This document shows, piece after piece, positions 1 through 64,000 of a stretch of DNA of 64,000 nt. Source of the stretch: Lagopus muta (Eukaryota; Chordata; Aves; Galliformes; Phasianidae); the NCBI RefSeq assembly GCF_023343835.1, contig NC_064435.1:86708788-86772787 (forward strand), given 5' to 3'. A program made the translations under genes and the position numbers. The notes under the pieces were generated by a model. It had not been told where the DNA came from. It did no database searches and saw only the letters and a program-made list of their open reading frames with translations. Each line of letters opens with the position of its first letter. The first letter of the stretch is position 1.

Positions 1-329
1 CACCTGAATGCCTTTCATTAGCCACTCCTTCTTCTCTGGTCTTCAACCATTTGTTCTGTCTGTGATCCTGCAGTACTGCTGTTGGGATAACAGAATGTTT
101 GTTACTATGTGTATTTAGTGAGCCAGTATATCAGAACCATGAAAACATGCATGAAAACATGCAGTAGCCATTGGGCCAGTCAGGACAGGCGCAGATGTAA
201 AGAACAAGCTCTACACCACAGTCAGGGAGAATGGCCTCACCTGGAGCCTCTTGGAGAGAGTCCCAGGGGAGACTTGATTAGACATAGGGTTTCAGAGTCG
301 AGTACGCAGAGGATCTGAGACCTGCTGTA

Positions 330-800
330 CTCCAACTGAGAAAGAGATACGGGCAGAATACGAAGGGGTCCAAGCTGCTGCGGACGTGGTTGATACCGAA
401 CAGCAAGTCCTTTTGGTACCCCGACTGCCTGTGCTGGGCTGAATGTCCAACGGAAGGGTCCCCTCCACACGTTACGCAACTAGTGCTATGCGGAGAAAGT
501 GGATGGCACTGATCACACAGCGCACTTGAATAGCAATCCCGGAATCTTAGAAGGGGTTATGGACTGGTCCAAAGGCAAAGGTATTGGAATACTGCCAGCA
601 GAGGAGGTGGTGCGCTGAAGAGGCTTTACTGTATAATAAACTGCCAGAAAACGGTGCTCTAGCACTGACTCCTGGATGGATGGTGTCCAATGTCCTGTGG
701 GGGTAGTTGCAGCAATGGAAGCAGAGCAGCTGGTAGCATAGAGGCAAACCCCCATGGGCCACTGCATTAGGGAAGGATATTGCTGCCTGGATAGTGAACA
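330..800 (+). other. Interrupted plus-strand reading frame of unknown origin
   Basis: The composition and codon pattern look like former coding sequence, but stop codons and at least one frame change break it. A retroelement origin is possible but could not be shown. It is repeated in every unit. Confidence 0.2.
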
Positions 801-952
801 TGGTTATAAAGGCTGGAGCTTTGGCTCCCGTGGCCGTCTGATGGGTGGTAGTGTCTGTGTCTGGAGTCGTGGTCTGAGCGGTGGCTGTAGCTGTGGCTCC
901 TGAAGCAGCCTGTTTGATGGTGGCAGCTGTGCCTCCTTTCATTTTGCCCATG

Positions 953-1189
953 TCAGGCATGCCTGGGCCTGGCAACCCCCATCATGGGCGCCTCGGCATC
1001 CAATGCCAGGTGTGGCATGACGAGCAACAGGCCCCAGACTCTGCAGGGGCTACCGGAGGATCGGGGCTCCTCCATTACCTCCCCCCAGTGAAGCAGCACA
1101 GTGCAAGCAGCGCAGCCCTCTCTGCTCCTCAGAACTGGCGAGGAGAAGAGGCATTCCCAACCGGCAGGAAAAATAGGCAGTGCTGCCAC
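953..1189 (-). pseudogene. P module: decayed second copy of the Q reading frame (78 codons)
   Basis: Residues 51-78 of this frame match residues 103-129 of the type A protein (both contain PHLALD and end in RPRHA). At the nucleotide level 935-1050 parallels 2575-2690. The frame stops where type A goes on into its repeats, and the N-terminal part is not preserved, so I call it a relic. Equivalent relics lie at 5266-5514, 9363-9599, 13449-13697, 17561-17809, 21673-21921 and 25785-26033. The overlapping minus frame 547-975 (142 codons) is also open and parallels the second frame of the Q module at 1818-2654. Confidence 0.55.
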
Positions 1190-1246
1190 GCATGAGGATA
1201 CCAGGCAGCATACAAAATGCCCTGTGGAAAGCCAGGTGTCCCTTCA

Positions 1247-1408
1247 GCCATCTTTGCCACCCCTCTGCCCTGCCTTCTTCTCTGCATGTGCAGCAATGGA
1301 CCTCAGCTGTTCCTCATACGCCTTGCTGTCAGGAACCTTTGGCGTCTTTGGACGCTGCCAGTTCATCTGCGCTTCTACGACATTCCTCTTCCGTCGTGGC
1401 GCCCCTGC
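1247..1408 (-). other. Basic 54-codon open segment between the P and Q modules
   Basis: Between a TGA at 1409-1411 and a TGA at 1244-1246 the minus strand reads 54 codons rich in Lys, Arg and Glu, with a potentially helical stretch (AYEEQLRSIAAHAEKK). It has an internal ATG but no good upstream start; ctgagcag before the first codon could serve as a weak splice acceptor. It stays open in unit 2 despite seven codon differences, of which three are silent. Possibly an exon of the P-module gene; no family recognised. Confidence 0.25.
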
Positions 1409-1670
1409 TCAGTCCTTTTTCATGAAATACCCTTGTGTTTAAACAAAGGGCAAGGCAAGTCATTGTTTTTAAAAGCTTTCCAGTTGTAAGTGGTGTTAAC
1501 GATGTTTGGAGGGTGTTTTGAAAACCCGCAAGTTCACAGCTGACTGTGCTTTATCAGCTCGAGGTAGGGCTGGATCAGCTCCTCGACTCTCTTGCAACCT
1601 AGCCTACCCTGTGGCCCATGAACCCGTGTTTGGCACAACAGTGGATACTCCAGAGCCACTGCTGGAGTGG

Positions 1671-1888
1671 TAAATCACCTGCCAAACATTGGTCTACAAT
1701 CAAATTGTCCCACTGCAAGGGAAAGGTCACACCCATCTGCCCCTCGCGCGTCCCCAGAGCAACCAAAGAAATCAATGCGGAAACCCTCAGCTGGGATGTT
1801 GGTGGAATTTTATTTTGTTAAAAACAGGAACGTCTTGGCCACTTGTTGCTTGTTGCCATGAGAGTGGAAAGTATTTGGCTAGACGCTG
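1671..1888. repeat. Segment also found once next to NHLRC1 (29,689-29,912)
   Basis: About 218 bp align along their length with 29,689-29,912 downstream of NHLRC1. Shared blocks include taaatcacctgccaaac, gggaaaggtcac, aaaccctcagct and ttaaaaacaggaacgtcttg. The segment recurs in every unit, for example at 5984-6200 and 10,081-10,300. On the minus strand it contains the AATAAA placed after the Q reading frame. Confidence 0.85.
1809..1814 (-). promoter_or_regulatory. Poly(A) signal AATAAA after the Q reading frame
   Basis: Minus-strand AATAAA, followed downstream by a T/G-rich stretch (ttgatttctttggttgctctg). It sits about 130 bp past the stop of the type A frame and 4 bp past the stop of the overlapping Thr/Ala-rich frame. 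It is conserved in the other units, for example at 6122-6127 and 10,219-10,224. Confidence 0.5.
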
Positions 1889-1941
1889 TTGTCTTATCGA
1901 TGGCCATGGCTGTGCCTCCCTCAGCTGTTGGATGGGTGGCA

Positions 1942-2973
1942 CTAGCTGTGGCTGCCATGGCCGTCTGACCGGTGGTCGTGTCTGTGTCTCGAGCTGCGGT
2001 CTGAACGGTGGCCGGAGTTGTGGCTCCCTTGGCCGTCTGACCGGTGGTCGTGTCTGTGTCTCGAATCGTGTTCTGAACGGCGGCTGGAGCTGTGGCTCCC
2101 GTGGCCATCTGACCGGTGGTCACCTCTGTGTCTCGAATCGTGTTCTGAACGGCGGCTGGAGCTGTGGCTCCCCTGGCCGTCTGACCGGTGGTCACCTCTG
2201 TGTCTCGAGCTGCGGTCTGAGTGGTGTCTGGAGCTGTGGCTCCCGTGGCCGTCTGATCGGTGGTCGTCTCTGTGTCTCGAGCTGCGGTCTGAGTGGTGTC
2301 TGGAGCTGTGGCTCCCATGGCCGTCTGATCGGTGGCCACGGCTGTGCCTCCCGCAGCTTCTGGATCGGTGTCTGGAGCTGTGGCTCCCATGGCCGTCTGA
2401 CCGGTGGTTGTCTCTGTGTCTCGAGCTGCGGTCAGAATGGTGTCTGGAGCTGTGGCTCCCGTGGCCGTCTGATCGGTGGCCACGGCTGTGCCTCCCGCAG
2501 CGATCGTATGGGTGTCTGGAGCTGTGGCTCCCGTGGCCATCTGATCGGTGGCCACGGCTGTGCCTCCCGTCATTTTGCCCATGTCTGGCATGCCTGGGCC
2601 TTTCAACCCCCTCCATGGGCACCTCAGGATCCAGTGCCAGGTGCGGGATGACAAGCCCCAGGCCCCAGACTCCGCACGGGACCCTGCTGGGTGTCAGGGC
2701 ATCTTGAGGGGGGTCCACCTCCATGGGCTCCTCGGCATCCACCGCCGGACGGGGGATGAGGAGCCCCATGCCATTTTGTCCCCCAGCGGCATTGCTGGGC
2801 ATTGCGGTCTCCGCTGCGAGCCTGACCATTGCCTGCAGGAGATTCCTCTCACGGTGAGCGTGATGAGCTCTCCATCCTGGCAGCAGACGGCAGAAAAGAC
2901 CGCTCTTGGAAAGCTTCGCGTGCCTGCGCAGCACGCCATTCTTGGGCTGATGAAGCACGGGTGTGTTCTTCAT
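1942..2973 (-). CDS. Unknown 343-aa protein with 36-aa and His-Arg-Ser-Asp 24-aa repeats (Q module, type A)
   Basis: I do not recognise this protein. It starts MKNTPVLHQP with a favourable context (aag before the ATG). Residues 1-68 are a mixed basic region. Residues 69-104 and 105-130 are two copies of a 36-residue repeat containing AVDAEEPMEV. From residue 138 to the end there are eight and a half copies of a 24-residue repeat built on HRSDGHGSHSS, giving an SR/RD-like low-complexity tail. An AATAAA lies about 130 bp past the stop codon, and a CpG-rich block and a palindrome lie just upstream. Insertions and deletions between this copy and type B copies within the first 130 codons are 12, 12 and 108 bp, which keep the frame. 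Expression is unproven, splicing into the tail cannot be excluded, and the tail alone could be a minisatellite that happens to be open. Confidence 0.5.
   Translation of the reverse strand: MKNTPVLHQPKNGVLRRHAKLSKSGLFCRLLPGWRAHHAHRERNLLQAMVRLAAETAMPSNAAGGQNGMGLLIPRPAVDAEEPMEVDPPQDALTPSRVPCGVWGLGLVIPHLALDPEVPMEGVERPRHARHGQNDGRHSRGHRSDGHGSHSSRHPYDRCGRHSRGHRSDGHGSHSSRHHSDRSSRHRDNHRSDGHGSHSSRHRSRSCGRHSRGHRSDGHGSHSSRHHSDRSSRHRDDHRSDGHGSHSSRHHSDRSSRHRGDHRSDGQGSHSSSRRSEHDSRHRGDHRSDGHGSHSSSRRSEHDSRHRHDHRSDGQGSHNSGHRSDRSSRHRHDHRSDGHGSHS
1945..2562. repeat. 72-bp minisatellite, 8.6 copies (unit 1)
   Basis: The period is 72 bp (24 codons), recognisable by repeated gagctgtggctccc followed by ggccgtctgaccggtggtc. 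The period is a multiple of three and several frames lack stops, so frames on both strands stay open here. The unit 2 counterpart is 6258-6659 with 5.6 copies. Type B units keep only a diverged remnant. Confidence 0.93.
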
Positions 2974-2990
2974 CTTGTCCCCTCCTGGAG

Positions 2991-3010
2991 ACTAGAGACT
3001 AGTCTCTAGT
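2991..3010. promoter_or_regulatory. Perfect 20-bp palindrome 17 bp before the Q reading frame
   Basis: ACTAGAGACTAGTCTCTAGT equals its own reverse complement. It occurs unchanged at 7088-7107, 11173-11192, 15259-15278, 19371-19390, 23483-23502 and 27595-27614, in both unit types, always with 17 bp between it and the ATG. It could be a dimeric factor site, or a hairpin in the 5' leader; which one is unknown. Confidence 0.6.
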
Positions 3011-3460
3011 GGGCTGCACAGGGCACCGGACGCAAGAGCGATGGCTGTGGCTCCACGCAGCAGTGCCTCTCGTGCGCCCGTTGCACTCACTCTGCGTGCC
3101 AGGCTGCGTCGTCCTCTGGGCTTCCTGGCACCGCCTCTCTCTCGCCCACCCCCAGGTGGGCAGTCGCCTGCCTTCGTGCTCTGGCTCCTCTCCCGTCCAC
3201 GCACGCGTGGCACCCAGAAGGCCGAAGCTCGGCAAGTGTGGGCCAGCTGCCGCTGCTCCCGGACTTAGGGGGCCGTGTAAAGGGCGCGGCAGTGGTGGCC
3301 ATTGTGACGCCGCAGGCCGCTGCGATGCCCACTGTGACAGCGTGCGAGGCGTGCGGCCAACCCTGGCCGTGTTGGGCGTGGCAGGGGAGCTGTTCCGTGG
3401 CGTTGTCGTGGCGCTGAGGTTTGGGATCGGTGTGTCACACTGCAGCATCACGTAGCGTGC
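3010..3460 (-). promoter_or_regulatory. CpG-rich block upstream of the Q reading frame (candidate promoter)
   Basis: GC-rich with many CpG dinucleotides (for example cacgcacgcgtggcac and gcgaggcgtgcggcc) directly upstream of the ATG on the minus strand, while most of the unit is CpG-poorer. Further upstream, 3745-3790 holds CCAAT and tataat-like words on the minus strand. The block repeats in all units. Promoter activity is an inference from composition and position. Confidence 0.35.
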
Positions 3461-3523
3461 TGTGCGCTACAGCGTCCTTGCCGCAGTTCCGTGGATTGCC
3501 AGCGGTTCTGGGTGCCTGGTTCT

Positions 3524-3577
3524 CTGAAGAGGAGAGTGACCTGAGGCTCCCTGAAGAGGAGAGTGACCTGCGGCTCC
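3524..3577. repeat. 27-bp minisatellite (two copies in unit 1)
   Basis: gaagaggagagtgacctg followed by mggctcccw is repeated in tandem, 9 codons per copy. Units 1, 2 and 3 have two copies; units 4, 5 and 6 have three (around 15,797, 19,909 and 24,021); unit 7 ends before it. Confidence 0.85.
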
Positions 3578-3989
3578 CAGAAGACTTGGTCGTTCTGTTC
3601 CCGTTCTCCGCTCAGAGGGAAAGTTGCAGCTGACCGGGAGTCTCGAGGTTGTTCCCCTTCTGCCTGCTGTGGCTCTGTGTGCTCCCTGGCCAGGCTGCCT
3701 ACACCGTGAGAGGAAGGCCTGTGGCTTCGCCCTCCTCTATTGGATTTGTTCACTGCAGTTCCAATTATATTGCACTGTACTGTATGATCTCGCATTCCGC
3801 TGCCATTTGTAGTCAATTGGATTTTTTTTCCCTAGCTGGTGGCCGCTGCTTTTCCTCGTCCCAGCCCATCTCCCTGCCTTTTCCCTCCCCCCCTTCCCTG
3901 TTCCCTGGCGTGAGACTGCGGGTCCCTTCATCCCCTGTCAAGGGAGGGGGCCGAACCGGGCCGAACCGTGACAGGCCGGACCTCCCCAT

Positions 3990-4313
3990 TTGGAAACACA
4001 GAATCCTAGAGTCGAGTTGCAAGGGACCTCTGAAGGCCACCTGGTCCAAGTCCCCTGCAACGAACCGGGACACCACAGCTGGACCAGGTTGCCCAGGGCC
4101 TCATCCAGCCTCCCCTGGAAAGCCTGTGGGGACGGGACATCAACCACCACACTCGGTCACCTGTTGCAGTGCCTCAGCAGCCTCACTGCAAAAGATTTCT
4201 TCCTTACACGTAACCTAAACCTTCCCTCCATGAGCTCGCAGCCATTTCCCCTTGCTGTGTCGCCACAGACCCTGCTCAAGTGCCGGTCCCCTTCTTTCTT
4301 GGAGCTCCCCTGG
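3990..4313 (-). mobile_element. CR1 LINE 3' fragment inside the macrosatellite unit (unit 1)
   Basis: cacagaatcctagag, ttgcaagggacctctgaaggc and the gcctcagcagcctcactgcaaaagatttcttcc block are typical of the CR1 3' end in reverse orientation. It is 5'-truncated as usual. Copies at 8087-8410, 12172-12495, 16285-16608, 20397-20720 and 24509-24832 lie at the same place in each unit, so the insertion is older than the amplification. Confidence 0.85.
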
Positions 4314-7300
4314 CACCTGAATGCCTTTCATTAGCCACTCCTTCTTCTCTGGTCTTCAACCATTTGTTCTGTCTGTGATCCTGCAGTACTGCTGTTGGGA
4401 TAACAGAATGTTTGTTACTATGTGTATTTAGTGAGCCAGTATATCAGAACCATGAAAACATGCATGAAAACATGCAGTAGCCATTGGGCCAGTCAGGACA
4501 GGCGCAGATGTAAAGAACAAGCTCTACACCACAGTCAGGGAGAATGGCCCCACCTGGAGCCTCTGGGAGAGAGTCCCAGGGGAGACTTGATTAGACATAG
4601 GGTTTCAGAGTCGAGTACGCAGAGGATCTGAGACCTGCTGTACTCCAACTGAGAAAGAGATACGGGCAGAATACGAAGGGGTCCAAGCTGCTGCGGACGT
4701 GGTTGATACCGAACAGCAAGTCCTTTTGGTACCCCGACTGCCTGTGCTGGGCTGAATGTCCAACGGAAGGGTCCCCTCCACACGTTACGCAACTAGTGCT
4801 ATGCGGAGAAAGTGGATGGCACTGATCACACAGCGCACTTGAATAGCAATCCCGGAATCTTAGAAGGGGTTATGGACTGGTCCAAAGGCAAAGGTATTGG
4901 AATACTGCCAGCAGAGGAGGTGGTGCGCTGAAGAGGCTTTACTGTATAATAAACTGCCAGAAAACGGTGCTCTAGCACTGACTCCTGGATGGATGATGTC
5001 CAATGTCCTGTGGCGGTAGTTGCAGCAATGGAAGCAGAGCAGCTGGTAGCATAGAGGCAAACCCCCATGGGCCACTGCATTAGGGAAGGATATTGCTGCC
5101 TGGATAGTGAACATGGTTATAAAGGCTGGAGCTTTGGCTCCCGTGGCCGTCTGATGGGTGGTAGTGTCTGTGTCTGGAGTCGTGGTCTGAGCGGTGGCTG
5201 TAGCTGTGGCTCCTGAAGCAGCCTGTTTGATGGTGGCAGCTGTGCCTCCTTTCATTTTGCCCATGTCAGGCATGCCTGGGCCTGGCAACCCCCATCATGG
5301 GCGCCTCGGCATCCAATGCCAGGTGTGGCATGACGAGCAACAGGCCCCAGACTCTGCAGGGGCTACCGGAGGATAGAGGCTCCTCCATTACCTCCCCCCA
5401 GTGAAGCAGCACAGTGCAAGCAGCGCAGCCCTCTCTGCTCCTCAGAACTGGCGAGGAGAAGAGGCATTCCCAACCGGCAGGAAAGAGAGGCAGTGCTGCC
5501 ACGCATGAGGACACCAGGCAGCATACAAAATGCCTTGTGGAAAGCCAGGTGTCCCTTCAGCCATCTTTGCCACCCCTCTGCCCTGCCTTCTTCTCTGCAT
5601 GTGCAGCAATGGGCCTCAGCCGCTCCTCATACGCCTTGCCGTCGGGAACCTTTGGCGTCTTTGGACGCTGCCAGCTCATCTGCGCTTCCACGACATTCCT
5701 CTTCCGTCGTGGCGCCCCTGCTCAGTCCTTTTTCATGAAATACCCTTGTGTTTAAACAGAGGGCAAAGCAAGTCATTGTTTTTAAAAGCTTTCCAGTTGT
5801 AAGTGGTGTTAACGATGTTTGGAAGGTGTTTTGAAAACCCACGAGTTCACAGCTGACCGCGCTTTATCAGCTCGAGGTAGGGCTGGATCAGCTCCTCGAC
5901 TCTCTTGCAACCTAGCCTACCCTGTGGCCCGTGAACCCGTGTTGGGCATGACAGTGGATACTCCAGAGCCACTGCTGGAGTGGTAAATCACCTGCCAAAC
6001 TTTGGTCTACAATCAAATTGTCCCACTGCAAGGGAAAGGTCACACCCATCTGCCCCTTGCGCGTCCCCAGAGCAACCAAAGAAATCGATGCGGAAACCCT
6101 CAGCTGGGATGTTGGTGGAATTTTATTTTGTTAAAAACAGGAACGTCTTGGCCACTTGTTGTTTGTTGCCATGAGAGTGGAAAGTATTTGGCTAGACGCT
6201 GTTGTCGTATGGGTGGCCATGGCTGTGCCTCCCTCAGCTGTTGGATGGGTGGCACTAGCTGTGGCTGCCATGGCCGTCTGACCGGTGGTCGTGTCTGTGT
6301 CTCGAATCGTGTTCTGAATGGCGGCTGGAGCTGTGGCTCCCCTGGCCGTCTGACCGGTGGTCACCTCTGTGTCTCGAATCGTGTTCTGAACGGCGGCTGG
6401 AGCTGTGGCTCCCGTGGCCGTCTGACCGGTGGCCACGGCTGTGCCTCCCGCAGCTTCTGGATCGGTGTCTGGAGCTGTGGCTCCCATGGCCGTCTGACCG
6501 GTGGTTGTCTCTGTGTCTCGAGCTGCGGTCAGAATGGTGTCTGGAGCTGTGGCTCCCGTGGCTGTCTGATCGGTGGCCACGGCTGTGCCTCCCGCAGCAA
6601 TCGTATGGGTGTCTGGAGCTGTGGCTCCCGTGGCCATCTGATCGGTGGCCACGGCTGTGCCTCCCGTCATTTTGCCCATGTCCGGCATGCCTGGGCCTAT
6701 CAACCCCCTCCATGGGCACCTCAGGATCCAGTGCCAGGTGCGGGATGACAAGCCCCAGGCCCCAGACTCCGCACGGGACCCTGCTGGGTGTCAGGGCATC
6801 TTGAGGGGGGTCCACCTCCATGGGCTCCTCGGCATCCACCGCCGGACGGGGGATGAGGAGCCCCATGCCATTTTGTCCCCCAGCGGCATTGCTGGGCATT
6901 GCGGTCTCCGCTGCGAGCCTGACCATTGCCTGCAGGAGATTCCTCTCACGGTGAGCGTGATGAGCTCTCCATCCTGGCAGCAGACGGCAGAAAAGACCGC
7001 TCTTGGAAAGCTTCGCGTGCCTGCGCAGCACGCCATTCTTGGGCTGATGAAGCACGGGTGTGTTCTTCATCTTGTCCCCTCCTGGAGACTAGAGACTAGT
7101 CTCTAGTGGGCTGCACAGGGCACCGGACGCAAGAGCGATGGCTGTGGCTCCACGCAGCAGTGCCTCTCGTGCGCCCGTTGCACTCACTCTGCGTGCCAGG
7201 TGGCGTCGTCCTCTGGGCTTCCTGGCACCGCCTCTCTCTCGCCCACCCCCAGGTGGGCAGTCGCCTGCCTTCGTGCTCTGGCTCCTCTCCCGTCCACGCA

Positions 7301-8410
7301 CGCGTGGCACCCAGAAGGCCGAAGCTCGGCAAGTGTGGGCCAGCTGCCGCTGCTCCCGGACTTAGGGGGCCGTGTAAAGGGCGCGGCAGTGGTGGCCATT
7401 GTGACGCCGCAGGCCGCTGCGATGCCCACTGTGACAGCGTGCGAGGCGTGCGGCCAACCCTGGCCGTGTTGGGCGTGGCAGGGGAGCTGTTCCGTGGCGT
7501 TGTCGTGGCGCTGAGGTTTGGGATCGGTGTGTCACACTGCAGCATCACGTAGCGTGCTGTGCGCTACAGCGTCCTTGCCGCAGTTCCGTGGATTGCCAGC
7601 GGTTCTGGGTGCCTGGTTCTCTGGAGAGGAGAGTGACCTGAGACTCCCTGAAGAGGAGAGTGACCTGCGGCTCCCAGAAGACTTGGTCGTTCTGTTCCCG
7701 TTCTCCGCTCAGAGGGAAAGTTGCAGCTGACCGGGAGTCTCGAGGTTGTTCCTCTTCTGCCCGCCGTGGATCTGTGTGCTCCCTGGCCAGGCTGCCTACA
7801 CCGTGAGAGGAAGGCCTGTGGCTTCGCCCTCCTCTATTGGATTTGTTCACTGCAGTTCCAATTATATTGCACTGTACTGTATGATCTCGCATTCCGCTGC
7901 CATTTGTAGTCAATTGGATTTTTTTTCCCTAGCTGGTGGCCGCTGCTTTTCCTCGTCCCAGCCCATCTCCCTGCCTTTTCCCTCCCCCCCTTCCCTGTTC
8001 CCTGGCGTGAGACTGCGGGTCCCTTCATCCCCTGTCAAGGGAGGGGGCCGAACCGGGCCGAACCGTGACAGGCCGGACCTCCCCATTTGGAAACACAGAA
8101 TCCTAGAGTCGAGTTGCAAGGGACCTCTGAAGGCCACCTGGTCCAAGTCCCCTGCAACGAACCGGGACACCACAGCTGGACCAGGTTGCCCAGGGCCTCA
8201 TCCAGCCTCCCCTGGAAAGCCTGTGGGGACGGGACATCAACCACCACACTCGGTCACCTGTTGCAGTGCCTCAGCAGCCTCACTGCAAAAGATTTCTTCC
8301 TTACACGTAACCTAAACCTTCCCTCCATGAGCTCGCAGCCATTTCCCCTTGCTGTGTCGCCACAGACCCTGCTCAAGTGCCGGTCCCCTTCTTTCTTGGA
8401 GCTCCCCTGG
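4314..8410. repeat. Macrosatellite unit 2 (type A)
   Basis: Same layout as unit 1 but with five full plus one partial 72-bp repeats, which accounts for the 216-bp difference. Its P module reads like units 3, 5 and 7 (Ile where unit 1 has Thr near 4,995). Confidence 0.95.
6255..7070 (-). CDS. Unknown 271-aa protein, type A copy in unit 2
   Basis: Collinear with the unit 1 copy and open throughout. It differs by exactly three missing 24-residue repeats (five and a half copies left, residues 138-271) and a few substitutions in the repeats. Residues 1-130 are almost unchanged from unit 1, including both 36-residue repeats. No homology to a known family is apparent. Confidence 0.48.
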   Translation of the reverse strand: MKNTPVLHQPKNGVLRRHAKLSKSGLFCRLLPGWRAHHAHRERNLLQAMVRLAAETAMPSNAAGGQNGMGLLIPRPAVDAEEPMEVDPPQDALTPSRVPCGVWGLGLVIPHLALDPEVPMEGVDRPRHAGHGQNDGRHSRGHRSDGHGSHSSRHPYDCCGRHSRGHRSDSHGSHSSRHHSDRSSRHRDNHRSDGHGSHSSRHRSRSCGRHSRGHRSDGHGSHSSSRRSEHDSRHRGDHRSDGQGSHSSSRHSEHDSRHRHDHRSDGHGSHS

Positions 8411-11400
8411 CACCTGAATGCCTTTCATTAGCCACTCCTTCTTCTCTGGTCTTCAACCATTTGTTCGGTCTGTGATCCTGCAGTACTGCTGTTGGGATAA
8501 CAGAATGTTTGTTACTATGTGTATTTAGTGAGCTAGTATATCAGAACCATGAAAACATGCATGAAAACATGCAGTAGCCATTGGGCCAGTCAGGACAGGC
8601 GCAGTTGTAAAGAACACGCTCTACACCACAGTCAGGGAGAATGGCCCCACCTGGAGCCTCTGGGAGAGAGTCCCAGGGGAGACTTGATTAGACATAGGGT
8701 TTCAGAGTCGAGTACGCAGAGGATCTGAGACCTGCTGTACTCCAACTGAGAAAGAGATACGGGCAGAATACGAAGGGGTCCAAGCTGCTGCGGACGTGGT
8801 TGATACCGAACAGCAAGTCCTTTTGGTACCCCGACTGCCTGTGCTGGGCTGAATGTCCAACGGAAGGGTCCCCTCCACACGTTACGCAACTAGTGCTATG
8901 CGGAGAAAGTGGATGGCACTGATCACACAGCGCACTTGAATAGCAATCCCGGAATCTTAGAAGGGGTTATGGACTGGTCCAAAGGCAAAGGTATTGGAAT
9001 ACTGCCAGCAGAGGAGGTGGTGCGCTGAAGAGGCTTTACTGTATAATAAACTGCCAGAAAACGGTGCTCTAGCACTGACTCCTGGATGGATGATGTCCAA
9101 TGTCCTGTGGCGGTAGTTGCAGCAATGGAAGCAGAGCAGCTGGTAGCATAGAGGCAAACCCCCATGGGCCACTGCATTAGGGAAGGATATTGCTGCCTGG
9201 ATAGTGAACATGGTTATAAAGGCTGGAGCTTTGGCTCCCGTGGCCGTCTGATGGGTGGTAGTGTCTGTGTCTGGAGTCGTGGTCTGAGCGGTGGCTGTAG
9301 CTGTGGCTCCTGAAGCAGCCTGTTTGATGGTGGCAGCTGTGCCTCCTTTCATTTTGCCCATGTCAGGCATGCCTGGGCCTGGCAACCCCCCTCATGGGCG
9401 CCTCGGCATCCAATGCCAGGTGTGGCATGACGAGCAACAGGCCCCAGACTCTGCAGGGGCTACCGGAGGATAGAGGCTCCTCCATTACCTCCCCCCAGTG
9501 AAGCAGCACAGTGCAAGCAGCGCAGCCCTCTCTGCTCCTCAGAACTGGCGAGGAGAAGAGGCATTCCCAACCGGCAGGAAAGAGAGGCAGTGCTGCCACG
9601 CATGAGGATACCAGGCAGCATACAAAATGCCTTGTGGAAAGCCAGGTGTCCCTTCAGCCATCTTTGCCACCCCTCTGCCCTGCCTTCTTCTCTGCATGTG
9701 CAGCAATGGGCCTCAGCCGCTCCTCATACGCCTTGCCGTCGGGAACCTTTGGCGTCTTTGGACGCTGCCAGCTCATCTGCGCTTCCACGACATTCCTCTT
9801 CCGTCGTGGCGCCCCTGCTCAGTCCTTTTTCATGAAATACCCTTGTGTTTAAACAGAGGGCAAAGCAAGTCATTGTTTTTAAAAGCTTTCCAGTTGTAAG
9901 TGGTGTTAACGATGTTTGGAGGGTGTTTTGAAAACCCACGAGTTCACAGCTGACCGCGCTTTATCAGCTCGAGGTAGGGCTGGATCAGCTCCTCGACTCT
10001 CTTGCAACCTAGCCTACCCTGTGGCCCGTGAACCCGTGTTGGGCATGACAGTGGATACTCCAGAGCCACTGCTGGAGTGGTAAATCACCTGCCAAACATT
10101 GGTCTACAATCAAATTGTCCCACTGCAAGGGAAAGGTCACACCCATCTGCCCCTCGCGCGTCCCCAGAGCAACCAAAGAAATCGATGCGGAAACCCTCAG
10201 CTGGGATGTTGGTGGAATTTTATTTTGTTAAAAACAGGAACGTCTTGGCCACTTGTTGTTTGTTGCCATGAGAGTGGAAAGTATTTGGCTAGACGCTGTT
10301 GTCTTATCGATGGCCATGGCTGTGCCTCCCGCAGTTGTCAGAGCGGTGGCACTTGCTGTGGATCCCAAGGCCACGTGATTGCTGGTCGTGTCTGTGACTC
10401 AGGTCGTCTTCTGAACGGTAGCGGGAGCTGTGGCTCCTGTGGTCATCTGATCGGTGTTTGCCTCTGTGTCTCGAGTTGTGGACTGAATGGTGGATGGAGC
10501 TGTGGCTCCTATGGTCGTCTGATGGATGGTCGGTCACGTCCTTGTCTGGAGTCCTGGTCCGAATAGCGGCTGTGGCTTCCACAGCTGCCTGTTTGGTGTT
10601 GGCAGCTATGGTGCCTGCCGTCATTTAGTCCATGTCCGGCATGCCTGGGGCTCACTACATCTCCATGGGCACCACAGCGTCCACCGCCGGGTGCGGGATG
10701 AGGAGCCCCTGGCCTTGCACTCCGCAGGGGACCCCGCTGAGTGTCGGGGCATATTGAGGGGGGCCCACCTCCATGGGCTCCTCGGCATCCACTGCCGGAT
10801 GGGGGATGAGAAGCCCCATGCCCTGCACTCCACAGGGGACCCCGCTGAGTGTCGGGGCATACTGAGGCGGGCCCACCTCCATGGGCTCCTCGGCATCCAC
10901 CGCCGGACGGGGGATGAGGAGCCCCATGCCATTTTGTCCCCAGGCGGCGTCGCTGCGCATCGCGATCTCCACTGTGGTCTCCACTGCGCGCCTGATCATT
11001 GCCTGCAGGAGATTCCTCTCACGGCGAGCGTGATGAGCTCTCCATCCTGGCAGCGGGCGGCAGAAAAGACTCTCTTGCGCGCCGCTCTCGGAGCGCTGCG
11101 CGCGCTTGTGCAGCACGCCATTCTTGGGCTGATGAAGCACGGGTGTGTTCTTCATCTTGTCCCCTCCTGGAGACTAGAGACTAGTCTCTAGTGGGCTGCA
11201 CAGGGCACCGGACGCAAGAGCGATGGCTGTGGCTCCACGCAGCAGTGCCTCTCGTGCGCCCGTTGCACTCACTCTGCGTGCCAGGTGGCGTCGTCCTCTG
11301 CGCTTCCTGGCACCGCCTCTCTCTCGCCCACCCCCAGGTGGGCAGTCGCCTGCCTTCGTGCTCTGGCTCCTCTCCCGTCCACGCACGCGTGGCACCCAGA

Positions 11401-12495
11401 AGGCCGAAGCTCGGCAAGTGTGGGCCAGCTGCCGCTGCTCCCGGACTTAGGGGGCCGTGTAAAGGGCGCGGCAGTGGTGGCCATTGTGACGCCGCAGGCC
11501 GCTGCGATGCCCACTGTGACAGCGTGCGAGGCGTGCGGCCAACCCTGGCCGTGTTGGGCGTGGCAGGGGAGCTGTTCCGTGGCGTTGTCGTGGCGCTGAG
11601 GTTTGGGATCGGTGTGTCACACTGCAGCATCACGTAGCGTGCTGTGCGCTACAGCGTCCTTGCCGCAGTTCCGTGGATTGCCAGCGGTTCTGGGTGCCTG
11701 GTTCTCTGGAGAGGAGAGTGACCTGAGACTCCCTGAAGAGGAGAGTGACCTGCGGCTCCCAGAAGACTTGGTCGTTCTGTTCCCGTTCTCCGCTCAGAGG
11801 GAAAGTTGCAGCTGACCGGGAGTCTCGAGGTTGTTCCTCTTCTGCCCGCCGTGGATCTGTGTGCTCCCTGGCCAGGCTGCCTACACCGTGAGAGGAAGGC
11901 CTGTGGCTTCGCCCTCCTCTATTGGATTTGTTCACTGCAGTTCCAATTATATTGCACTGTACTGTATGATCTCGCATTCCGCTGCCATTTGTAGTCAATT
12001 GGATTTTTTTTCCCTAGCTGGTGGCCGCTGCTTTTCCTCGTCCCAGCCCATCTCCCTGCCTTTTCCCTCCCCCCCTTCCCTGTTCCCTGGCGTGAGACTG
12101 CGGGTCCCTTCATCCCCTGTCAAGGGAGGGGGCCGAACCGGGCCGAACCGTGACAGGCCGGACCTCCCCATTTGGAAACACAGAATCCTAGAGTCGAGTT
12201 GCAAGGGACCTCTGAAGGCCACCTGGTCCAAGTCCCCTGCAATGAACCGGGACACCACAGCTGGACCAGGTTGCCCAGGGCCTCATCCAGCCTCCCCTGG
12301 AAAGCCTGTGGGGACGGGACATCAACCACCACACTCGGTCACCTGTTGCAGTGCCTCAGCAGCCTCACTGCAAAAGATTTCTTCCTTACACGTAACCTAA
12401 ACCTTCCCTCCATGAGCTCGCAGCCATTTCCCCTTGCTGTGTCGCCACAGACCCTGCTCAAGTGCCGGTCCCCTTCTTTCTTGGAGCTCCCCTGG
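8411..12495. repeat. Macrosatellite unit 3 (first type B)
   Basis: Nearly identical to unit 2 outside roughly 10,303-11,115, where the Q module switches to the type B sequence: no long 72-bp repeat block and three instead of two 108-bp repeats. Two copies of the 27-bp repeat. Confidence 0.95.
10655..11155 (-). CDS. Unknown 166-aa protein, type B copy in unit 3
   Basis: The first 15 residues are identical to type A, then the sequence diverges with in-frame 4-residue insertions near residues 25 and 62. The 36-residue repeat is present two and a half times (residues 77-112, 113-148 and 149-166) instead of one and a half. The frame ends at a TAG just after PMEM, where type A continues into the 24-residue repeats; a 1-bp deletion at the same place also shifts the frame. 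Downstream, 10,304-10,624 is still open in the minus direction and rich in His, Ser, Arg and Asp, so a spliced form could still reach a related tail. Confidence 0.45.
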   Translation of the reverse strand: MKNTPVLHQPKNGVLHKRAQRSESGAQESLFCRPLPGWRAHHARRERNLLQAMIRRAVETTVEIAMRSDAAWGQNGMGLLIPRPAVDAEEPMEVGPPQYAPTLSGVPCGVQGMGLLIPHPAVDAEEPMEVGPPQYAPTLSGVPCGVQGQGLLIPHPAVDAVVPMEM

Positions 12496-15400
12496 CACCT
12501 GAATGCCTTTCATTAGCCACTCCTTCTTCTCTGGTCTTCAACCATTTGTTCGGTCTGTGATCCTGCAGTACTGCTGTTGGGATAACAGAATGTTTGTTAC
12601 TATGTGTATTTAGTGAGCTAGTATATCAGAACCATGAAAACATGCATGAAAACATGCAGTAGCCATTGGGCCAGTCAGGACAGGCGCAGTTGTAAAGAAC
12701 ACGCTCTACACCACAGTCAGGGAGAATGGCCCCACCTGGAGCCTCTGGGAGAGAGTCCCAGGGGAGACTTGATTAGACATAGGGTTTCAGAGTCGAGTAC
12801 GCAGAGGATCTGAGACCTGCTGTACTCCAACTGAGAAAGAGATACGGGCAGAATACGAAGGGGTCCAAGCTGCTGCGGACGTGGTTGATACCGAACAGCA
12901 AGTCCTTTTGGTACCCCCGACTGCCTGTGCTGGGCTGAATGTCCAACGGAAGGGTCCCCTCCACACGTTACGCAACTAGTGCTATGCGGAGAAAGTGGAT
13001 GGCACTGATCACACAGCGCACTTGAATAGCAATCCCGGAATCTTAGAAGGGGTTATGGACTGGTCCAAAGGCAAAGGTATTGGAATACTGCCAGCAGAGG
13101 AGGTGGTGCGCTGAAGAGGCTTTACTGTATAATAAACTGCCAGAAAACGGTGCTCTAGCACTGACTCCTGGATGGATGGTGTCCAATGTCCTGTGGCGGT
13201 AGTTGCAGCAATGGAAGCAGAGCAGCTGGTAGCATAGAGGCAAACCCCCATGGGCCACTGCATTAGGGAAGGATATTGCTGCCTGGATAGTGAACATGGT
13301 TATAAAGGCTGGAGCTTTGGCTCCCGTGGCCGTCTGATGGGTGGTAGTGTCTGTGTCTGGAGTCGTGGTCTGAGCGGTGGCTGTAGCTGTGGCTCCTGAA
13401 GCAGCCTGTTTGATGGTGGCAGCTGTGCCTCCTTTCATTTTGCCCATGTCAGGCATGCCTGGGCCTGGCAACCCCCCTCATGGGCGCCTCGGCATCCAAT
13501 GCCAGGTGTGGCATGACGAGCAACAGGCCCCAGACTCTGCAGGGGCTACCGGAGGATAGAGGCTCCTCCATTACCTCCCCCCAGCGAAGCAGCCCAGTGC
13601 AAGCAGCGCAGCCCTCTCTGCTCCTCAGAACTGGCGAGGAGAAGAGGCATTCCCAACCGGCAGGAAAGAGAGGCAGTGCTGCCACGCATGAGGACACCAG
13701 GCAGCATACAAAATGCCTTGTGGAAAGCCAGGTGTCCCTTCAGCCATCTTTGCCACCCCTCTGCCCTGCCTTCTTCTCTGCATGTGCAGCAATGGGCCTC
13801 AGCCGCTCCTCATACGCCTTGCCGTCGGGAACCTTTGGCGTCTTTGGATGCTGCCAGCTCATCTGCGCTTCCACGACATTCCTCTTCCGTCGTGGCGCCC
13901 CTGCTCAGTCCTTTTTCATGAAATACCCTTGTGTTTAAACAGAGGGCAAAGCAAGTCATTGTTTTTAAAAGCTTTCCAGTTGTAAGTGGTGTTAACGATG
14001 TTTGGAGGGTGTTTTGAAAACCCACGAGTTCACAGCTGACCGCGCTTTATCAGCTCGAGGTAGGGCTGGATCAGCTCCTCGACTCTCTTGCAACCTAGCC
14101 TACCCTGTGGCCCGTGAACCCGTGTTGGGCATGACAGTGGATACTCCAGAGCCACTGCTGGAGTGGTAAATCACCTGCCAAACATTGGTCTACAATCAAA
14201 TTGTCCCACTGCAAGGGAAAGGTCACACCCATCTGCCCCTCGCGCGTCCCCAGAGCAACCAAAGAAATCGATGCGGAAACCCTCAGCTGGGATGTTGGTG
14301 GAATTTTATTTTGTTAAAAACAGGAACGTCTTGGCCACTTGTTGTTTGTTGCCATGAGAGTGGAAAGTATTTGGCTAGACGCTGTTGTCTTATCGATGGC
14401 CATGGCTGTGCCTCCCGCAGTTGTCAGAGCGGTGGCACTTGCTGTGGATCCCAAGGCCACGTGATTGCTGGTCGTGTCTGTGACTCAGGTCGTCTTCTGA
14501 ACGGTAGCGGGAGCTGTGGCTCCTGTGGTCATCTGATCGGTGTTTGCCTCTGTGTCTCGAGTTGTGGACTGAATGGTGGATGGAGCTGTGGCTCCTATGG
14601 TCGTCTGATGGATGGTCGGTCACGTCCTTGTCTGGAGTCCTGGTCCGAATAGCGGCTGTGGCTTCCACAGCTGCCTGTTTGGTGTTGGCAGCTATGGTGC
14701 CTGCCGTCATTTAGTCCATGTCCGGCATGCCTGGGGCTCACTACATCTCCATGGGCACCACAGCGTCCACCGCCGGGTGCGGGATGAGGAGCCCCTGGCC
14801 TTGCACTCCGCAGGGGACCCCGCTGAGTGTCGGGGCATATTGAGGGGGGCCCACCTCCATGGGCTCCTCGGCATCCACTGCCGGATGGGGGATGAGAAGC
14901 CCCATGCCCTGCACTCCACAGGGGACCCCGCTGAGTGTCGGGGCATACTGAGGCGGGCCCACCTCCATGGGCTCCTCGGCATCCACTGCCGGACGGGGGA
15001 TGAGGAGCCCCATGCCATTTTGTCCCCAGGCGGCGTCGCTGCGCATCGCGATCTCCACTGTGGTCTCCACTGCGCGCCTGATCATTGCCTGCAGGAGATT
15101 CCTCTCACGGCGAGCGTGATGAGCTCTCCATCCTGGCAGCGGGCGGCAGAAAAGACTCTCTTGCGCGCCGCTCTCGGAGCGCTGCGCGCGCTTGTGCAGC
15201 ACGCCATTCTTGGGCTGATGAAGCACGGGTGTGTTCTTCATCTTGTCCCCTCCTGGAGACTAGAGACTAGTCTCTAGTGGGCTGCACAGGGCACCGGACG
15301 CAAGAGCGATGGCTGTGGCTCCACGCAGCAGTGCCTCTCGTGCGCCCGTTGCACTCACTCTGCGTGCCAGGTGGCGTCGTCCTCTGCGCTTCCTGGCACC

Positions 15401-16608
15401 GCCTCTCTCTCGCCCACCCCCAGGTGGGCAGTCGCCTGCCTTCGTGCTCTGGCTCCTCTCCCGTCCACGCACGCGTGGCACCCAGAAGGCCGAAGCTCGG
15501 CAAGTGTGGGCCAGCTGCCGCTGCTCCCGGACTTAGGGGGCCGTGTAAAGGGCGCGGCAGTGGTGGCCATTGTGACGCCGCAGGCCGCTGCGATGCCCAC
15601 TGTGACAGCGTGCGAGGCGTGCGGCCAACCCTGGCCGTGTTGGGCGTGGCAGGGGAGCTGTTCCGTGGCGTTGTCGTGGCGCTGAGGTTTGGGATCGGTG
15701 TGTCACACTGCAGCATCACGTAGCGTGCTGTGCGCTACAGCGTCCTTGCCGCAGTTCCGTGGATTGCCAGCGGTTCTGGGTGCCTGGTTCTCTGGAGAGG
15801 AGAGTGACCTGAGGCTCCCTGAAGAGGAGAGTGACCTGCGGCTCCCTGAAGAGGAGAGTGACCTGCGGCTCCCAGAAGACTTGGTCGTTCTGTTCCCGTT
15901 CTCCGCTCAGAGGGAAAGTTGCAGCTGACCGGGAGTCTCGAGGTTGTTCCTCTTCTGCCCGCCGTGGATCTGTGTGCTCCCTGGCCAGGCTGCCTACACC
16001 GTGAGAGGAAGGCCTGTGGCTTCGCCCTCCTCTATTGGATTTGTTCACTGCAGTTCCAATTATATTGCACTGTACTGTATGATCTCGCATTCCGCTGCCA
16101 TTTGTAGTCAATTGGATTTTTTTTCCCTAGCTGGTGGCCGCTGCTTTTCCTCGTCCCAGCCCATCTCCCTGCCTTTTCCCTCCCCCCCTTCCCTGTTCCC
16201 TGGCGTGAGACTGCGGGTCCCTTCATCCCCTGTCAAGGGAGGGGCCCGAACCGGGCCGAACCGTGACAGGCCGGACCTCCCCATTTGGAAACACAGAATC
16301 CTAGAGTCGAGTTGCAAGGGACCTCTGAAGGCCACCTGGTCCAAGTCCCCTGCAATGAACCGGGACACCACAGCTGGACCAGGTTGCCCAGGGCCTCATC
16401 CAGCCTCCCCTGGAAAGCCTGTGGGGACGGGACATCAACCACCACACTCGGTCACCTGTTGCAGTGCCTCAGCAGCCTCACTGCAAAAGATTTCTTCCTT
16501 ACACGTAACCTAAACCTTCCCTCCATGAGCTCGCAGCCATTTCCCCTTGCTGTGTCGCCACAGACCCTGCTCAAGTGCCGGTCCCCTTCTTTCTTGGAGC
16601 TCCCCTGG
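12496..16608. repeat. Macrosatellite unit 4 (type B)
   Basis: Type B with three copies of the 27-bp repeat (about 15,797-15,877) and one extra C in a C run near 12,915. It shares several diagnostic variants with unit 6 rather than with its neighbours 3 and 5. Confidence 0.95.
14741..15241 (-). CDS. Unknown 166-aa protein, type B copy in unit 4
   Basis: Translated product identical to the unit 3 copy; the overlapping minus frame at 14,707-15,018 shows a Gln-for-Arg marker shared with unit 6. The His/Ser/Arg-rich downstream frame is at 14,390-14,710. Confidence 0.45.
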   Translation of the reverse strand: MKNTPVLHQPKNGVLHKRAQRSESGAQESLFCRPLPGWRAHHARRERNLLQAMIRRAVETTVEIAMRSDAAWGQNGMGLLIPRPAVDAEEPMEVGPPQYAPTLSGVPCGVQGMGLLIPHPAVDAEEPMEVGPPQYAPTLSGVPCGVQGQGLLIPHPAVDAVVPMEM

Positions 16609-19600
16609 CACCTGAATGCCTTTCATTAGCCACTCCTTCTTCTCTGGTCTTCAACCATTTGTTCGGTCTGTGATCCTGCAGTACTGCTGTTGGGATAACA
16701 GAATGTTTGTTACTATGTGTATTTAGTGAGCTAGTATATCAGAACCATGAAAACATGCATGAAAACATGCAGTAGCCATTGGGCCAGTCAGGACAGGCGC
16801 AGTTGTAAAGAACACGCTCTACACCACAGTCAGGGAGAATGGCCCCACCTGGAGCCTCTGGGAGAGAGTCCCAGGGGAGACTTGATTAGACATAGGGTTT
16901 CAGAGTCGAGTACGCAGAGGATCTGAGACCTGCTGTACTCCAACTGAGAAAGAGATACGGGCAGAATACGAAGGGGTCCAAGCTGCTGCGGACGTGGTTG
17001 ATACCGAACAGCAAGTCCTTTTGGTACCCCGACTGCCTGTGCTGGGCTGAATGTCCAACGGAAGGGTCCCCTCCACACGTTACGCAACTAGTGCTATGCG
17101 GAGAAAGTGGATGGCACTGATCACACAGCGCACTTGAATAGCAATCCCGGAATCTTAGAAGGGGTTATGGACTGGTCCAAAGGCAAAGGTATTGGAATAC
17201 TGCCAGCAGAGGAGGTGGTGCGCTGAAGAGGCTTTACTGTATAATAAACTGCCAGAAAACGGTGCTCTAGCACTGACTCCTGGATGGATGATGTCCAATG
17301 TCCTGTGGCGGTAGTTGCAGCAATGGAAGCAGAGCAGCTGGTAGCATAGAGGCAAACCCCCATGGGCCACTGCATTAGGGAAGGATATTGCTGCCTGGAT
17401 AGTGAACATGGTTATAAAGGCTGGAGCTTTGGCTCCCGTGGCCGTCTGATGGGTGGTAGTGTCTGTGTCTGGAGTCGTGGTCTGAGCGGTGGCTGTAGCT
17501 GTGGCTCCTGAAGCAGCCTGTTTGATGGTGGCAGCTGTGCCTCCTTTCATTTTGCCCATGTCAGGCATGCCTGGGCCTGGCAACCCCCCTCATGGGCGCC
17601 TCGGCATCCAATGCCAGGTGTGGCATGACGAGCAACAGGCCCCAGACTCTGCAGGGGCTACCGGAGGATAGAGGCTCCTCCATTACCTCCCCCCAGCGAA
17701 GCAGCCCAGTGCAAGCAGCGCAGCCCTCTCTGCTCCTCAGAACTGGCGAGGAGAAGAGGCATTCCCAACCGGCAGGAAAGAGAGGCAGTGCTGCCACGCA
17801 TGAGGACACCAGGCAGCATACAAAATGCCTTGTGGAAAGCCAGGTGTCCCTTCAGCCATCTTTGCCACCCCTCTGCCCTGCCTTCTTCTCTGCATGTGCA
17901 GCAATGGGCCTCAGCCGCTCCTCATACGCCTTGCCGTCGGGAACCTTTGGCGTCTTTGGACGCTGCCAGCTCATCTGCGCTTCCACGACATTCCTCTTCC
18001 GTCGTGGCGCCCCTGCTCAGTCCTTTTTCATGAAATACCCTTGTGTTTAAACAGAGGGCAAAGCAAGTCATTGTTTTTAAAAGCTTTCCAGTTGTAAGTG
18101 GTGTTAACGATGTTTGGAGGGTGTTTTGAAAACCCACGAGTTCACAGCTGACCGCGCTTTATCAGCTCGAGGTAGGGCTGGATCAGCTCCTCGACTCTCT
18201 TGCAACCTAGCCTACCCTGTGGCCCGTGAACCCGTGTTGGGCATGACAGTGGATACTCCAGAGCCACTGCTGGAGTGGTAAATCACCTGCCAAACATTGG
18301 TCTACAATCAAATTGTCCCACTGCAAGGGAAAGGTCACACCCATCTGCCCCTCGCGCGTCCCCAGAGCAACCAAAGAAATCGATGCGGAAACCCTCAGCT
18401 GGGATGTTGGTGGAATTTTATTTTGTTAAAAACAGGAACGTCTTGGCCACTTGTTGTTTGTTGCCATGAGAGTGGAAAGTATTTGGCTAGACGCTGTTGT
18501 CTTATCGATGGCCATGGCTGTGCCTCCCGCAGTTGTCAGAGCGGTGGCACTTGCTGTGGATCCCAAGGCCACGTGATTGCTGGTCGTGTCTGTGACTCAG
18601 GTCGTCTTCTGAACGGTAGCGGGAGCTGTGGCTCCTGTGGTCATCTGATCGGTGTTTGCCTCTGTGTCTCGAGTTGTGGACTGAATGGTGGATGGAGCTG
18701 TGGCTCCTATGGTCGTCTGATGGATGGTCGGTCACGTCCTTGTCTGGAGTCCTGGTCCGAATAGCGGCTGTGGCTTCCACAGCTGCCTGTTTGGTGTTGG
18801 CAGCTATGGTGCCTGCCGTCATTTAGTCCATGTCCGGCATGCCTGGGGCTCACTACATCTCCATGGGCACCACAGCGTCCACCGCCGGGTGCGGGATGAG
18901 GAGCCCCTGGCCTTGCACTCCGCAGGGGACCCCGCTGAGTGTCGGGGCATATTGAGGGGGGCCCACCTCCATGGGCTCCTCGGCATCCACTGCCGGATGG
19001 GGGATGAGAAGCCCCATGCCCTGCACTCCACAGGGGACCCCGCTGAGTGTCGGGGCATACTGAGGCGGGCCCACCTCCATGGGCTCCTCGGCATCCACCG
19101 CCGGACGGGGGATGAGGAGCCCCATGCCATTTTGTCCCCAGGCGGCGTCGCTGCGCATCGCGATCTCCACTGTGGTCTCCACTGCGCGCCTGATCATTGC
19201 CTGCAGGAGATTCCTCTCACGGCGAGCGTGATGAGCTCTCCATCCTGGCAGCGGGCGGCAGAAAAGACTCTCTTGCGCGCCGCTCTCGGAGCGCTGCGCG
19301 CGCTTGTGCAGCACGCCATTCTTGGGCTGATGAAGCACGGGTGTGTTCTTCATCTTGTCCCCTCCTGGAGACTAGAGACTAGTCTCTAGTGGGCTGCACA
19401 GGGCACCGGACGCAAGAGCGATGGCTGTGGCTCCACGCAGCAGTGCCTCTCGTGCGCCCGTTGCACTCACTCTGCGTGCCAGGTGGCGTCGTCCTCTGCG
19501 CTTCCTGGCACCGCCTCTCTCTCGCCCACCCCCAGGTGGGCAGTCGCCTGCCTTCGTGCTCTGGCTCCTCTCCCGTCCACGCACGCGTGGCACCCAGAAG

Positions 19601-20720
19601 GCCGAAGCTCGGCAAGTGTGGGCCAGCTGCCGCTGCTCCCGGACTTAGGGGGCCGTGTAAAGGGCGCGGCAGTGGTGGCCATTGTGACGCCGCAGGCCGC
19701 TGCGATGCCCACTGTGACAGCGTGCGAGGCGTGCGGCCAACCCTGGCCGTGTTGGGCGTGGCAGGGGAGCTGTTCCGTGGCGTTGTCGTGGCGCTGAGGT
19801 TTGGGATCGGTGTGTCACACTGCAGCATCACGTAGCGTGCTGTGCGCTACAGCGTCCTTGCCGCAGTTCCGTGGATTGCCAGCGGTTCTGGGTGCCTGGT
19901 TCTCTGGAGAGGAGAGTGACCTGAGGCTCCCTGAAGAGGAGAGTGACCTGCGGCTCCCTGAAGAGGAGAGTGACCTGCGGCTCCCAGAAGACTTGGTCGT
20001 TCTGTTCCCGTTCTCCGCTCAGAGGGAAAGTTGCAGCTGACCGGGAGTCTCGAGGTTGTTCCTCTTCTGCCCGCCGTGGATCTGTGTGCTCCCTGGCCAG
20101 GCTGCCTACACCGTGAGAGGAAGGCCTGTGGCTTCGCCCTCCTCTATTGGATTTGTTCACTGCAGTTCCAATTATATTGCACTGTACTGTATGATCTCGC
20201 ATTCCGCTGCCATTTGTAGTCAATTGGATTTTTTTTCCCTAGCTGGTGGCCGCTGCTTTTCCTCGTCCCAGCCCATCTCCCTGCCTTTTCCCTCCCCCCC
20301 TTCCCTGTTCCCTGGCGTGAGACTGCGGGTCCCTTCATCCCCTGTCAAGGGAGGGGGCCGAACCGGGCCGAACCGTGACAGGCCGGACCTCCCCATTTGG
20401 AAACACAGAATCCTAGAGTCGAGTTGCAAGGGACCTCTGAAGGCCACCTGGTCCAAGTCCCCTGCAATGAACCGGGACACCACAGCTGGACCAGGTTGCC
20501 CAGGGCCTCATCCAGCCTCCCCTGGAAAGCCTGTGGGGACGGGACATCAACCACCACACTCGGTCACCTGTTGCAGTGCCTCAGCAGCCTCACTGCAAAA
20601 GATTTCTTCCTTACACGTAACCTAAACCTTCCCTCCATGAGCTCGCAGCCATTTCCCCTTGCTGTGTCGCCACAGACCCTGCTCAAGTGCCGGTCCCCTT
20701 CTTTCTTGGAGCTCCCCTGG
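16609..20720. repeat. Macrosatellite unit 5 (type B)
   Basis: Type B with three 27-bp repeats. Diagnostic variants in the P and Q modules match unit 3. Confidence 0.95.
18853..19353 (-). CDS. Unknown 166-aa protein, type B copy in unit 5
   Basis: Same protein as in unit 3. The downstream His/Ser/Arg-rich frame is at 18,502-18,822. Confidence 0.45.
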   Translation of the reverse strand: MKNTPVLHQPKNGVLHKRAQRSESGAQESLFCRPLPGWRAHHARRERNLLQAMIRRAVETTVEIAMRSDAAWGQNGMGLLIPRPAVDAEEPMEVGPPQYAPTLSGVPCGVQGMGLLIPHPAVDAEEPMEVGPPQYAPTLSGVPCGVQGQGLLIPHPAVDAVVPMEM

Positions 20721-23700
20721 CACCTGAATGCCTTTCATTAGCCACTCCTTCTTCTCTGGTCTTCAACCATTTGTTCTGTCTGTGATCCTGCAGTACTGCT
20801 GTTGGGATAACAGAATGTTTGTTACTATGTGTATTTAGTGAGCTAGTATATCAGAACCATGAAAACATGCATGAAAACATGCAGTAGCCATTGGGCCAGT
20901 CAGGACAGGCGCAGATGTAAAGAACACGCTCTACACCACAGTCAGGGAGAATGGCCCCACCTGGAGCCTCTGGGAGAGAGTCCCAGGGGAGACTTGATTA
21001 GACATAGGGTTTCAGAGTCGAGTACGCAGAGGATCTGAGACCTGCTGTACTCCAACTGAGAAAGAGATACGGGCAGAATACGAAGGGGTCCAAGCTGCTG
21101 CGGACGTGGTTGATACCGATCAGCAAGTCCTTTTGGTACCCCGACTGCCTGTGCTGGGCTGAATGTCCAACGGAAGGGTCCCCTCCACACGTTACGCAAC
21201 TAGTGCTATGCGGAGAAAGTGGATGGCACTGATCACACAGCGCACTTGAATAGCAATCCCGGAATCTTAGAAGGGGTTATGGACTGGTCCAAAGGCAAAG
21301 GTATTGGAATACTGCCAGCAGAGGAGGTGGTGCGCTGAAGAGGCTTTACTGTATAATAAACTGCCAGAAAACGGTGCTCTAGCACTGACTCCTGGATGGA
21401 TGGTGTCCAATGTCCTGTGGCGGTAGTTGCAGCAATGGAAGCAGAGCAGCTGGTAGCATAGAGGCAAACCCCCATGGGCCACTGCATTAGGGAAGGATAT
21501 TGCTGCCTGGATAGTGAACATGGTTATAAAGGCTGGAGCTTTGGCTCCCGTGGCCGTCTGATGGGTGGTAGTGTCTGTGTCTGGAGTCGTGGTCTGAGCG
21601 GTGGCTGTAGCTGTGGCTCCTGAAGCAGCCTGTTTGATGGTGGCAGCTGTGCCTCCTTTCATTTTGCCCATGTCAGGCATGCCTGGGCCTGGCAACCCCC
21701 CTCATGGGCGCCTCGGCATCCAATGCCAGGTGTGGCATGACGAGCAACAGGCCCCAGACTCTGCAGGGGCTACCGGAGGATAGAGGCTCCTCCATTACCT
21801 CCCCCCAGCGAAGCAGCCCAGTGCAAGCAGCGCAGCCCTCTCTGCTCCTCAGAACTGGCGAGGAGAAGAGGCATTCCCAACCGGCAGGAAAGAGAGGCAG
21901 TGCTGCCACGCATGAGGACACCAGGCAGCATACAAAATGCCTTGTGGAAAGCCAGGTGTCCCTTCAGCCATCTTTGCCACCCCTCTGCCCTGCCTTCTTC
22001 TCTGCATGTGCAGCAATGGGCCTCAGCCGCTCCTCATACGCCTTGCCGTCGGGAACCTTTGGCGTCTTTGGATGCTGCCAGCTCATCTGCGCTTCCACGA
22101 CATTCCTCTTCCGTCGTGGCGCCCCTGCTCAGTCCTTTTTCATGAAATACCCTTGTGTTTAAACAGAGGGCAAAGCAAGTCATTGTTTTTAAAAGCTTTC
22201 CAGTTGTAAGTGGTGTTAACGATGTTTGGAGGGTGTTTTGAAAACCCACGAGTTCACAGCTGACCGCGCTTTATCAGCTCGAGGTAGGGCTGGATCAGCT
22301 CCTCGACTCTCTTGCAACCTAGCCTACCCTGTGGCCCGTGAACCCGTGTTGGGCATGACAGTGGATACTCCAGAGCCACTGCTGGAGTGGTAAATCACCT
22401 GCCAAACATTGGTCTACAATCAAATTGTCCCACTGCAAGGGAAAGGTCACACCCATCTGCCCCTCGCGCGTCCCCAGAGCAACCAAAGAAATCGATGCGG
22501 AAACCCTCAGCTGGGATGTTGGTGGAATTTTATTTTGTTAAAAACAGGAACGTCTTGGCCACTTGTTGTTTGTTGCCATGAGAGTGGAAAGTATTTGGCT
22601 AGACGCTGTTGTCTTATCGATGGCCATGGCTGTGCCTCCCGCAGTTGTCAGAGCGGTGGCACTTGCTGTGGATCCCAAGGCCACGTGATTGCTGGTCGTG
22701 TCTGTGACTCAGGTCGTCTTCTGAACGGTAGCGGGAGCTGTGGCTCCTGTGGTCATCTGATCGGTGTTTGCCTCTGTGTCTCGAGTTGTGGACTGAATGG
22801 TGGATGGAGCTGTGGCTCCTATGGTCGTCTGATGGATGGTCGGTCACGTCCTTGTCTGGAGTCCTGGTCCGAATAGCGGCTGTGGCTTCCACAGCTGCCT
22901 GTTTGGTGTTGGCAGCTATGGTGCCTGCCGTCATTTAGTCCATGTCCGGCATGCCTGGGGCTCACTACATCTCCATGGGCACCACAGCGTCCACCGCCGG
23001 GTGCGGGATGAGGAGCCCCTGGCCTTGCACTCCGCAGGGGACCCCGCTGAGTGTCGGGGCATATTGAGGGGGGCCCACCTCCATGGGCTCCTCGGCATCC
23101 ACTGCCGGATGGGGGATGAGAAGCCCCATGCCCTGCACTCCACAGGGGACCCCGCTGAGTGTCGGGGCATACTGAGGCGGGCCCACCTCCATGGGCTCCT
23201 CGGCATCCACTGCCGGACGGGGGATGAGGAGCCCCATGCCATTTTGTCCCCAGGCGGCGTCGCTGCGCATCGCGATCTCCACTGTGGTCTCCACTGCGCG
23301 CCTGATCATTGCCTGCAGGAGATTCCTCTCACGGCGAGCGTGATGAGCTCTCCATCCTGGCAGCGGGCGGCAGAAAAGACTCTCTTGCGCGCCGCTCTCG
23401 GAGCGCTGCGCGCGCTTGTGCAGCACGCCATTCTTGGGCTGATGAAGCACGGGTGTGTTCTTCATCTTGTCCCCTCCTGGAGACTAGAGACTAGTCTCTA
23501 GTGGGCTGCACAGGGCACCGGACGCAAGAGCGATGGCTGTGGCTCCACGCAGCAGTGCCTCTCGTGCGCCCGTTGCACTCACTCTGCGTGCCAGGTGGCG
23601 TCGTCCTCTGCGCTTCCTGGCACCGCCTCTCTCTCGCCCACCCCCAGGTGGGCAGTCGCCTGCCTTCGTGCTCTGGCTCCTCTCCCGTCCACGCACGCGT

Positions 23701-24832
23701 GGCACCCAGAAGGCCGAAGCTCGGCAAGTGTGGGCCAGCTGCCGCTGCTCCCGGACTTAGGGGGCCGTGTAAAGGGCGCGGCAGTGGTGGCCATTGTGAC
23801 GCCGCAGGCCGCTGCGATGCCCACTGTGACAGCGTGCGAGGCGTGCGGCCAACCCTGGCCGTGTTGGGCGTGGCAGGGGAGCTGTTCCGTGGCGTTGTCG
23901 TGGCGCTGAGGTTTGGGATCGGTGTGTCACACTGCAGCATCACGTAGCGTGCTGTGCGCTACAGCGTCCTTGCCGCAGTTCCGTGGATTGCCAGCGGTTC
24001 TGGGTGCCTGGTTCTCTGGAGAGGAGAGTGACCTGAGGCTCCCTGAAGAGGAGAGTGACCTGCGGCTCCCTGAAGAGGAGAGTGACCTGCGGCTCCCAGA
24101 AGACTTGGTCGTTCTGTTCCCGTTCTCCGCTCAGAGGGAAAGTTGCAGCTGACCGGGAGTCTCGAGGTTGTTCCTCTTCTGCCCGCCGTGGATCTGTGTG
24201 CTCCCTGGCCAGGCTGCCTACACCGTGAGAGGAAGGCCTGTGGCTTCGCCCTCCTCTATTGGATTTGTTCACTGCAGTTCCAATTATATTGCACTGTACT
24301 GTATGATCTCGCATTCCGCTGCCATTTGTAGTCAATTGGATTTTTTTTCCCTAGCTGGTGGCCGCTGCTTTTCCTCGTCCCAGCCCATCTCCCTGCCTTT
24401 TCCCTCCCCCCCTTCCCTGTTCCCTGGCGTGAGACTGCGGGTCCCTTCATCCCCTGTCAAGGGAGGGGGCCGAACCGGGCCGAACCGTGACAGGCCGGAC
24501 CTCCCCATTTGGAAACACAGAATCCTAGAGTCGAGTTGCAAGGGACCTCTGAAGGCCACCTGGTCCAAGTCCCCTGCAATGAACCGGGACACCACAGCTG
24601 GACCAGGTTGCCCAGGGCCTCATCCAGCCTCCCCTGGAAAGCCTGTGGGGACGGGACATCAACCACCACACTCGGTCACCTGTTGCAGTGCCTCAGCAGC
24701 CTCACTGCAAAAGATTTCTTCCTTACACGTAACCTAAACCTTCCCTCCATGAGCTCGCAGCCATTTCCCCTTGCTGTGTCGCCACAGACCCTGCTCAAGT
24801 GCCGGTCCCCTTCTTTCTTGGAGCTCCCCTGG
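20721..24832. repeat. Macrosatellite unit 6 (type B)
   Basis: Type B, the same length as unit 5, but with the unit 4 set of diagnostic variants. Confidence 0.95.
22965..23465 (-). CDS. Unknown 166-aa protein, type B copy in unit 6
   Basis: Same protein as in unit 4, with the unit 4/6 nucleotide markers. The downstream His/Ser/Arg-rich frame is at 22,614-22,934. Confidence 0.45.
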   Translation of the reverse strand: MKNTPVLHQPKNGVLHKRAQRSESGAQESLFCRPLPGWRAHHARRERNLLQAMIRRAVETTVEIAMRSDAAWGQNGMGLLIPRPAVDAEEPMEVGPPQYAPTLSGVPCGVQGMGLLIPHPAVDAEEPMEVGPPQYAPTLSGVPCGVQGQGLLIPHPAVDAVVPMEM

Positions 24833-27800
24833 CACCTGAATGCCTTTCATTAGCCACTCCTTCTTCTCTGGTCTTCAACCATTTGTTCGGTCTGTGATCC
24901 TGCAGTACTGCTGTTGGGATAACAGAATGTTTGTTACTATGTGTATTTAGTGAGCTAGTATATCAGAACCATGAAAACATGCATGAAAACATGCAGTAGC
25001 CATTGGGCCAGTCAGGACAGGCGCAGATGTAAAGAACACGCTCTACACCACAGTCAGGGAGAATGGCCCCACCTGGAGCCTCTGGGAGAGAGTCCCAGGG
25101 GAGACTTGATTAGACATAGGGTTTCAGAGTCGAGTACGCAGAGGATCTGAGACCTGCTGTACTCCAACTGAGAAAGAGATACGGGCAGAATACGAAGGGG
25201 TCCAAGCTGCTGCGGACGTGGTTGATACCGAACAGCAAGTCCTTTTGGTACCCCGACTGCCTGTGCTGGGCTGAATGTCCAACAGAAGGGTCCCCTCCAC
25301 ACGTTACGCAACTAGTGCTATGCGGAGAAAGTGGATGGCACTGATCACACAGCGGACTTGAATAGCAATCCCGGAATCTTAGAAGGGGTTATGGACTGGT
25401 CCAAAGGCAAAGGTATTGGAATACTGCCAGCAGAGGAGGTGGTGCGCTGAAGAGGCTTTACTGTATAATAAACTGCCAGAAAACGGTGCTCTAGCACTGA
25501 CTCCTGGATGGATGATGTCCAATGTCCTGTGGCGGTAGTTGCAGCAATGGAAGCAGAGCAGCTGGTAGCATAGAGGCAAACCCCCATGGGCCACTGCATT
25601 AGGGAAGGATATTGCTGCCTGGATAGTGAACATGGTTATAAAGGCTGGAGCTTTGGCTCCCGTGGCCGTCTGATGGGTGGTAGTGTCTGTGTCTGGAGTC
25701 GTGGTCTGAGCGGTGGCTGTAGCTGTGGCTCCTGAAGCAGCCTGTTTGATGGTGGCAGCTGTGCCTCCTTTCATTTTGCCCATGTCAGGCATGCCTGGGC
25801 CTGGCAACCCCCCTCATGGGCGCCTCGGCATCCAATGCCAGGTGTGGCATGACGAGCAACAGGCCCCAGACTCTGCAGGGGCTACCGGAGGATAGAGGCT
25901 CCTCCATTACCTCCCCCCAGCGAAGCAGCCCAGTGCAAGCAGCGCAGCCCTCTCTGCTCCTCAGAACTGGCGAGGAGAAGAGGCATTCCCAACCGGCAGG
26001 AAAGAGAGGCAGTGCTGCCACGCATGAGGACACCAGGCAGCATACAAAATGCCTTGTGGAAAGCCAGGTGTCCCTTCAGCCATCTTTGCCACCCCTCTGC
26101 CCTGCCTTCTTCTCTGCATGTGCAGCAATGGGCCTCAGCCGCTCCTCATACGCCTTGCCGTCGGGAACCTTTGGCGTCTTTGGATGCTGCCAGCTCATCT
26201 GCGCTTCCACGACATTCCTCTTCCGTCGTGGCGCCCCTGCTCAGTCCTTTTTCATGAAATACCCTTGTGTTTAAACAGAGGGCAAAGCAAGTCATTGTTT
26301 TTAAAAGCTTTCCAGTTGTAAGTGGTGTTAACGATGTTTGGAGGGTGTTTTGAAAACCCACGAGTTCACAGCTGACCGCGCTTTATCAGCTCGAGGTAGG
26401 GCTGGATCAGCTCCTCGACTCTCTTGCAACCTAGCCTACCCTGTGGCCCGTGAACCCGTGTTGGGCATGACAGTGGATACTCCAGAGCCACTGCTGGAGT
26501 GGTAAATCACCTGCCAAACTTTGGTCTACAATCAAATTGTCCCACTGCAAGGGAAAGGTCACACCCATCTGGCCCTCGCGCGTCCCCAGAGCAACCAAAG
26601 AAATCGATGCGGAAACCCTCAGCTGGGATGTTGGTGGAATTTTATTTTGTTAAAAACAGGAACGTCTTGGCCACTTGTTGTTTGTTGCCATGAGAGTGGA
26701 AAGTATTTGGCTAGACGCTGTTGTCTTATCAATGGCCATGGCTGTGCCTCCCGCAGTTGTCAGAGCGGTGGCACTTGCTGTGGATCCCAAGGCCACGTGA
26801 TTCCTGGTCGTGTCTGTGACTCAGGTCGTCTTCTGAACGGTAGCGGGAGCTGTGGCTCCTGTGGTCATCTGATCGGTGTTTGCCTCTGTGTCTCGAGTTG
26901 TGGACTGAATGGTGGATGGAGCTGTGGCTCCTATGGTCGTCTGATGGATGGTCGGTCACGTCCTTGTCTGGAGTCCTGGTCCGAATAGCGGCTGTGGCTT
27001 CCACAGCTGCCTGTTTGGTGTTGGCAGCTATGGTGCCTGCCATCATTTAGTCCATGTCCGGCATGCCTGGGGCTCACTACATCTCCATGGGCACCACAGC
27101 GTCCACCGCCGGGTGCGGGATGAGGAGCCCCTGGCCTTGCACTCCGCAGGGGACCCCGCTGAGTGTCGGGGCATATTGAGGGGGGCCCACCTCCATGGGC
27201 TCCTCGGCATCCACTGCCGGATGGGGGATGAGAAGCCCCATGCCCTGCACTCCACAGGGGACCCCGCTGAGTGTCGGGGCATACTGAGGCGGGCCCACCT
27301 CCATGGGCTCCTCGGCATCCACCGCCGGACGGGGGATGAGGAGCCCCATGCCATTTTGTCCCCAGGCGGCGTCGCTGCGCATCGCGATCTCCACTGTGGT
27401 CTCCACTGCGCGCCTGATCATTGCCTGCAGGAGATTCCTCTCACGGCGAGCGTGATGAGCTCTCCATCCTGGCAGCGGGCGGCAGAAAAGACTCTCTTGC
27501 GCGCCGCTCTCGGAGCGCTGCGCGCGCTTGTGCAGCACGCCATTCTTGGGCTGATGAAGCACGGGTGTGTTCTTCATCTTGTCCCCTCCTGGAGACTAGA
27601 GACTAGTCTCTAGTGGGCTGCACAGGGCACCGGACGCAAGAGCGATGGCTGTGGCTCCACGCAGCAGTGCCTCTCGTGCGCCCGTTGCACTCACTCTGCG
27701 TGCCAGGTGGCGTCGTCCTCTGGGCTTCCTGGCACCGCCTCTCTCTCGCCCACCCCCAGGTGGGCAGTCGCCTGCCTTCGTGCTCTGGCTCCTCTCCCGT

Positions 27801-28118
27801 CCACGCACGCGTGGCACCCAGAAGGCCGAAGCTCGGCAAGTGTGGGCCAGCTGCCGCTGCTCCCGGACTTAGGGGGCCGTGTAAAGGGCGCGGCAGTGGT
27901 GGCCATTGTGACGCCGCAGGCCGCTGCGATGCCCACTGTGACAGCGTGCGAGGCGTGCGGCCAACCCTGGCCGTGTTGGGCGTGGCAGGGGAGCTGTTCC
28001 GTGGCGTTGTCGTGGCGCTGAGGTTTGGGATCGGTGTGTCACACTGCAGCATCACGTAGCGTGCTGTGCGCTACAGCGTCCTTGCCGCAGTTCCGTGGAT
28101 TGCCAGTGGTTCTGGGTG
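24833..28118. repeat. Macrosatellite unit 7 (type B), truncated on the right
   Basis: Complete through the Q module and the CpG-rich block. It stops after tgccagtggttctgggtgcc, so the 27-bp repeats, the pyrimidine tract and the CR1 are missing. It carries a mixture of unit 3/5-type and unit 4/6-type variants. Confidence 0.93.
27077..27577 (-). CDS. Unknown 166-aa protein, type B copy in unit 7
   Basis: Same protein as in the other type B units, intact although the unit is truncated upstream of the 27-bp repeats. If a promoter lies in the CpG-rich block at 27,614-28,060, it is still present here. The downstream frame at 26,729-27,046 is open but one codon shorter. Confidence 0.45.
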   Translation of the reverse strand: MKNTPVLHQPKNGVLHKRAQRSESGAQESLFCRPLPGWRAHHARRERNLLQAMIRRAVETTVEIAMRSDAAWGQNGMGLLIPRPAVDAEEPMEVGPPQYAPTLSGVPCGVQGMGLLIPHPAVDAEEPMEVGPPQYAPTLSGVPCGVQGQGLLIPHPAVDAVVPMEM

Positions 28119-28300
28119 CCAACCCTGGCCGTGTTGGGCGTGGCAGGGGAGCTGTGGCTCCCTTCGCTGCTGTGCTGGTCGTGGCGGCTATGCCTGCCAT
28201 CGTTCTGTCCGTGTCCGGCATTCCTGGCAGACATATCCTAGGTGGGAAAGGAAGGTGGCACTGGCACGCAGAAGGACCCCTGGAAGTCTGACAATGGCTT
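28118..28300. repeat. Degenerate right end of the array
   Basis: After the unit 7 break, 28,118-28,155 repeats 27,960-27,997 (38 bp, identical). It then continues into a diverged Q-module piece (gtgctggtcgtggcggctatgcctgccatcgttctgtccgtgtccggcat), which parallels the region around 10,610-10,645. Similarity fades near 28,230. This looks like an internal deletion or an old recombination at the array edge. Confidence 0.65.
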
Positions 28301-28669
28301 TGTGAACGGCAGGTGTACTGTCAGCTCTTCTTTTCCATTCCCGTGCCTTGCCTCACTTACTGGAGATGCAACGATGCAAAAACTTTGCATTCATAGGCTT
28401 ACTGTGTCTTCCGGAGGAGCATTGCTTTTCTTGGTCAGCTACTGTGGTGTTTATGTCTTGACGCCAGCTTGATTTCAGAAAGATCAATCTACCTGAAAGT
28501 TCCGTCCATGCTGTGGTTTTTTTTGTCTGTTTGGTTTTCCTTTCTAAAGCTTTGTCACTTTGTCAGATTTTCACATCGAGTGAGACCTTTGGCTTTGTTA
28601 CCTGTGAAGCTATACTTAGTTAGCGCCCTTGAGTATTCCAAGGAGCTCCAAGAATATGCTAAACAAACG
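28300..28669. other. Stretch without recognisable content
   Basis: No coding frame, array homology or CR1 was recognised between the array end and the LTR-like sequence. It contains a T-rich tract near 28,517. Confidence 0.4.
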
Positions 28670-29021
28670 TGACCATAGCAATCTGCTCTCCCCCACATCA
28701 CGTTAACATCCCCCCAGGTAGGGGGACATATAAGGTCGGGTTCTGAGGATTATTATTTTGGGGAGCAGAGTACAAAGCAGAAGAGAAGATGGAGAAAAGG
28801 AAGGGAGAGACACTAAAGGAGAGGTGGGAGATGAGAGACAGAAAACTACGCTCCTCTTTTTCCTCTAAGATGGGCGCAGTTCACTTCACCTCTTGGCGAA
28901 GATGCATTTTGCCAGCACTATGATCAGCGGCAACCCTGAATTTTGTCTCTTCAATAAATCATCTCCTCTTTGGAACCTTTGGTGAATCCGTCCAGTGAAA
29001 CTGCGAGGGAGCACCGACACA
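28670..29021 (+). mobile_element. Probable solo LTR of an endogenous retrovirus
   Basis: A candidate TG start at 28,670, a TATA-like box (TATAAG, 28,729-28,734), a purine-rich stretch, AATAAA at 28,953-28,958 and a CA end near 29,021 follow the U3-R-U5 order at a size of about 350 bp. No internal viral genes adjoin it. No convincing target-site duplication was found, so the boundaries are approximate. Confidence 0.35.
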
Positions 29022-29688
29022 CAAGCATTTGTGAACCTTTCCGTGACAGCCCACGAGGGGGCTTTCTGGCAAGCAAAGCCCAAACTGTCCTCTTAATGCA
29101 ACACCTCTCATCCTTTCTGTCAGACTGAAGGGATGAAATCTCAGGTAACTGTGTATGATGGCAAACGTTCAAGTCGTTCAAGGAATGTGTTGTGGAAGTG
29201 GTGTGCAAATGCTTTTGAGAGGTGTAAGAGGATGAAGGAGCATGCAGTTCAAACCGTGTAGATGAACAGCTTGGGAATGCTTCTACCCCAGGTCCCCCTC
29301 TGCAGCTTCATTTGCAGTAACTGTTACGGGAAAAAATAAATTTAAAGTAACCAAATGACATAACATTGGCTTTTTGTGGTTGTGATAGCAGCAGACTGGT
29401 TCCGCCGATCCCAAGGTCTTCTCAGTCCTGGACTTTGTAGACAAGTCACGTAGTTAGTTGCAGTTACCCTGTCAAATGCTGCTGGAGACAGAGTAAAAGT
29501 AGCTTGGAAGCCTGCACAGGCAGTCTATGCCACTCATTCTTTCTCCTGCAAAGAGCAAGCCTCTTTGCCACGCCATAAGCTATGAATCCAAGAGGATGAG
29601 ATTTGAAGTTGAATGACCAAGAAAGCACACCCTGTGGTCGCTCTATTTGACAGCCTTCAGTGTTTTTTGGTTTTGTCAATCACTAAGC
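29022..29688. other. Stretch without recognisable content
   Basis: Unique-looking sequence with short open frames only. Confidence 0.4.
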
Positions 29689-29912
29689 TAAATCACCTGC
29701 CAAACACTGGTTGGTCTACAGTCAATTTGTTGCACTGACGCGCAAGGGAAAGGTCACGGCCATGTGCCTGTCGCATCTCCCCATAATACCCAAAGAAATA
29801 GATGCACAAACCCTCAGCTAGGATTTATGTAGAATTTTATTTTCTTAAAAACAGGAACGTCTTGGCTTCTTCCTATTCTCAGGAGCATGGAAACAATTTG
29901 TTTAGACACTGG
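29689..29912 (-). other. Single diverged copy of the macrosatellite 3'-end segment, possibly the NHLRC1 mRNA end
   Basis: Aligned with 1671-1888 of the array, with scattered substitutions and small indels. It contains AATAAA on the minus strand at 29,836-29,841. It lies downstream of NHLRC1 in the sense direction with no other gene between, so it could be the 3' end of a long (about 1.7 kb) NHLRC1 3' UTR. The region 29,912-31,517 would then be untranslated NHLRC1 sequence; no coding frame was recognised in it. Confidence 0.55.
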
Positions 29913-31517
29913 TGGATCCCACTTTCATCTGTTCTTATTCATATTCCAATGTATCCAACTCCATGGGTATTTGACATCCAGTCCACTGTCCAATTAACCT
30001 TTACAAATAGCTGTATTTAATATACTTGTTTGCTTTGCTTTTATAAATGTTAACAGAAGATATATTAATACATAGCCTGAATATAAGAGCTTTAATACAT
30101 TGACTTTAAGGACCAAAATTGCTCCAATTTGAAATACTTCGTACATGGTATTCATACAGCAATACAGTAGTTATTAAATGGCCAAGAAGTCAGAGCAAAA
30201 GCTAGATGAGAAGTTAACCAATAGAAACACTACCCATGAACTTGAAGTGGCTTTAGTTAATAGGCATGCTTTCAGTCAATAAATATACATCCATAAAAGT
30301 TTTATGTTAGTTTAATCTATTTGTCTCCACCTCAGAAGACACATTTACATGTAACCTTCTTTTAGTGCTGAACTACCTAGGTAATTATTTTAGAAACACA
30401 TGAATTCCTAGAATGCAGCAGTGAGTTCTAGTAGGTGTGTTATATCGTTCTAAAAACAATGCAACAATGCACATACGCTTGGATTCCCGTGGTGTAGTAA
30501 GGCAACAGAACTCACATCCACAGTAAAATGGTTTTCAAGAAAACAGAGAGTTGTTAACCTGCTATCTGCTGTCAGCAAAATACTTTTTGTAGGCTAGAAA
30601 AGGCAAGGCTCTCACCCCCTTGTCCTTATTACTCCTCTCCAACATTCAACATCTCAACTGAATTTTGCAGAGTGGTGCAGAAGTACCATATTAATTTCAA
30701 GACAGATGCAGGCAGTACTGGAAATCTCTCAAGAGTACCTGCGTTACTAACATGGCCAGTTCCACTCCGTAGATGCAGAAATACCCATGGTCTACACACG
30801 AGTACCTGGAGATGCGTTTAGGGAAAGCCACACATGCCAGTAATTACACATCTCAGTGAAGATATGGATCCATGTGATATGTGGGAAGTGTTGTGTTTCA
30901 GTAAAACACCAACAAAGTAGTAAGAAATGCACACAAAGAAGGGCATACCCAGAAGTGCATTTCCCCAATATGGAGAAGAAAACAAAAAGGCTTTGAGCAT
31001 CTTTTCACTTCATATAACTAACCAAATGCTAATAGCTCATGTATTGCAACTGATCATGGCTGGATCAATTGGCCTTGAGCTGAAGCTGCCATTTTTCCTA
31101 TCATCAAGTCAGAGTCTTTTGTCATGCAGAAATCTGTCAAAAACAGAATAACAGTAAGCAAAAGCAGCATCCTTTTCTATCCCAGGTGCAGATTTTGGAT
31201 TACTCCATTCCAAATGCTGTTGTTAATACATAGTATGAATTTTTGGTTGTCAGCATAGGGAATAGTTCTAAAATTCCTAATTGCTTGGTTGGTTCACTGC
31301 TGACTTAGGTCTGCAGCAGCCACGATGTCTCCTGCAGCCACGCATGGGATCTGGCGTACATTTTATGGGAAGTACAGTACATCAGTCTAAGAGGGCAATT
31401 TCACTTCATGTAAAGCTCAGGATATCCTCCCTCCCTCCATGCCTCTGAACACCAGCACTGCACACACTTTGCAGCCAAAAGCAGCTCAAACCAGTAGCAG
31501 AACACCTCTAAGCCCAC

Positions 31518-32663
31518 TCAAGCAGAGCTATATATTTTCACTGAATGATCACCGCTGTCTAAAACAACGAGGGAGTTGTCTGCCGTGTAAGTTAGTCCTA
31601 CGGGATAAGAAAGCCCGTGGCTTACTAGAGGGTTAAAGATGGGAAACTCCTCGGGTTTCCCCAGGCTTATCACAGCCTGACTGCAGACATCGGTCACGAC
31701 GATGCAGCCCTCTTTGTCAAAGGCCACAGCTGTGGTATATATTTTGGAGGGGAAGATGAGGTTCAGCCCAAAGCTATCCATCTGGCCAACGAGAGTCATG
31801 TCTGCACTGAAGATCTTCATTCGGGTGCTGCAGCCACTCGGTCCTTCAGTCTTCAGGTGCTCTATCACCACCACGGCACCCGAGCTCGGGCACACGGCCA
31901 CCCCTCTGGGGCTGGTCAGCTTGGAGCGCACCAGCTGGCACTTCTTCAGCCGCCCCGCGCCGAAGTCAGCCGTGAGGCGGAACAGAGCTCCGGCCTCGGC
32001 GTCCGTCACCATCACGTCGCACCCGGGGGTGGCGCCCAGCCCCCACGGCAGGCAGAACCCTTCTCGCACGGCCAGAACCCCCCTTCCGTCAAAGTCGAAG
32101 GCCTTCACCGAGCGGTCCCCGCCGTCGGCGACCACCACGTGCCCGTCGGCCGTGACCGCCACGCCCAGCGGGTACTTGACGTCGTTGCCCGCGTCCCCCC
32201 GCTCCCCGAACCGCTGCAGGCAGGACCCGCTCGGCCCGAAGACGTGGATCCTCTTTTTGCCGTCGTGGGTCACCGCCAGGCGCCCCGACGTCCGGCACGC
32301 CGCCACCCCCGTGGGGTTCAGCAGCGACCCCCAGCCGCCCAGCGACAGCCGCAGCCGCGGAGGAGCCGCGCCGCCGCCCGCCCCGCCGAGGACCGAGGGG
32401 CCGCGGCCGCCGGGGCCCAGCAGCTCCAGCAGCTGCAGCAGCGGCAGGCAGTCGCCGGTCTCGCTGAGGCCGCAGGGCCGCCGGCAGAAGGGGCACTCCA
32501 GGCGTCGCCGCTCGGGGCCGCCCAGCGCCTCCACGCAGCCGCGGCACAGGACGTGTCCGCACGGCAGGTTACGCGGCCGCCGCCCCCCGCCGGGGCCGTA
32601 CCGCTCGAAGCACACCCGGCACTCCAGCAGGCCCAGCTCCGCCTCGTCCGCCTCCTCCGCCAT
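31518..32663 (-). CDS. NHLRC1: NHLRC1 (malin), E3 ubiquitin-protein ligase
   Basis: Malin is a RING-type E3 ligase that works with the glycogen phosphatase laforin and controls glycogen-metabolism proteins; loss in humans causes Lafora epilepsy. This is a single uninterrupted 381-residue frame, as in mammals (human about 395). A C3HC4 RING is visible as Cys15, Cys18, Cys35, His37, Cys40, Cys43, Cys57 and Cys60. A Gly/Pro-rich linker (82-104) follows, then NHL repeats from about 110 to 378, with recognisable words such as NPTGVA, YPLGVAV, SPRGVAV and LGKPEEFP. The ATG at 32,663 has a G at -3 and +4. The frame is open upstream for another 36 codons but without an ATG, so this start is chosen. 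The 5' half is very GC-rich; the 3' end is ordinary. Confidence 0.97.
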   Translation of the reverse strand: MAEEADEAELGLLECRVCFERYGPGGGRRPRNLPCGHVLCRGCVEALGGPERRRLECPFCRRPCGLSETGDCLPLLQLLELLGPGGRGPSVLGGAGGGAAPPRLRLSLGGWGSLLNPTGVAACRTSGRLAVTHDGKKRIHVFGPSGSCLQRFGERGDAGNDVKYPLGVAVTADGHVVVADGGDRSVKAFDFDGRGVLAVREGFCLPWGLGATPGCDVMVTDAEAGALFRLTADFGAGRLKKCQLVRSKLTSPRGVAVCPSSGAVVVIEHLKTEGPSGCSTRMKIFSADMTLVGQMDSFGLNLIFPSKIYTTAVAFDKEGCIVVTDVCSQAVISLGKPEEFPIFNPLVSHGLSYPVGLTYTADNSLVVLDSGDHSVKIYSSA

Positions 32664-32850
32664 CCCCGCCGCGACCCGGCGGGCCTCAGCGGGCCGGCGG
32701 CTGCCCCCTGCGGGCCGGCTGCGGCACGGAGCGCGGAGCTTCCCCTCCTTCCGCCGCCGCCGGGCGCCCACAGACCGCGCTCGGCAGCTCCGCGCAAGCC
32801 GGCGCAGCGCTGCTGCTGCTATTCGTGCCCTGTATCGGGCAGAGAAACGG
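31900..32850 (-). promoter_or_regulatory. CpG island over the NHLRC1 5' half and promoter
   Basis: Dense CpG and GC from about 31,900 into the coding region and on to about 32,850, dropping abruptly to AT-rich sequence (aaaatataatatttatac) at 32,895. Typical CpG-island promoter placement; boundaries by eye. Confidence 0.6.
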
Positions 32851-33184
32851 GCGCAATTGCACGCGATTGCTCTTGCTGTTCTGGGAAGCCTTTGAAAATA
32901 TAATATTTATACTAGCGGCCACTGGCTGCTTTTTCCACTGCACTCAGCTATCACGTGTCCACGAGCTCCAGATAAGTCCTAGTAGCTGTCACACCTAATC
33001 TGAGAGGAGGCACTTAAACTTCACTGCCCGGAAGCAAAAATGTACCAGATGAGCAGTTCTCAGCTTCCTCTGGCTAAAATGTTACGTCTCTTTTCGGTTC
33101 TTAAAGCAGCAGTGGCCCTCAGTGGCTACGAGCAATGCTGAGAATTGTAATGGAGCCTGGTGGTGGCGCTGCACTCCCAGCACT

Positions 33185-33690
33185 GCGCTCGCTGTTGTGC
33201 CCCTCGCTACAAGAAAGACACGGAGGCCCTAGAGCACATCCAGAGAAGGGCAATGAAGCTGTGAGGGGTCTGGAGCACAAATCTTAAAGGAAGCAGCTGA
33301 GGAAGCTGAGATTCTCTAGACTGGAGGAGTGGAAGCTCAGCAGATACCTCATTGCTCTCTACAGCTACCAGAAAGGAGGTTATCGTGAGGCAGAGGTGGG
33401 CCTCTTCTTCTGGGTAACTAGTGATAGGATGAAAGGAAATGGCCTCAAGCTGTGCCAGAGGAGGTTCAGGTTGAGTGTTAGGAAAAAGGCTTTCTTCTCA
33501 GAACAGCAGTAAGGCTCTGGAACAGGCTTCCCAGGCAGGTGGTGTAGTCACCATTCCTGGAGGTATCCAGGAACAGGGCAGATGTGGCACTGAGGGATGT
33601 GGTTTAGAGGGCACGAACGTTTGGCTGGTGTTTGGACCAGATGATCTTTGTGGTCTTTTCCAACCTTAATGGTCCTATGAAATCATCAGA
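33185..33690 (+). mobile_element. CR1 LINE 3' fragment
   Basis: A long CR1 3' piece in forward orientation (agacacggaggccctagagcacatccagagaag in pieces, aggttcaggttgagtgttagg, gaccagatgatctttgtggtc), ending near ggtcctatgaaatcatcaga. It lies between NHLRC1 and TPMT. Confidence 0.85.
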
Positions 33691-34606
33691 ACATACAGTC
33701 ATCAGTCCTAGAGACTCACAACCCTTGGTCTACAACTTCAAAAATTCACATGGCTTTTCCTCTTGTGCTAGTATTACTGTCAGTACACCGCATTGTAATC
33801 ATACAAGTGTAATTGTTAACAGGTGGAGAACAGCAGACTGTGCCAGCTGCCCACTTATCTTCCCCAGCTGCCCTTGTTGGCACCACAAAAAGCAGCATTT
33901 GAACCTGAGCTGCCATGACTCTGTGCTCACAAGCTTCCCTTGGACAGATCTCCAGAGTTCTGCCCAGGCAGCAGCTGCTGGCAGTCACAGAGAAGAGACC
34001 TTAGTTATTTTTTCTTTAATTTCTGACTACATGAGCTGATAAATAGAAGGAAAAAGTACACTTTAAAACCACTTATTTATACATGGACTTTAAGGAAAGC
34101 TGTGCACAGCTGAAGGCAGAAGTCAGCTGTGAAGTCAGAGCTGACTCTGAAAGCAAAATCATCCAAAGATGTTCCACAGACATTTTTTGTATGTTGAAAC
34201 CTGCTTTAAGATTGCCCTAAAGCATTTAAAACATGAGACAAGCATAAAAGAAAGGCAGGAGCGTGCAAATAACAAACATACAGTTAGAAGAGTGGTGTAA
34301 TCAGGATGGTATTCTAAAGGTTTATAGTTAGATTATCACAGTGGAAAGAGACAATCAAAAATGAACTGCTCACCCACATCCCAGGCTCACAGTAGAAAAC
34401 TCCAGAAGGAGGCATTTCCAGAAAGAGACCCTTCCTTGTGGCAGTCAGCCCTTACATGGGGTCTAGGAGAGTTGCAGCCAGGCTCCACACCTTCTATCAC
34501 ACACCTAAATTGCCTTCAGCTGTGCTCCATGCAGTCCTTGCCTCCGGTGATCAATCAGTGCTTCAGGCCGTGACTCAACAGTTCCCATGCACAGAAGGTG
34601 TGTTGT

Positions 34607-34737
34607 TTAAACTGATTTTAATGAAGCTACAAACTTTATTAGATACATTGCTTCCAGAAAATAATCTAGTCCCCACTGCTTGTGTCTCTCTGAGAAGTCA
34701 CTGACTTTCTGAAGACACTTAATTTCACACTGGCTGC
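34607..34737 (-). CDS. TPMT: TPMT coding exon 8 (last)
   Basis: Acceptor ccttttcag; encodes [16 protein letters not shown] and the C terminus, then TAA at 34,607-34,609. AATAAA (34,635-34,640) and ATTAAA occur inside its last codons. Confidence 0.94.
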
Positions 34738-37700
34738 CTGAAAAGGAAGAAAGAACAACTAATCAAAGAATGGGAAGTCACTGAAGAAAGTAAGGCATCA
34801 GAAAACAAGATTTTATGCACAGATCTCCTGGTCCCTACTGGTGTTACACAAATCAACTGAGGAAAACTTACCTGTCTCTTTTGCACTGGGACCCAACTGT
34901 CCGTAACAATGACTCACTGTACACAGACACTTCAGAGGTCTCAGAAAGATGTACGTTTAAAAGAAGTACAATATCAAAGGATATCAGGAAGAACGTTTGA
35001 AACTAAATAGCTGCCACAATTCTAACATTATCTTTCAAATGCAATGGAGTTGTACGTTTAGCATTTCTGTAGCATGACGTTTTACTTCTCTTCTTTGTTT
35101 ACAAAAGTGCAGCAGAAACCAATATCCAAAGGCCTTATATAAAAAAGCCAGGGCAGGTGGTGATGAGGTGCAGAGACAGGTGAAATGGTCAAACAGGACT
35201 GAAGCTACAGGGCCACTATGTGCAATCCGAATCCTGAGAGGGTGAACGGATGCCAGGCAAGGAAAGAGACAGTGTCTGCCTCTCAGGTTTTCCTCATGTC
35301 TTTTCAAGAGCTGAGAAGCTGCATTGACAGCAAAAGCCTTGTGACAGCATGGCATTTATTTCCCTTATTACTGTTCTGTGACTCAATCTCTTATCTAAGA
35401 AGCAAGCAGGTGATTCCCTCACTTGCTGCAGAGGTAGAAGCACACAGTGCTGAAATACTACTTACCAAACAAGCTTTTAACTTCAGATTCAGGAACATAA
35501 AACGGTGGTCCTGGAAAGAAAATGGTGAAGCTAATCAGTGAGGAGACACGGGAAGGAGACATATCTGTAGTACAGCACCCACAGCCTCTGTGTGCAGCCC
35601 CACCTGTGGGATCCAGAAAACACCATGGTGGAACCTCAGGTAGCCTCAGGTGCTGCTGCTGTTACCTCCAGGCTGCAGTCAGGGCAGCCATGTTGTCAGG
35701 AGTTGGAAGGTCACAAACATGCCATGGATACAACCACTGTGTCCACTCAGTGCAGTGTGTGAATTTACAACAGTCCCTGTCTGTTGTAATGGCATAGTTC
35801 AAGCTAAAAGCTGAATAATGTGAGAGGGAGAGCAGTGTATGAAACTACTGTGACTAATGATAACAAGAGCTATTCTTTGAAGGATAATTATGCCCAAGAG
35901 CTCAAAAGTAAGATATCTCTTTCTTTTGAGAGGCAGTAGCTAACATAATGAAAATAATGAACATAATGAAAACCTAGACATAGTAGCACATAATAAAAGT
36001 TATAAAAGGGAAAAATACTTCATGGGTTACAGTTTCACCTCCTCCAGGCATATTCTGACCATGGTAGCAGTAAGGGGAAAGGCACAAGATGTGCAGCACG
36101 CTGGGCTGCAAGTATTGAGCAAATAAACCAAGGGTCTAAGGTGATTAGTGTACTTAGAAGTGCTGTGAGGTCCCTAGGCCAGACAGGGGGTATGATGTTA
36201 TTCTAAGCATTCACTCTTCCAGTTTCATTTCGTTGTTAATATATCTTGCTTTTCCTTCACTTGTCCTTGGCACATCTGAGTGCCAGAGGGAAAGGGTCAA
36301 GCTTCCTTGACACCTAAAAGAACCATACTGACACAATCAGCTAACAAAGCACTGTTGATAAAAAAGCAATACTAAGGTATCTACCACGTCTATCCACAAT
36401 TTGTATTACCATACATGCAAAATGAAAACATGAGCAGTGCGAAATTCTCACCGTTGTATTTGGTTGGATCATATAAAACTGTAACGAGGAGATAAGAAGA
36501 GTTTTTCTCCATTAGGGAGCTCATCAAGGTGACATAGCTAAAAGGAGATAGTCATACTTTATTATTTTGGAACAGCACAAACATTGAAGCATAGCATTCA
36601 AACTATCCACCAAATAAGGTGATGTGTTCCTGTGCAGAGACAAGTTGAACTGACCTGCACAGCAACCAAGTAGAAATACATGAGCATGAAATTCATGCAG
36701 CTCATGAAACATCCCAAGTAAAGGTTTCTGTGCACCCTCCATAAACAATCATTTCCCTCTTTTCCCACACTCATCTCAAAACTAACAGACAAAACACAGC
36801 ATTCATCTGCCATGGTTTAGAATGCAGGACCAATCTTTTGAAATGTGCCAGGTAGCCTCAAACTGAATTTGGGTTGGCTATGGGCAAGAATGGAAAAAAA
36901 TAAAGGGAAGCAAGGAGAAAACAAACAAAGAGAGGCAAGAGAAGCAGGTGGGGTGAAAAGGAAATAATAAAATTCAGATGAGACGTGCAGCTCTGCTTCT
37001 GCTGGGTTGCAGCAAACCACATATTTTCCCACCAAGAGGCAGGGCGGCTTCCTGAAGGAAGCTCACAAACAGAGAGGGCAGAGCTCTGTAGCTGCAGCTC
37101 GCCATAGAGAAAAACGTGCTTAGGTTATTTTGTTGAGTGAGAGAGAATTCATCCCCGGGTGGCAGGAGGGAACAAAAGTGTCACTGGATACATCAGGGAA
37201 AAGTAACAGCCAAGCAAATTCACTAACCGTTGCCTGTCGCATGGATTCACAGCCACCAGAGCTCCTCTGTCCCAAACCCCATCGAACTTGCCAACAATTG
37301 CACTATAGAAAGAAGAGGAAAAAGCTTAAATGCAGCAATAGGGTTACGTTATCATTATTCAGATACTTCTGTGTAGTCACAAGCAGTCTCCAGCTATCTG
37401 TGCAGACCTGGTTTGCAGATACGGTCCAGCATTTTCCAAACAACACTAACAGGCTCTTCAGAAACCCTCCCATACACTGTCCTGCTACGACAGCATGAGG
37501 TGCTGGAATTGCTCAGCATTTCCTTTTCTCTAGGGGGTGCAGAGACAAGCAGGAGGAGGAGGTTAGTTTAAATACTTTGGGGATTTGAGTCTGGGTTTTT
37601 GGCATTCGTACTCCAGTATAATCCTTGAGGCAACACTGATGTATATTTGGGATGCTGACAGTTTATGGCCAACTTCTAAAGCCCACGTATGATTTCCAAC

Positions 37701-40700
37701 ACAAGTTAGAGAAGGCACCTCCCTGCACTAGGGCTGTTGAATATGGCACACTCAGGCATTCTTAACACCTCAGTTCCCAGCTACGTGCCCAGGACAGGGA
37801 GCTGCAGTTTGCAACTTGTTTAATCTTAGAAAAGCTAAGGTAAGCTGATGCTTGCCTCAGTCTAATGCTGCCACAGACATTATTTGCCCCTGAATGTGCT
37901 GGCAGATGGCTTCAAGGACTACCCAAAGCCTGCACGTAGCCACGACTATTGGAAAATGCCTTTGTTAATACTGTGTTAAAGTAGATGTTTAGGGGTATAA
38001 AGAGCCTTGTTTCTGGTAGTTATTAAAACTGGAAATTGAAGAGTATTGTAATAATAAACTGCATTATTTTAGAAGTCTGAAATACATTTACTTAAAGAGA
38101 AAAAAATAAACAAATAAAACTTGGCAATACCATTTTGTGCACTGGGAGGATGCCTGAGTCCCATTGCATCATTTTTCTTCACTTCTCCCTGCCCTGCTGC
38201 TCATTTCATTGCAACAGCACTGCCGAGTTTCTGGCACCTAACCTAGAAGCTCCTGTACTTCCTGCTCTACTGTGATGAGACATGATAACACTGTAAATTC
38301 TCAACTTCTTTCAAAGCTTGCCAAGACTAAGCCTCTAATTTAAATAATCAGCCTTCTATAAGAAAGGAGAGTTTTAAAGAGACAGTTAAGTATAAAGTGG
38401 GGATGAGGAGGGCAGGTGACAAACTCAACCATCTGAGGCTGGGAGGCTGTTCTCTGCACAGACAAGCCTGCTCTGTGACCTCAGGAAACATTCTACTGTT
38501 TTTTTGCTCCTGATTTTTCTTTCCAGCTTGAATCTGGTCTAACTGTAATGGCAGCAGTGATTCCACGCAGACATTTCAAGTACTTTGCTCCCCACCATTT
38601 CACTGGCGACTACAGCCACGGCAGGCTGCAGGCAGCCTCACGCTGTGACCTTTCCTTGCATTTGGTCTCTGGGCTGCTGAGCCATCTGGGTGCTTCCTGC
38701 CTCTCTGTGCACTCAGCTCTCTTCTGAGGAGAACAAAGCCACGAGGAGAAGGAGGAAAAGGCACACAGCTGACTTTCATCCTAATGAACATGAGGAACAC
38801 ATCTCAGTGCCCAACTTTCAGCCTTACGTTGCCTCCTGCTACAACTTTATACAATATGCAGCACGAGAGATGGCAGTCTATTTACTACTACAATTTATAA
38901 AAATCAATGAAAAATCAACATCTAATACAGGAATTCACATACCACAGAAATCCTGCTTCATCTAGGCAATAACGTTATGAATTGCTCTCTCTGCAGAAGT
39001 TTAGTAGGTTCAATTGAAGCAGTTTTTGTTTATTTATTTAAAGCTTGGCAGCCGTAACTGCATTAGGACACACGAGCATTGTGCAATGTAACTGTTCACC
39101 ACACTTCCCAGAATTCCCACCAAAAGCAGTAATTGCTGTCACTCTTTAACTATCAGGAGGCTTTGAAATGCTTCATTCTGACAAAGGTCACCAGCACACC
39201 TGAGATTTCCTCTCATGCTTGTTAGGCATGGCGATCAAAAGGGTTTGTTAGCAGGCCAGCCTCAGCAAGAGAGAAATAAGTTCAATTTCCATCATTACTG
39301 GGTACATAGAAACTAGAGCTGCGTGTGCATTTGCAGTCCCAGTTACCTGCTGACTGCTGTAGGGAACGAGGTCTGTACTCTCACCGCAGCAGCACTCAGC
39401 ACAGAGCCCCATGTCCAGGATGTGTATCTGCCCATTTATTTTGTGAGTGACAAACCTGTGTACTGGGCCCAACAGACATGAACTCAAAATTTCACTAGTT
39501 ACCTATTTTTGGTTAATCTCACAGTATTATTCCACTGCAGTGTGACGGAAGGTATGGGTCTCACCATGCTACTTGCTACCAATTTTGGAACTGGATTTTT
39601 CAAAAACTGCAGATGAGAAACTCAAGCAGCCCCTGGGTAACCTGTCAGCTCATGGTTAGAAGGGTATGTAGGAACCAGCACAGCAAGTAGCTCCATCACA
39701 GGGGGGAAGGCAGGGAGGAAACCAGGCAGTATCTACAAAGTCGCTTTTGTATGCAGCCCATCTGTTCCAAGGCATTCACTTTTGCAAGACTGGCTATATA
39801 CACAACATTCAAAGCAAATGAAGTCAGCTGCAACAGCAAAAGTCTTAGCAACAATCCATTGTAAAGGTTAAGCCTTGATCTCCTTGCACAGCCTGCAGTC
39901 TCCAGCTATCCCAAGTACTGGTGCAGACCAGAGGACATTCCAGGACAGACTTACATCTGTGGTGAGCAGCACCAGGAGGCTTCTGGGGACAAATCAACAA
40001 GCAAGACACACTACTGCCCAAGGCAGAGCCTCCTGTGCTAGAGGTTGAGAGAGTCCCTGCACAGCTCTGTGCTCTGCAAAATCCCCCACCCACTGACACC
40101 TGTGCAGGTGCAAAGCCAGCACCAGATCTGAGAAGCGACTCCAGAGGATGCAGAGAACAAAGGGCCACAATATTTGTCAGGATTCAGTAGTGTGGGTGGT
40201 GCTGAAGTATTCTGTATTTTCCATTGTGACTTTTAACTAATAAGGAAGAAATAATAAATAAGGATATTATAGCAGTAGGAGTAATTTAGAGTAAGTTGAG
40301 CCATGTTTGTAAAGGCACTTGGAGAGTCACTGTTGGACAATATGTTACGTAGTGTCATAAACTGGGAGTGATGCAAAATACTTTAAGTCCATTTTTAAAA
40401 GTGTGTTTCATAAAGCATGGGGCACATAATCAGTGGTACAGCTTACCCACAAATATGTGAATTGCATAGTTTTGGGGAAAAGTATATTTAGTACTTAGTT
40501 AAAAGAAAAAAAACTATTCAAGGCAATATCTCTAATATTCTTTTCACTTTTGCTAAGCTACTCAGAGATCAAGTGAGGATTTCGCTTTGTAGAATCCATC
40601 AGTGAGAATGAACATAATTTGTTTTTACTGAAAAAGCCAATGTGGTTTTGTATGACTTTTAGATGACAGCTTAGAACAAGTCCATGTGAAGGTATTTGGT

Positions 40701-43321
40701 TGGCATCTTTACCTAATGGTCAACGTGACAGTTAATTTTTGTTAGATAGAGGCCATTCACATTTCTCACACAAGTTTAAAAAAGAGGTTTCTTTAGAGGT
40801 TCTGGCTCAACAGGCTGGTCCAAATAACATGATTGGACAGTATTAATCATAGAGTCACAGAATATCCTGAGTTGGAAGGGACCTGCAAGGATCATCAAAC
40901 CTAACTCCCAGCTTCAAGAAGCACCATCCAAAATACAAATCTTATGTCTGAGAGCGTTGTCCAGAAGCTCAAACTCCCCTGAACTCCAGCAATTTTGGGC
41001 CATGTTTGGTTATAAAAAATTGTAGAAAACTCCATGCATTCCTACCTGGACAAATCATAAATGCTGCAGCAGTACAGACAAATGTTTCCAGAGGTACTCT
41101 AAAATAAAAAGCAAGGGAAAAAATACTAATCAGAAACTACATCTTTAAATACATTTTACACTTAGGTGTAATGAAGGAAACCCACGAGAAACCTTTTATA
41201 CTTTGTTTTTATTTGTTTTAACTGAGGTGCCTCTCCTGATCCTTTCCATAGAGGTTCTGGCCTGTTGAGGCACGCAATTGTTCCATTTTAAAATATGCTA
41301 CTTTGTCAACTTTATGTTCAGGCCTTTTAGAGTCATTCAAAAAGCCTGAAGTAACCACGCTAAAAAGAAGAACTGCTCAGTCCAGTGCTCCCTTCCAAAC
41401 CTCAAAAGGAGAAGTGAATGACTACTGGTAAGGCAGAGGCACAAAGCAGAAGGACTTGTTTGCTCCGTTGTGCCTGCAGTACATGGCTGAACACAGCAGA
41501 CTGTCTGGCACTGCAGGAGACATACCTGCAACTTTTTGGCTCCTGAGATCTCTGGGACTGGCTCTTCACGATAAGGGAGACCCTGATCTGCAAAGAACTC
41601 CTTCAGCGCTTGCTCGCTGACATCCACGCCGACGATGCTGTGTCCCATGTCTGCCAGCCTGTGCACAGCAGAAGTCCCAAAGTTGTGTGAGCAGCTCAGT
41701 GCACCAACATCTCCTCTACACCATGAGTTCATAGAGAAATGCTGCCCAGGCTCTGGCTTCAGGATGGATTGGTGCAACTCACCTTGACTTTCTGGGGCTC
41801 TCACATTTTATTGAACACTACCCCCATGCAATCTGAGTTCAAATTAGCACCACTCAACATATGGCTGCTGAGGGCTTGAAGGCTTTTTTGGGTCCAATTG
41901 GTTATTCCTTTATTCCTATGAACCTGGTGAAAGCGAGGATGGTGAAACAGAGAACCTATGGCTGTTTGCACAAAGATGTTTTGTTGCAGGAGCCAAGGCA
42001 GCCAGGCTGTCCTGTGGCCCAGCAGTTTGGCTGATGGGGCAGAGCCTGCATGCTGCCCAGCAAGCAGTCATTGTCACAGACTGTGGTAACATGGGCTGTT
42101 GGGATTCCATGGGGAAGTGGTTCAGCTGGGGGGGTTGGTTTGTGTTCCTTCCCACCTGCGACCACATGGCCTTCTGCAGCCCATATTATTTGTTATAAGC
42201 CCTCCCTCCCCCCCAAAAAAAGAAAGTGAAAGTAAAATTGTAGAAGTGTTAAAAAAAAAAAAAACTATATTTAGCCCAAATCACTTAAATTCCCAGCAAA
42301 TGAACCGCACTGTTTCCTCCCCTCAGCCTGCCTTCAGCAGCGTGTTTCCACCAGCCACTACAGGCCTGGGAATTTCCCTTCTCCCTCCCCACACCAGTAA
42401 GGGCTTTCCAGTCACGATCCCTGCCATTCCGTACCACTTCATGTCGACTGCTTTACCACAAAGAGGGAAAAATATCCTCAGCCCACTCCTGCCATCCACC
42501 AGAAGGTCCAGGTACTTCTGTAGGAGCCTGCAGGGGAACAGAGGCATTAGGAGGGGTTGTGGGTGCTGGCACAGAGTGATGTGCAGCACGCCAGGCAGTG
42601 CCCAAACTCTTGCATATTCATAGTCAAAAATAAGATTCAAAATACAAATAAATGAATTCACCTTCCATTTTCTTAGAAAATAACCTCAATTTCTGCTAGC
42701 AAGGGACACTTTTCTGCTTGTCTCATCAGGTAACAAAGCCCATGTAATGATCCCATCTCTCGTTGGGACACTCAGAGTGTGGTTAAACTGCTGTACCACT
42801 CCTCTAGAAACGCCTTTCAGGCAATTCCCGCTGGATGATGGCTGGGTTTGCACCCTGGCCCCGTCCCCCAGCACAGTCGCTGCCCCAGGCCCCGCAGTCA
42901 GGTCCAGTCCCACCCCTCACACCCAGCAGCAGCGTGGAGTTGTCGCTTCAGCAGGCGCGGGGCTTCGGTCAAATCGTCTAAAGCTCATCGTTTAGAACAC
43001 GATTTAAGGAGTAAAGGCTCTAAACGCAGCGCGAATTGGGCGTTCTCTGCCGTTTTCAAACAAATGTAGGTGACAACAACGATTTCAGTTTCAGGCCATG
43101 TTTGTACCGATCTTTTTTCCTGCCTAAGCTCCGCACTTATTACCGAGAGCCGCTCACCCCGCCCCCAGCCCTCCGCCCGGGCCGAAGAGCGAAGCGACCT
43201 ACGGATGCCCGTGCTCCTTATGGAAGGCGGTGGCACCCGCGCTCCACTTCCGCAGCCATTCCTCTACGGACAGCACCCGCTCCCGCTGCGCCTCGCTCCC
43301 GCAGCCCCCCGGCTCCTCCAT
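34607..43321 (-). CDS. TPMT: TPMT, thiopurine S-methyltransferase (8 coding exons, complete)
   Basis: TPMT transfers the methyl group of S-adenosylmethionine to the sulphur of aromatic and heterocyclic thiols such as thiopurines in the cytosol. Eight exons, all with GT-AG borders and compatible phases, join (43203-43321, 42435-42527, 41526-41658, 41046-41098, 37228-37302, 36452-36537, 35466-35510, 34607-34737) to 735 bp, giving 244 residues (human 245). The SAM-binding motif around [13 protein letters not shown], the acidic VDVSEQ region, [21 protein letters not shown] and [12 protein letters not shown] are all recognisable. The start codon has G at -3 and +4 and lies in the shared CpG-rich promoter with KDM1B. 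The C terminus is a few residues longer than in human after the last conserved Tyr-Leu and ends in LKSV. Confidence 0.96.
35466..35510 (-). CDS. TPMT: TPMT coding exon 7
   Basis: 45 bp; acceptor tttccag, donor gtaagt. Encodes [15 protein letters not shown]. Confidence 0.95.
36452..36537 (-). CDS. TPMT: TPMT coding exon 6
   Basis: 86 bp; acceptor ccttttag, donor gtgaga. Encodes [15 protein letters not shown]. Confidence 0.95.
37228..37302 (-). CDS. TPMT: TPMT coding exon 5
   Basis: 75 bp; acceptor tctatag, donor gttagt. Encodes the conserved [16 protein letters not shown] core. Confidence 0.95.
40850..40990 (-). mobile_element. CR1 LINE fragment in TPMT intron
   Basis: catagagtcacagaatatcctgagttggaagggacc is the CR1 3' end in reverse orientation; about 140 bp. 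Confidence 0.8.
41046..41098 (-). CDS. TPMT: TPMT coding exon 4
   Basis: 53 bp; acceptor ttttag, donor gtagga. Encodes [13 protein letters not shown]. Confidence 0.95.
41526..41658 (-). CDS. TPMT: TPMT coding exon 3
   Basis: Acceptor gtgcacag, donor gtatgt. Encodes [15 protein letters not shown], whose acidic residue contacts the SAM ribose in the family, and [12 protein letters not shown]. Confidence 0.95.
42435..42527 (-). CDS. TPMT: TPMT coding exon 2
   Basis: Acceptor ccctgcag, donor aagtg|gtacgg. Encodes the SAM-binding motif [17 protein letters not shown]. Confidence 0.95.
43203..43321 (-). CDS. TPMT: TPMT coding exon 1
   Basis: Residues 1-39 plus two bases of codon 40, including [11 protein letters not shown]. 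The donor is catcc|gtaggt. Confidence 0.93.
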
Positions 43322-43399
43322 CTCCCCTCCGACGAGCCCCTCGCCGCGGCCGTTCCCAGCGGCGGCACCTGCACGGCGGCGGGGCCGGCCCGGGGCGGC

Positions 43400-43533
43400 G
43401 CCTCCCTCTCTACGCACCGCGGAGAGCGGAAGCGGCGGCGGCGGGAGGCGGGCTGAGGGCGCTCGGCGCCGGTAGGAGGAGGAGGAGGAGGAGGAGGAGG
43501 AGGAGGAGGATGGCGCTGGGGATGGCCGCGGCG
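43400..43533 (+). other. KDM1B: Candidate non-coding first exon of KDM1B
   Basis: The donor gcggcg|gtgagtgagc at 43,534 is strong. Joined to the next exon (46,533) it gives a 9-codon upstream frame (ATG at 43,510, TAA at 46,536-46,538) out of frame with the main start. An alternative donor is cccgag|gtgagc at 43,725. The transcription start is unknown, so the left border is a guess. Confidence 0.45.
43475..43510 (+). repeat. (GGA)12 microsatellite
   Basis: Twelve GGA triplets immediately before, and overlapping by one base, the upstream ATG in the candidate KDM1B leader. Confidence 0.95.
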
Positions 43534-44484
43534 GTGAGTGAGCCCCGCTGCCCGTCGGCCCCCGGCCCGGCGGCGGGGCAGGTGCAAGCGCAGCCCTCCC
43601 CCGAGCTCACCGCCGCGCCCCCCCCTCCATCCTTCCCCCCTTCTCTCCCCGCTGCAGCTCTAGCAGGAGGCGGCTCGGGCACGCGTGGATGCGCTCTCCG
43701 GCCCCCGGGCGAGCCGGACCCGAGGTGAGCGCCCCGGGGACGCTGTCAGGGCCGGGGGACTCCGGGGCGGCTGCTGTCAGCGCGCTGGGGCTGCGCCCGG
43801 CCGCGACTCACCGGCTGCTCTCGCTTCCTGGGTGTGGGCTGTGTGTGTGTGGTTTCTATTTTCTTCTCTTTCCTTCTTTTTATTTTTTTTCCCCCTCCAA
43901 TGCAAACTTGCTGTTAAGTCTCCCGGCACAGGCCGGGCGTTAGGGGGACGAAGCGGTACGGAACGTGGCACAGCATAGGGATGTGTGTCTCTTTCCCCTT
44001 TAAAGGGTCTCTTTCCTCCGGCACTGCGATGGTAGGGTGCGCAGTCACATAAAGCATAGCCAAGTAGGCAGCGTCCGCTGCTCTTGAGAAAGCTGCGGGA
44101 GTGGGAGGTGTGGGGCTTTTGGGAGGGGAAGCAAAGGCAAAGCAGTGTACAGCTGGAAACAATGGCCTTAAAGCAGTTATATATGCAAACCCACCTCTTC
44201 ACCTTCTGCCTCATCCCCTGCCAGCAGCATCCACGACAAAAACACATCTGTGCTTCCCTACATCTGCTCTCTGCCTATCAAGGCGGGAGGCCCTGTGAAC
44301 CAGCGACGTTTTCACCAAACTTCTCAGTGGACAGTGGCTGCTTTTTGATTTTCCCCCCAGCCCCACATACATGGGGCTGCATACTCCCCTCTGACTTTGG
44401 GATGAGCTCTGACCGCCTGCAGCCCCCCACCTGGCTGCAAGGGATGATGAGCTGGCATGGGAGGCTGAGGTGATAGAGAGGTGA

Positions 44485-44758
44485 TGCAAAAGGATAACGT
44501 TGATAGGACAAGGGGGAATGGTTTCAAACTAAAAGAGGGTGTCAGGGGGAGATTTTTCACTGTGAGCATGGTGAAGCACTGGCACAGCTGCCCAGAGAAG
44601 CTGTGGGTGCACCAACCCTGGAGGTGTTCAAGGCCGGGTTGGATGGGGCCATGGGCAGCCTGAGCTGGTGGGGGTGGCAACCCTACCCTTGTCAGGGATT
44701 TGGAATCATCTGGGTTTTGAGGGCCTTTCCAACCCAAACCACTCTGTGTTTCAGTGAC
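44485..44758 (+). mobile_element. CR1 LINE 3' fragment in KDM1B intron 1
   Basis: Forward CR1 3' end (ggaggtgttcaaggccgg, ttggatggggccatgggcag, gggcctttccaacccaaacc). Confidence 0.85.
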
Positions 44759-45699
44759 TGTTGTGCTACTGGACAGCCCTGTCAGCAAAACCTGACTTTC
44801 ATTTCCTGGGGCTTGAAGTGGTACTTTTGGGAAGTGTCATCTAAGTGGCACTAGTTGGCTTTCCTTTCTCTTCTCCAACCACCACCACCTCCATATGGTG
44901 GAGTATATGATGGTGGACTGCTGTTGCTTTTTTGGCATAATAATAGATATATCTTTTCTCCCTCTAGTTACATATAATGTTTGCATACAAAAAAGAAAGT
45001 TAATGTTTGAGTTGGCTTCCCGAGCTCAGTTACTTTCTCACATCTGTGGATATCCTGTGATTTTCTTTTTTCCCCCTTATGCACTCAAATCAGTTCCTCC
45101 TACCTGGAGAGCAGAAACTTTGTAACAACTCCCATTCTCTCTTGCTGCTACCTTTACTTAGGAGAGCTAGTGAATGAAGCCACTGCTAGCACTCCATGCT
45201 GTCAGTTGGAATGAGGAGGATGCAGCCTGGAACAACCGAAAGAAATCCCAGATATAGTACAAATACATACATAAAAATAGTAATAAAAAATTGCAATCTG
45301 ATCCCTATTACACCAAGATAGCATTCATGATTCAGTGCCGTAGTCTGTTTCCTTTACGTGTGGTAGATCAGATTTAATTCTTCCTGCAAGCTATTTTATT
45401 TGTATTTTAATCCTTGCAAAAAGAATACCTTTGATTGTAATGTTTTACATATGCTTTCCCATTTCTGCAGTGTGCTTTCTCATACTCCGTGCTTTCCAGA
45501 TTACATGATGAACTGTGGCCTTCTTCCTGTTCCCAGGGATGTAGTTAAATATAAGCATGGATTTGCCTTCTGGTGTAGAACTTCTCTCCCGAAGCAGTTT
45601 AGTAACTGCATTTGTGATCTCCCAGTTAACTAACATCACAATGCAGCTGCTGCTGTTTAGACCCTAAATTCTGATGCACGTTCACAGGAGGGTGTGTGA

Positions 45700-46058
45700 G
45701 TCATAGAATTACCAAGGTTGGAACAGACCTCCAAAATCATTCAGTCCAACCACCCAGCTACCACCAATACTTCCCCACTAAACCACGTCTCTCAGTACAG
45801 CGTCTAAATGGTTCTTGAACACCTCCAGGGGCAGTGACTCAGCCACCTCCCTGGGCAGCCCATTCCAGTGCCTGACCCCTCTTTCTCCCATCCAACCCCT
45901 GTCCCCTGGTGCAACTTGAGGCCCTTACCTCTCATCCTCTCACCAGCTGTGTAGAAGAGGCTGACCCTCGCTTAGCCACAACCTCCTTTCAGGTAGCTGT
46001 AGAGCTATAAGGTCTCCCCAGAGTCTCCTCCAATCTAAACAATCCCAGTTTTGGAACT
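45700..46058 (-). mobile_element. CR1 LINE fragment in KDM1B intron 1
   Basis: Reverse CR1 from tcatagaattaccaaggttg through the gtccaaccacccagc and gggcagcccattccagtgcc blocks to tctccaatctaaacaatccc. Confidence 0.87.
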
Positions 46059-46545
46059 GGTGTTTCATTTGGTGGTGAACATCTGAATAAAAGTGCTGTA
46101 CCACGCAGTTCTGTTGCTACCAATAAATCAGTTGTCAAGGAGAAGAGCACTGTGAAGGCTTGGATTTCAGAGCTCGCATTGTGAACTGAAGTCTACTCGC
46201 ATTGCTGACCCTAATTCTAGTCCAGATCATCACGTAATGCAAATCAGATTACTGAAATCCAGGGTATGCTGATCTGGAACAGTCCGTCAAGATGTACTCA
46301 AGGATCTAATCTTAACTCTGAATTTAGTTTAGAATAAGATCGTTGTTCATTTCCCCATAATGCCACCTTCATTTCCATCCTGGGTAGGCTGAATAGATTC
46401 TTGTCCGTGTTTCTCTGACAGGAGAAGCAGTGTAAGTGAGGCTGTGCCGTCCAGGTGATTGGATAGCTCTGCAAATTCAACCCATTCTTATTTTTCTTTT
46501 TTCTTAACTGCTCCCTACCTTTTTCTTTACAGGTCTAATAATACA

Positions 46546-46635
46546 ATGTCAGCTGGAAGGGTACGAACAAAGAAAAAGGCATGTTCTTCAGAGCAGTCTC
46601 CAGACAGCCTTCCTCTGAGGAGTTCTGGAAGACAG
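46546..46635 (+). CDS. KDM1B: KDM1B first coding exon
   Basis: The exon starts at 46,533 after ctttacag and ends at gacag|gtattt. Residues 1-30, ending [13 protein letters not shown]. Confidence 0.93.
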
Positions 46636-49600
46636 GTATTTATAACAATTTGACACTCTTGTATTTTGATTTTCTGTTAATGCTTATAAAGAAGGTGTTT
46701 CACTGTGGATACTTCAGGGATGGAACGTTTTTGCAGGAAGAGGGAGAATCAGTTCTGTGAAGTAGGCAAAGCTGCTTTTTTATCAACAGTATTTGGAAGA
46801 GACAAGTGCTCTGTATAACTTGAAAATTCTTGATGTGTTAAAAATACAACCAGAGCTTTCTGTGCAGCTGAACCAGGCTGTCCAAGACCCAAATTAATGT
46901 GATACACAGCATCTCTGAAGCCCATAAGAGGTATTTGGTATACAGTGTTGTATCTGGAGTCCAAAACAAAATATTCCTCCAAACCAGCCCTAATATTTTG
47001 TTTGAGGTGCAGATAAGATCACGGCTAATTAACATCAGTAAGTATGTGAAGGAGAGATTTTTTTGAAGGTGGAATAAAAAGAATGCCTGAGGCTTGACTC
47101 ATTAGCATGTGATGGAGCTCAAAATGCTATTTAAACCAGAGGCTTTGCTTATAATTTCTTCAATGGTATCAGTTAAGCTAAGGCAAGACATTTTTAGCTT
47201 TAAATGATATCTTCATCTTTACTGTTCTGTTTTTTTTTCTGGGGGAGAGATAGAAAAAATGACCTAATTTGACAGCTGCTTCATGCTGCAGCTATCTCAC
47301 AGTGGCTTCAGAAAGTTTGGTTTGTGTTCTTTATTCAATGCCGTGCCACAGGATGCAGAACTGCCTCTGTTAGAAAACACATCTGTGTCGTTTCTGGTCA
47401 GATTTCAGCTATTCTTTATTAGGTGAAGAAGAAAGCAGCTGAGGCAACAGATGATGATGATGATGCATCAGAAAAGAAATACAGGAAATGTGAGAAAGCT
47501 GGATGCACTGCAACGTGTCCCGTTTGCTTTGCCAGCGCAGCCGAAAGGTTTGTTTATTTTTATTTGCATTTTTTCATGGGCTCTTCTAAGCTTGCTATTT
47601 GAAATTCTAACCACATTTTGAAAAACCCCTTCATTTCCAAGTGTAGAGGGAGAACTGAAGGACACTGATACCAGTCTTAAGATGCCAGGAAAGTGTCACA
47701 GGTTGTTCAGTTTGTGGTTAAGGTTCTACCGCACAAGTTGCTAATTCTGATAGAGCGTATCTTCAGCTTAGTATAAGCCTATTGATGTTATTAATGGTGT
47801 CCTCTGGAACATGCCTTGTTTCTGTGAAACCAAGAGCATCTGAGTGTAACCTGAGGAAGCTAAACTTGCTTTCAAGATGGAAAATGAAACCGCCGTTTAC
47901 TGCTGAAATTCTTGATCACTTTGTTGTTGGAATGTTTTGCAGTCCGAGGTGAGACTCTGAGCTTGACATTTTAGGACTTGGGAGACAATCGGACTTCTCT
48001 GAACTCCTTGTTCTCAAGTTGTTTGTGGCTTTCAGTGTGCTAATGCCAGCCCTTTTGCATTCTGACCCTGGAGATGCATCTCGTCAGTACTGTGTGTTCA
48101 GTATCTATAAAAAGAAACATATCAGACCTCATTATGCAGTAGGCAGACTGTAATTATATGGCATTGTTCCCTCTCTCGTTAATTGGGCAAACTTTCCTCA
48201 TTTTATTTATTCTCCAGTGGTATAAAATACTCCAATGCCTCATTTACTTACCTATGAGAATTCTTCTTTGTTAGCTGCAGTTAAATGTTGTCACAGAAAA
48301 GCCAAGTTTTTCAGCAGTTGTGTAAGAGACTTTTAGGGGAAAGGAGTACCTGAGAAATCAGTTTTAGTGATGTTATATTTATTTTTTGAAACAACAGATG
48401 TTGCATAATCTTTTTTTTTTTAATATTATTTTAATGTTGTGATAGATTCTATATTTTACATACAGATATATATATATATTTCCACCAGAAGACATACTTT
48501 CAACATTATTTATTTGAGATGAGATGATTTCACCACTGTCTATTTCAATTAGTACCTTAGGTCACTGCTTTTTACCTTATACATTCATCTTGACTCATTT
48601 CACTGAGTTTAATGAGAGTTTTCTAAGCGAAGAGTGATTGCTTTGCATAACAAATATAACCTTTGCTAATAGGCACTTATTTCCATGAGTAATAAAGAAG
48701 TCCAGAATGTGTAGGGGTTTCCTTAAGGTTTTCCTTCTTTGGGATAAAATTGCAGCTAACTTGGTCATATTAAAAAAAAAAAAAGGCAGCATTGGTTTGG
48801 TGTTCAGATTTACGTATATGGTTGTGTCAGCTGTTCTGGGGACAAGATCTTGTGATGAGCTGTGAATCCATTCATCACTCGTACAAGAAAAATACTCATC
48901 AAGATGACCCCCTCCCACTGCTGCACCAGACCAGAACAGAATGAAAAAAAGGTCAAGAAATGCTAAGTTCCTACAGAGAGTTCCTTACACATTTGGAAAA
49001 TGCTTTGTCTGTCACAATAGGCATTATAAAAACAACTCTATTTTTTGTTCAGGAAGTGTCTGCTTAAAGGGTGCTAAAGCAGGGCGCAGTGGACCATTGT
49101 TGGAGAGAGGTTGCTGGAAGCCAAGCCAGCTATAGAACTGCTTATTGTGCACACTTTGCCTCCTTTGCATCTGGTGTTGCTTCATTTGGGAACTGGAAGT
49201 GTCTGAGACAATTGAAATGATCTTCTCATTATTGTGATTTGAGTAACTGCAGTGCCTTGTGTAAGACAGCCTTCATGAACATAACATAATGTGCTGGCTT
49301 GTCCCGAATATTTGGTTCACGTTCTAGAATGTGCTATTGTTAATAGGGTTTTTGAGATGTACCATAAAGTATTTCTGCATTTCTGCATTTCAGATGTGCA
49401 AAAAATGGGTATACGTCCAGATGGTATCACCTTTCCTGTGGGGAGCACTTCTGCAATGAATGTTTTGACCACTACTACCGAAGGTAGATTTGCCAATTAA
49501 CATTGTGCCTTTTCAGTACTTATTAAATTTGACAGACGATACAAGTGAAGAGACCTCATATACTTGTGAATAATACGAGGGTTCATCCTCTGTGCTTGCT

Positions 49601-52600
49601 TTATTTGAAGTGATGCTTAGATATTGGTGTTAAAACTGCAGGTGTTGCATGGACTAATCATCAGCATAAATGTGTAGCGTGAGCAAAACCAGTTACTTTA
49701 TACCTAGGCTGTTCTACAGGTACAGTTATTCTAAAGCTTTCCTCTCTTTTAAAACAAAAGCAGATAGTTTTAAAAGATGTGAGTGCATTTAAGTAGTTCC
49801 AAGTACATCCGTTTTCCCTTAGATAGCAGATTCACTTCAAATGTGAGCTCAGGAGAGAGAACTTGGGTCAGAATAAGACCAAAGCCAGCAAGTAGATTTT
49901 GCTTTCATTTCAATGACTGGTGAAGACTCAGGTCAGGGTCAGAGAGTACTTTGGGCTCCAGGCTCCTTTCTGTTTTTGTGGGAATTCAGTCCATCTCTGC
50001 TAAGATTTCTGAGTGCTTATGAACTCAGCAGCACCTGTAACTCAGTCCCCATTTTAACTTCTTGGAAGTATGCCCAATACCAAGAGGATATAGTGGCCAG
50101 GATGCTCTTTATTGCTATCATAAGAACCACAACTTGCTTTGTTTTTAATAGGAAAAATACAGGACTCTCTTCAGCCTTATTTCTCTGTCCTTACATAAAA
50201 GGTTTAATTTTAGAATAACCACTGTTGCTTAAAATGAACTAGATCATTCCGTTTCCTAACCACTTGCCTTTTTTTTCTCTTTCTTTCTAGTCATAAAGAT
50301 GGTTATGAGAAATACACAGCCTGGAAAAGGATTTGGACAAGTAATGGGAAAAGTGAGCCCAGCCCAAAAGCCTTCATGGCTGATCAGCAGCTCCCTTATT
50401 GGGTAAGATGGACAGCGATTTGTGGAATATGGTGTATTTCAATGTGATATTAATTTGTGAAGGCATACAGTTTTGAACAGATGTTTAAATTAACTCCCCT
50501 GACCTGTCTTTTCCATCTTCTCCTTTCTTGAACTGAAAAACTTTCTGATATTGTAACAGGTCAGCTGAGTTTTTACAGGGGCTAGAGAAAAGCTCAAGGA
50601 TCAATTCTGATCAGCTTCTCCATTGTTGGACACCTTCTCCAAGTCTCACAGAGAACAACTTTCTGTTGCTTATTGTTGAAGTAGCAGCTAAGATGTGTAA
50701 TATTCAGATAGAGTAAGACTTAGTGGGGAAAATGGGACATACCAACTATAGCAAACTGTGAGTGTAAAAGACTTGCAAAACATTGATTTCTGTATTTCCA
50801 CGCTGAAGGGAGTAGAAGAGAAAGAGAGATGGAAATGGAATAAAGTTTGAAAAAAACATATCATAGAATTTCAACCCCCCCTGCTGTGTGCAGGTCACCA
50901 TCCAGCAGACCAGGCTGCCCAGAGCCACATCCAGCCTGGCCTTGAATGCCTCCAGGGATGGGGCATCCACAGCCTCCTTGGGCAACCTGTTCCAGTGCCT
51001 CACCACCCTGTGTGAAAAACTTCCTCCTAATATCTAACCTAAACCTCCCCTGTCTCAGTTTAAGACCATTCCCCCTAACCCTATCACTACCCATCCTTGT
51101 AAACAGTTGTTCTCCCTCCTGTTTATACACTCCTTTCAAATACTGGAAGGCCACAATGAAGTCTATTGAAGTAGTGCGTGATACACTTTTCACAGCAATG
51201 CTTGCAAAAGCCATTGAAGTAGTAATGGCTGTTGAATCACTTTTGGATTAGGTTCTGTGGTGAAATTCAGTCTTTTAGGAAATCAGTGCAAGACTTAGTA
51301 TACAAAGTGTCTTACACCTGAACGTTATATGAGAATGAATTTAACAACTGCACTTAAGAATTTTCTCACATCTGCCTTCTTTCAGTTGGTTATCGAGGCT
51401 TCATTAACCTTATCTATGATCAGTCAGTAACAAGTAAAAACATGTTTGTTTTCTGACTTGTAGGTGCAGTGTACAAAGCCAGAGTGTGGTAAATGGCGTC
51501 AGCTGACAAAGGAAATCCAGCTGACACCGCAAATAGCAAAAACCTACAGATGTGGTATGAAACTAAACAATTCCACCAAGGTAACACAGAAGACTTTTGC
51601 TCATATGGAAACTAGTAACAAGTAGATTTTTCTTGTTTGCAGACATTATTTACTTCTTTCTTTGCTGCTTAATGTTTCCAATTTAAAAACAGTTGCCTGA
51701 TGGCCTGTGGAGTTGCACAGTGAAAGGCCCACAAGCTGTTTGGCCTTTTCTGTATCCTGAGTGAAAATATCAAGAAAGAAGAATTTGAAATACTTTCTGT
51801 CTGTAGTCAGTTATAAAATCACTCATTCTGAAGCTATGAAAAGATTATCAGAATATACGAAATAGACATGCATCACAATATTTGTTTTAGTTTGTCAAGC
51901 CATGCTCATTATGGAGGAAAATGTTTGAAAAGTTCAGTGAGCTTTTGGTAACTTCTAGCAAGTTTTATCATGGGAAATTTTCAGCTTTGGCACAAAGATA
52001 ACTCTTGAAAAAGAGTCCTTTTAATGCCACAGAGTCTTTTTTGTGAAAAACATGACAGCTCATCTTGGAACCTTGTGATGTTGAAATAAATCTAGGAATT
52101 TTGGTTTTATAGTCTGGACTGGAAGAGTCTCTCTGAAAAATGTAGAATCTTCCCAGATTTTTTTTTTTGCCCTTCCAATTTGTTTTAGTGTTCCACTCCA
52201 TTTTGTGGAATAAGACCCATATTCTAATGTCTGATCAGTGGAGACTGCTTAATTCAACAAATGAGAAACATTTTCTGGTATATTTTGTATTTTTTTGGTG
52301 TGTTGTGTTTTTAACTATATGTTTCTCTGTTATTTACTTTTACTCATACAAATGTCATGCCACAGAAAGCTAACATGAATGCATTATTTGGTTTAAGGAA
52401 ACATGCCATAGCCAAATTGCTTTGTTTTATATTTAATTTTTGTTGTAGAGTGTAAGAATAGCTCTGATTCAATTGGCTTTTCTTTCAGACGGAGGGCTCA
52501 GACCAATGTTCCATGCCTGAGGACTTGGTGAGTAGCAGCTGTTCCTCCTCATTTGTTCAGAATACGAAAACAACCCCAAAGCATGGCATACGTCTTTCCT

Positions 52601-55600
52601 TTTCTTGGACTTTTGGCTAATTGTAGCAGTATTTATGCATTTTGCAAAGGACACTATTTGCAACAGAGCCTAGGACCTTCTACTTTCTCATCTTTTTTCC
52701 TCTCTTCCCTCACTATACCAGTTAGATTTCAGGTGGTTCTTGCTGTCTTTGAGCTGTGGCCAGTGATACAAGGCTCACTCCTAATTCTCATTTTTGATTA
52801 GGCAAATCAGCATTCAGCTGCCAGTTTTCAAACAAAAATCCCCATCTCCAAATTCCCCTCTCTTCCAGGTGGTTTCCATCTTTAGTTAAGCCTTGTCTCC
52901 TCTTTCTGAAAAGTGCATAGGAAAGCCAAAACATGTTTTCTCTCTCCTCTACCTCCTAATATGAATGATACGTGATGCATGTTGGTGTTGCAATCGTTTT
53001 ATGATCACCTAACCTCACATTTCAGATTGAGTATGATATGATAAGCCAGTGTTGGCAAGCGTACCTGAGGTACCTCTGTCCCAGGAAACGTGCATAATAA
53101 TTGTTGACTGCTGTGGAAGCTTGGACATTTTGTTTCCTTAATGCATGTTTACTTTGTAAAACGAGGCTGAGTCAGTAGCATTTCTTAGGGTTTTAGAAGG
53201 TCTTTGATGGGGACAGCAGAATTTATATTAAATCAGTCAGTTAGTTTAGACTTCTAAGTTCAGATTTCTGGTTGCATGAGCAACTGTAAGTGTTTTATCA
53301 AGGGCCTGGTAAGGCACAGGTGCATTGTCGTGGCATGTCTCATCTGTTTGTTTTCCACATAGGTGTGGGCTTTATGAAATTTCAGCTCAGTTTCTGAGGT
53401 TTAATACTGCTAGTTTTCTGTGTCAGGCTGAGGATGGGGAAAGAGGGAGAGAAAATGTCTTTAAGACTTGCAAATCTGAGATTGGTACTAATAGCGCTTT
53501 TTGGTGTCAGTTCTGGAGGGAGGGGGGAATTGGTTCATTTTACAACGTTTTCAAAGTACTGACGTGTTCTCTTCTCCCCTCTTTCCTTCACTTCTCCGCT
53601 TGGCCAGAGAGTGGCTGAAGTTTCAGACCATTGGTGGTACTCCATGCTCATACTCCCTCCTTTGCTGAAAGACAGTGTGGCAGCTCCCTTTCTAGCTGCA
53701 TATTATCCAGACTGCGTGGGCATGAGTCCATCCTGTACCAGCACTAATCGTTTACCTGGTGAATCCAACCTTGTGAAGTTAGAGCACTTAAAGAGCGTGC
53801 CTAATTTGACTGGTAAGGGCCATCTGCAGGGCTCTGTTCCTTAAGTAGGTGTGATGACTGTTGTCTTGTAACTGAGGTTATAAGGCACACAACGCTCCTG
53901 ACTCAGAAACACCAGTTCTGTTCTCAGCACTAATACACACCCTCTGTGTGACTGCCTCTCTACTTCTTTGTCGTAATTTACTCATTTGTAAGATAAAGGT
54001 AATGCATTTCTTTAAGGTGTAAGCACAGACCTCATAGGCTTTTTGATTACTACCTGCCATTAGTAACAGAAATGGAAGTTAACATTCCGGTACTAAAAGA
54101 TCATTTGTTTTCTTAAGGAAATTAAGGTTTGTAATAACAACATTTAATTCTGCTAGTTTTGATGCTGAGGATGCTTGAGGCTTTGCAGAAAAGGATTAGA
54201 TTTCTTACGGCACATGGATTTTGTTTAGGTTACTTTTTGCTAACAGTAGCTCTGAGACTGACAATCTGGGAGCGAGATCTGCAAAATAGGTTCAGTATGA
54301 AAGAAGGTAATTCAGGATTCCCGTATCATCCTTACTGATATACCTCAGTACTGGCTCAGAGAGAGTACTTCGAAGGAAGTTCTGCTTTTGTGTTATCCTT
54401 GCAGGCTTTGTTCTCCTTAGGTGCTGAAAATAAATCCGCTCATCTATTCAGCAGATATTTACCTGCTTTATAAACAGGAAACCAACTTCATTATACAGAG
54501 CTGCTAGTGCTGCATGTGGAAGATGATTACTTTTAGTCACTGCTCACTCTGGGTAGAGCTGGGAGCTGAAAATGAAAGCAATTCAGAGGACTCTGTGAGC
54601 CTGTACAGCAGTGCTAGGCTTTAGACTTGAATTTAGATCCTGTTCCATGTTGGACCAGTCATGGCATCTGAGGGCATGTGCTGCTTCTCTGACAAAACTC
54701 AAACTCTTAGGCCCAAGGCACTATCAGAGGTAGTGCAACAAGAATTAGTACTACACAGCCTGGAGTGTAGGAGAAGGGAAAGCCGTATGAAATGAGATAA
54801 TTCTAAAAGTGGCTAGAGGTTGGGATGCTTCCTGGCTTCTTCATCTGTGCCAGGTCAATGAATTGTCTTAAAGGGAAAAGGATAAGTAGATAAAACAGAA
54901 TATGACTATTTCTTTTGTGTGTGTGTGTGTGTCTTTATTCAGTTCCAGGAATGAACAAATATTTCCAGCCTTTTTACCAGCCCAATGAATGTGGGAAAGC
55001 ACTTTGTGTAAGGCCAGATGTCATGGAACTAGATGAGCTCTATGAGTTCCCAGAATATTCACGAGATCCTACCATGTATTTGGCCTTGAGAAACCTGATT
55101 TTGGCTCTGTGGTACACAAACTGCAAGGTAACTGCTAAAAGTTAATTTGTTTGTTTGCAAATAACTGCTGTTATGGGATAAGGATGTTTTAAGTGGGAGG
55201 AGGCAAAGGAATTGGACTCTATTTCTATTAGAGCCTTATGAACCAGAAAAAATTGTTTCTATCCTTTTGAAAATTCTTGCCAAGATTGGATTTCCACTCC
55301 ACCATTAGTTGTAATGCCTAGGACCTTCTTCTATGGTAAAATGCTAAAGTTTTAAAAGCATTAAACCTTCACGAAATCTGCTCAGTTATTTACTGTCAAA
55401 AGTGATGTTTGGACATTTCTAAACAGTTGTTTGTGTGCTTGACCGTATTTTTTTTCTCGTATGAATGTTGGACAAGGAAATGACTGCCTTTCTCCTTTCG
55501 TTTATTCTACAATGCTACCCTTCAATGAAATTGCTTCTATTCCTATTTAATATAAACGAAATCAAGAGACAACTAGAATTGCACGTACTGAAGCTTTCAG

Positions 55601-58600
55601 ACCCTGATATCTGCATTATAATTGTGAAGTTTTTGGATATTCATCTAGCTTTTATTCTGAATGCCATTTTAAAATGAATTTTAATGGAATGTAACCATGA
55701 GCACTGCCACCTGCAGTCAGGGATGGATTTCAGTACATGGAGTTTGCAAGAACATCTTTTACACTTATGCTTTTATTCCAAGTTCATTTAGCTTTTTATT
55801 TAAAGGAAACTGAGAAGAGAGAAATTATTACCTTACTCTTTAAGGCTGACTGGCAAGAAACTTCCACAAAAATTGCTTTTAAAATATTCTCAGGCACCTC
55901 TATGATTCACGATTAACCTTTATCGTGTGGTTTACAATGCAAATACATTGCAAACATGTGAAAGTATCGGACATTGAACTACCAATACTGCTTTTTTTCC
56001 CCCTTTTTTCTCTTCTACAGGAGGCCCTTACCCCTCAAAAATGTGTCCATCATATAATTGTTCGAGGACTTGTGCGTATTCGCTGTGTACAGGAAATGGC
56101 GAGGATACTGCATTTTATGACAAGGAAAGGGCTAATTAATACAGGGATTTTATCAGTCAGTACTGACCAGTATCTTCTTCCTAAAGAGTACCACAATGTA
56201 AGTAGCTGTAACAATCCCTGTGTTATCACTACTATAAAATGACATGGAAATTTTTTTTTGCTCGTTAGCTCTAACTCCAGTAAGTTGTGTAGGAATCACT
56301 TCTAAAAGCAAACATATTTCACACGGTCCTCATAGAATCATAGAATTGCTCAGGAAAAGACCTTAAAGATCATTGAGTCCAACCACAACCTAACCATCCT
56401 ACCCTACTCTAACAACCCTCCACTAAATCATGTCCCTGAGCACCACATCCAAATGGTTTTTAAGCACATCCAGGGATGGTGACTCAACCACCTCCCTGGG
56501 CAGCCTATTGCAGAGCTTAACAACCCTTGCTGTAAAGGAGTATTTCCTGATATCCAACCTAACTATCCTGATATCCATCCTAACCTCATCTACCTGTAGT
56601 GCTCACTGAAACAGCAGAGATGGGAGTTTTTCCAGCCAGGTTTCTATTCCCACATATCTGTGGAATCCAACCCAGTGGATTTGAACTTTCTGTACACTTT
56701 TCAGATGGGTGGGAACTGTGGGGGAAAAACATGCAGTATGCTTAGGTTCTTCTTGTGCCTTAATCCTGGAATACACCTCTGCTTCCAGAAGTGAGGAAAC
56801 TCATATTAAGTTCTGGTTTGCAAGAGCTATGATTGAAGGGTATATATTTATGACTAGCAAATTTCATGACAGAATGCAGAAACTTACATAATGAATGCAT
56901 TCTGTAATAGAAACCTCCTAGAAAAAGTTGATTTCTGTGTGGAGAGTGTATTTGCATGTGTTCTCAGTTTATAAAAAAGCTTTTATTGATCGCCCCAATT
57001 TGTGATTGGAATTGTTACAAGTTAAGTGTGTTATTTGTCTGAGAACTGTTCCAGTTAAAAGAAATTGAGACATCTGCAATTCAAATTGCATTTCTGAAAT
57101 CTAAGGGTACTTCAACTTTAGCAAGAAGAATATATTTGCAGCTATCATTTGTATTTTAGTTCTTAACTGCTTCTATGTATTTGAACGTTATTTTATAGAA
57201 ATCTGTCATTATTGTTGGGGCTGGTGCAGCAGGATTAGCAGCAGCCCGACAGCTACACAACTTTGGGATTAAGGTAAGAAACTTTAGAGCACGTTACTTG
57301 AAAAAACAAGAGATTTTCTCTGCTTTGGAAGTGTTCTTCCTCAAAATAAAGAAATAACCTTGTTCTTAGAAACATCTAAGCATGGAGCATCCCAATTAAT
57401 TGGCAGAATTTGGGGTTTTATTGAGTAAATTTTCTGCTAAAAACAGAATTTGTCTTCATCTAAATTTTAACAAGGCAAGCAGTGCGTATTGTAGGCAGAC
57501 TTGAGTAGGGAGGATAAAGGAAGTCAGGGACATTTGTGTATAAATAATCCAACTGTAGATGGCAATTGTTGTTTAAAGGAGAATTTCTCTGTTTTGCACT
57601 TTAGTGTACCTATTTGTTTATTAAACAGGCAAATCACACATATTTCCCTTCTCCTCCATTTACTATTACCAGTATGATCCCAATATAGTAACAGAACTTT
57701 ACACATCAGAGAATAGCAATATTTTTTACAAATTAGATGTTTGCAGTGCTGATGTTTAAGGAATTGAATGGGCACGTTGCTTTCCTTCTCTTTTTTCTTT
57801 TTATTAAGTGAAACCCTAGCTCCTACTGCTCCATAAACTCTTTCCTTTTCTGCTGAGTAGCAAATCGTAGTGCAGCTTTATTGTCCATCAAGATCTTTTG
57901 GAAGCTCTCCTGCAGTAAAATATGGAATCATCGACTAGCAGGACAATTTTTTTAATGCATGAAGTATCTTGTCAATTTTTTAAATACATGTACATGCTTT
58001 TTTTTCCTATTGCTTTCTGCTGTTTTGGAGAGAGTTTGTCCAAAAAGAATTTAGATAAAAATAAAAGCAAATAAAAATAAATATATTTAGTTAGACAAAG
58101 TATCTATCCAGTCCAGCATCCTGAGTCAGGATGCTGAAAGAAGTATGTATGAATGAATTAAACATGAGCTGTGAGCACATTTAAATGAGCTATTCTTGGA
58201 ATACCCTTGAAATAAACTTCTCCAAAAGCATTATAGATGTCCCTAGGTGGATGTCGCACACAGATCATTGTGTGCAGCATGCCTTCAACTCTAATTTTGA
58301 GATTTCCAGCATGTCTTTATTGTTTTTAAAAATATTTTGAAATTTTCCACTGGGATTGTTTCTTGAAGTATCAGTTGTTGTACACGTGTACATATCCCAA
58401 AGGGTAACCTTTAAATAACAATTTAAATGTATAAATAACCTATATCGAGAAATGAAAATAAGGCATTGAGGCTGTTAGCTTTGTTGGTTTGCTTCTGTTT
58501 TTGCTTTGTTTTCCCCTTTGCTCTGGAGTTGGCCACGTCTCACCATGCACTGAACTGCACTGTGTCGTAGGTCATCGTCTTAGAAGCTAAGGACAGAATT

Positions 58601-61600
58601 GGTGGCCGAGTGTGGGACGATAAGACATTCCCAGGCGTCACTGTTGGGAGAGGTGCACAAATCGTCAACGGATGCGTCAACAACCCAATGGCACTAATGT
58701 GTGAGCAAGTGGGTTCTCTGCTGTGGTCATGCGTTATCGTTACAGAACTGTTGTTAGAAGCTGGGTGTGGGTGGCTGGGTAAGGGTGGGAGTATCTTTTC
58801 ACGGCATGATTAAAACACTGTTCTGCGTTTTGAGTAAACTCTGTGCTGCTGTCCTATCTTTGGTGACAGATGGGGACAGAGAAGGGCTGCAGAATGGTTT
58901 CACGCACATTATGTAAAGAAAAACAAGGCAGCTTCGCTTCAAAATTGGAAGAAACTCCTTTTTTTGCCCTTTTCTAGAGATAAAAATATAAGAGGCACCT
59001 GGCAGACTGCTGATTCTAGTACAGACAAAACTTTAGAGATGAGAAAAACATCACTGTGGTAGGCTATTGCTATGCTGTTGTAATACAGAGCTTGGTTACA
59101 GACTTGCCTTTGCTTGGCCTCTGCATTTCTAGTTTGATTCTGAACAAGCAATACTTAATATGTTTAACAGATACTTTTCCAAACATAACACAGCTTAATT
59201 TTTTTGGGCAGGAAGCAGAATTTCCCCCAGTGGAACTTGAATATGGAGTTTATTCAGAGAGGCATGTAAATCCAGCCCACGCTGTTTTAACTGTTTAGTG
59301 TTCTGTAGTGTCATGAAGAATAAAAATGATGGGGTTTATTATTAATTTTTTTTAAAAAACACTTCAGTTATGAGGTGAAGAGCAGTGGCTTTTGAATACA
59401 TGTTGGGTACTCGCCTTATGTGGTTATGTGATGTTATATTTCATGCAGAGTTTAGCTCTGTCTTGAGATCTGCAGTGGGGAGCAGCATCCTAGAGATATG
59501 CAAGGAGATGTGAAAAACACTGGAGTGCACTTAAGTAACAAGGCTCTAGGGAGAATCTCCAGGCTGACTGTGTAGAATATAATGAATTCCTTGCTATGAG
59601 TTGGATAAGCAGAGAAAGATACGAGGTTTAATTCAAAACCATTTCTTTCATTGCTTGCTTGATGATGAAGCTGGCAGCAACTGGCAAGATGCTTCCTGTC
59701 GATGCCTGCAGGGAACTGTTAGGCCATCAGGCATCAGAAAGCTGCTGAAAAGATCTAATTTCAGTGGCAATTAGAAAATAAAGTGAAGGAAAAATGAAAG
59801 AAACTCGTTCATTATGTTTGATACCAGACACATCTCTGTGCTACCCCATGACTTGACAGGAAAGTTGGAGATGAGGTTTCAAGGAATCTCCGATACAGAA
59901 AATAATGGAAGAGTGGGGAAAAACAGTTTGTGGACAACTAAGAGATGGAAGGGCTCTTGGTATTCCAGAGCACAAGAGTCTGAGTTAATATGACTTGTTA
60001 TTTAAGACCGTGGATGTTTTTTCATTGAGACCATTTAAATCTGAGGGATTCACCTTTCTTTAAATAACCTTAAGCTGCTAGGCACTGCAGTTTTTCCATA
60101 CTTATAAAGCAATAAAATGTCTTCTTCTTAAGCTTGGCATTAAAATGCACAAACTGGGGGAGAAATGTGACTTGATCCAGGAAGGTGGAAGGATAACAGA
60201 TCCCACTATTGATAAACGTATGGACTTTCATTTCAATGCCATCCTAGATGTTGTCTCTGAGTGGAGAAAAGATAAAACCCAGCATCAGGATGTTCCTCTT
60301 GGTGGTAAGTGGGAGATGTATTTAAAAGTGAATATGTTGGCTGTGCTCATAACTGTCAGAATTTAGAATTTTATATTAAAATGCCTTTTACATCAGACAT
60401 TTTTATGTCTATGTATGGCTGCACACCTAACCTTTAATACAGCAGTGATAACCCAGCTCTATTGAGGACAACTGACTACTTGTACACTCACAGACCAAAA
60501 AGTCCTTTGTAACTTCTAAGGAGGATGAATTTGAAGGCTTTTATAAATACTGCATCACTTCTAGTGTAGTATCTTGTTTTAATGGTGTAGCTTTTTGCAG
60601 TATAACTACTGGCAGTTGCAGCTCAAACACTCAAACACCTGCTGAAGCAGGCGGCAGCGAGCTGCAACTCCTATTCTTTATGACTAATCTGTTTAAAAAA
60701 CAGCCTAATCAAAGTCTTTCAACGGCAAGAATGCTCCCATCCCTGCTGGAAATGCCTCCCACTTACAGCATGCAAGCACATTCAACAACAAATAAACTTG
60801 CTCAGAAATAGGTGTGTCCCAAATCTTTACAGTGTGGGATGAATAAGACGAAGTGAGATGAAGTAGTAGCTTTGTGCTCTTCAGTGAACTCTGGATCAAA
60901 TTCCTCATCTCTTCTTGTTTTGTTTTTAAAAAAAGAATAAAAAAAATTAAACAGGATTTATTTGCAAGGATTCTGTTATCCTAAAGCGTTGGTTTTTTTC
61001 CCCCCTGAAATATCTTCAACTGTATATTAATGACAGGGAAGCGATTAATGTCTCTCCTGTCTCAACTGATTATCCCAACTATGCTGTTGCACTTAGTAGT
61101 TTTTTAATATATTTTTTAATATCTTCCAGAAGCTATGTACATTTTCTTTTTGAAGAAAAAAATATTTTACATAAACCTATGTTTAAGCAACAAAGTTGTA
61201 TTTTATCATCAGAAAGATCTTGTGGTTTTTCTATGAGAAGAAAAACATCTTAGTACAAACAAGCCTGAAAATCTTGAGATCTAGAGAAGAGAATACTGAA
61301 ATGCAGGAGGACTTCTAGTGAATTGTGATATATCCTTATTTGAAACATGTTCTTTCACAGAGAAAATACAGGAGATCTATAAAGCCTTTATTCGGGAGTC
61401 TGGTATCCAGTTCAGTGAACTGGAAGAAAAAGTACTACAGTTCCATCTCAGTAATTTGGAGTATGCCTGTGGCAGCAATCTCTCTCAGGTGAGTTTTGAC
61501 AGCTGTGTTTTGACATGGTTCAGCTCTGTGGAAAATAGTGTTGCAAGTGACATCGGGAAGCCTTCTGATCCCCCACGTGGCCTCAATCAGCTGTCCCTAA

Positions 61601-64000
61601 AGTTACTCCTATATCTCTAACTTGTTCTTCAAAAGCACTGCGACATAAATTCCAGCACCTCTGTAGGTAATCTAATGGGAGTTCACGACACACCTGCAGT
61701 GAAATCCTCTTTACTTTCAGAAGCTGCAGGGGAATAGTGCATTTTGCTGAGGTTCTGGGTGGTAGGATTCACAGAGTTACTCTTTCTCAGATATTGGTGT
61801 GTGACTTCTGCTTCTCAGATGTGATTAAAAAAACTGAGGCACTTCTCTACCTTGGTATCTTGAGAATAATAGCATTTAACTCCTAAAATGTTCCAACACC
61901 ATGACAGTGGGCCCCAGTCCACCACTCCTAGGTCTTCTGTTGACTGTGTGATATGGTTTGAATGCAACTGCAGCGATAGGAATTGTCATTTCAATAGCAG
62001 TTTGAGAACTGCTTCACTGCCAGGTGGTGACTGCCAAGAGCAAATATTACTATTGTACTGTGAGTCTGTTGGGGAGAGAATGTCAATGAAAGCAAACATG
62101 GAATAACCTGTGAAGGTAGAGACAAATTCTGTTTGTTTTGTTTTGTTTTTAACATCTCCTTTTCCCCCTCACACTGGGAAATAGTTCATTTTTATTCCAA
62201 GTCTTAGGGCTATAAAATATGACTTTTTTTGCTGGAGAGAAAAATGAAGTAAGTACACTGCAATCATTGCAATTCACCTCATTTTTTGGTACAACTTATC
62301 TTTTTTTTTCCTACCCCAAGCAGAGCTAAAAACTACTTGCTGGACACAAAGCCATTTTATGACTTAATCCAGCAATTATAATCCACTTAGGGGCCTTGGG
62401 AAAATAAGCAGTTTATTTTTGTTAACAATGCCATATGTTCTCATGTACTTTTCTTTTTATTTTTCCTTTTGCCAAAGTTGTGGAAGGAATTGGGTGGTTT
62501 TTAACTTCCAGGACTTTTGTTAGAACCCATGTCACCTTACCAGTAGAGACAGCTGGGTTATGTTCTGTCCACAGGTATCTGCACGCTCATGGGACCATAA
62601 TGAGTTTTTTGCTCAGTTTGCTGGAGATCACACTCTTCTAACTGTGGGATATTCCACTATCATTGATAAGTTGGCTGAAGGGCTGGACATCCGGTTAAAT
62701 TTCCCAGTAAGTCTGGAAAATATTGATGCAATGCCTGTCTTGCTTTATTTTGACATACCCAATCATATATTTGAGGGGGTTTTTTGACCAGGCAAATGTG
62801 CAGCTGCAATCATTCCAACTTATGTCTAAGAAGAGAGAGGGCAAGTTCAGAATTTCTTTTGTTAACCTTCTGACTGATCAGAAATTAAATTGTTGATGTT
62901 GCCATCAGCATTGAGTAATTCTATTTATATTAAATCTGTGATACTGAAAACACAGCTGCTGTATTTCTGCATCCTAGGTGTGCAGTCTAAACTATTATAC
63001 AAATTTGTATTTCAATAGGTACAGAGTATTGACTATTCTGGTGAAGAAGTACAGGTCACTACTGCAGATGGAACTGTGTGGAGAACACAAAAGGTACCCA
63101 GTATGCTTTCAGTTTATGGATTTTGGATACATAACAACAGCATTTTCCACAGTCCATGTACTTTTGTTTGTTTTTTCCCCTTCCACAGAAGACTATTTAC
63201 TCCAATTTCTCACACTTGTAAGAAAACTCATACATTCCAATGATCTGTATTTGGGTGTCCTGGAATCCATTTTTCATTGAACATGCTTGAGTTCTGAGTA
63301 CTACTTGATTAAAGAACTAAGGACTATAAAGATAGAACTAAAAATATGAAGCACATAGATTTTTATCTGGTCTCTGAAGTAATGGTTTCCTTGGTACCCT
63401 TCCCTACTCAGCCTTACCCCTTTTTTACATGTAAATCTGCCCTTTAAAATGTTTTCCTTTGGGATGCAGGACTCAACAACTTCTTATCTCTCAGTCACCC
63501 TTACTTCCTACATCTTCATTTGCTTTGTACTGGAAAAAATATGTTTTAGGTATCACTTTAAAAATGATACCTGTTCTTATCAAAAGAGGATTGACATCAC
63601 TAATGTTACTGAGCCCTTTTTTAAGGGAGGGAATCTGTAAAGGAAAAGACCCTTTCCCCTTTCAAAAAGAATTTTTTGTTAATCTGATGGTCTGCCTGCC
63701 TACAGTTTATGAGATATTAAAACTGTGTGGCATGGTTTGCCACTCACACAAGCAATTCAACAATTTGCAACTTAAAAGCCTGTTAAAAGTGAGAGACCTG
63801 TTCTTACTTGAATGTAATGAATGTGTTCCCCATTAATGTGCAGTAGAATCAGACTCTAATGTTAAGGTATCTGGTGAGTATTATACATGGATAATCCAAG
63901 ATACTTTAGAGGATTCTATCAATCTTAAGTACAGCGTTCAGCTTTTGCTGCAATTGTGGCTGTAATTATTTCTCTCAGGTATTAGTGACGGTTCCACTGG
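46546..64000 (+). CDS. KDM1B: KDM1B (LSD2), FAD-dependent histone H3K4 demethylase; 3' part outside the window
   Basis: KDM1B removes mono- and dimethyl groups from histone H3 Lys4 by FAD-dependent amine oxidation, acts in gene bodies, and is needed for maternal imprint setting in mouse oocytes. Sixteen coding exons (the last cut) join with consistent phases to residues 1-627; the human protein has 822. Visible are a basic N terminus; a C4H2C2 zinc finger (Cys53, Cys58, Cys65, Cys73, His84, His90, Cys92, Cys95); a CW-type finger (Cys142, Cys147, Cys169, Cys185); the SWIRM domain (about 262-372); and the start of the amine-oxidase domain with the FAD dinucleotide motif GAGAAG (387-392) and [11 protein letters not shown]. 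The catalytic-domain lysine lies beyond the right edge. The ATG at 46,546 follows acaATG; numbering matches human up to about residue 239, after which a variable linker is two residues shorter. Confidence 0.96.
47423..47547 (+). CDS. KDM1B: KDM1B coding exon 2
   Basis: Residues 31-71 plus. An acidic Asp run is followed by the first zinc-finger cysteines ([15 protein letters not shown]). Confidence 0.95.
48466..48480. repeat. Short (TA)n microsatellite in a KDM1B intron
   Basis: An atatatatatata run after an A/T-rich stretch with poly(T) near 48,410. Confidence 0.7.
49394..49483 (+). CDS. KDM1B: KDM1B coding exon 3
   Basis: Residues 72-101; the second half of the C4H2C2 finger ([14 protein letters not shown]). 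Confidence 0.95.
50291..50402 (+). CDS. KDM1B: KDM1B coding exon 4
   Basis: Residues 102-139; linker to the CW finger, ending ADQQLPYW; donor gtaaga. Confidence 0.95.
50860..51168 (-). mobile_element. CR1 LINE fragment in a KDM1B intron
   Basis: Reverse CR1: tcatagaatttcaa, ccacatccagcctggccttg, gggcaacctgttccagtgcc, and tggaaggccacaatgaagtc at the far end. Confidence 0.87.
51464..51580 (+). CDS. KDM1B: KDM1B coding exon 5
   Basis: Residues 140-178; CW-type zinc finger with Cys142, Cys147 and Cys169 ([12 protein letters not shown]). Confidence 0.95.
52489..52527 (+). CDS. KDM1B: KDM1B coding exon 6 (39 bp micro-exon)
   Basis: Residues 179-191; supplies Cys185, the fourth zinc ligand of the CW finger; acceptor ctttcag, donor gtgagt. 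Confidence 0.92.
53608..53812 (+). CDS. KDM1B: KDM1B coding exon 7
   Basis: Residues 192-259; conserved [12 protein letters not shown], then the variable linker that is two residues shorter than in human. Confidence 0.95.
54917..54933. repeat. (GT)n microsatellite before a KDM1B acceptor
   Basis: Alternating gt run ending about 10 bp before the cag of the exon at 54,943. Confidence 0.85.
54943..55127 (+). CDS. KDM1B: KDM1B coding exon 8
   Basis: Residues 260-321; first part of SWIRM ([29 protein letters not shown]). A (GT)n run precedes the acceptor. Confidence 0.95.
56021..56197 (+). CDS. KDM1B: KDM1B coding exon 9
   Basis: Residues 322-380; second part of SWIRM ([25 protein letters not shown]). 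Confidence 0.95.
56330..56602 (-). mobile_element. CR1 LINE fragment in a KDM1B intron
   Basis: Two tcatagaat terminal repeats, then typical reverse CR1 sequence (cattgagtccaaccacaacc, gggatggtgactcaaccacc), ending in a short duplicated ctatcctgatatcc piece. Confidence 0.87.
57199..57273 (+). CDS. KDM1B: KDM1B coding exon 10
   Basis: Residues 381-405; FAD-binding Rossmann motif [14 protein letters not shown]. Confidence 0.95.
58571..58708 (+). CDS. KDM1B: KDM1B coding exon 11
   Basis: Residues 406-451; [11 protein letters not shown] and [10 protein letters not shown]; donor gagcaa|gtgggt. Confidence 0.94.
60133..60304 (+). CDS. KDM1B: KDM1B coding exon 12
   Basis: Residues 452-508; [17 protein letters not shown] and [11 protein letters not shown]; acceptor ttcttaag, donor gtaagt. 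Confidence 0.95.
61361..61488 (+). CDS. KDM1B: KDM1B coding exon 13
   Basis: Residues 509-551; [15 protein letters not shown] and LEYACGSNL; acceptor ctttcacag. Confidence 0.95.
62575..62706 (+). CDS. KDM1B: KDM1B coding exon 14
   Basis: Residues 552-595; [18 protein letters not shown], part of the substrate-binding subdomain. Confidence 0.95.
63019..63093 (+). CDS. KDM1B: KDM1B coding exon 15
   Basis: Residues 596-620; [15 protein letters not shown]; acceptor tttcaatag. Confidence 0.94.
63979..64000 (+). CDS. KDM1B: KDM1B coding exon 16 (cut by the window edge)
   Basis: Begins VLVTVPL after tttctctcag; continues outside the window. Confidence 0.88.

Follow-up and report, generated by a model that had tools for sequence, protein, structure and literature searches.

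A macrosatellite on chromosome C3 of Lagopus muta appears to carry a fast-evolving family of protein genes that is still in use, one gene lying on the minus strand of each repeat unit; judged from sequence, we put the probability of this reading at roughly 0.64. It is favored because variation among one class of copies is biased toward synonymous sites, because non-synonymous differences from a diverged solo copy are relatively rare in the sense frame only, and because all 24 complete copies are open. A preliminary description of the locus had proposed that every macrosatellite unit carries one copy of a protein gene. That proposal stands as the best-supported reading, but the reasons offered for it (length of the open reading frame, indels that keep the frame, and dN/dS between the two versions of the protein) proved weak or inconclusive.

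The stretch of DNA analyzed here (the window) comprises 64,000 nucleotides, C3:86708788-86772787, and contains seven ORF-bearing units arranged head to tail at a spacing of 4085-4112 bp (Table 1). When the upstream block and the protein were used to search the Lagopus muta genome (165 records, 1,026,658,476 bases), they recovered at least 24 complete ORFs, match counts being lower bounds, in two arrays on one chromosome. Array 1 holds 12 complete ORFs (7 of type A and 5 of type B, the two protein versions described below), and 7 of the 12 fall inside the window. To the left it continues beyond the window as far as an ORF at C3:86690429; the interval 1942..27577 originally given for the locus places the ORFs correctly but spans part of array 1 only. 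Array 2, 1.27 Mb away at C3:88002951-88048739, has 12 ORFs, all of type B. The distance from ORF to ORF is 4084-4313 bp in all 22 intervals measured across both arrays, that is, both consist of homogenized, head-to-tail units of kilobase size, and each unit holds one intact ORF (24 of 24 open; 7 type A, 17 type B). In the alignments of array units, pieces longer than 500 bp were counted. Distinct nucleotide sequences number seven among the seven type A ORFs, two among the five type B ORFs of array 1, and six among the 12 of array 2. Unequal crossing-over and gene conversion most likely multiplied the copies and kept the unit bodies alike. Because copies exchange sequence, the 24 open frames represent few independent events.

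Table 1. Features of array 1, its units, and their surroundings. Positions are those of the window unless prefixed C3.
Feature	Position	Strand	Basis or remark
Array 1 homology	C3:86689043-86736907; in-window part 1..28120	.	array stops at window 28120
Inverted repeat (0.9 kb) bracketing array 1, 98.9% identity	right arm 28765..29660; left arm C3:86686492-86687382	.	
Type A ORF, 343 aa, sixth of array 1	1942..2973	-	translation
Type A ORF, 271 aa, seventh of array 1, at A/B border	6255..7070	-	translation
Type B ORF, 166 aa	10655..11155	-	translation
Type B ORF, 166 aa	14741..15241	-	translation
Type B ORF, 166 aa	18853..19353	-	translation
Type B ORF, 166 aa	22965..23465	-	translation
Type B ORF, 166 aa, last of array 1	27077..27577	-	translation
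CpG islands at ORF starts	2801-3600, 6901-7700, 10801-11800, 14901-15900, 19001-20000, 23101-24000, 27201-28200	.	CpG-island scan
AATAAA	first base 1814, 6127, 10224, 14310, 18422, 22534, 26646 (last = 26641..26646)	-	homology to solo copy S crosses site
Degenerate second copy of repeat/tail part, TGA-interrupted	25602..25889 in last unit; likewise in other units	-	
Dispersed repeat in spacer of every unit, probably old mobile-element remnant	24990..25483	+	
Diverged solo copy S	C3:72097395	+	matches upstream block, ORF, AATAAA region
NHLRC1 (malin) candidate, single exon, RING+NHL	31518..32771	-	Pfam domain architecture
TPMT exons, two pieces matched	41340..42685	-	sequence match
KDM1B exons	54906..62784	+	piece 58571-58810 matches KDM1B chains

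A CpG-rich block had been reported upstream of each frame, and in all seven window units a CpG island of 0.8-1.0 kb indeed covers the ORF start and the sequence upstream of it. These islands match in length the one at the NHLRC1 candidate (31801-33000) and the one next to the TPMT exons (42801-44100), and background windows have a mean CpG o/e of 0.25. The same scan also marks shorter stretches within units, for example, 8701-9000 and 26701-27000. The downstream AATAAA was likewise found on the minus strand of all seven window units. Each unit divides into a gene module of ~1.4 kb (upstream block, ORF, and AATAAA region) and a spacer of ~2.7 kb, the module being so delimited because the solo copy, here called S, matches only that part of the unit (an internal second copy aside). 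The dispersed repeat in the spacer comes from a scan in which 40 of 408 candidates were scored. Inspection by eye of the upstream block in the array units turned up no 5' splice site that is conserved.

The seven minus-strand frames beginning MKNTPVLHQP are present as described, the same start is found in all 24 genome copies, and the start context, previously called good, reads GACAAG-ATG-A with an A at -3. Type B proteins are short and carry 36-residue PMEV repeats, with lengths of 166 aa (n = 8) or 202 aa (n = 9) that differ by a clean 108-bp step equal to one 36-codon repeat; type A proteins have fewer such repeats and a long His/Arg/Ser-rich tail, with lengths of 343 aa (n = 4), 319 aa (n = 2), and 271 aa (n = 1). 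By eye, the type B stop codon sits just ahead of a 1-bp length difference from type A, which leaves type B without this tail. The observation that the 36-residue AVDAEEPMEV repeat keeps its reading extends to both arrays: the 17 type B ORFs contain 43 full copies in frame, matching the 8 × 2 + 9 × 3 expected from their lengths. Among the length changes listed earlier between A and B (12, 12, and 108 bp), both 12-bp changes are real and in frame, and, polarized by eye with S as outgroup, one is a deletion in A and the other an insertion in B. The 108-bp change is obtained when the second repeat of A is paired with the last, partial repeat of B; automatic alignment splits this region into gaps of 21, 48, 34, and 3 bp, among others.

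Between roughly codon 16 and the vicinity of the poly(A) signal, A and B are only 66-93% identical per stretch, with gaps, and identity is 91% over 96 gap-free N-terminal codons; outside this diverged block, two A units set against a B unit show 0-10 differing sites per 250 bp. Because the diverged block survives within homogenized units, either exchange is hindered by the length differences or both versions are kept. An AlphaFold2 model of type B is mostly disordered, with a helix predicted at residues 38-68, at low confidence (pLDDT 48.6). As a guess, the His/Arg/Ser tail of type A could act like the RS-type tails of nuclear RNA-binding proteins.

The length of the ORF does not by itself decide for coding. 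A frame of 166 aa arises in 38% of dinucleotide shuffles of a B unit (P 0.38), so an ORF of this length is expected by chance; for an A unit, 271 aa is reached in 2.3%. Other frames of the unit are open too, including an antisense frame of 222 codons (26945-27610). Indels in multiples of three, put forward as an argument for coding, carry little weight, given that the spacer outside the ORF also shows length changes of 27 and 30 bp, together with a single 1-bp indel. The chance-level length of the B frame, the other open frames, and these spacer indels would be expected of a non-coding macrosatellite. Its ORF would simply result from tandem repeats that are GC-rich, poor in stops, and of a period divisible by three, and any function would reside in the DNA itself or in a long RNA of the repeat, such as an architectural RNA on lampbrush loops. 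We consider this explanation unlikely, as it does not account for the synonymous bias in type B copies or for a pN/pS relative to S that is low in the sense frame alone. The dN/dS between A and B, a test that the preliminary description called for over codons 1-130, is 0.69 (bootstrap 0.32-1.96, 96 codons), a value not distinguishable from 1. The corresponding pN/pS of 0.58 (P 0.23-0.26 relative to neutral expectation) is not the lowest of the six frames, the other five giving 0.43-1.11.

The variation among type B copies is more informative about the main reading, that of a gene family in use. Between and within the 17 copies there are 12 distinct variable sites, of which nine are synonymous and three non-synonymous. 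Sites were counted rather than copies because copies exchange sequence; those in the 36-codon repeat were counted once over all repeats, with the partial repeat that ends each copy left out, and the count excludes a mixed-length alignment (raw 6 non-synonymous and 17 synonymous codons) that pairs unlike repeat copies. Several mutation models predict a non-synonymous share of 0.65-0.74; the observed count has a P of 0.0008-0.0054 for shares of 0.65-0.73, and of 0.015 at 0.60. The repeat sites alone, three of nine of which differ between repeat positions only and not between copies, divide into seven synonymous and two non-synonymous (P 0.002-0.025). The 7 to 2 division also holds for one antisense frame, since its third positions coincide with those of the sense frame; by coordinates, stops break it in the ORF region, and it was rejected as a coding frame. 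The open antisense frame of 222 codons, whose third position is by coordinate arithmetic the sense first position, was rejected as a gene: its repeat sites are six non-synonymous to three synonymous, and its ratios relative to S are 1.07 and 1.59.

Among the seven type A copies, 10 non-synonymous and 8 synonymous codons were counted, which is not different from neutral (P 0.09-0.44); the four 343-aa copies account for five and four, respectively. A third-position bias in one class of the 12-codon tail repeats of type A was considered as a possible synonymous bias, but the sites proved to be five non-synonymous and two synonymous. No synonymous bias was found in the other class of tail repeats either (18 non-synonymous and 5 synonymous sites).

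The second line of evidence is the comparison with S. Over 76 codons, leaving out indel codons and those around the S frameshift and using blocks chosen by eye, pN/pS relative to A and B is 0.42 and 0.40 in the sense frame; the five other frames give 0.80-1.07 and 0.63-1.92. In neutral simulations, sense-frame values this low have P 0.004-0.007, and P 0.0045-0.056 with CpG-aware spectra. For the AVDAEEPMEV motif, compared in 14 copies drawn from the arrays, S, and relics, the ratio is 0.51 in the sense frame and 0.79-1.25 in the others, a comparison biased by relics that were picked up through protein similarity in the sense frame. Between S and B, the ORF blocks have diverged faster than the upstream block (55 of 228 vs. 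56 of 342 sites, P 0.024), and this better conservation of the upstream block is a further point on the side of a non-coding repeat.

S has two compensating frameshifts over ~14 codons, followed by an early stop, and the frameshifted stretch lies within the predicted type B helix. Origin of S as a retrocopy was rejected, as the homology continues past the poly(A) site. Of the 20 CpGs in the compared B ORF blocks, S has CpG at 2 and TG or CA at 12, with 0 such changes in the reverse direction; of the 30 upstream CpGs, S has CpG at 4 and TG or CA at 18, with 2 in reverse. This pattern fits arrays that would be unmethylated in the germ line and a solo copy that would have been methylated and decayed.

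Five more decayed relatives lie on the same chromosome (C3:86.91, 87.68, 88.06, 88.15, and 88.32 Mb), and a further fragment adjoins array 2; these relics carry pieces of the upstream block, repeats, or tail, with stops and frame shifts. Among the matches listed in the genome for two ORF proteins, 83 of 83 and 38 of 38 are on C3. The relics, together with a solo copy that is CpG-poor, frameshifted, and truncated, a type A variation that looks neutral, and a type B stop immediately ahead of the 1-bp length difference to A, could also be read as the remains of a family that once coded and is now drifting, its constraint past and its arrays spread as a satellite after loss of function. We hold this to be quite improbable: recent type B variation keeps its synonymous bias, and no copy among the 24 is closed, though homogenization reduces the independence of the latter observation.

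Profile searches bore out the earlier statement that the protein cannot be assigned to any family. Pfam returned 0 families for type A, type B, or S at E up to 1, with the DUX4 and USP17 domains included; NCBIfam had no match for types A and B, nor did PDB sequences for type B. Window positions 1-28500 had no Rfam hit at gathering scores, and one scan of viral_contigs gave 12 pattern matches, with no relative among them. The array is not named in the accessible portions of the literature on chicken macrosatellites, lumpy loops, and KIF13A/NHLRC1, and may still be described elsewhere.

If the units do hold protein genes in use, a CpG-island promoter in each would drive a short mRNA needing no intron, with a poly(A) signal supplied by the ~1.4-kb module. 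Many copies would provide a high dose of product, and unequal exchange would keep the copies alike as the two protein versions persist. The product, mostly disordered with one predicted helix, would most likely be a germline or early-embryo nuclear protein. Retention of CpG, the one pointer to the setting, makes a role in the germ line or early embryo reasonably probable, provided that the genes are in use.

To the right of array 1 lie a single-exon RING+NHL gene, which we take from its architecture to be NHLRC1 (malin), and the exons of TPMT and KDM1B; the SWIRM piece of KDM1B (54906-55142) and its last amine-oxidase piece score under the Pfam cut-off. The order NHLRC1-TPMT-KDM1B is, we presume, that of human 6p22.3 and chicken chromosome 2. 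The chicken Z amplicon, a Z-linked, testis-expressed array, likewise consists of tandemly amplified bird genes with a presumed germline role; unlike it, the ptarmigan array is not on the Z chromosome if the presumed synteny is right. By the same synteny, the locus is probably the counterpart of part of the long arm of chicken chromosome 2, which would liken it to another galliform tandem array, LL2R; the two were compared by description, and the likeness is a lead only. LL2R is the tandem repeat under the lumpy loops of chicken lampbrush chromosome 2 (PMC7151628). PMC10268536 places it on the long arm and the lumpy loops in a somatic B compartment. The repeat is described as non-coding. That a galliform-specific protein family sits on a macrosatellite that is also the transcribed lumpy-loop repeat of lampbrush chromosome 2 is a long shot. 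If true, a repeat filed as a non-coding architectural RNA would turn out to be a maternal gene in many copies, its two old protein versions kept apart in one array. The locus allows a concrete test of whether a lampbrush-loop repeat can code.

The best-known macrosatellites that bear genes are mammalian, and the genes in question are dosage-sensitive ones of the germ line and embryo. With D4Z4/DUX4 and the RS447/USP17 type, the ptarmigan arrays share head-to-tail kilobase units that are GC- and CpG-rich and strongly homogenized, and one ORF per unit with no need of an intron. They differ from these systems in a protein without a Pfam match, in belonging to a bird, and in forming, in this assembly, two arrays of 12 ORFs. 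With a bird host, a protein outside all known families, two versions side by side in one array, a sister array at a distance of 1.27 Mb, and surrounding relics, they may offer a clean setting in which to study the origin of such genes, their escape from decay into pseudogenes, and their continued homogenization.

The units of array 2, the second array, whose ORFs are all of type B (the short version), are 98% like the last type B unit of array 1 and share the orientation of that array, from which they lie 1.27 Mb away. To the left of array 2 (C3:87996399-87997340, locus L042) lies what we take, from its motif, to be a degenerate endogenous retroviral pol-like fragment; a simple purine repeat adjoins it. 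Older, decayed relatives of the module (upstream block, ORF and AATAAA region) occur on the same chromosome at L050, L051, L052, L053, and L054, with the upstream block the best-kept part in L050 and L051.

The two arms of the inverted repeat bracketing array 1 are 98.9% identical, and this repeat could make inversion of the array possible. Copies of the dispersed spacer repeat on 8 other contigs are mostly 68-75% alike to it (40 of 408 candidates scored); with a plus-strand AATAAA close to its end, the repeat is perhaps an old LTR-type remnant. The neighboring gene KDM1B encodes a histone demethylase important in mouse oocytes.

Features of the arrays and their surroundings (C3, contig NC_064435.1)
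Feature	Location	Remarks
Inverted repeat, 0.9-kb arms	window 28765-29660 and C3:86686492-86687382	flanks array 1
Dispersed repeat, 500-bp	window 24990-25483	in every unit's spacer
KDM1B	window 54906-62784	start ~27 kb from array 1
Array 2, 12 ORFs	C3:88002951-88048739	L042-L047
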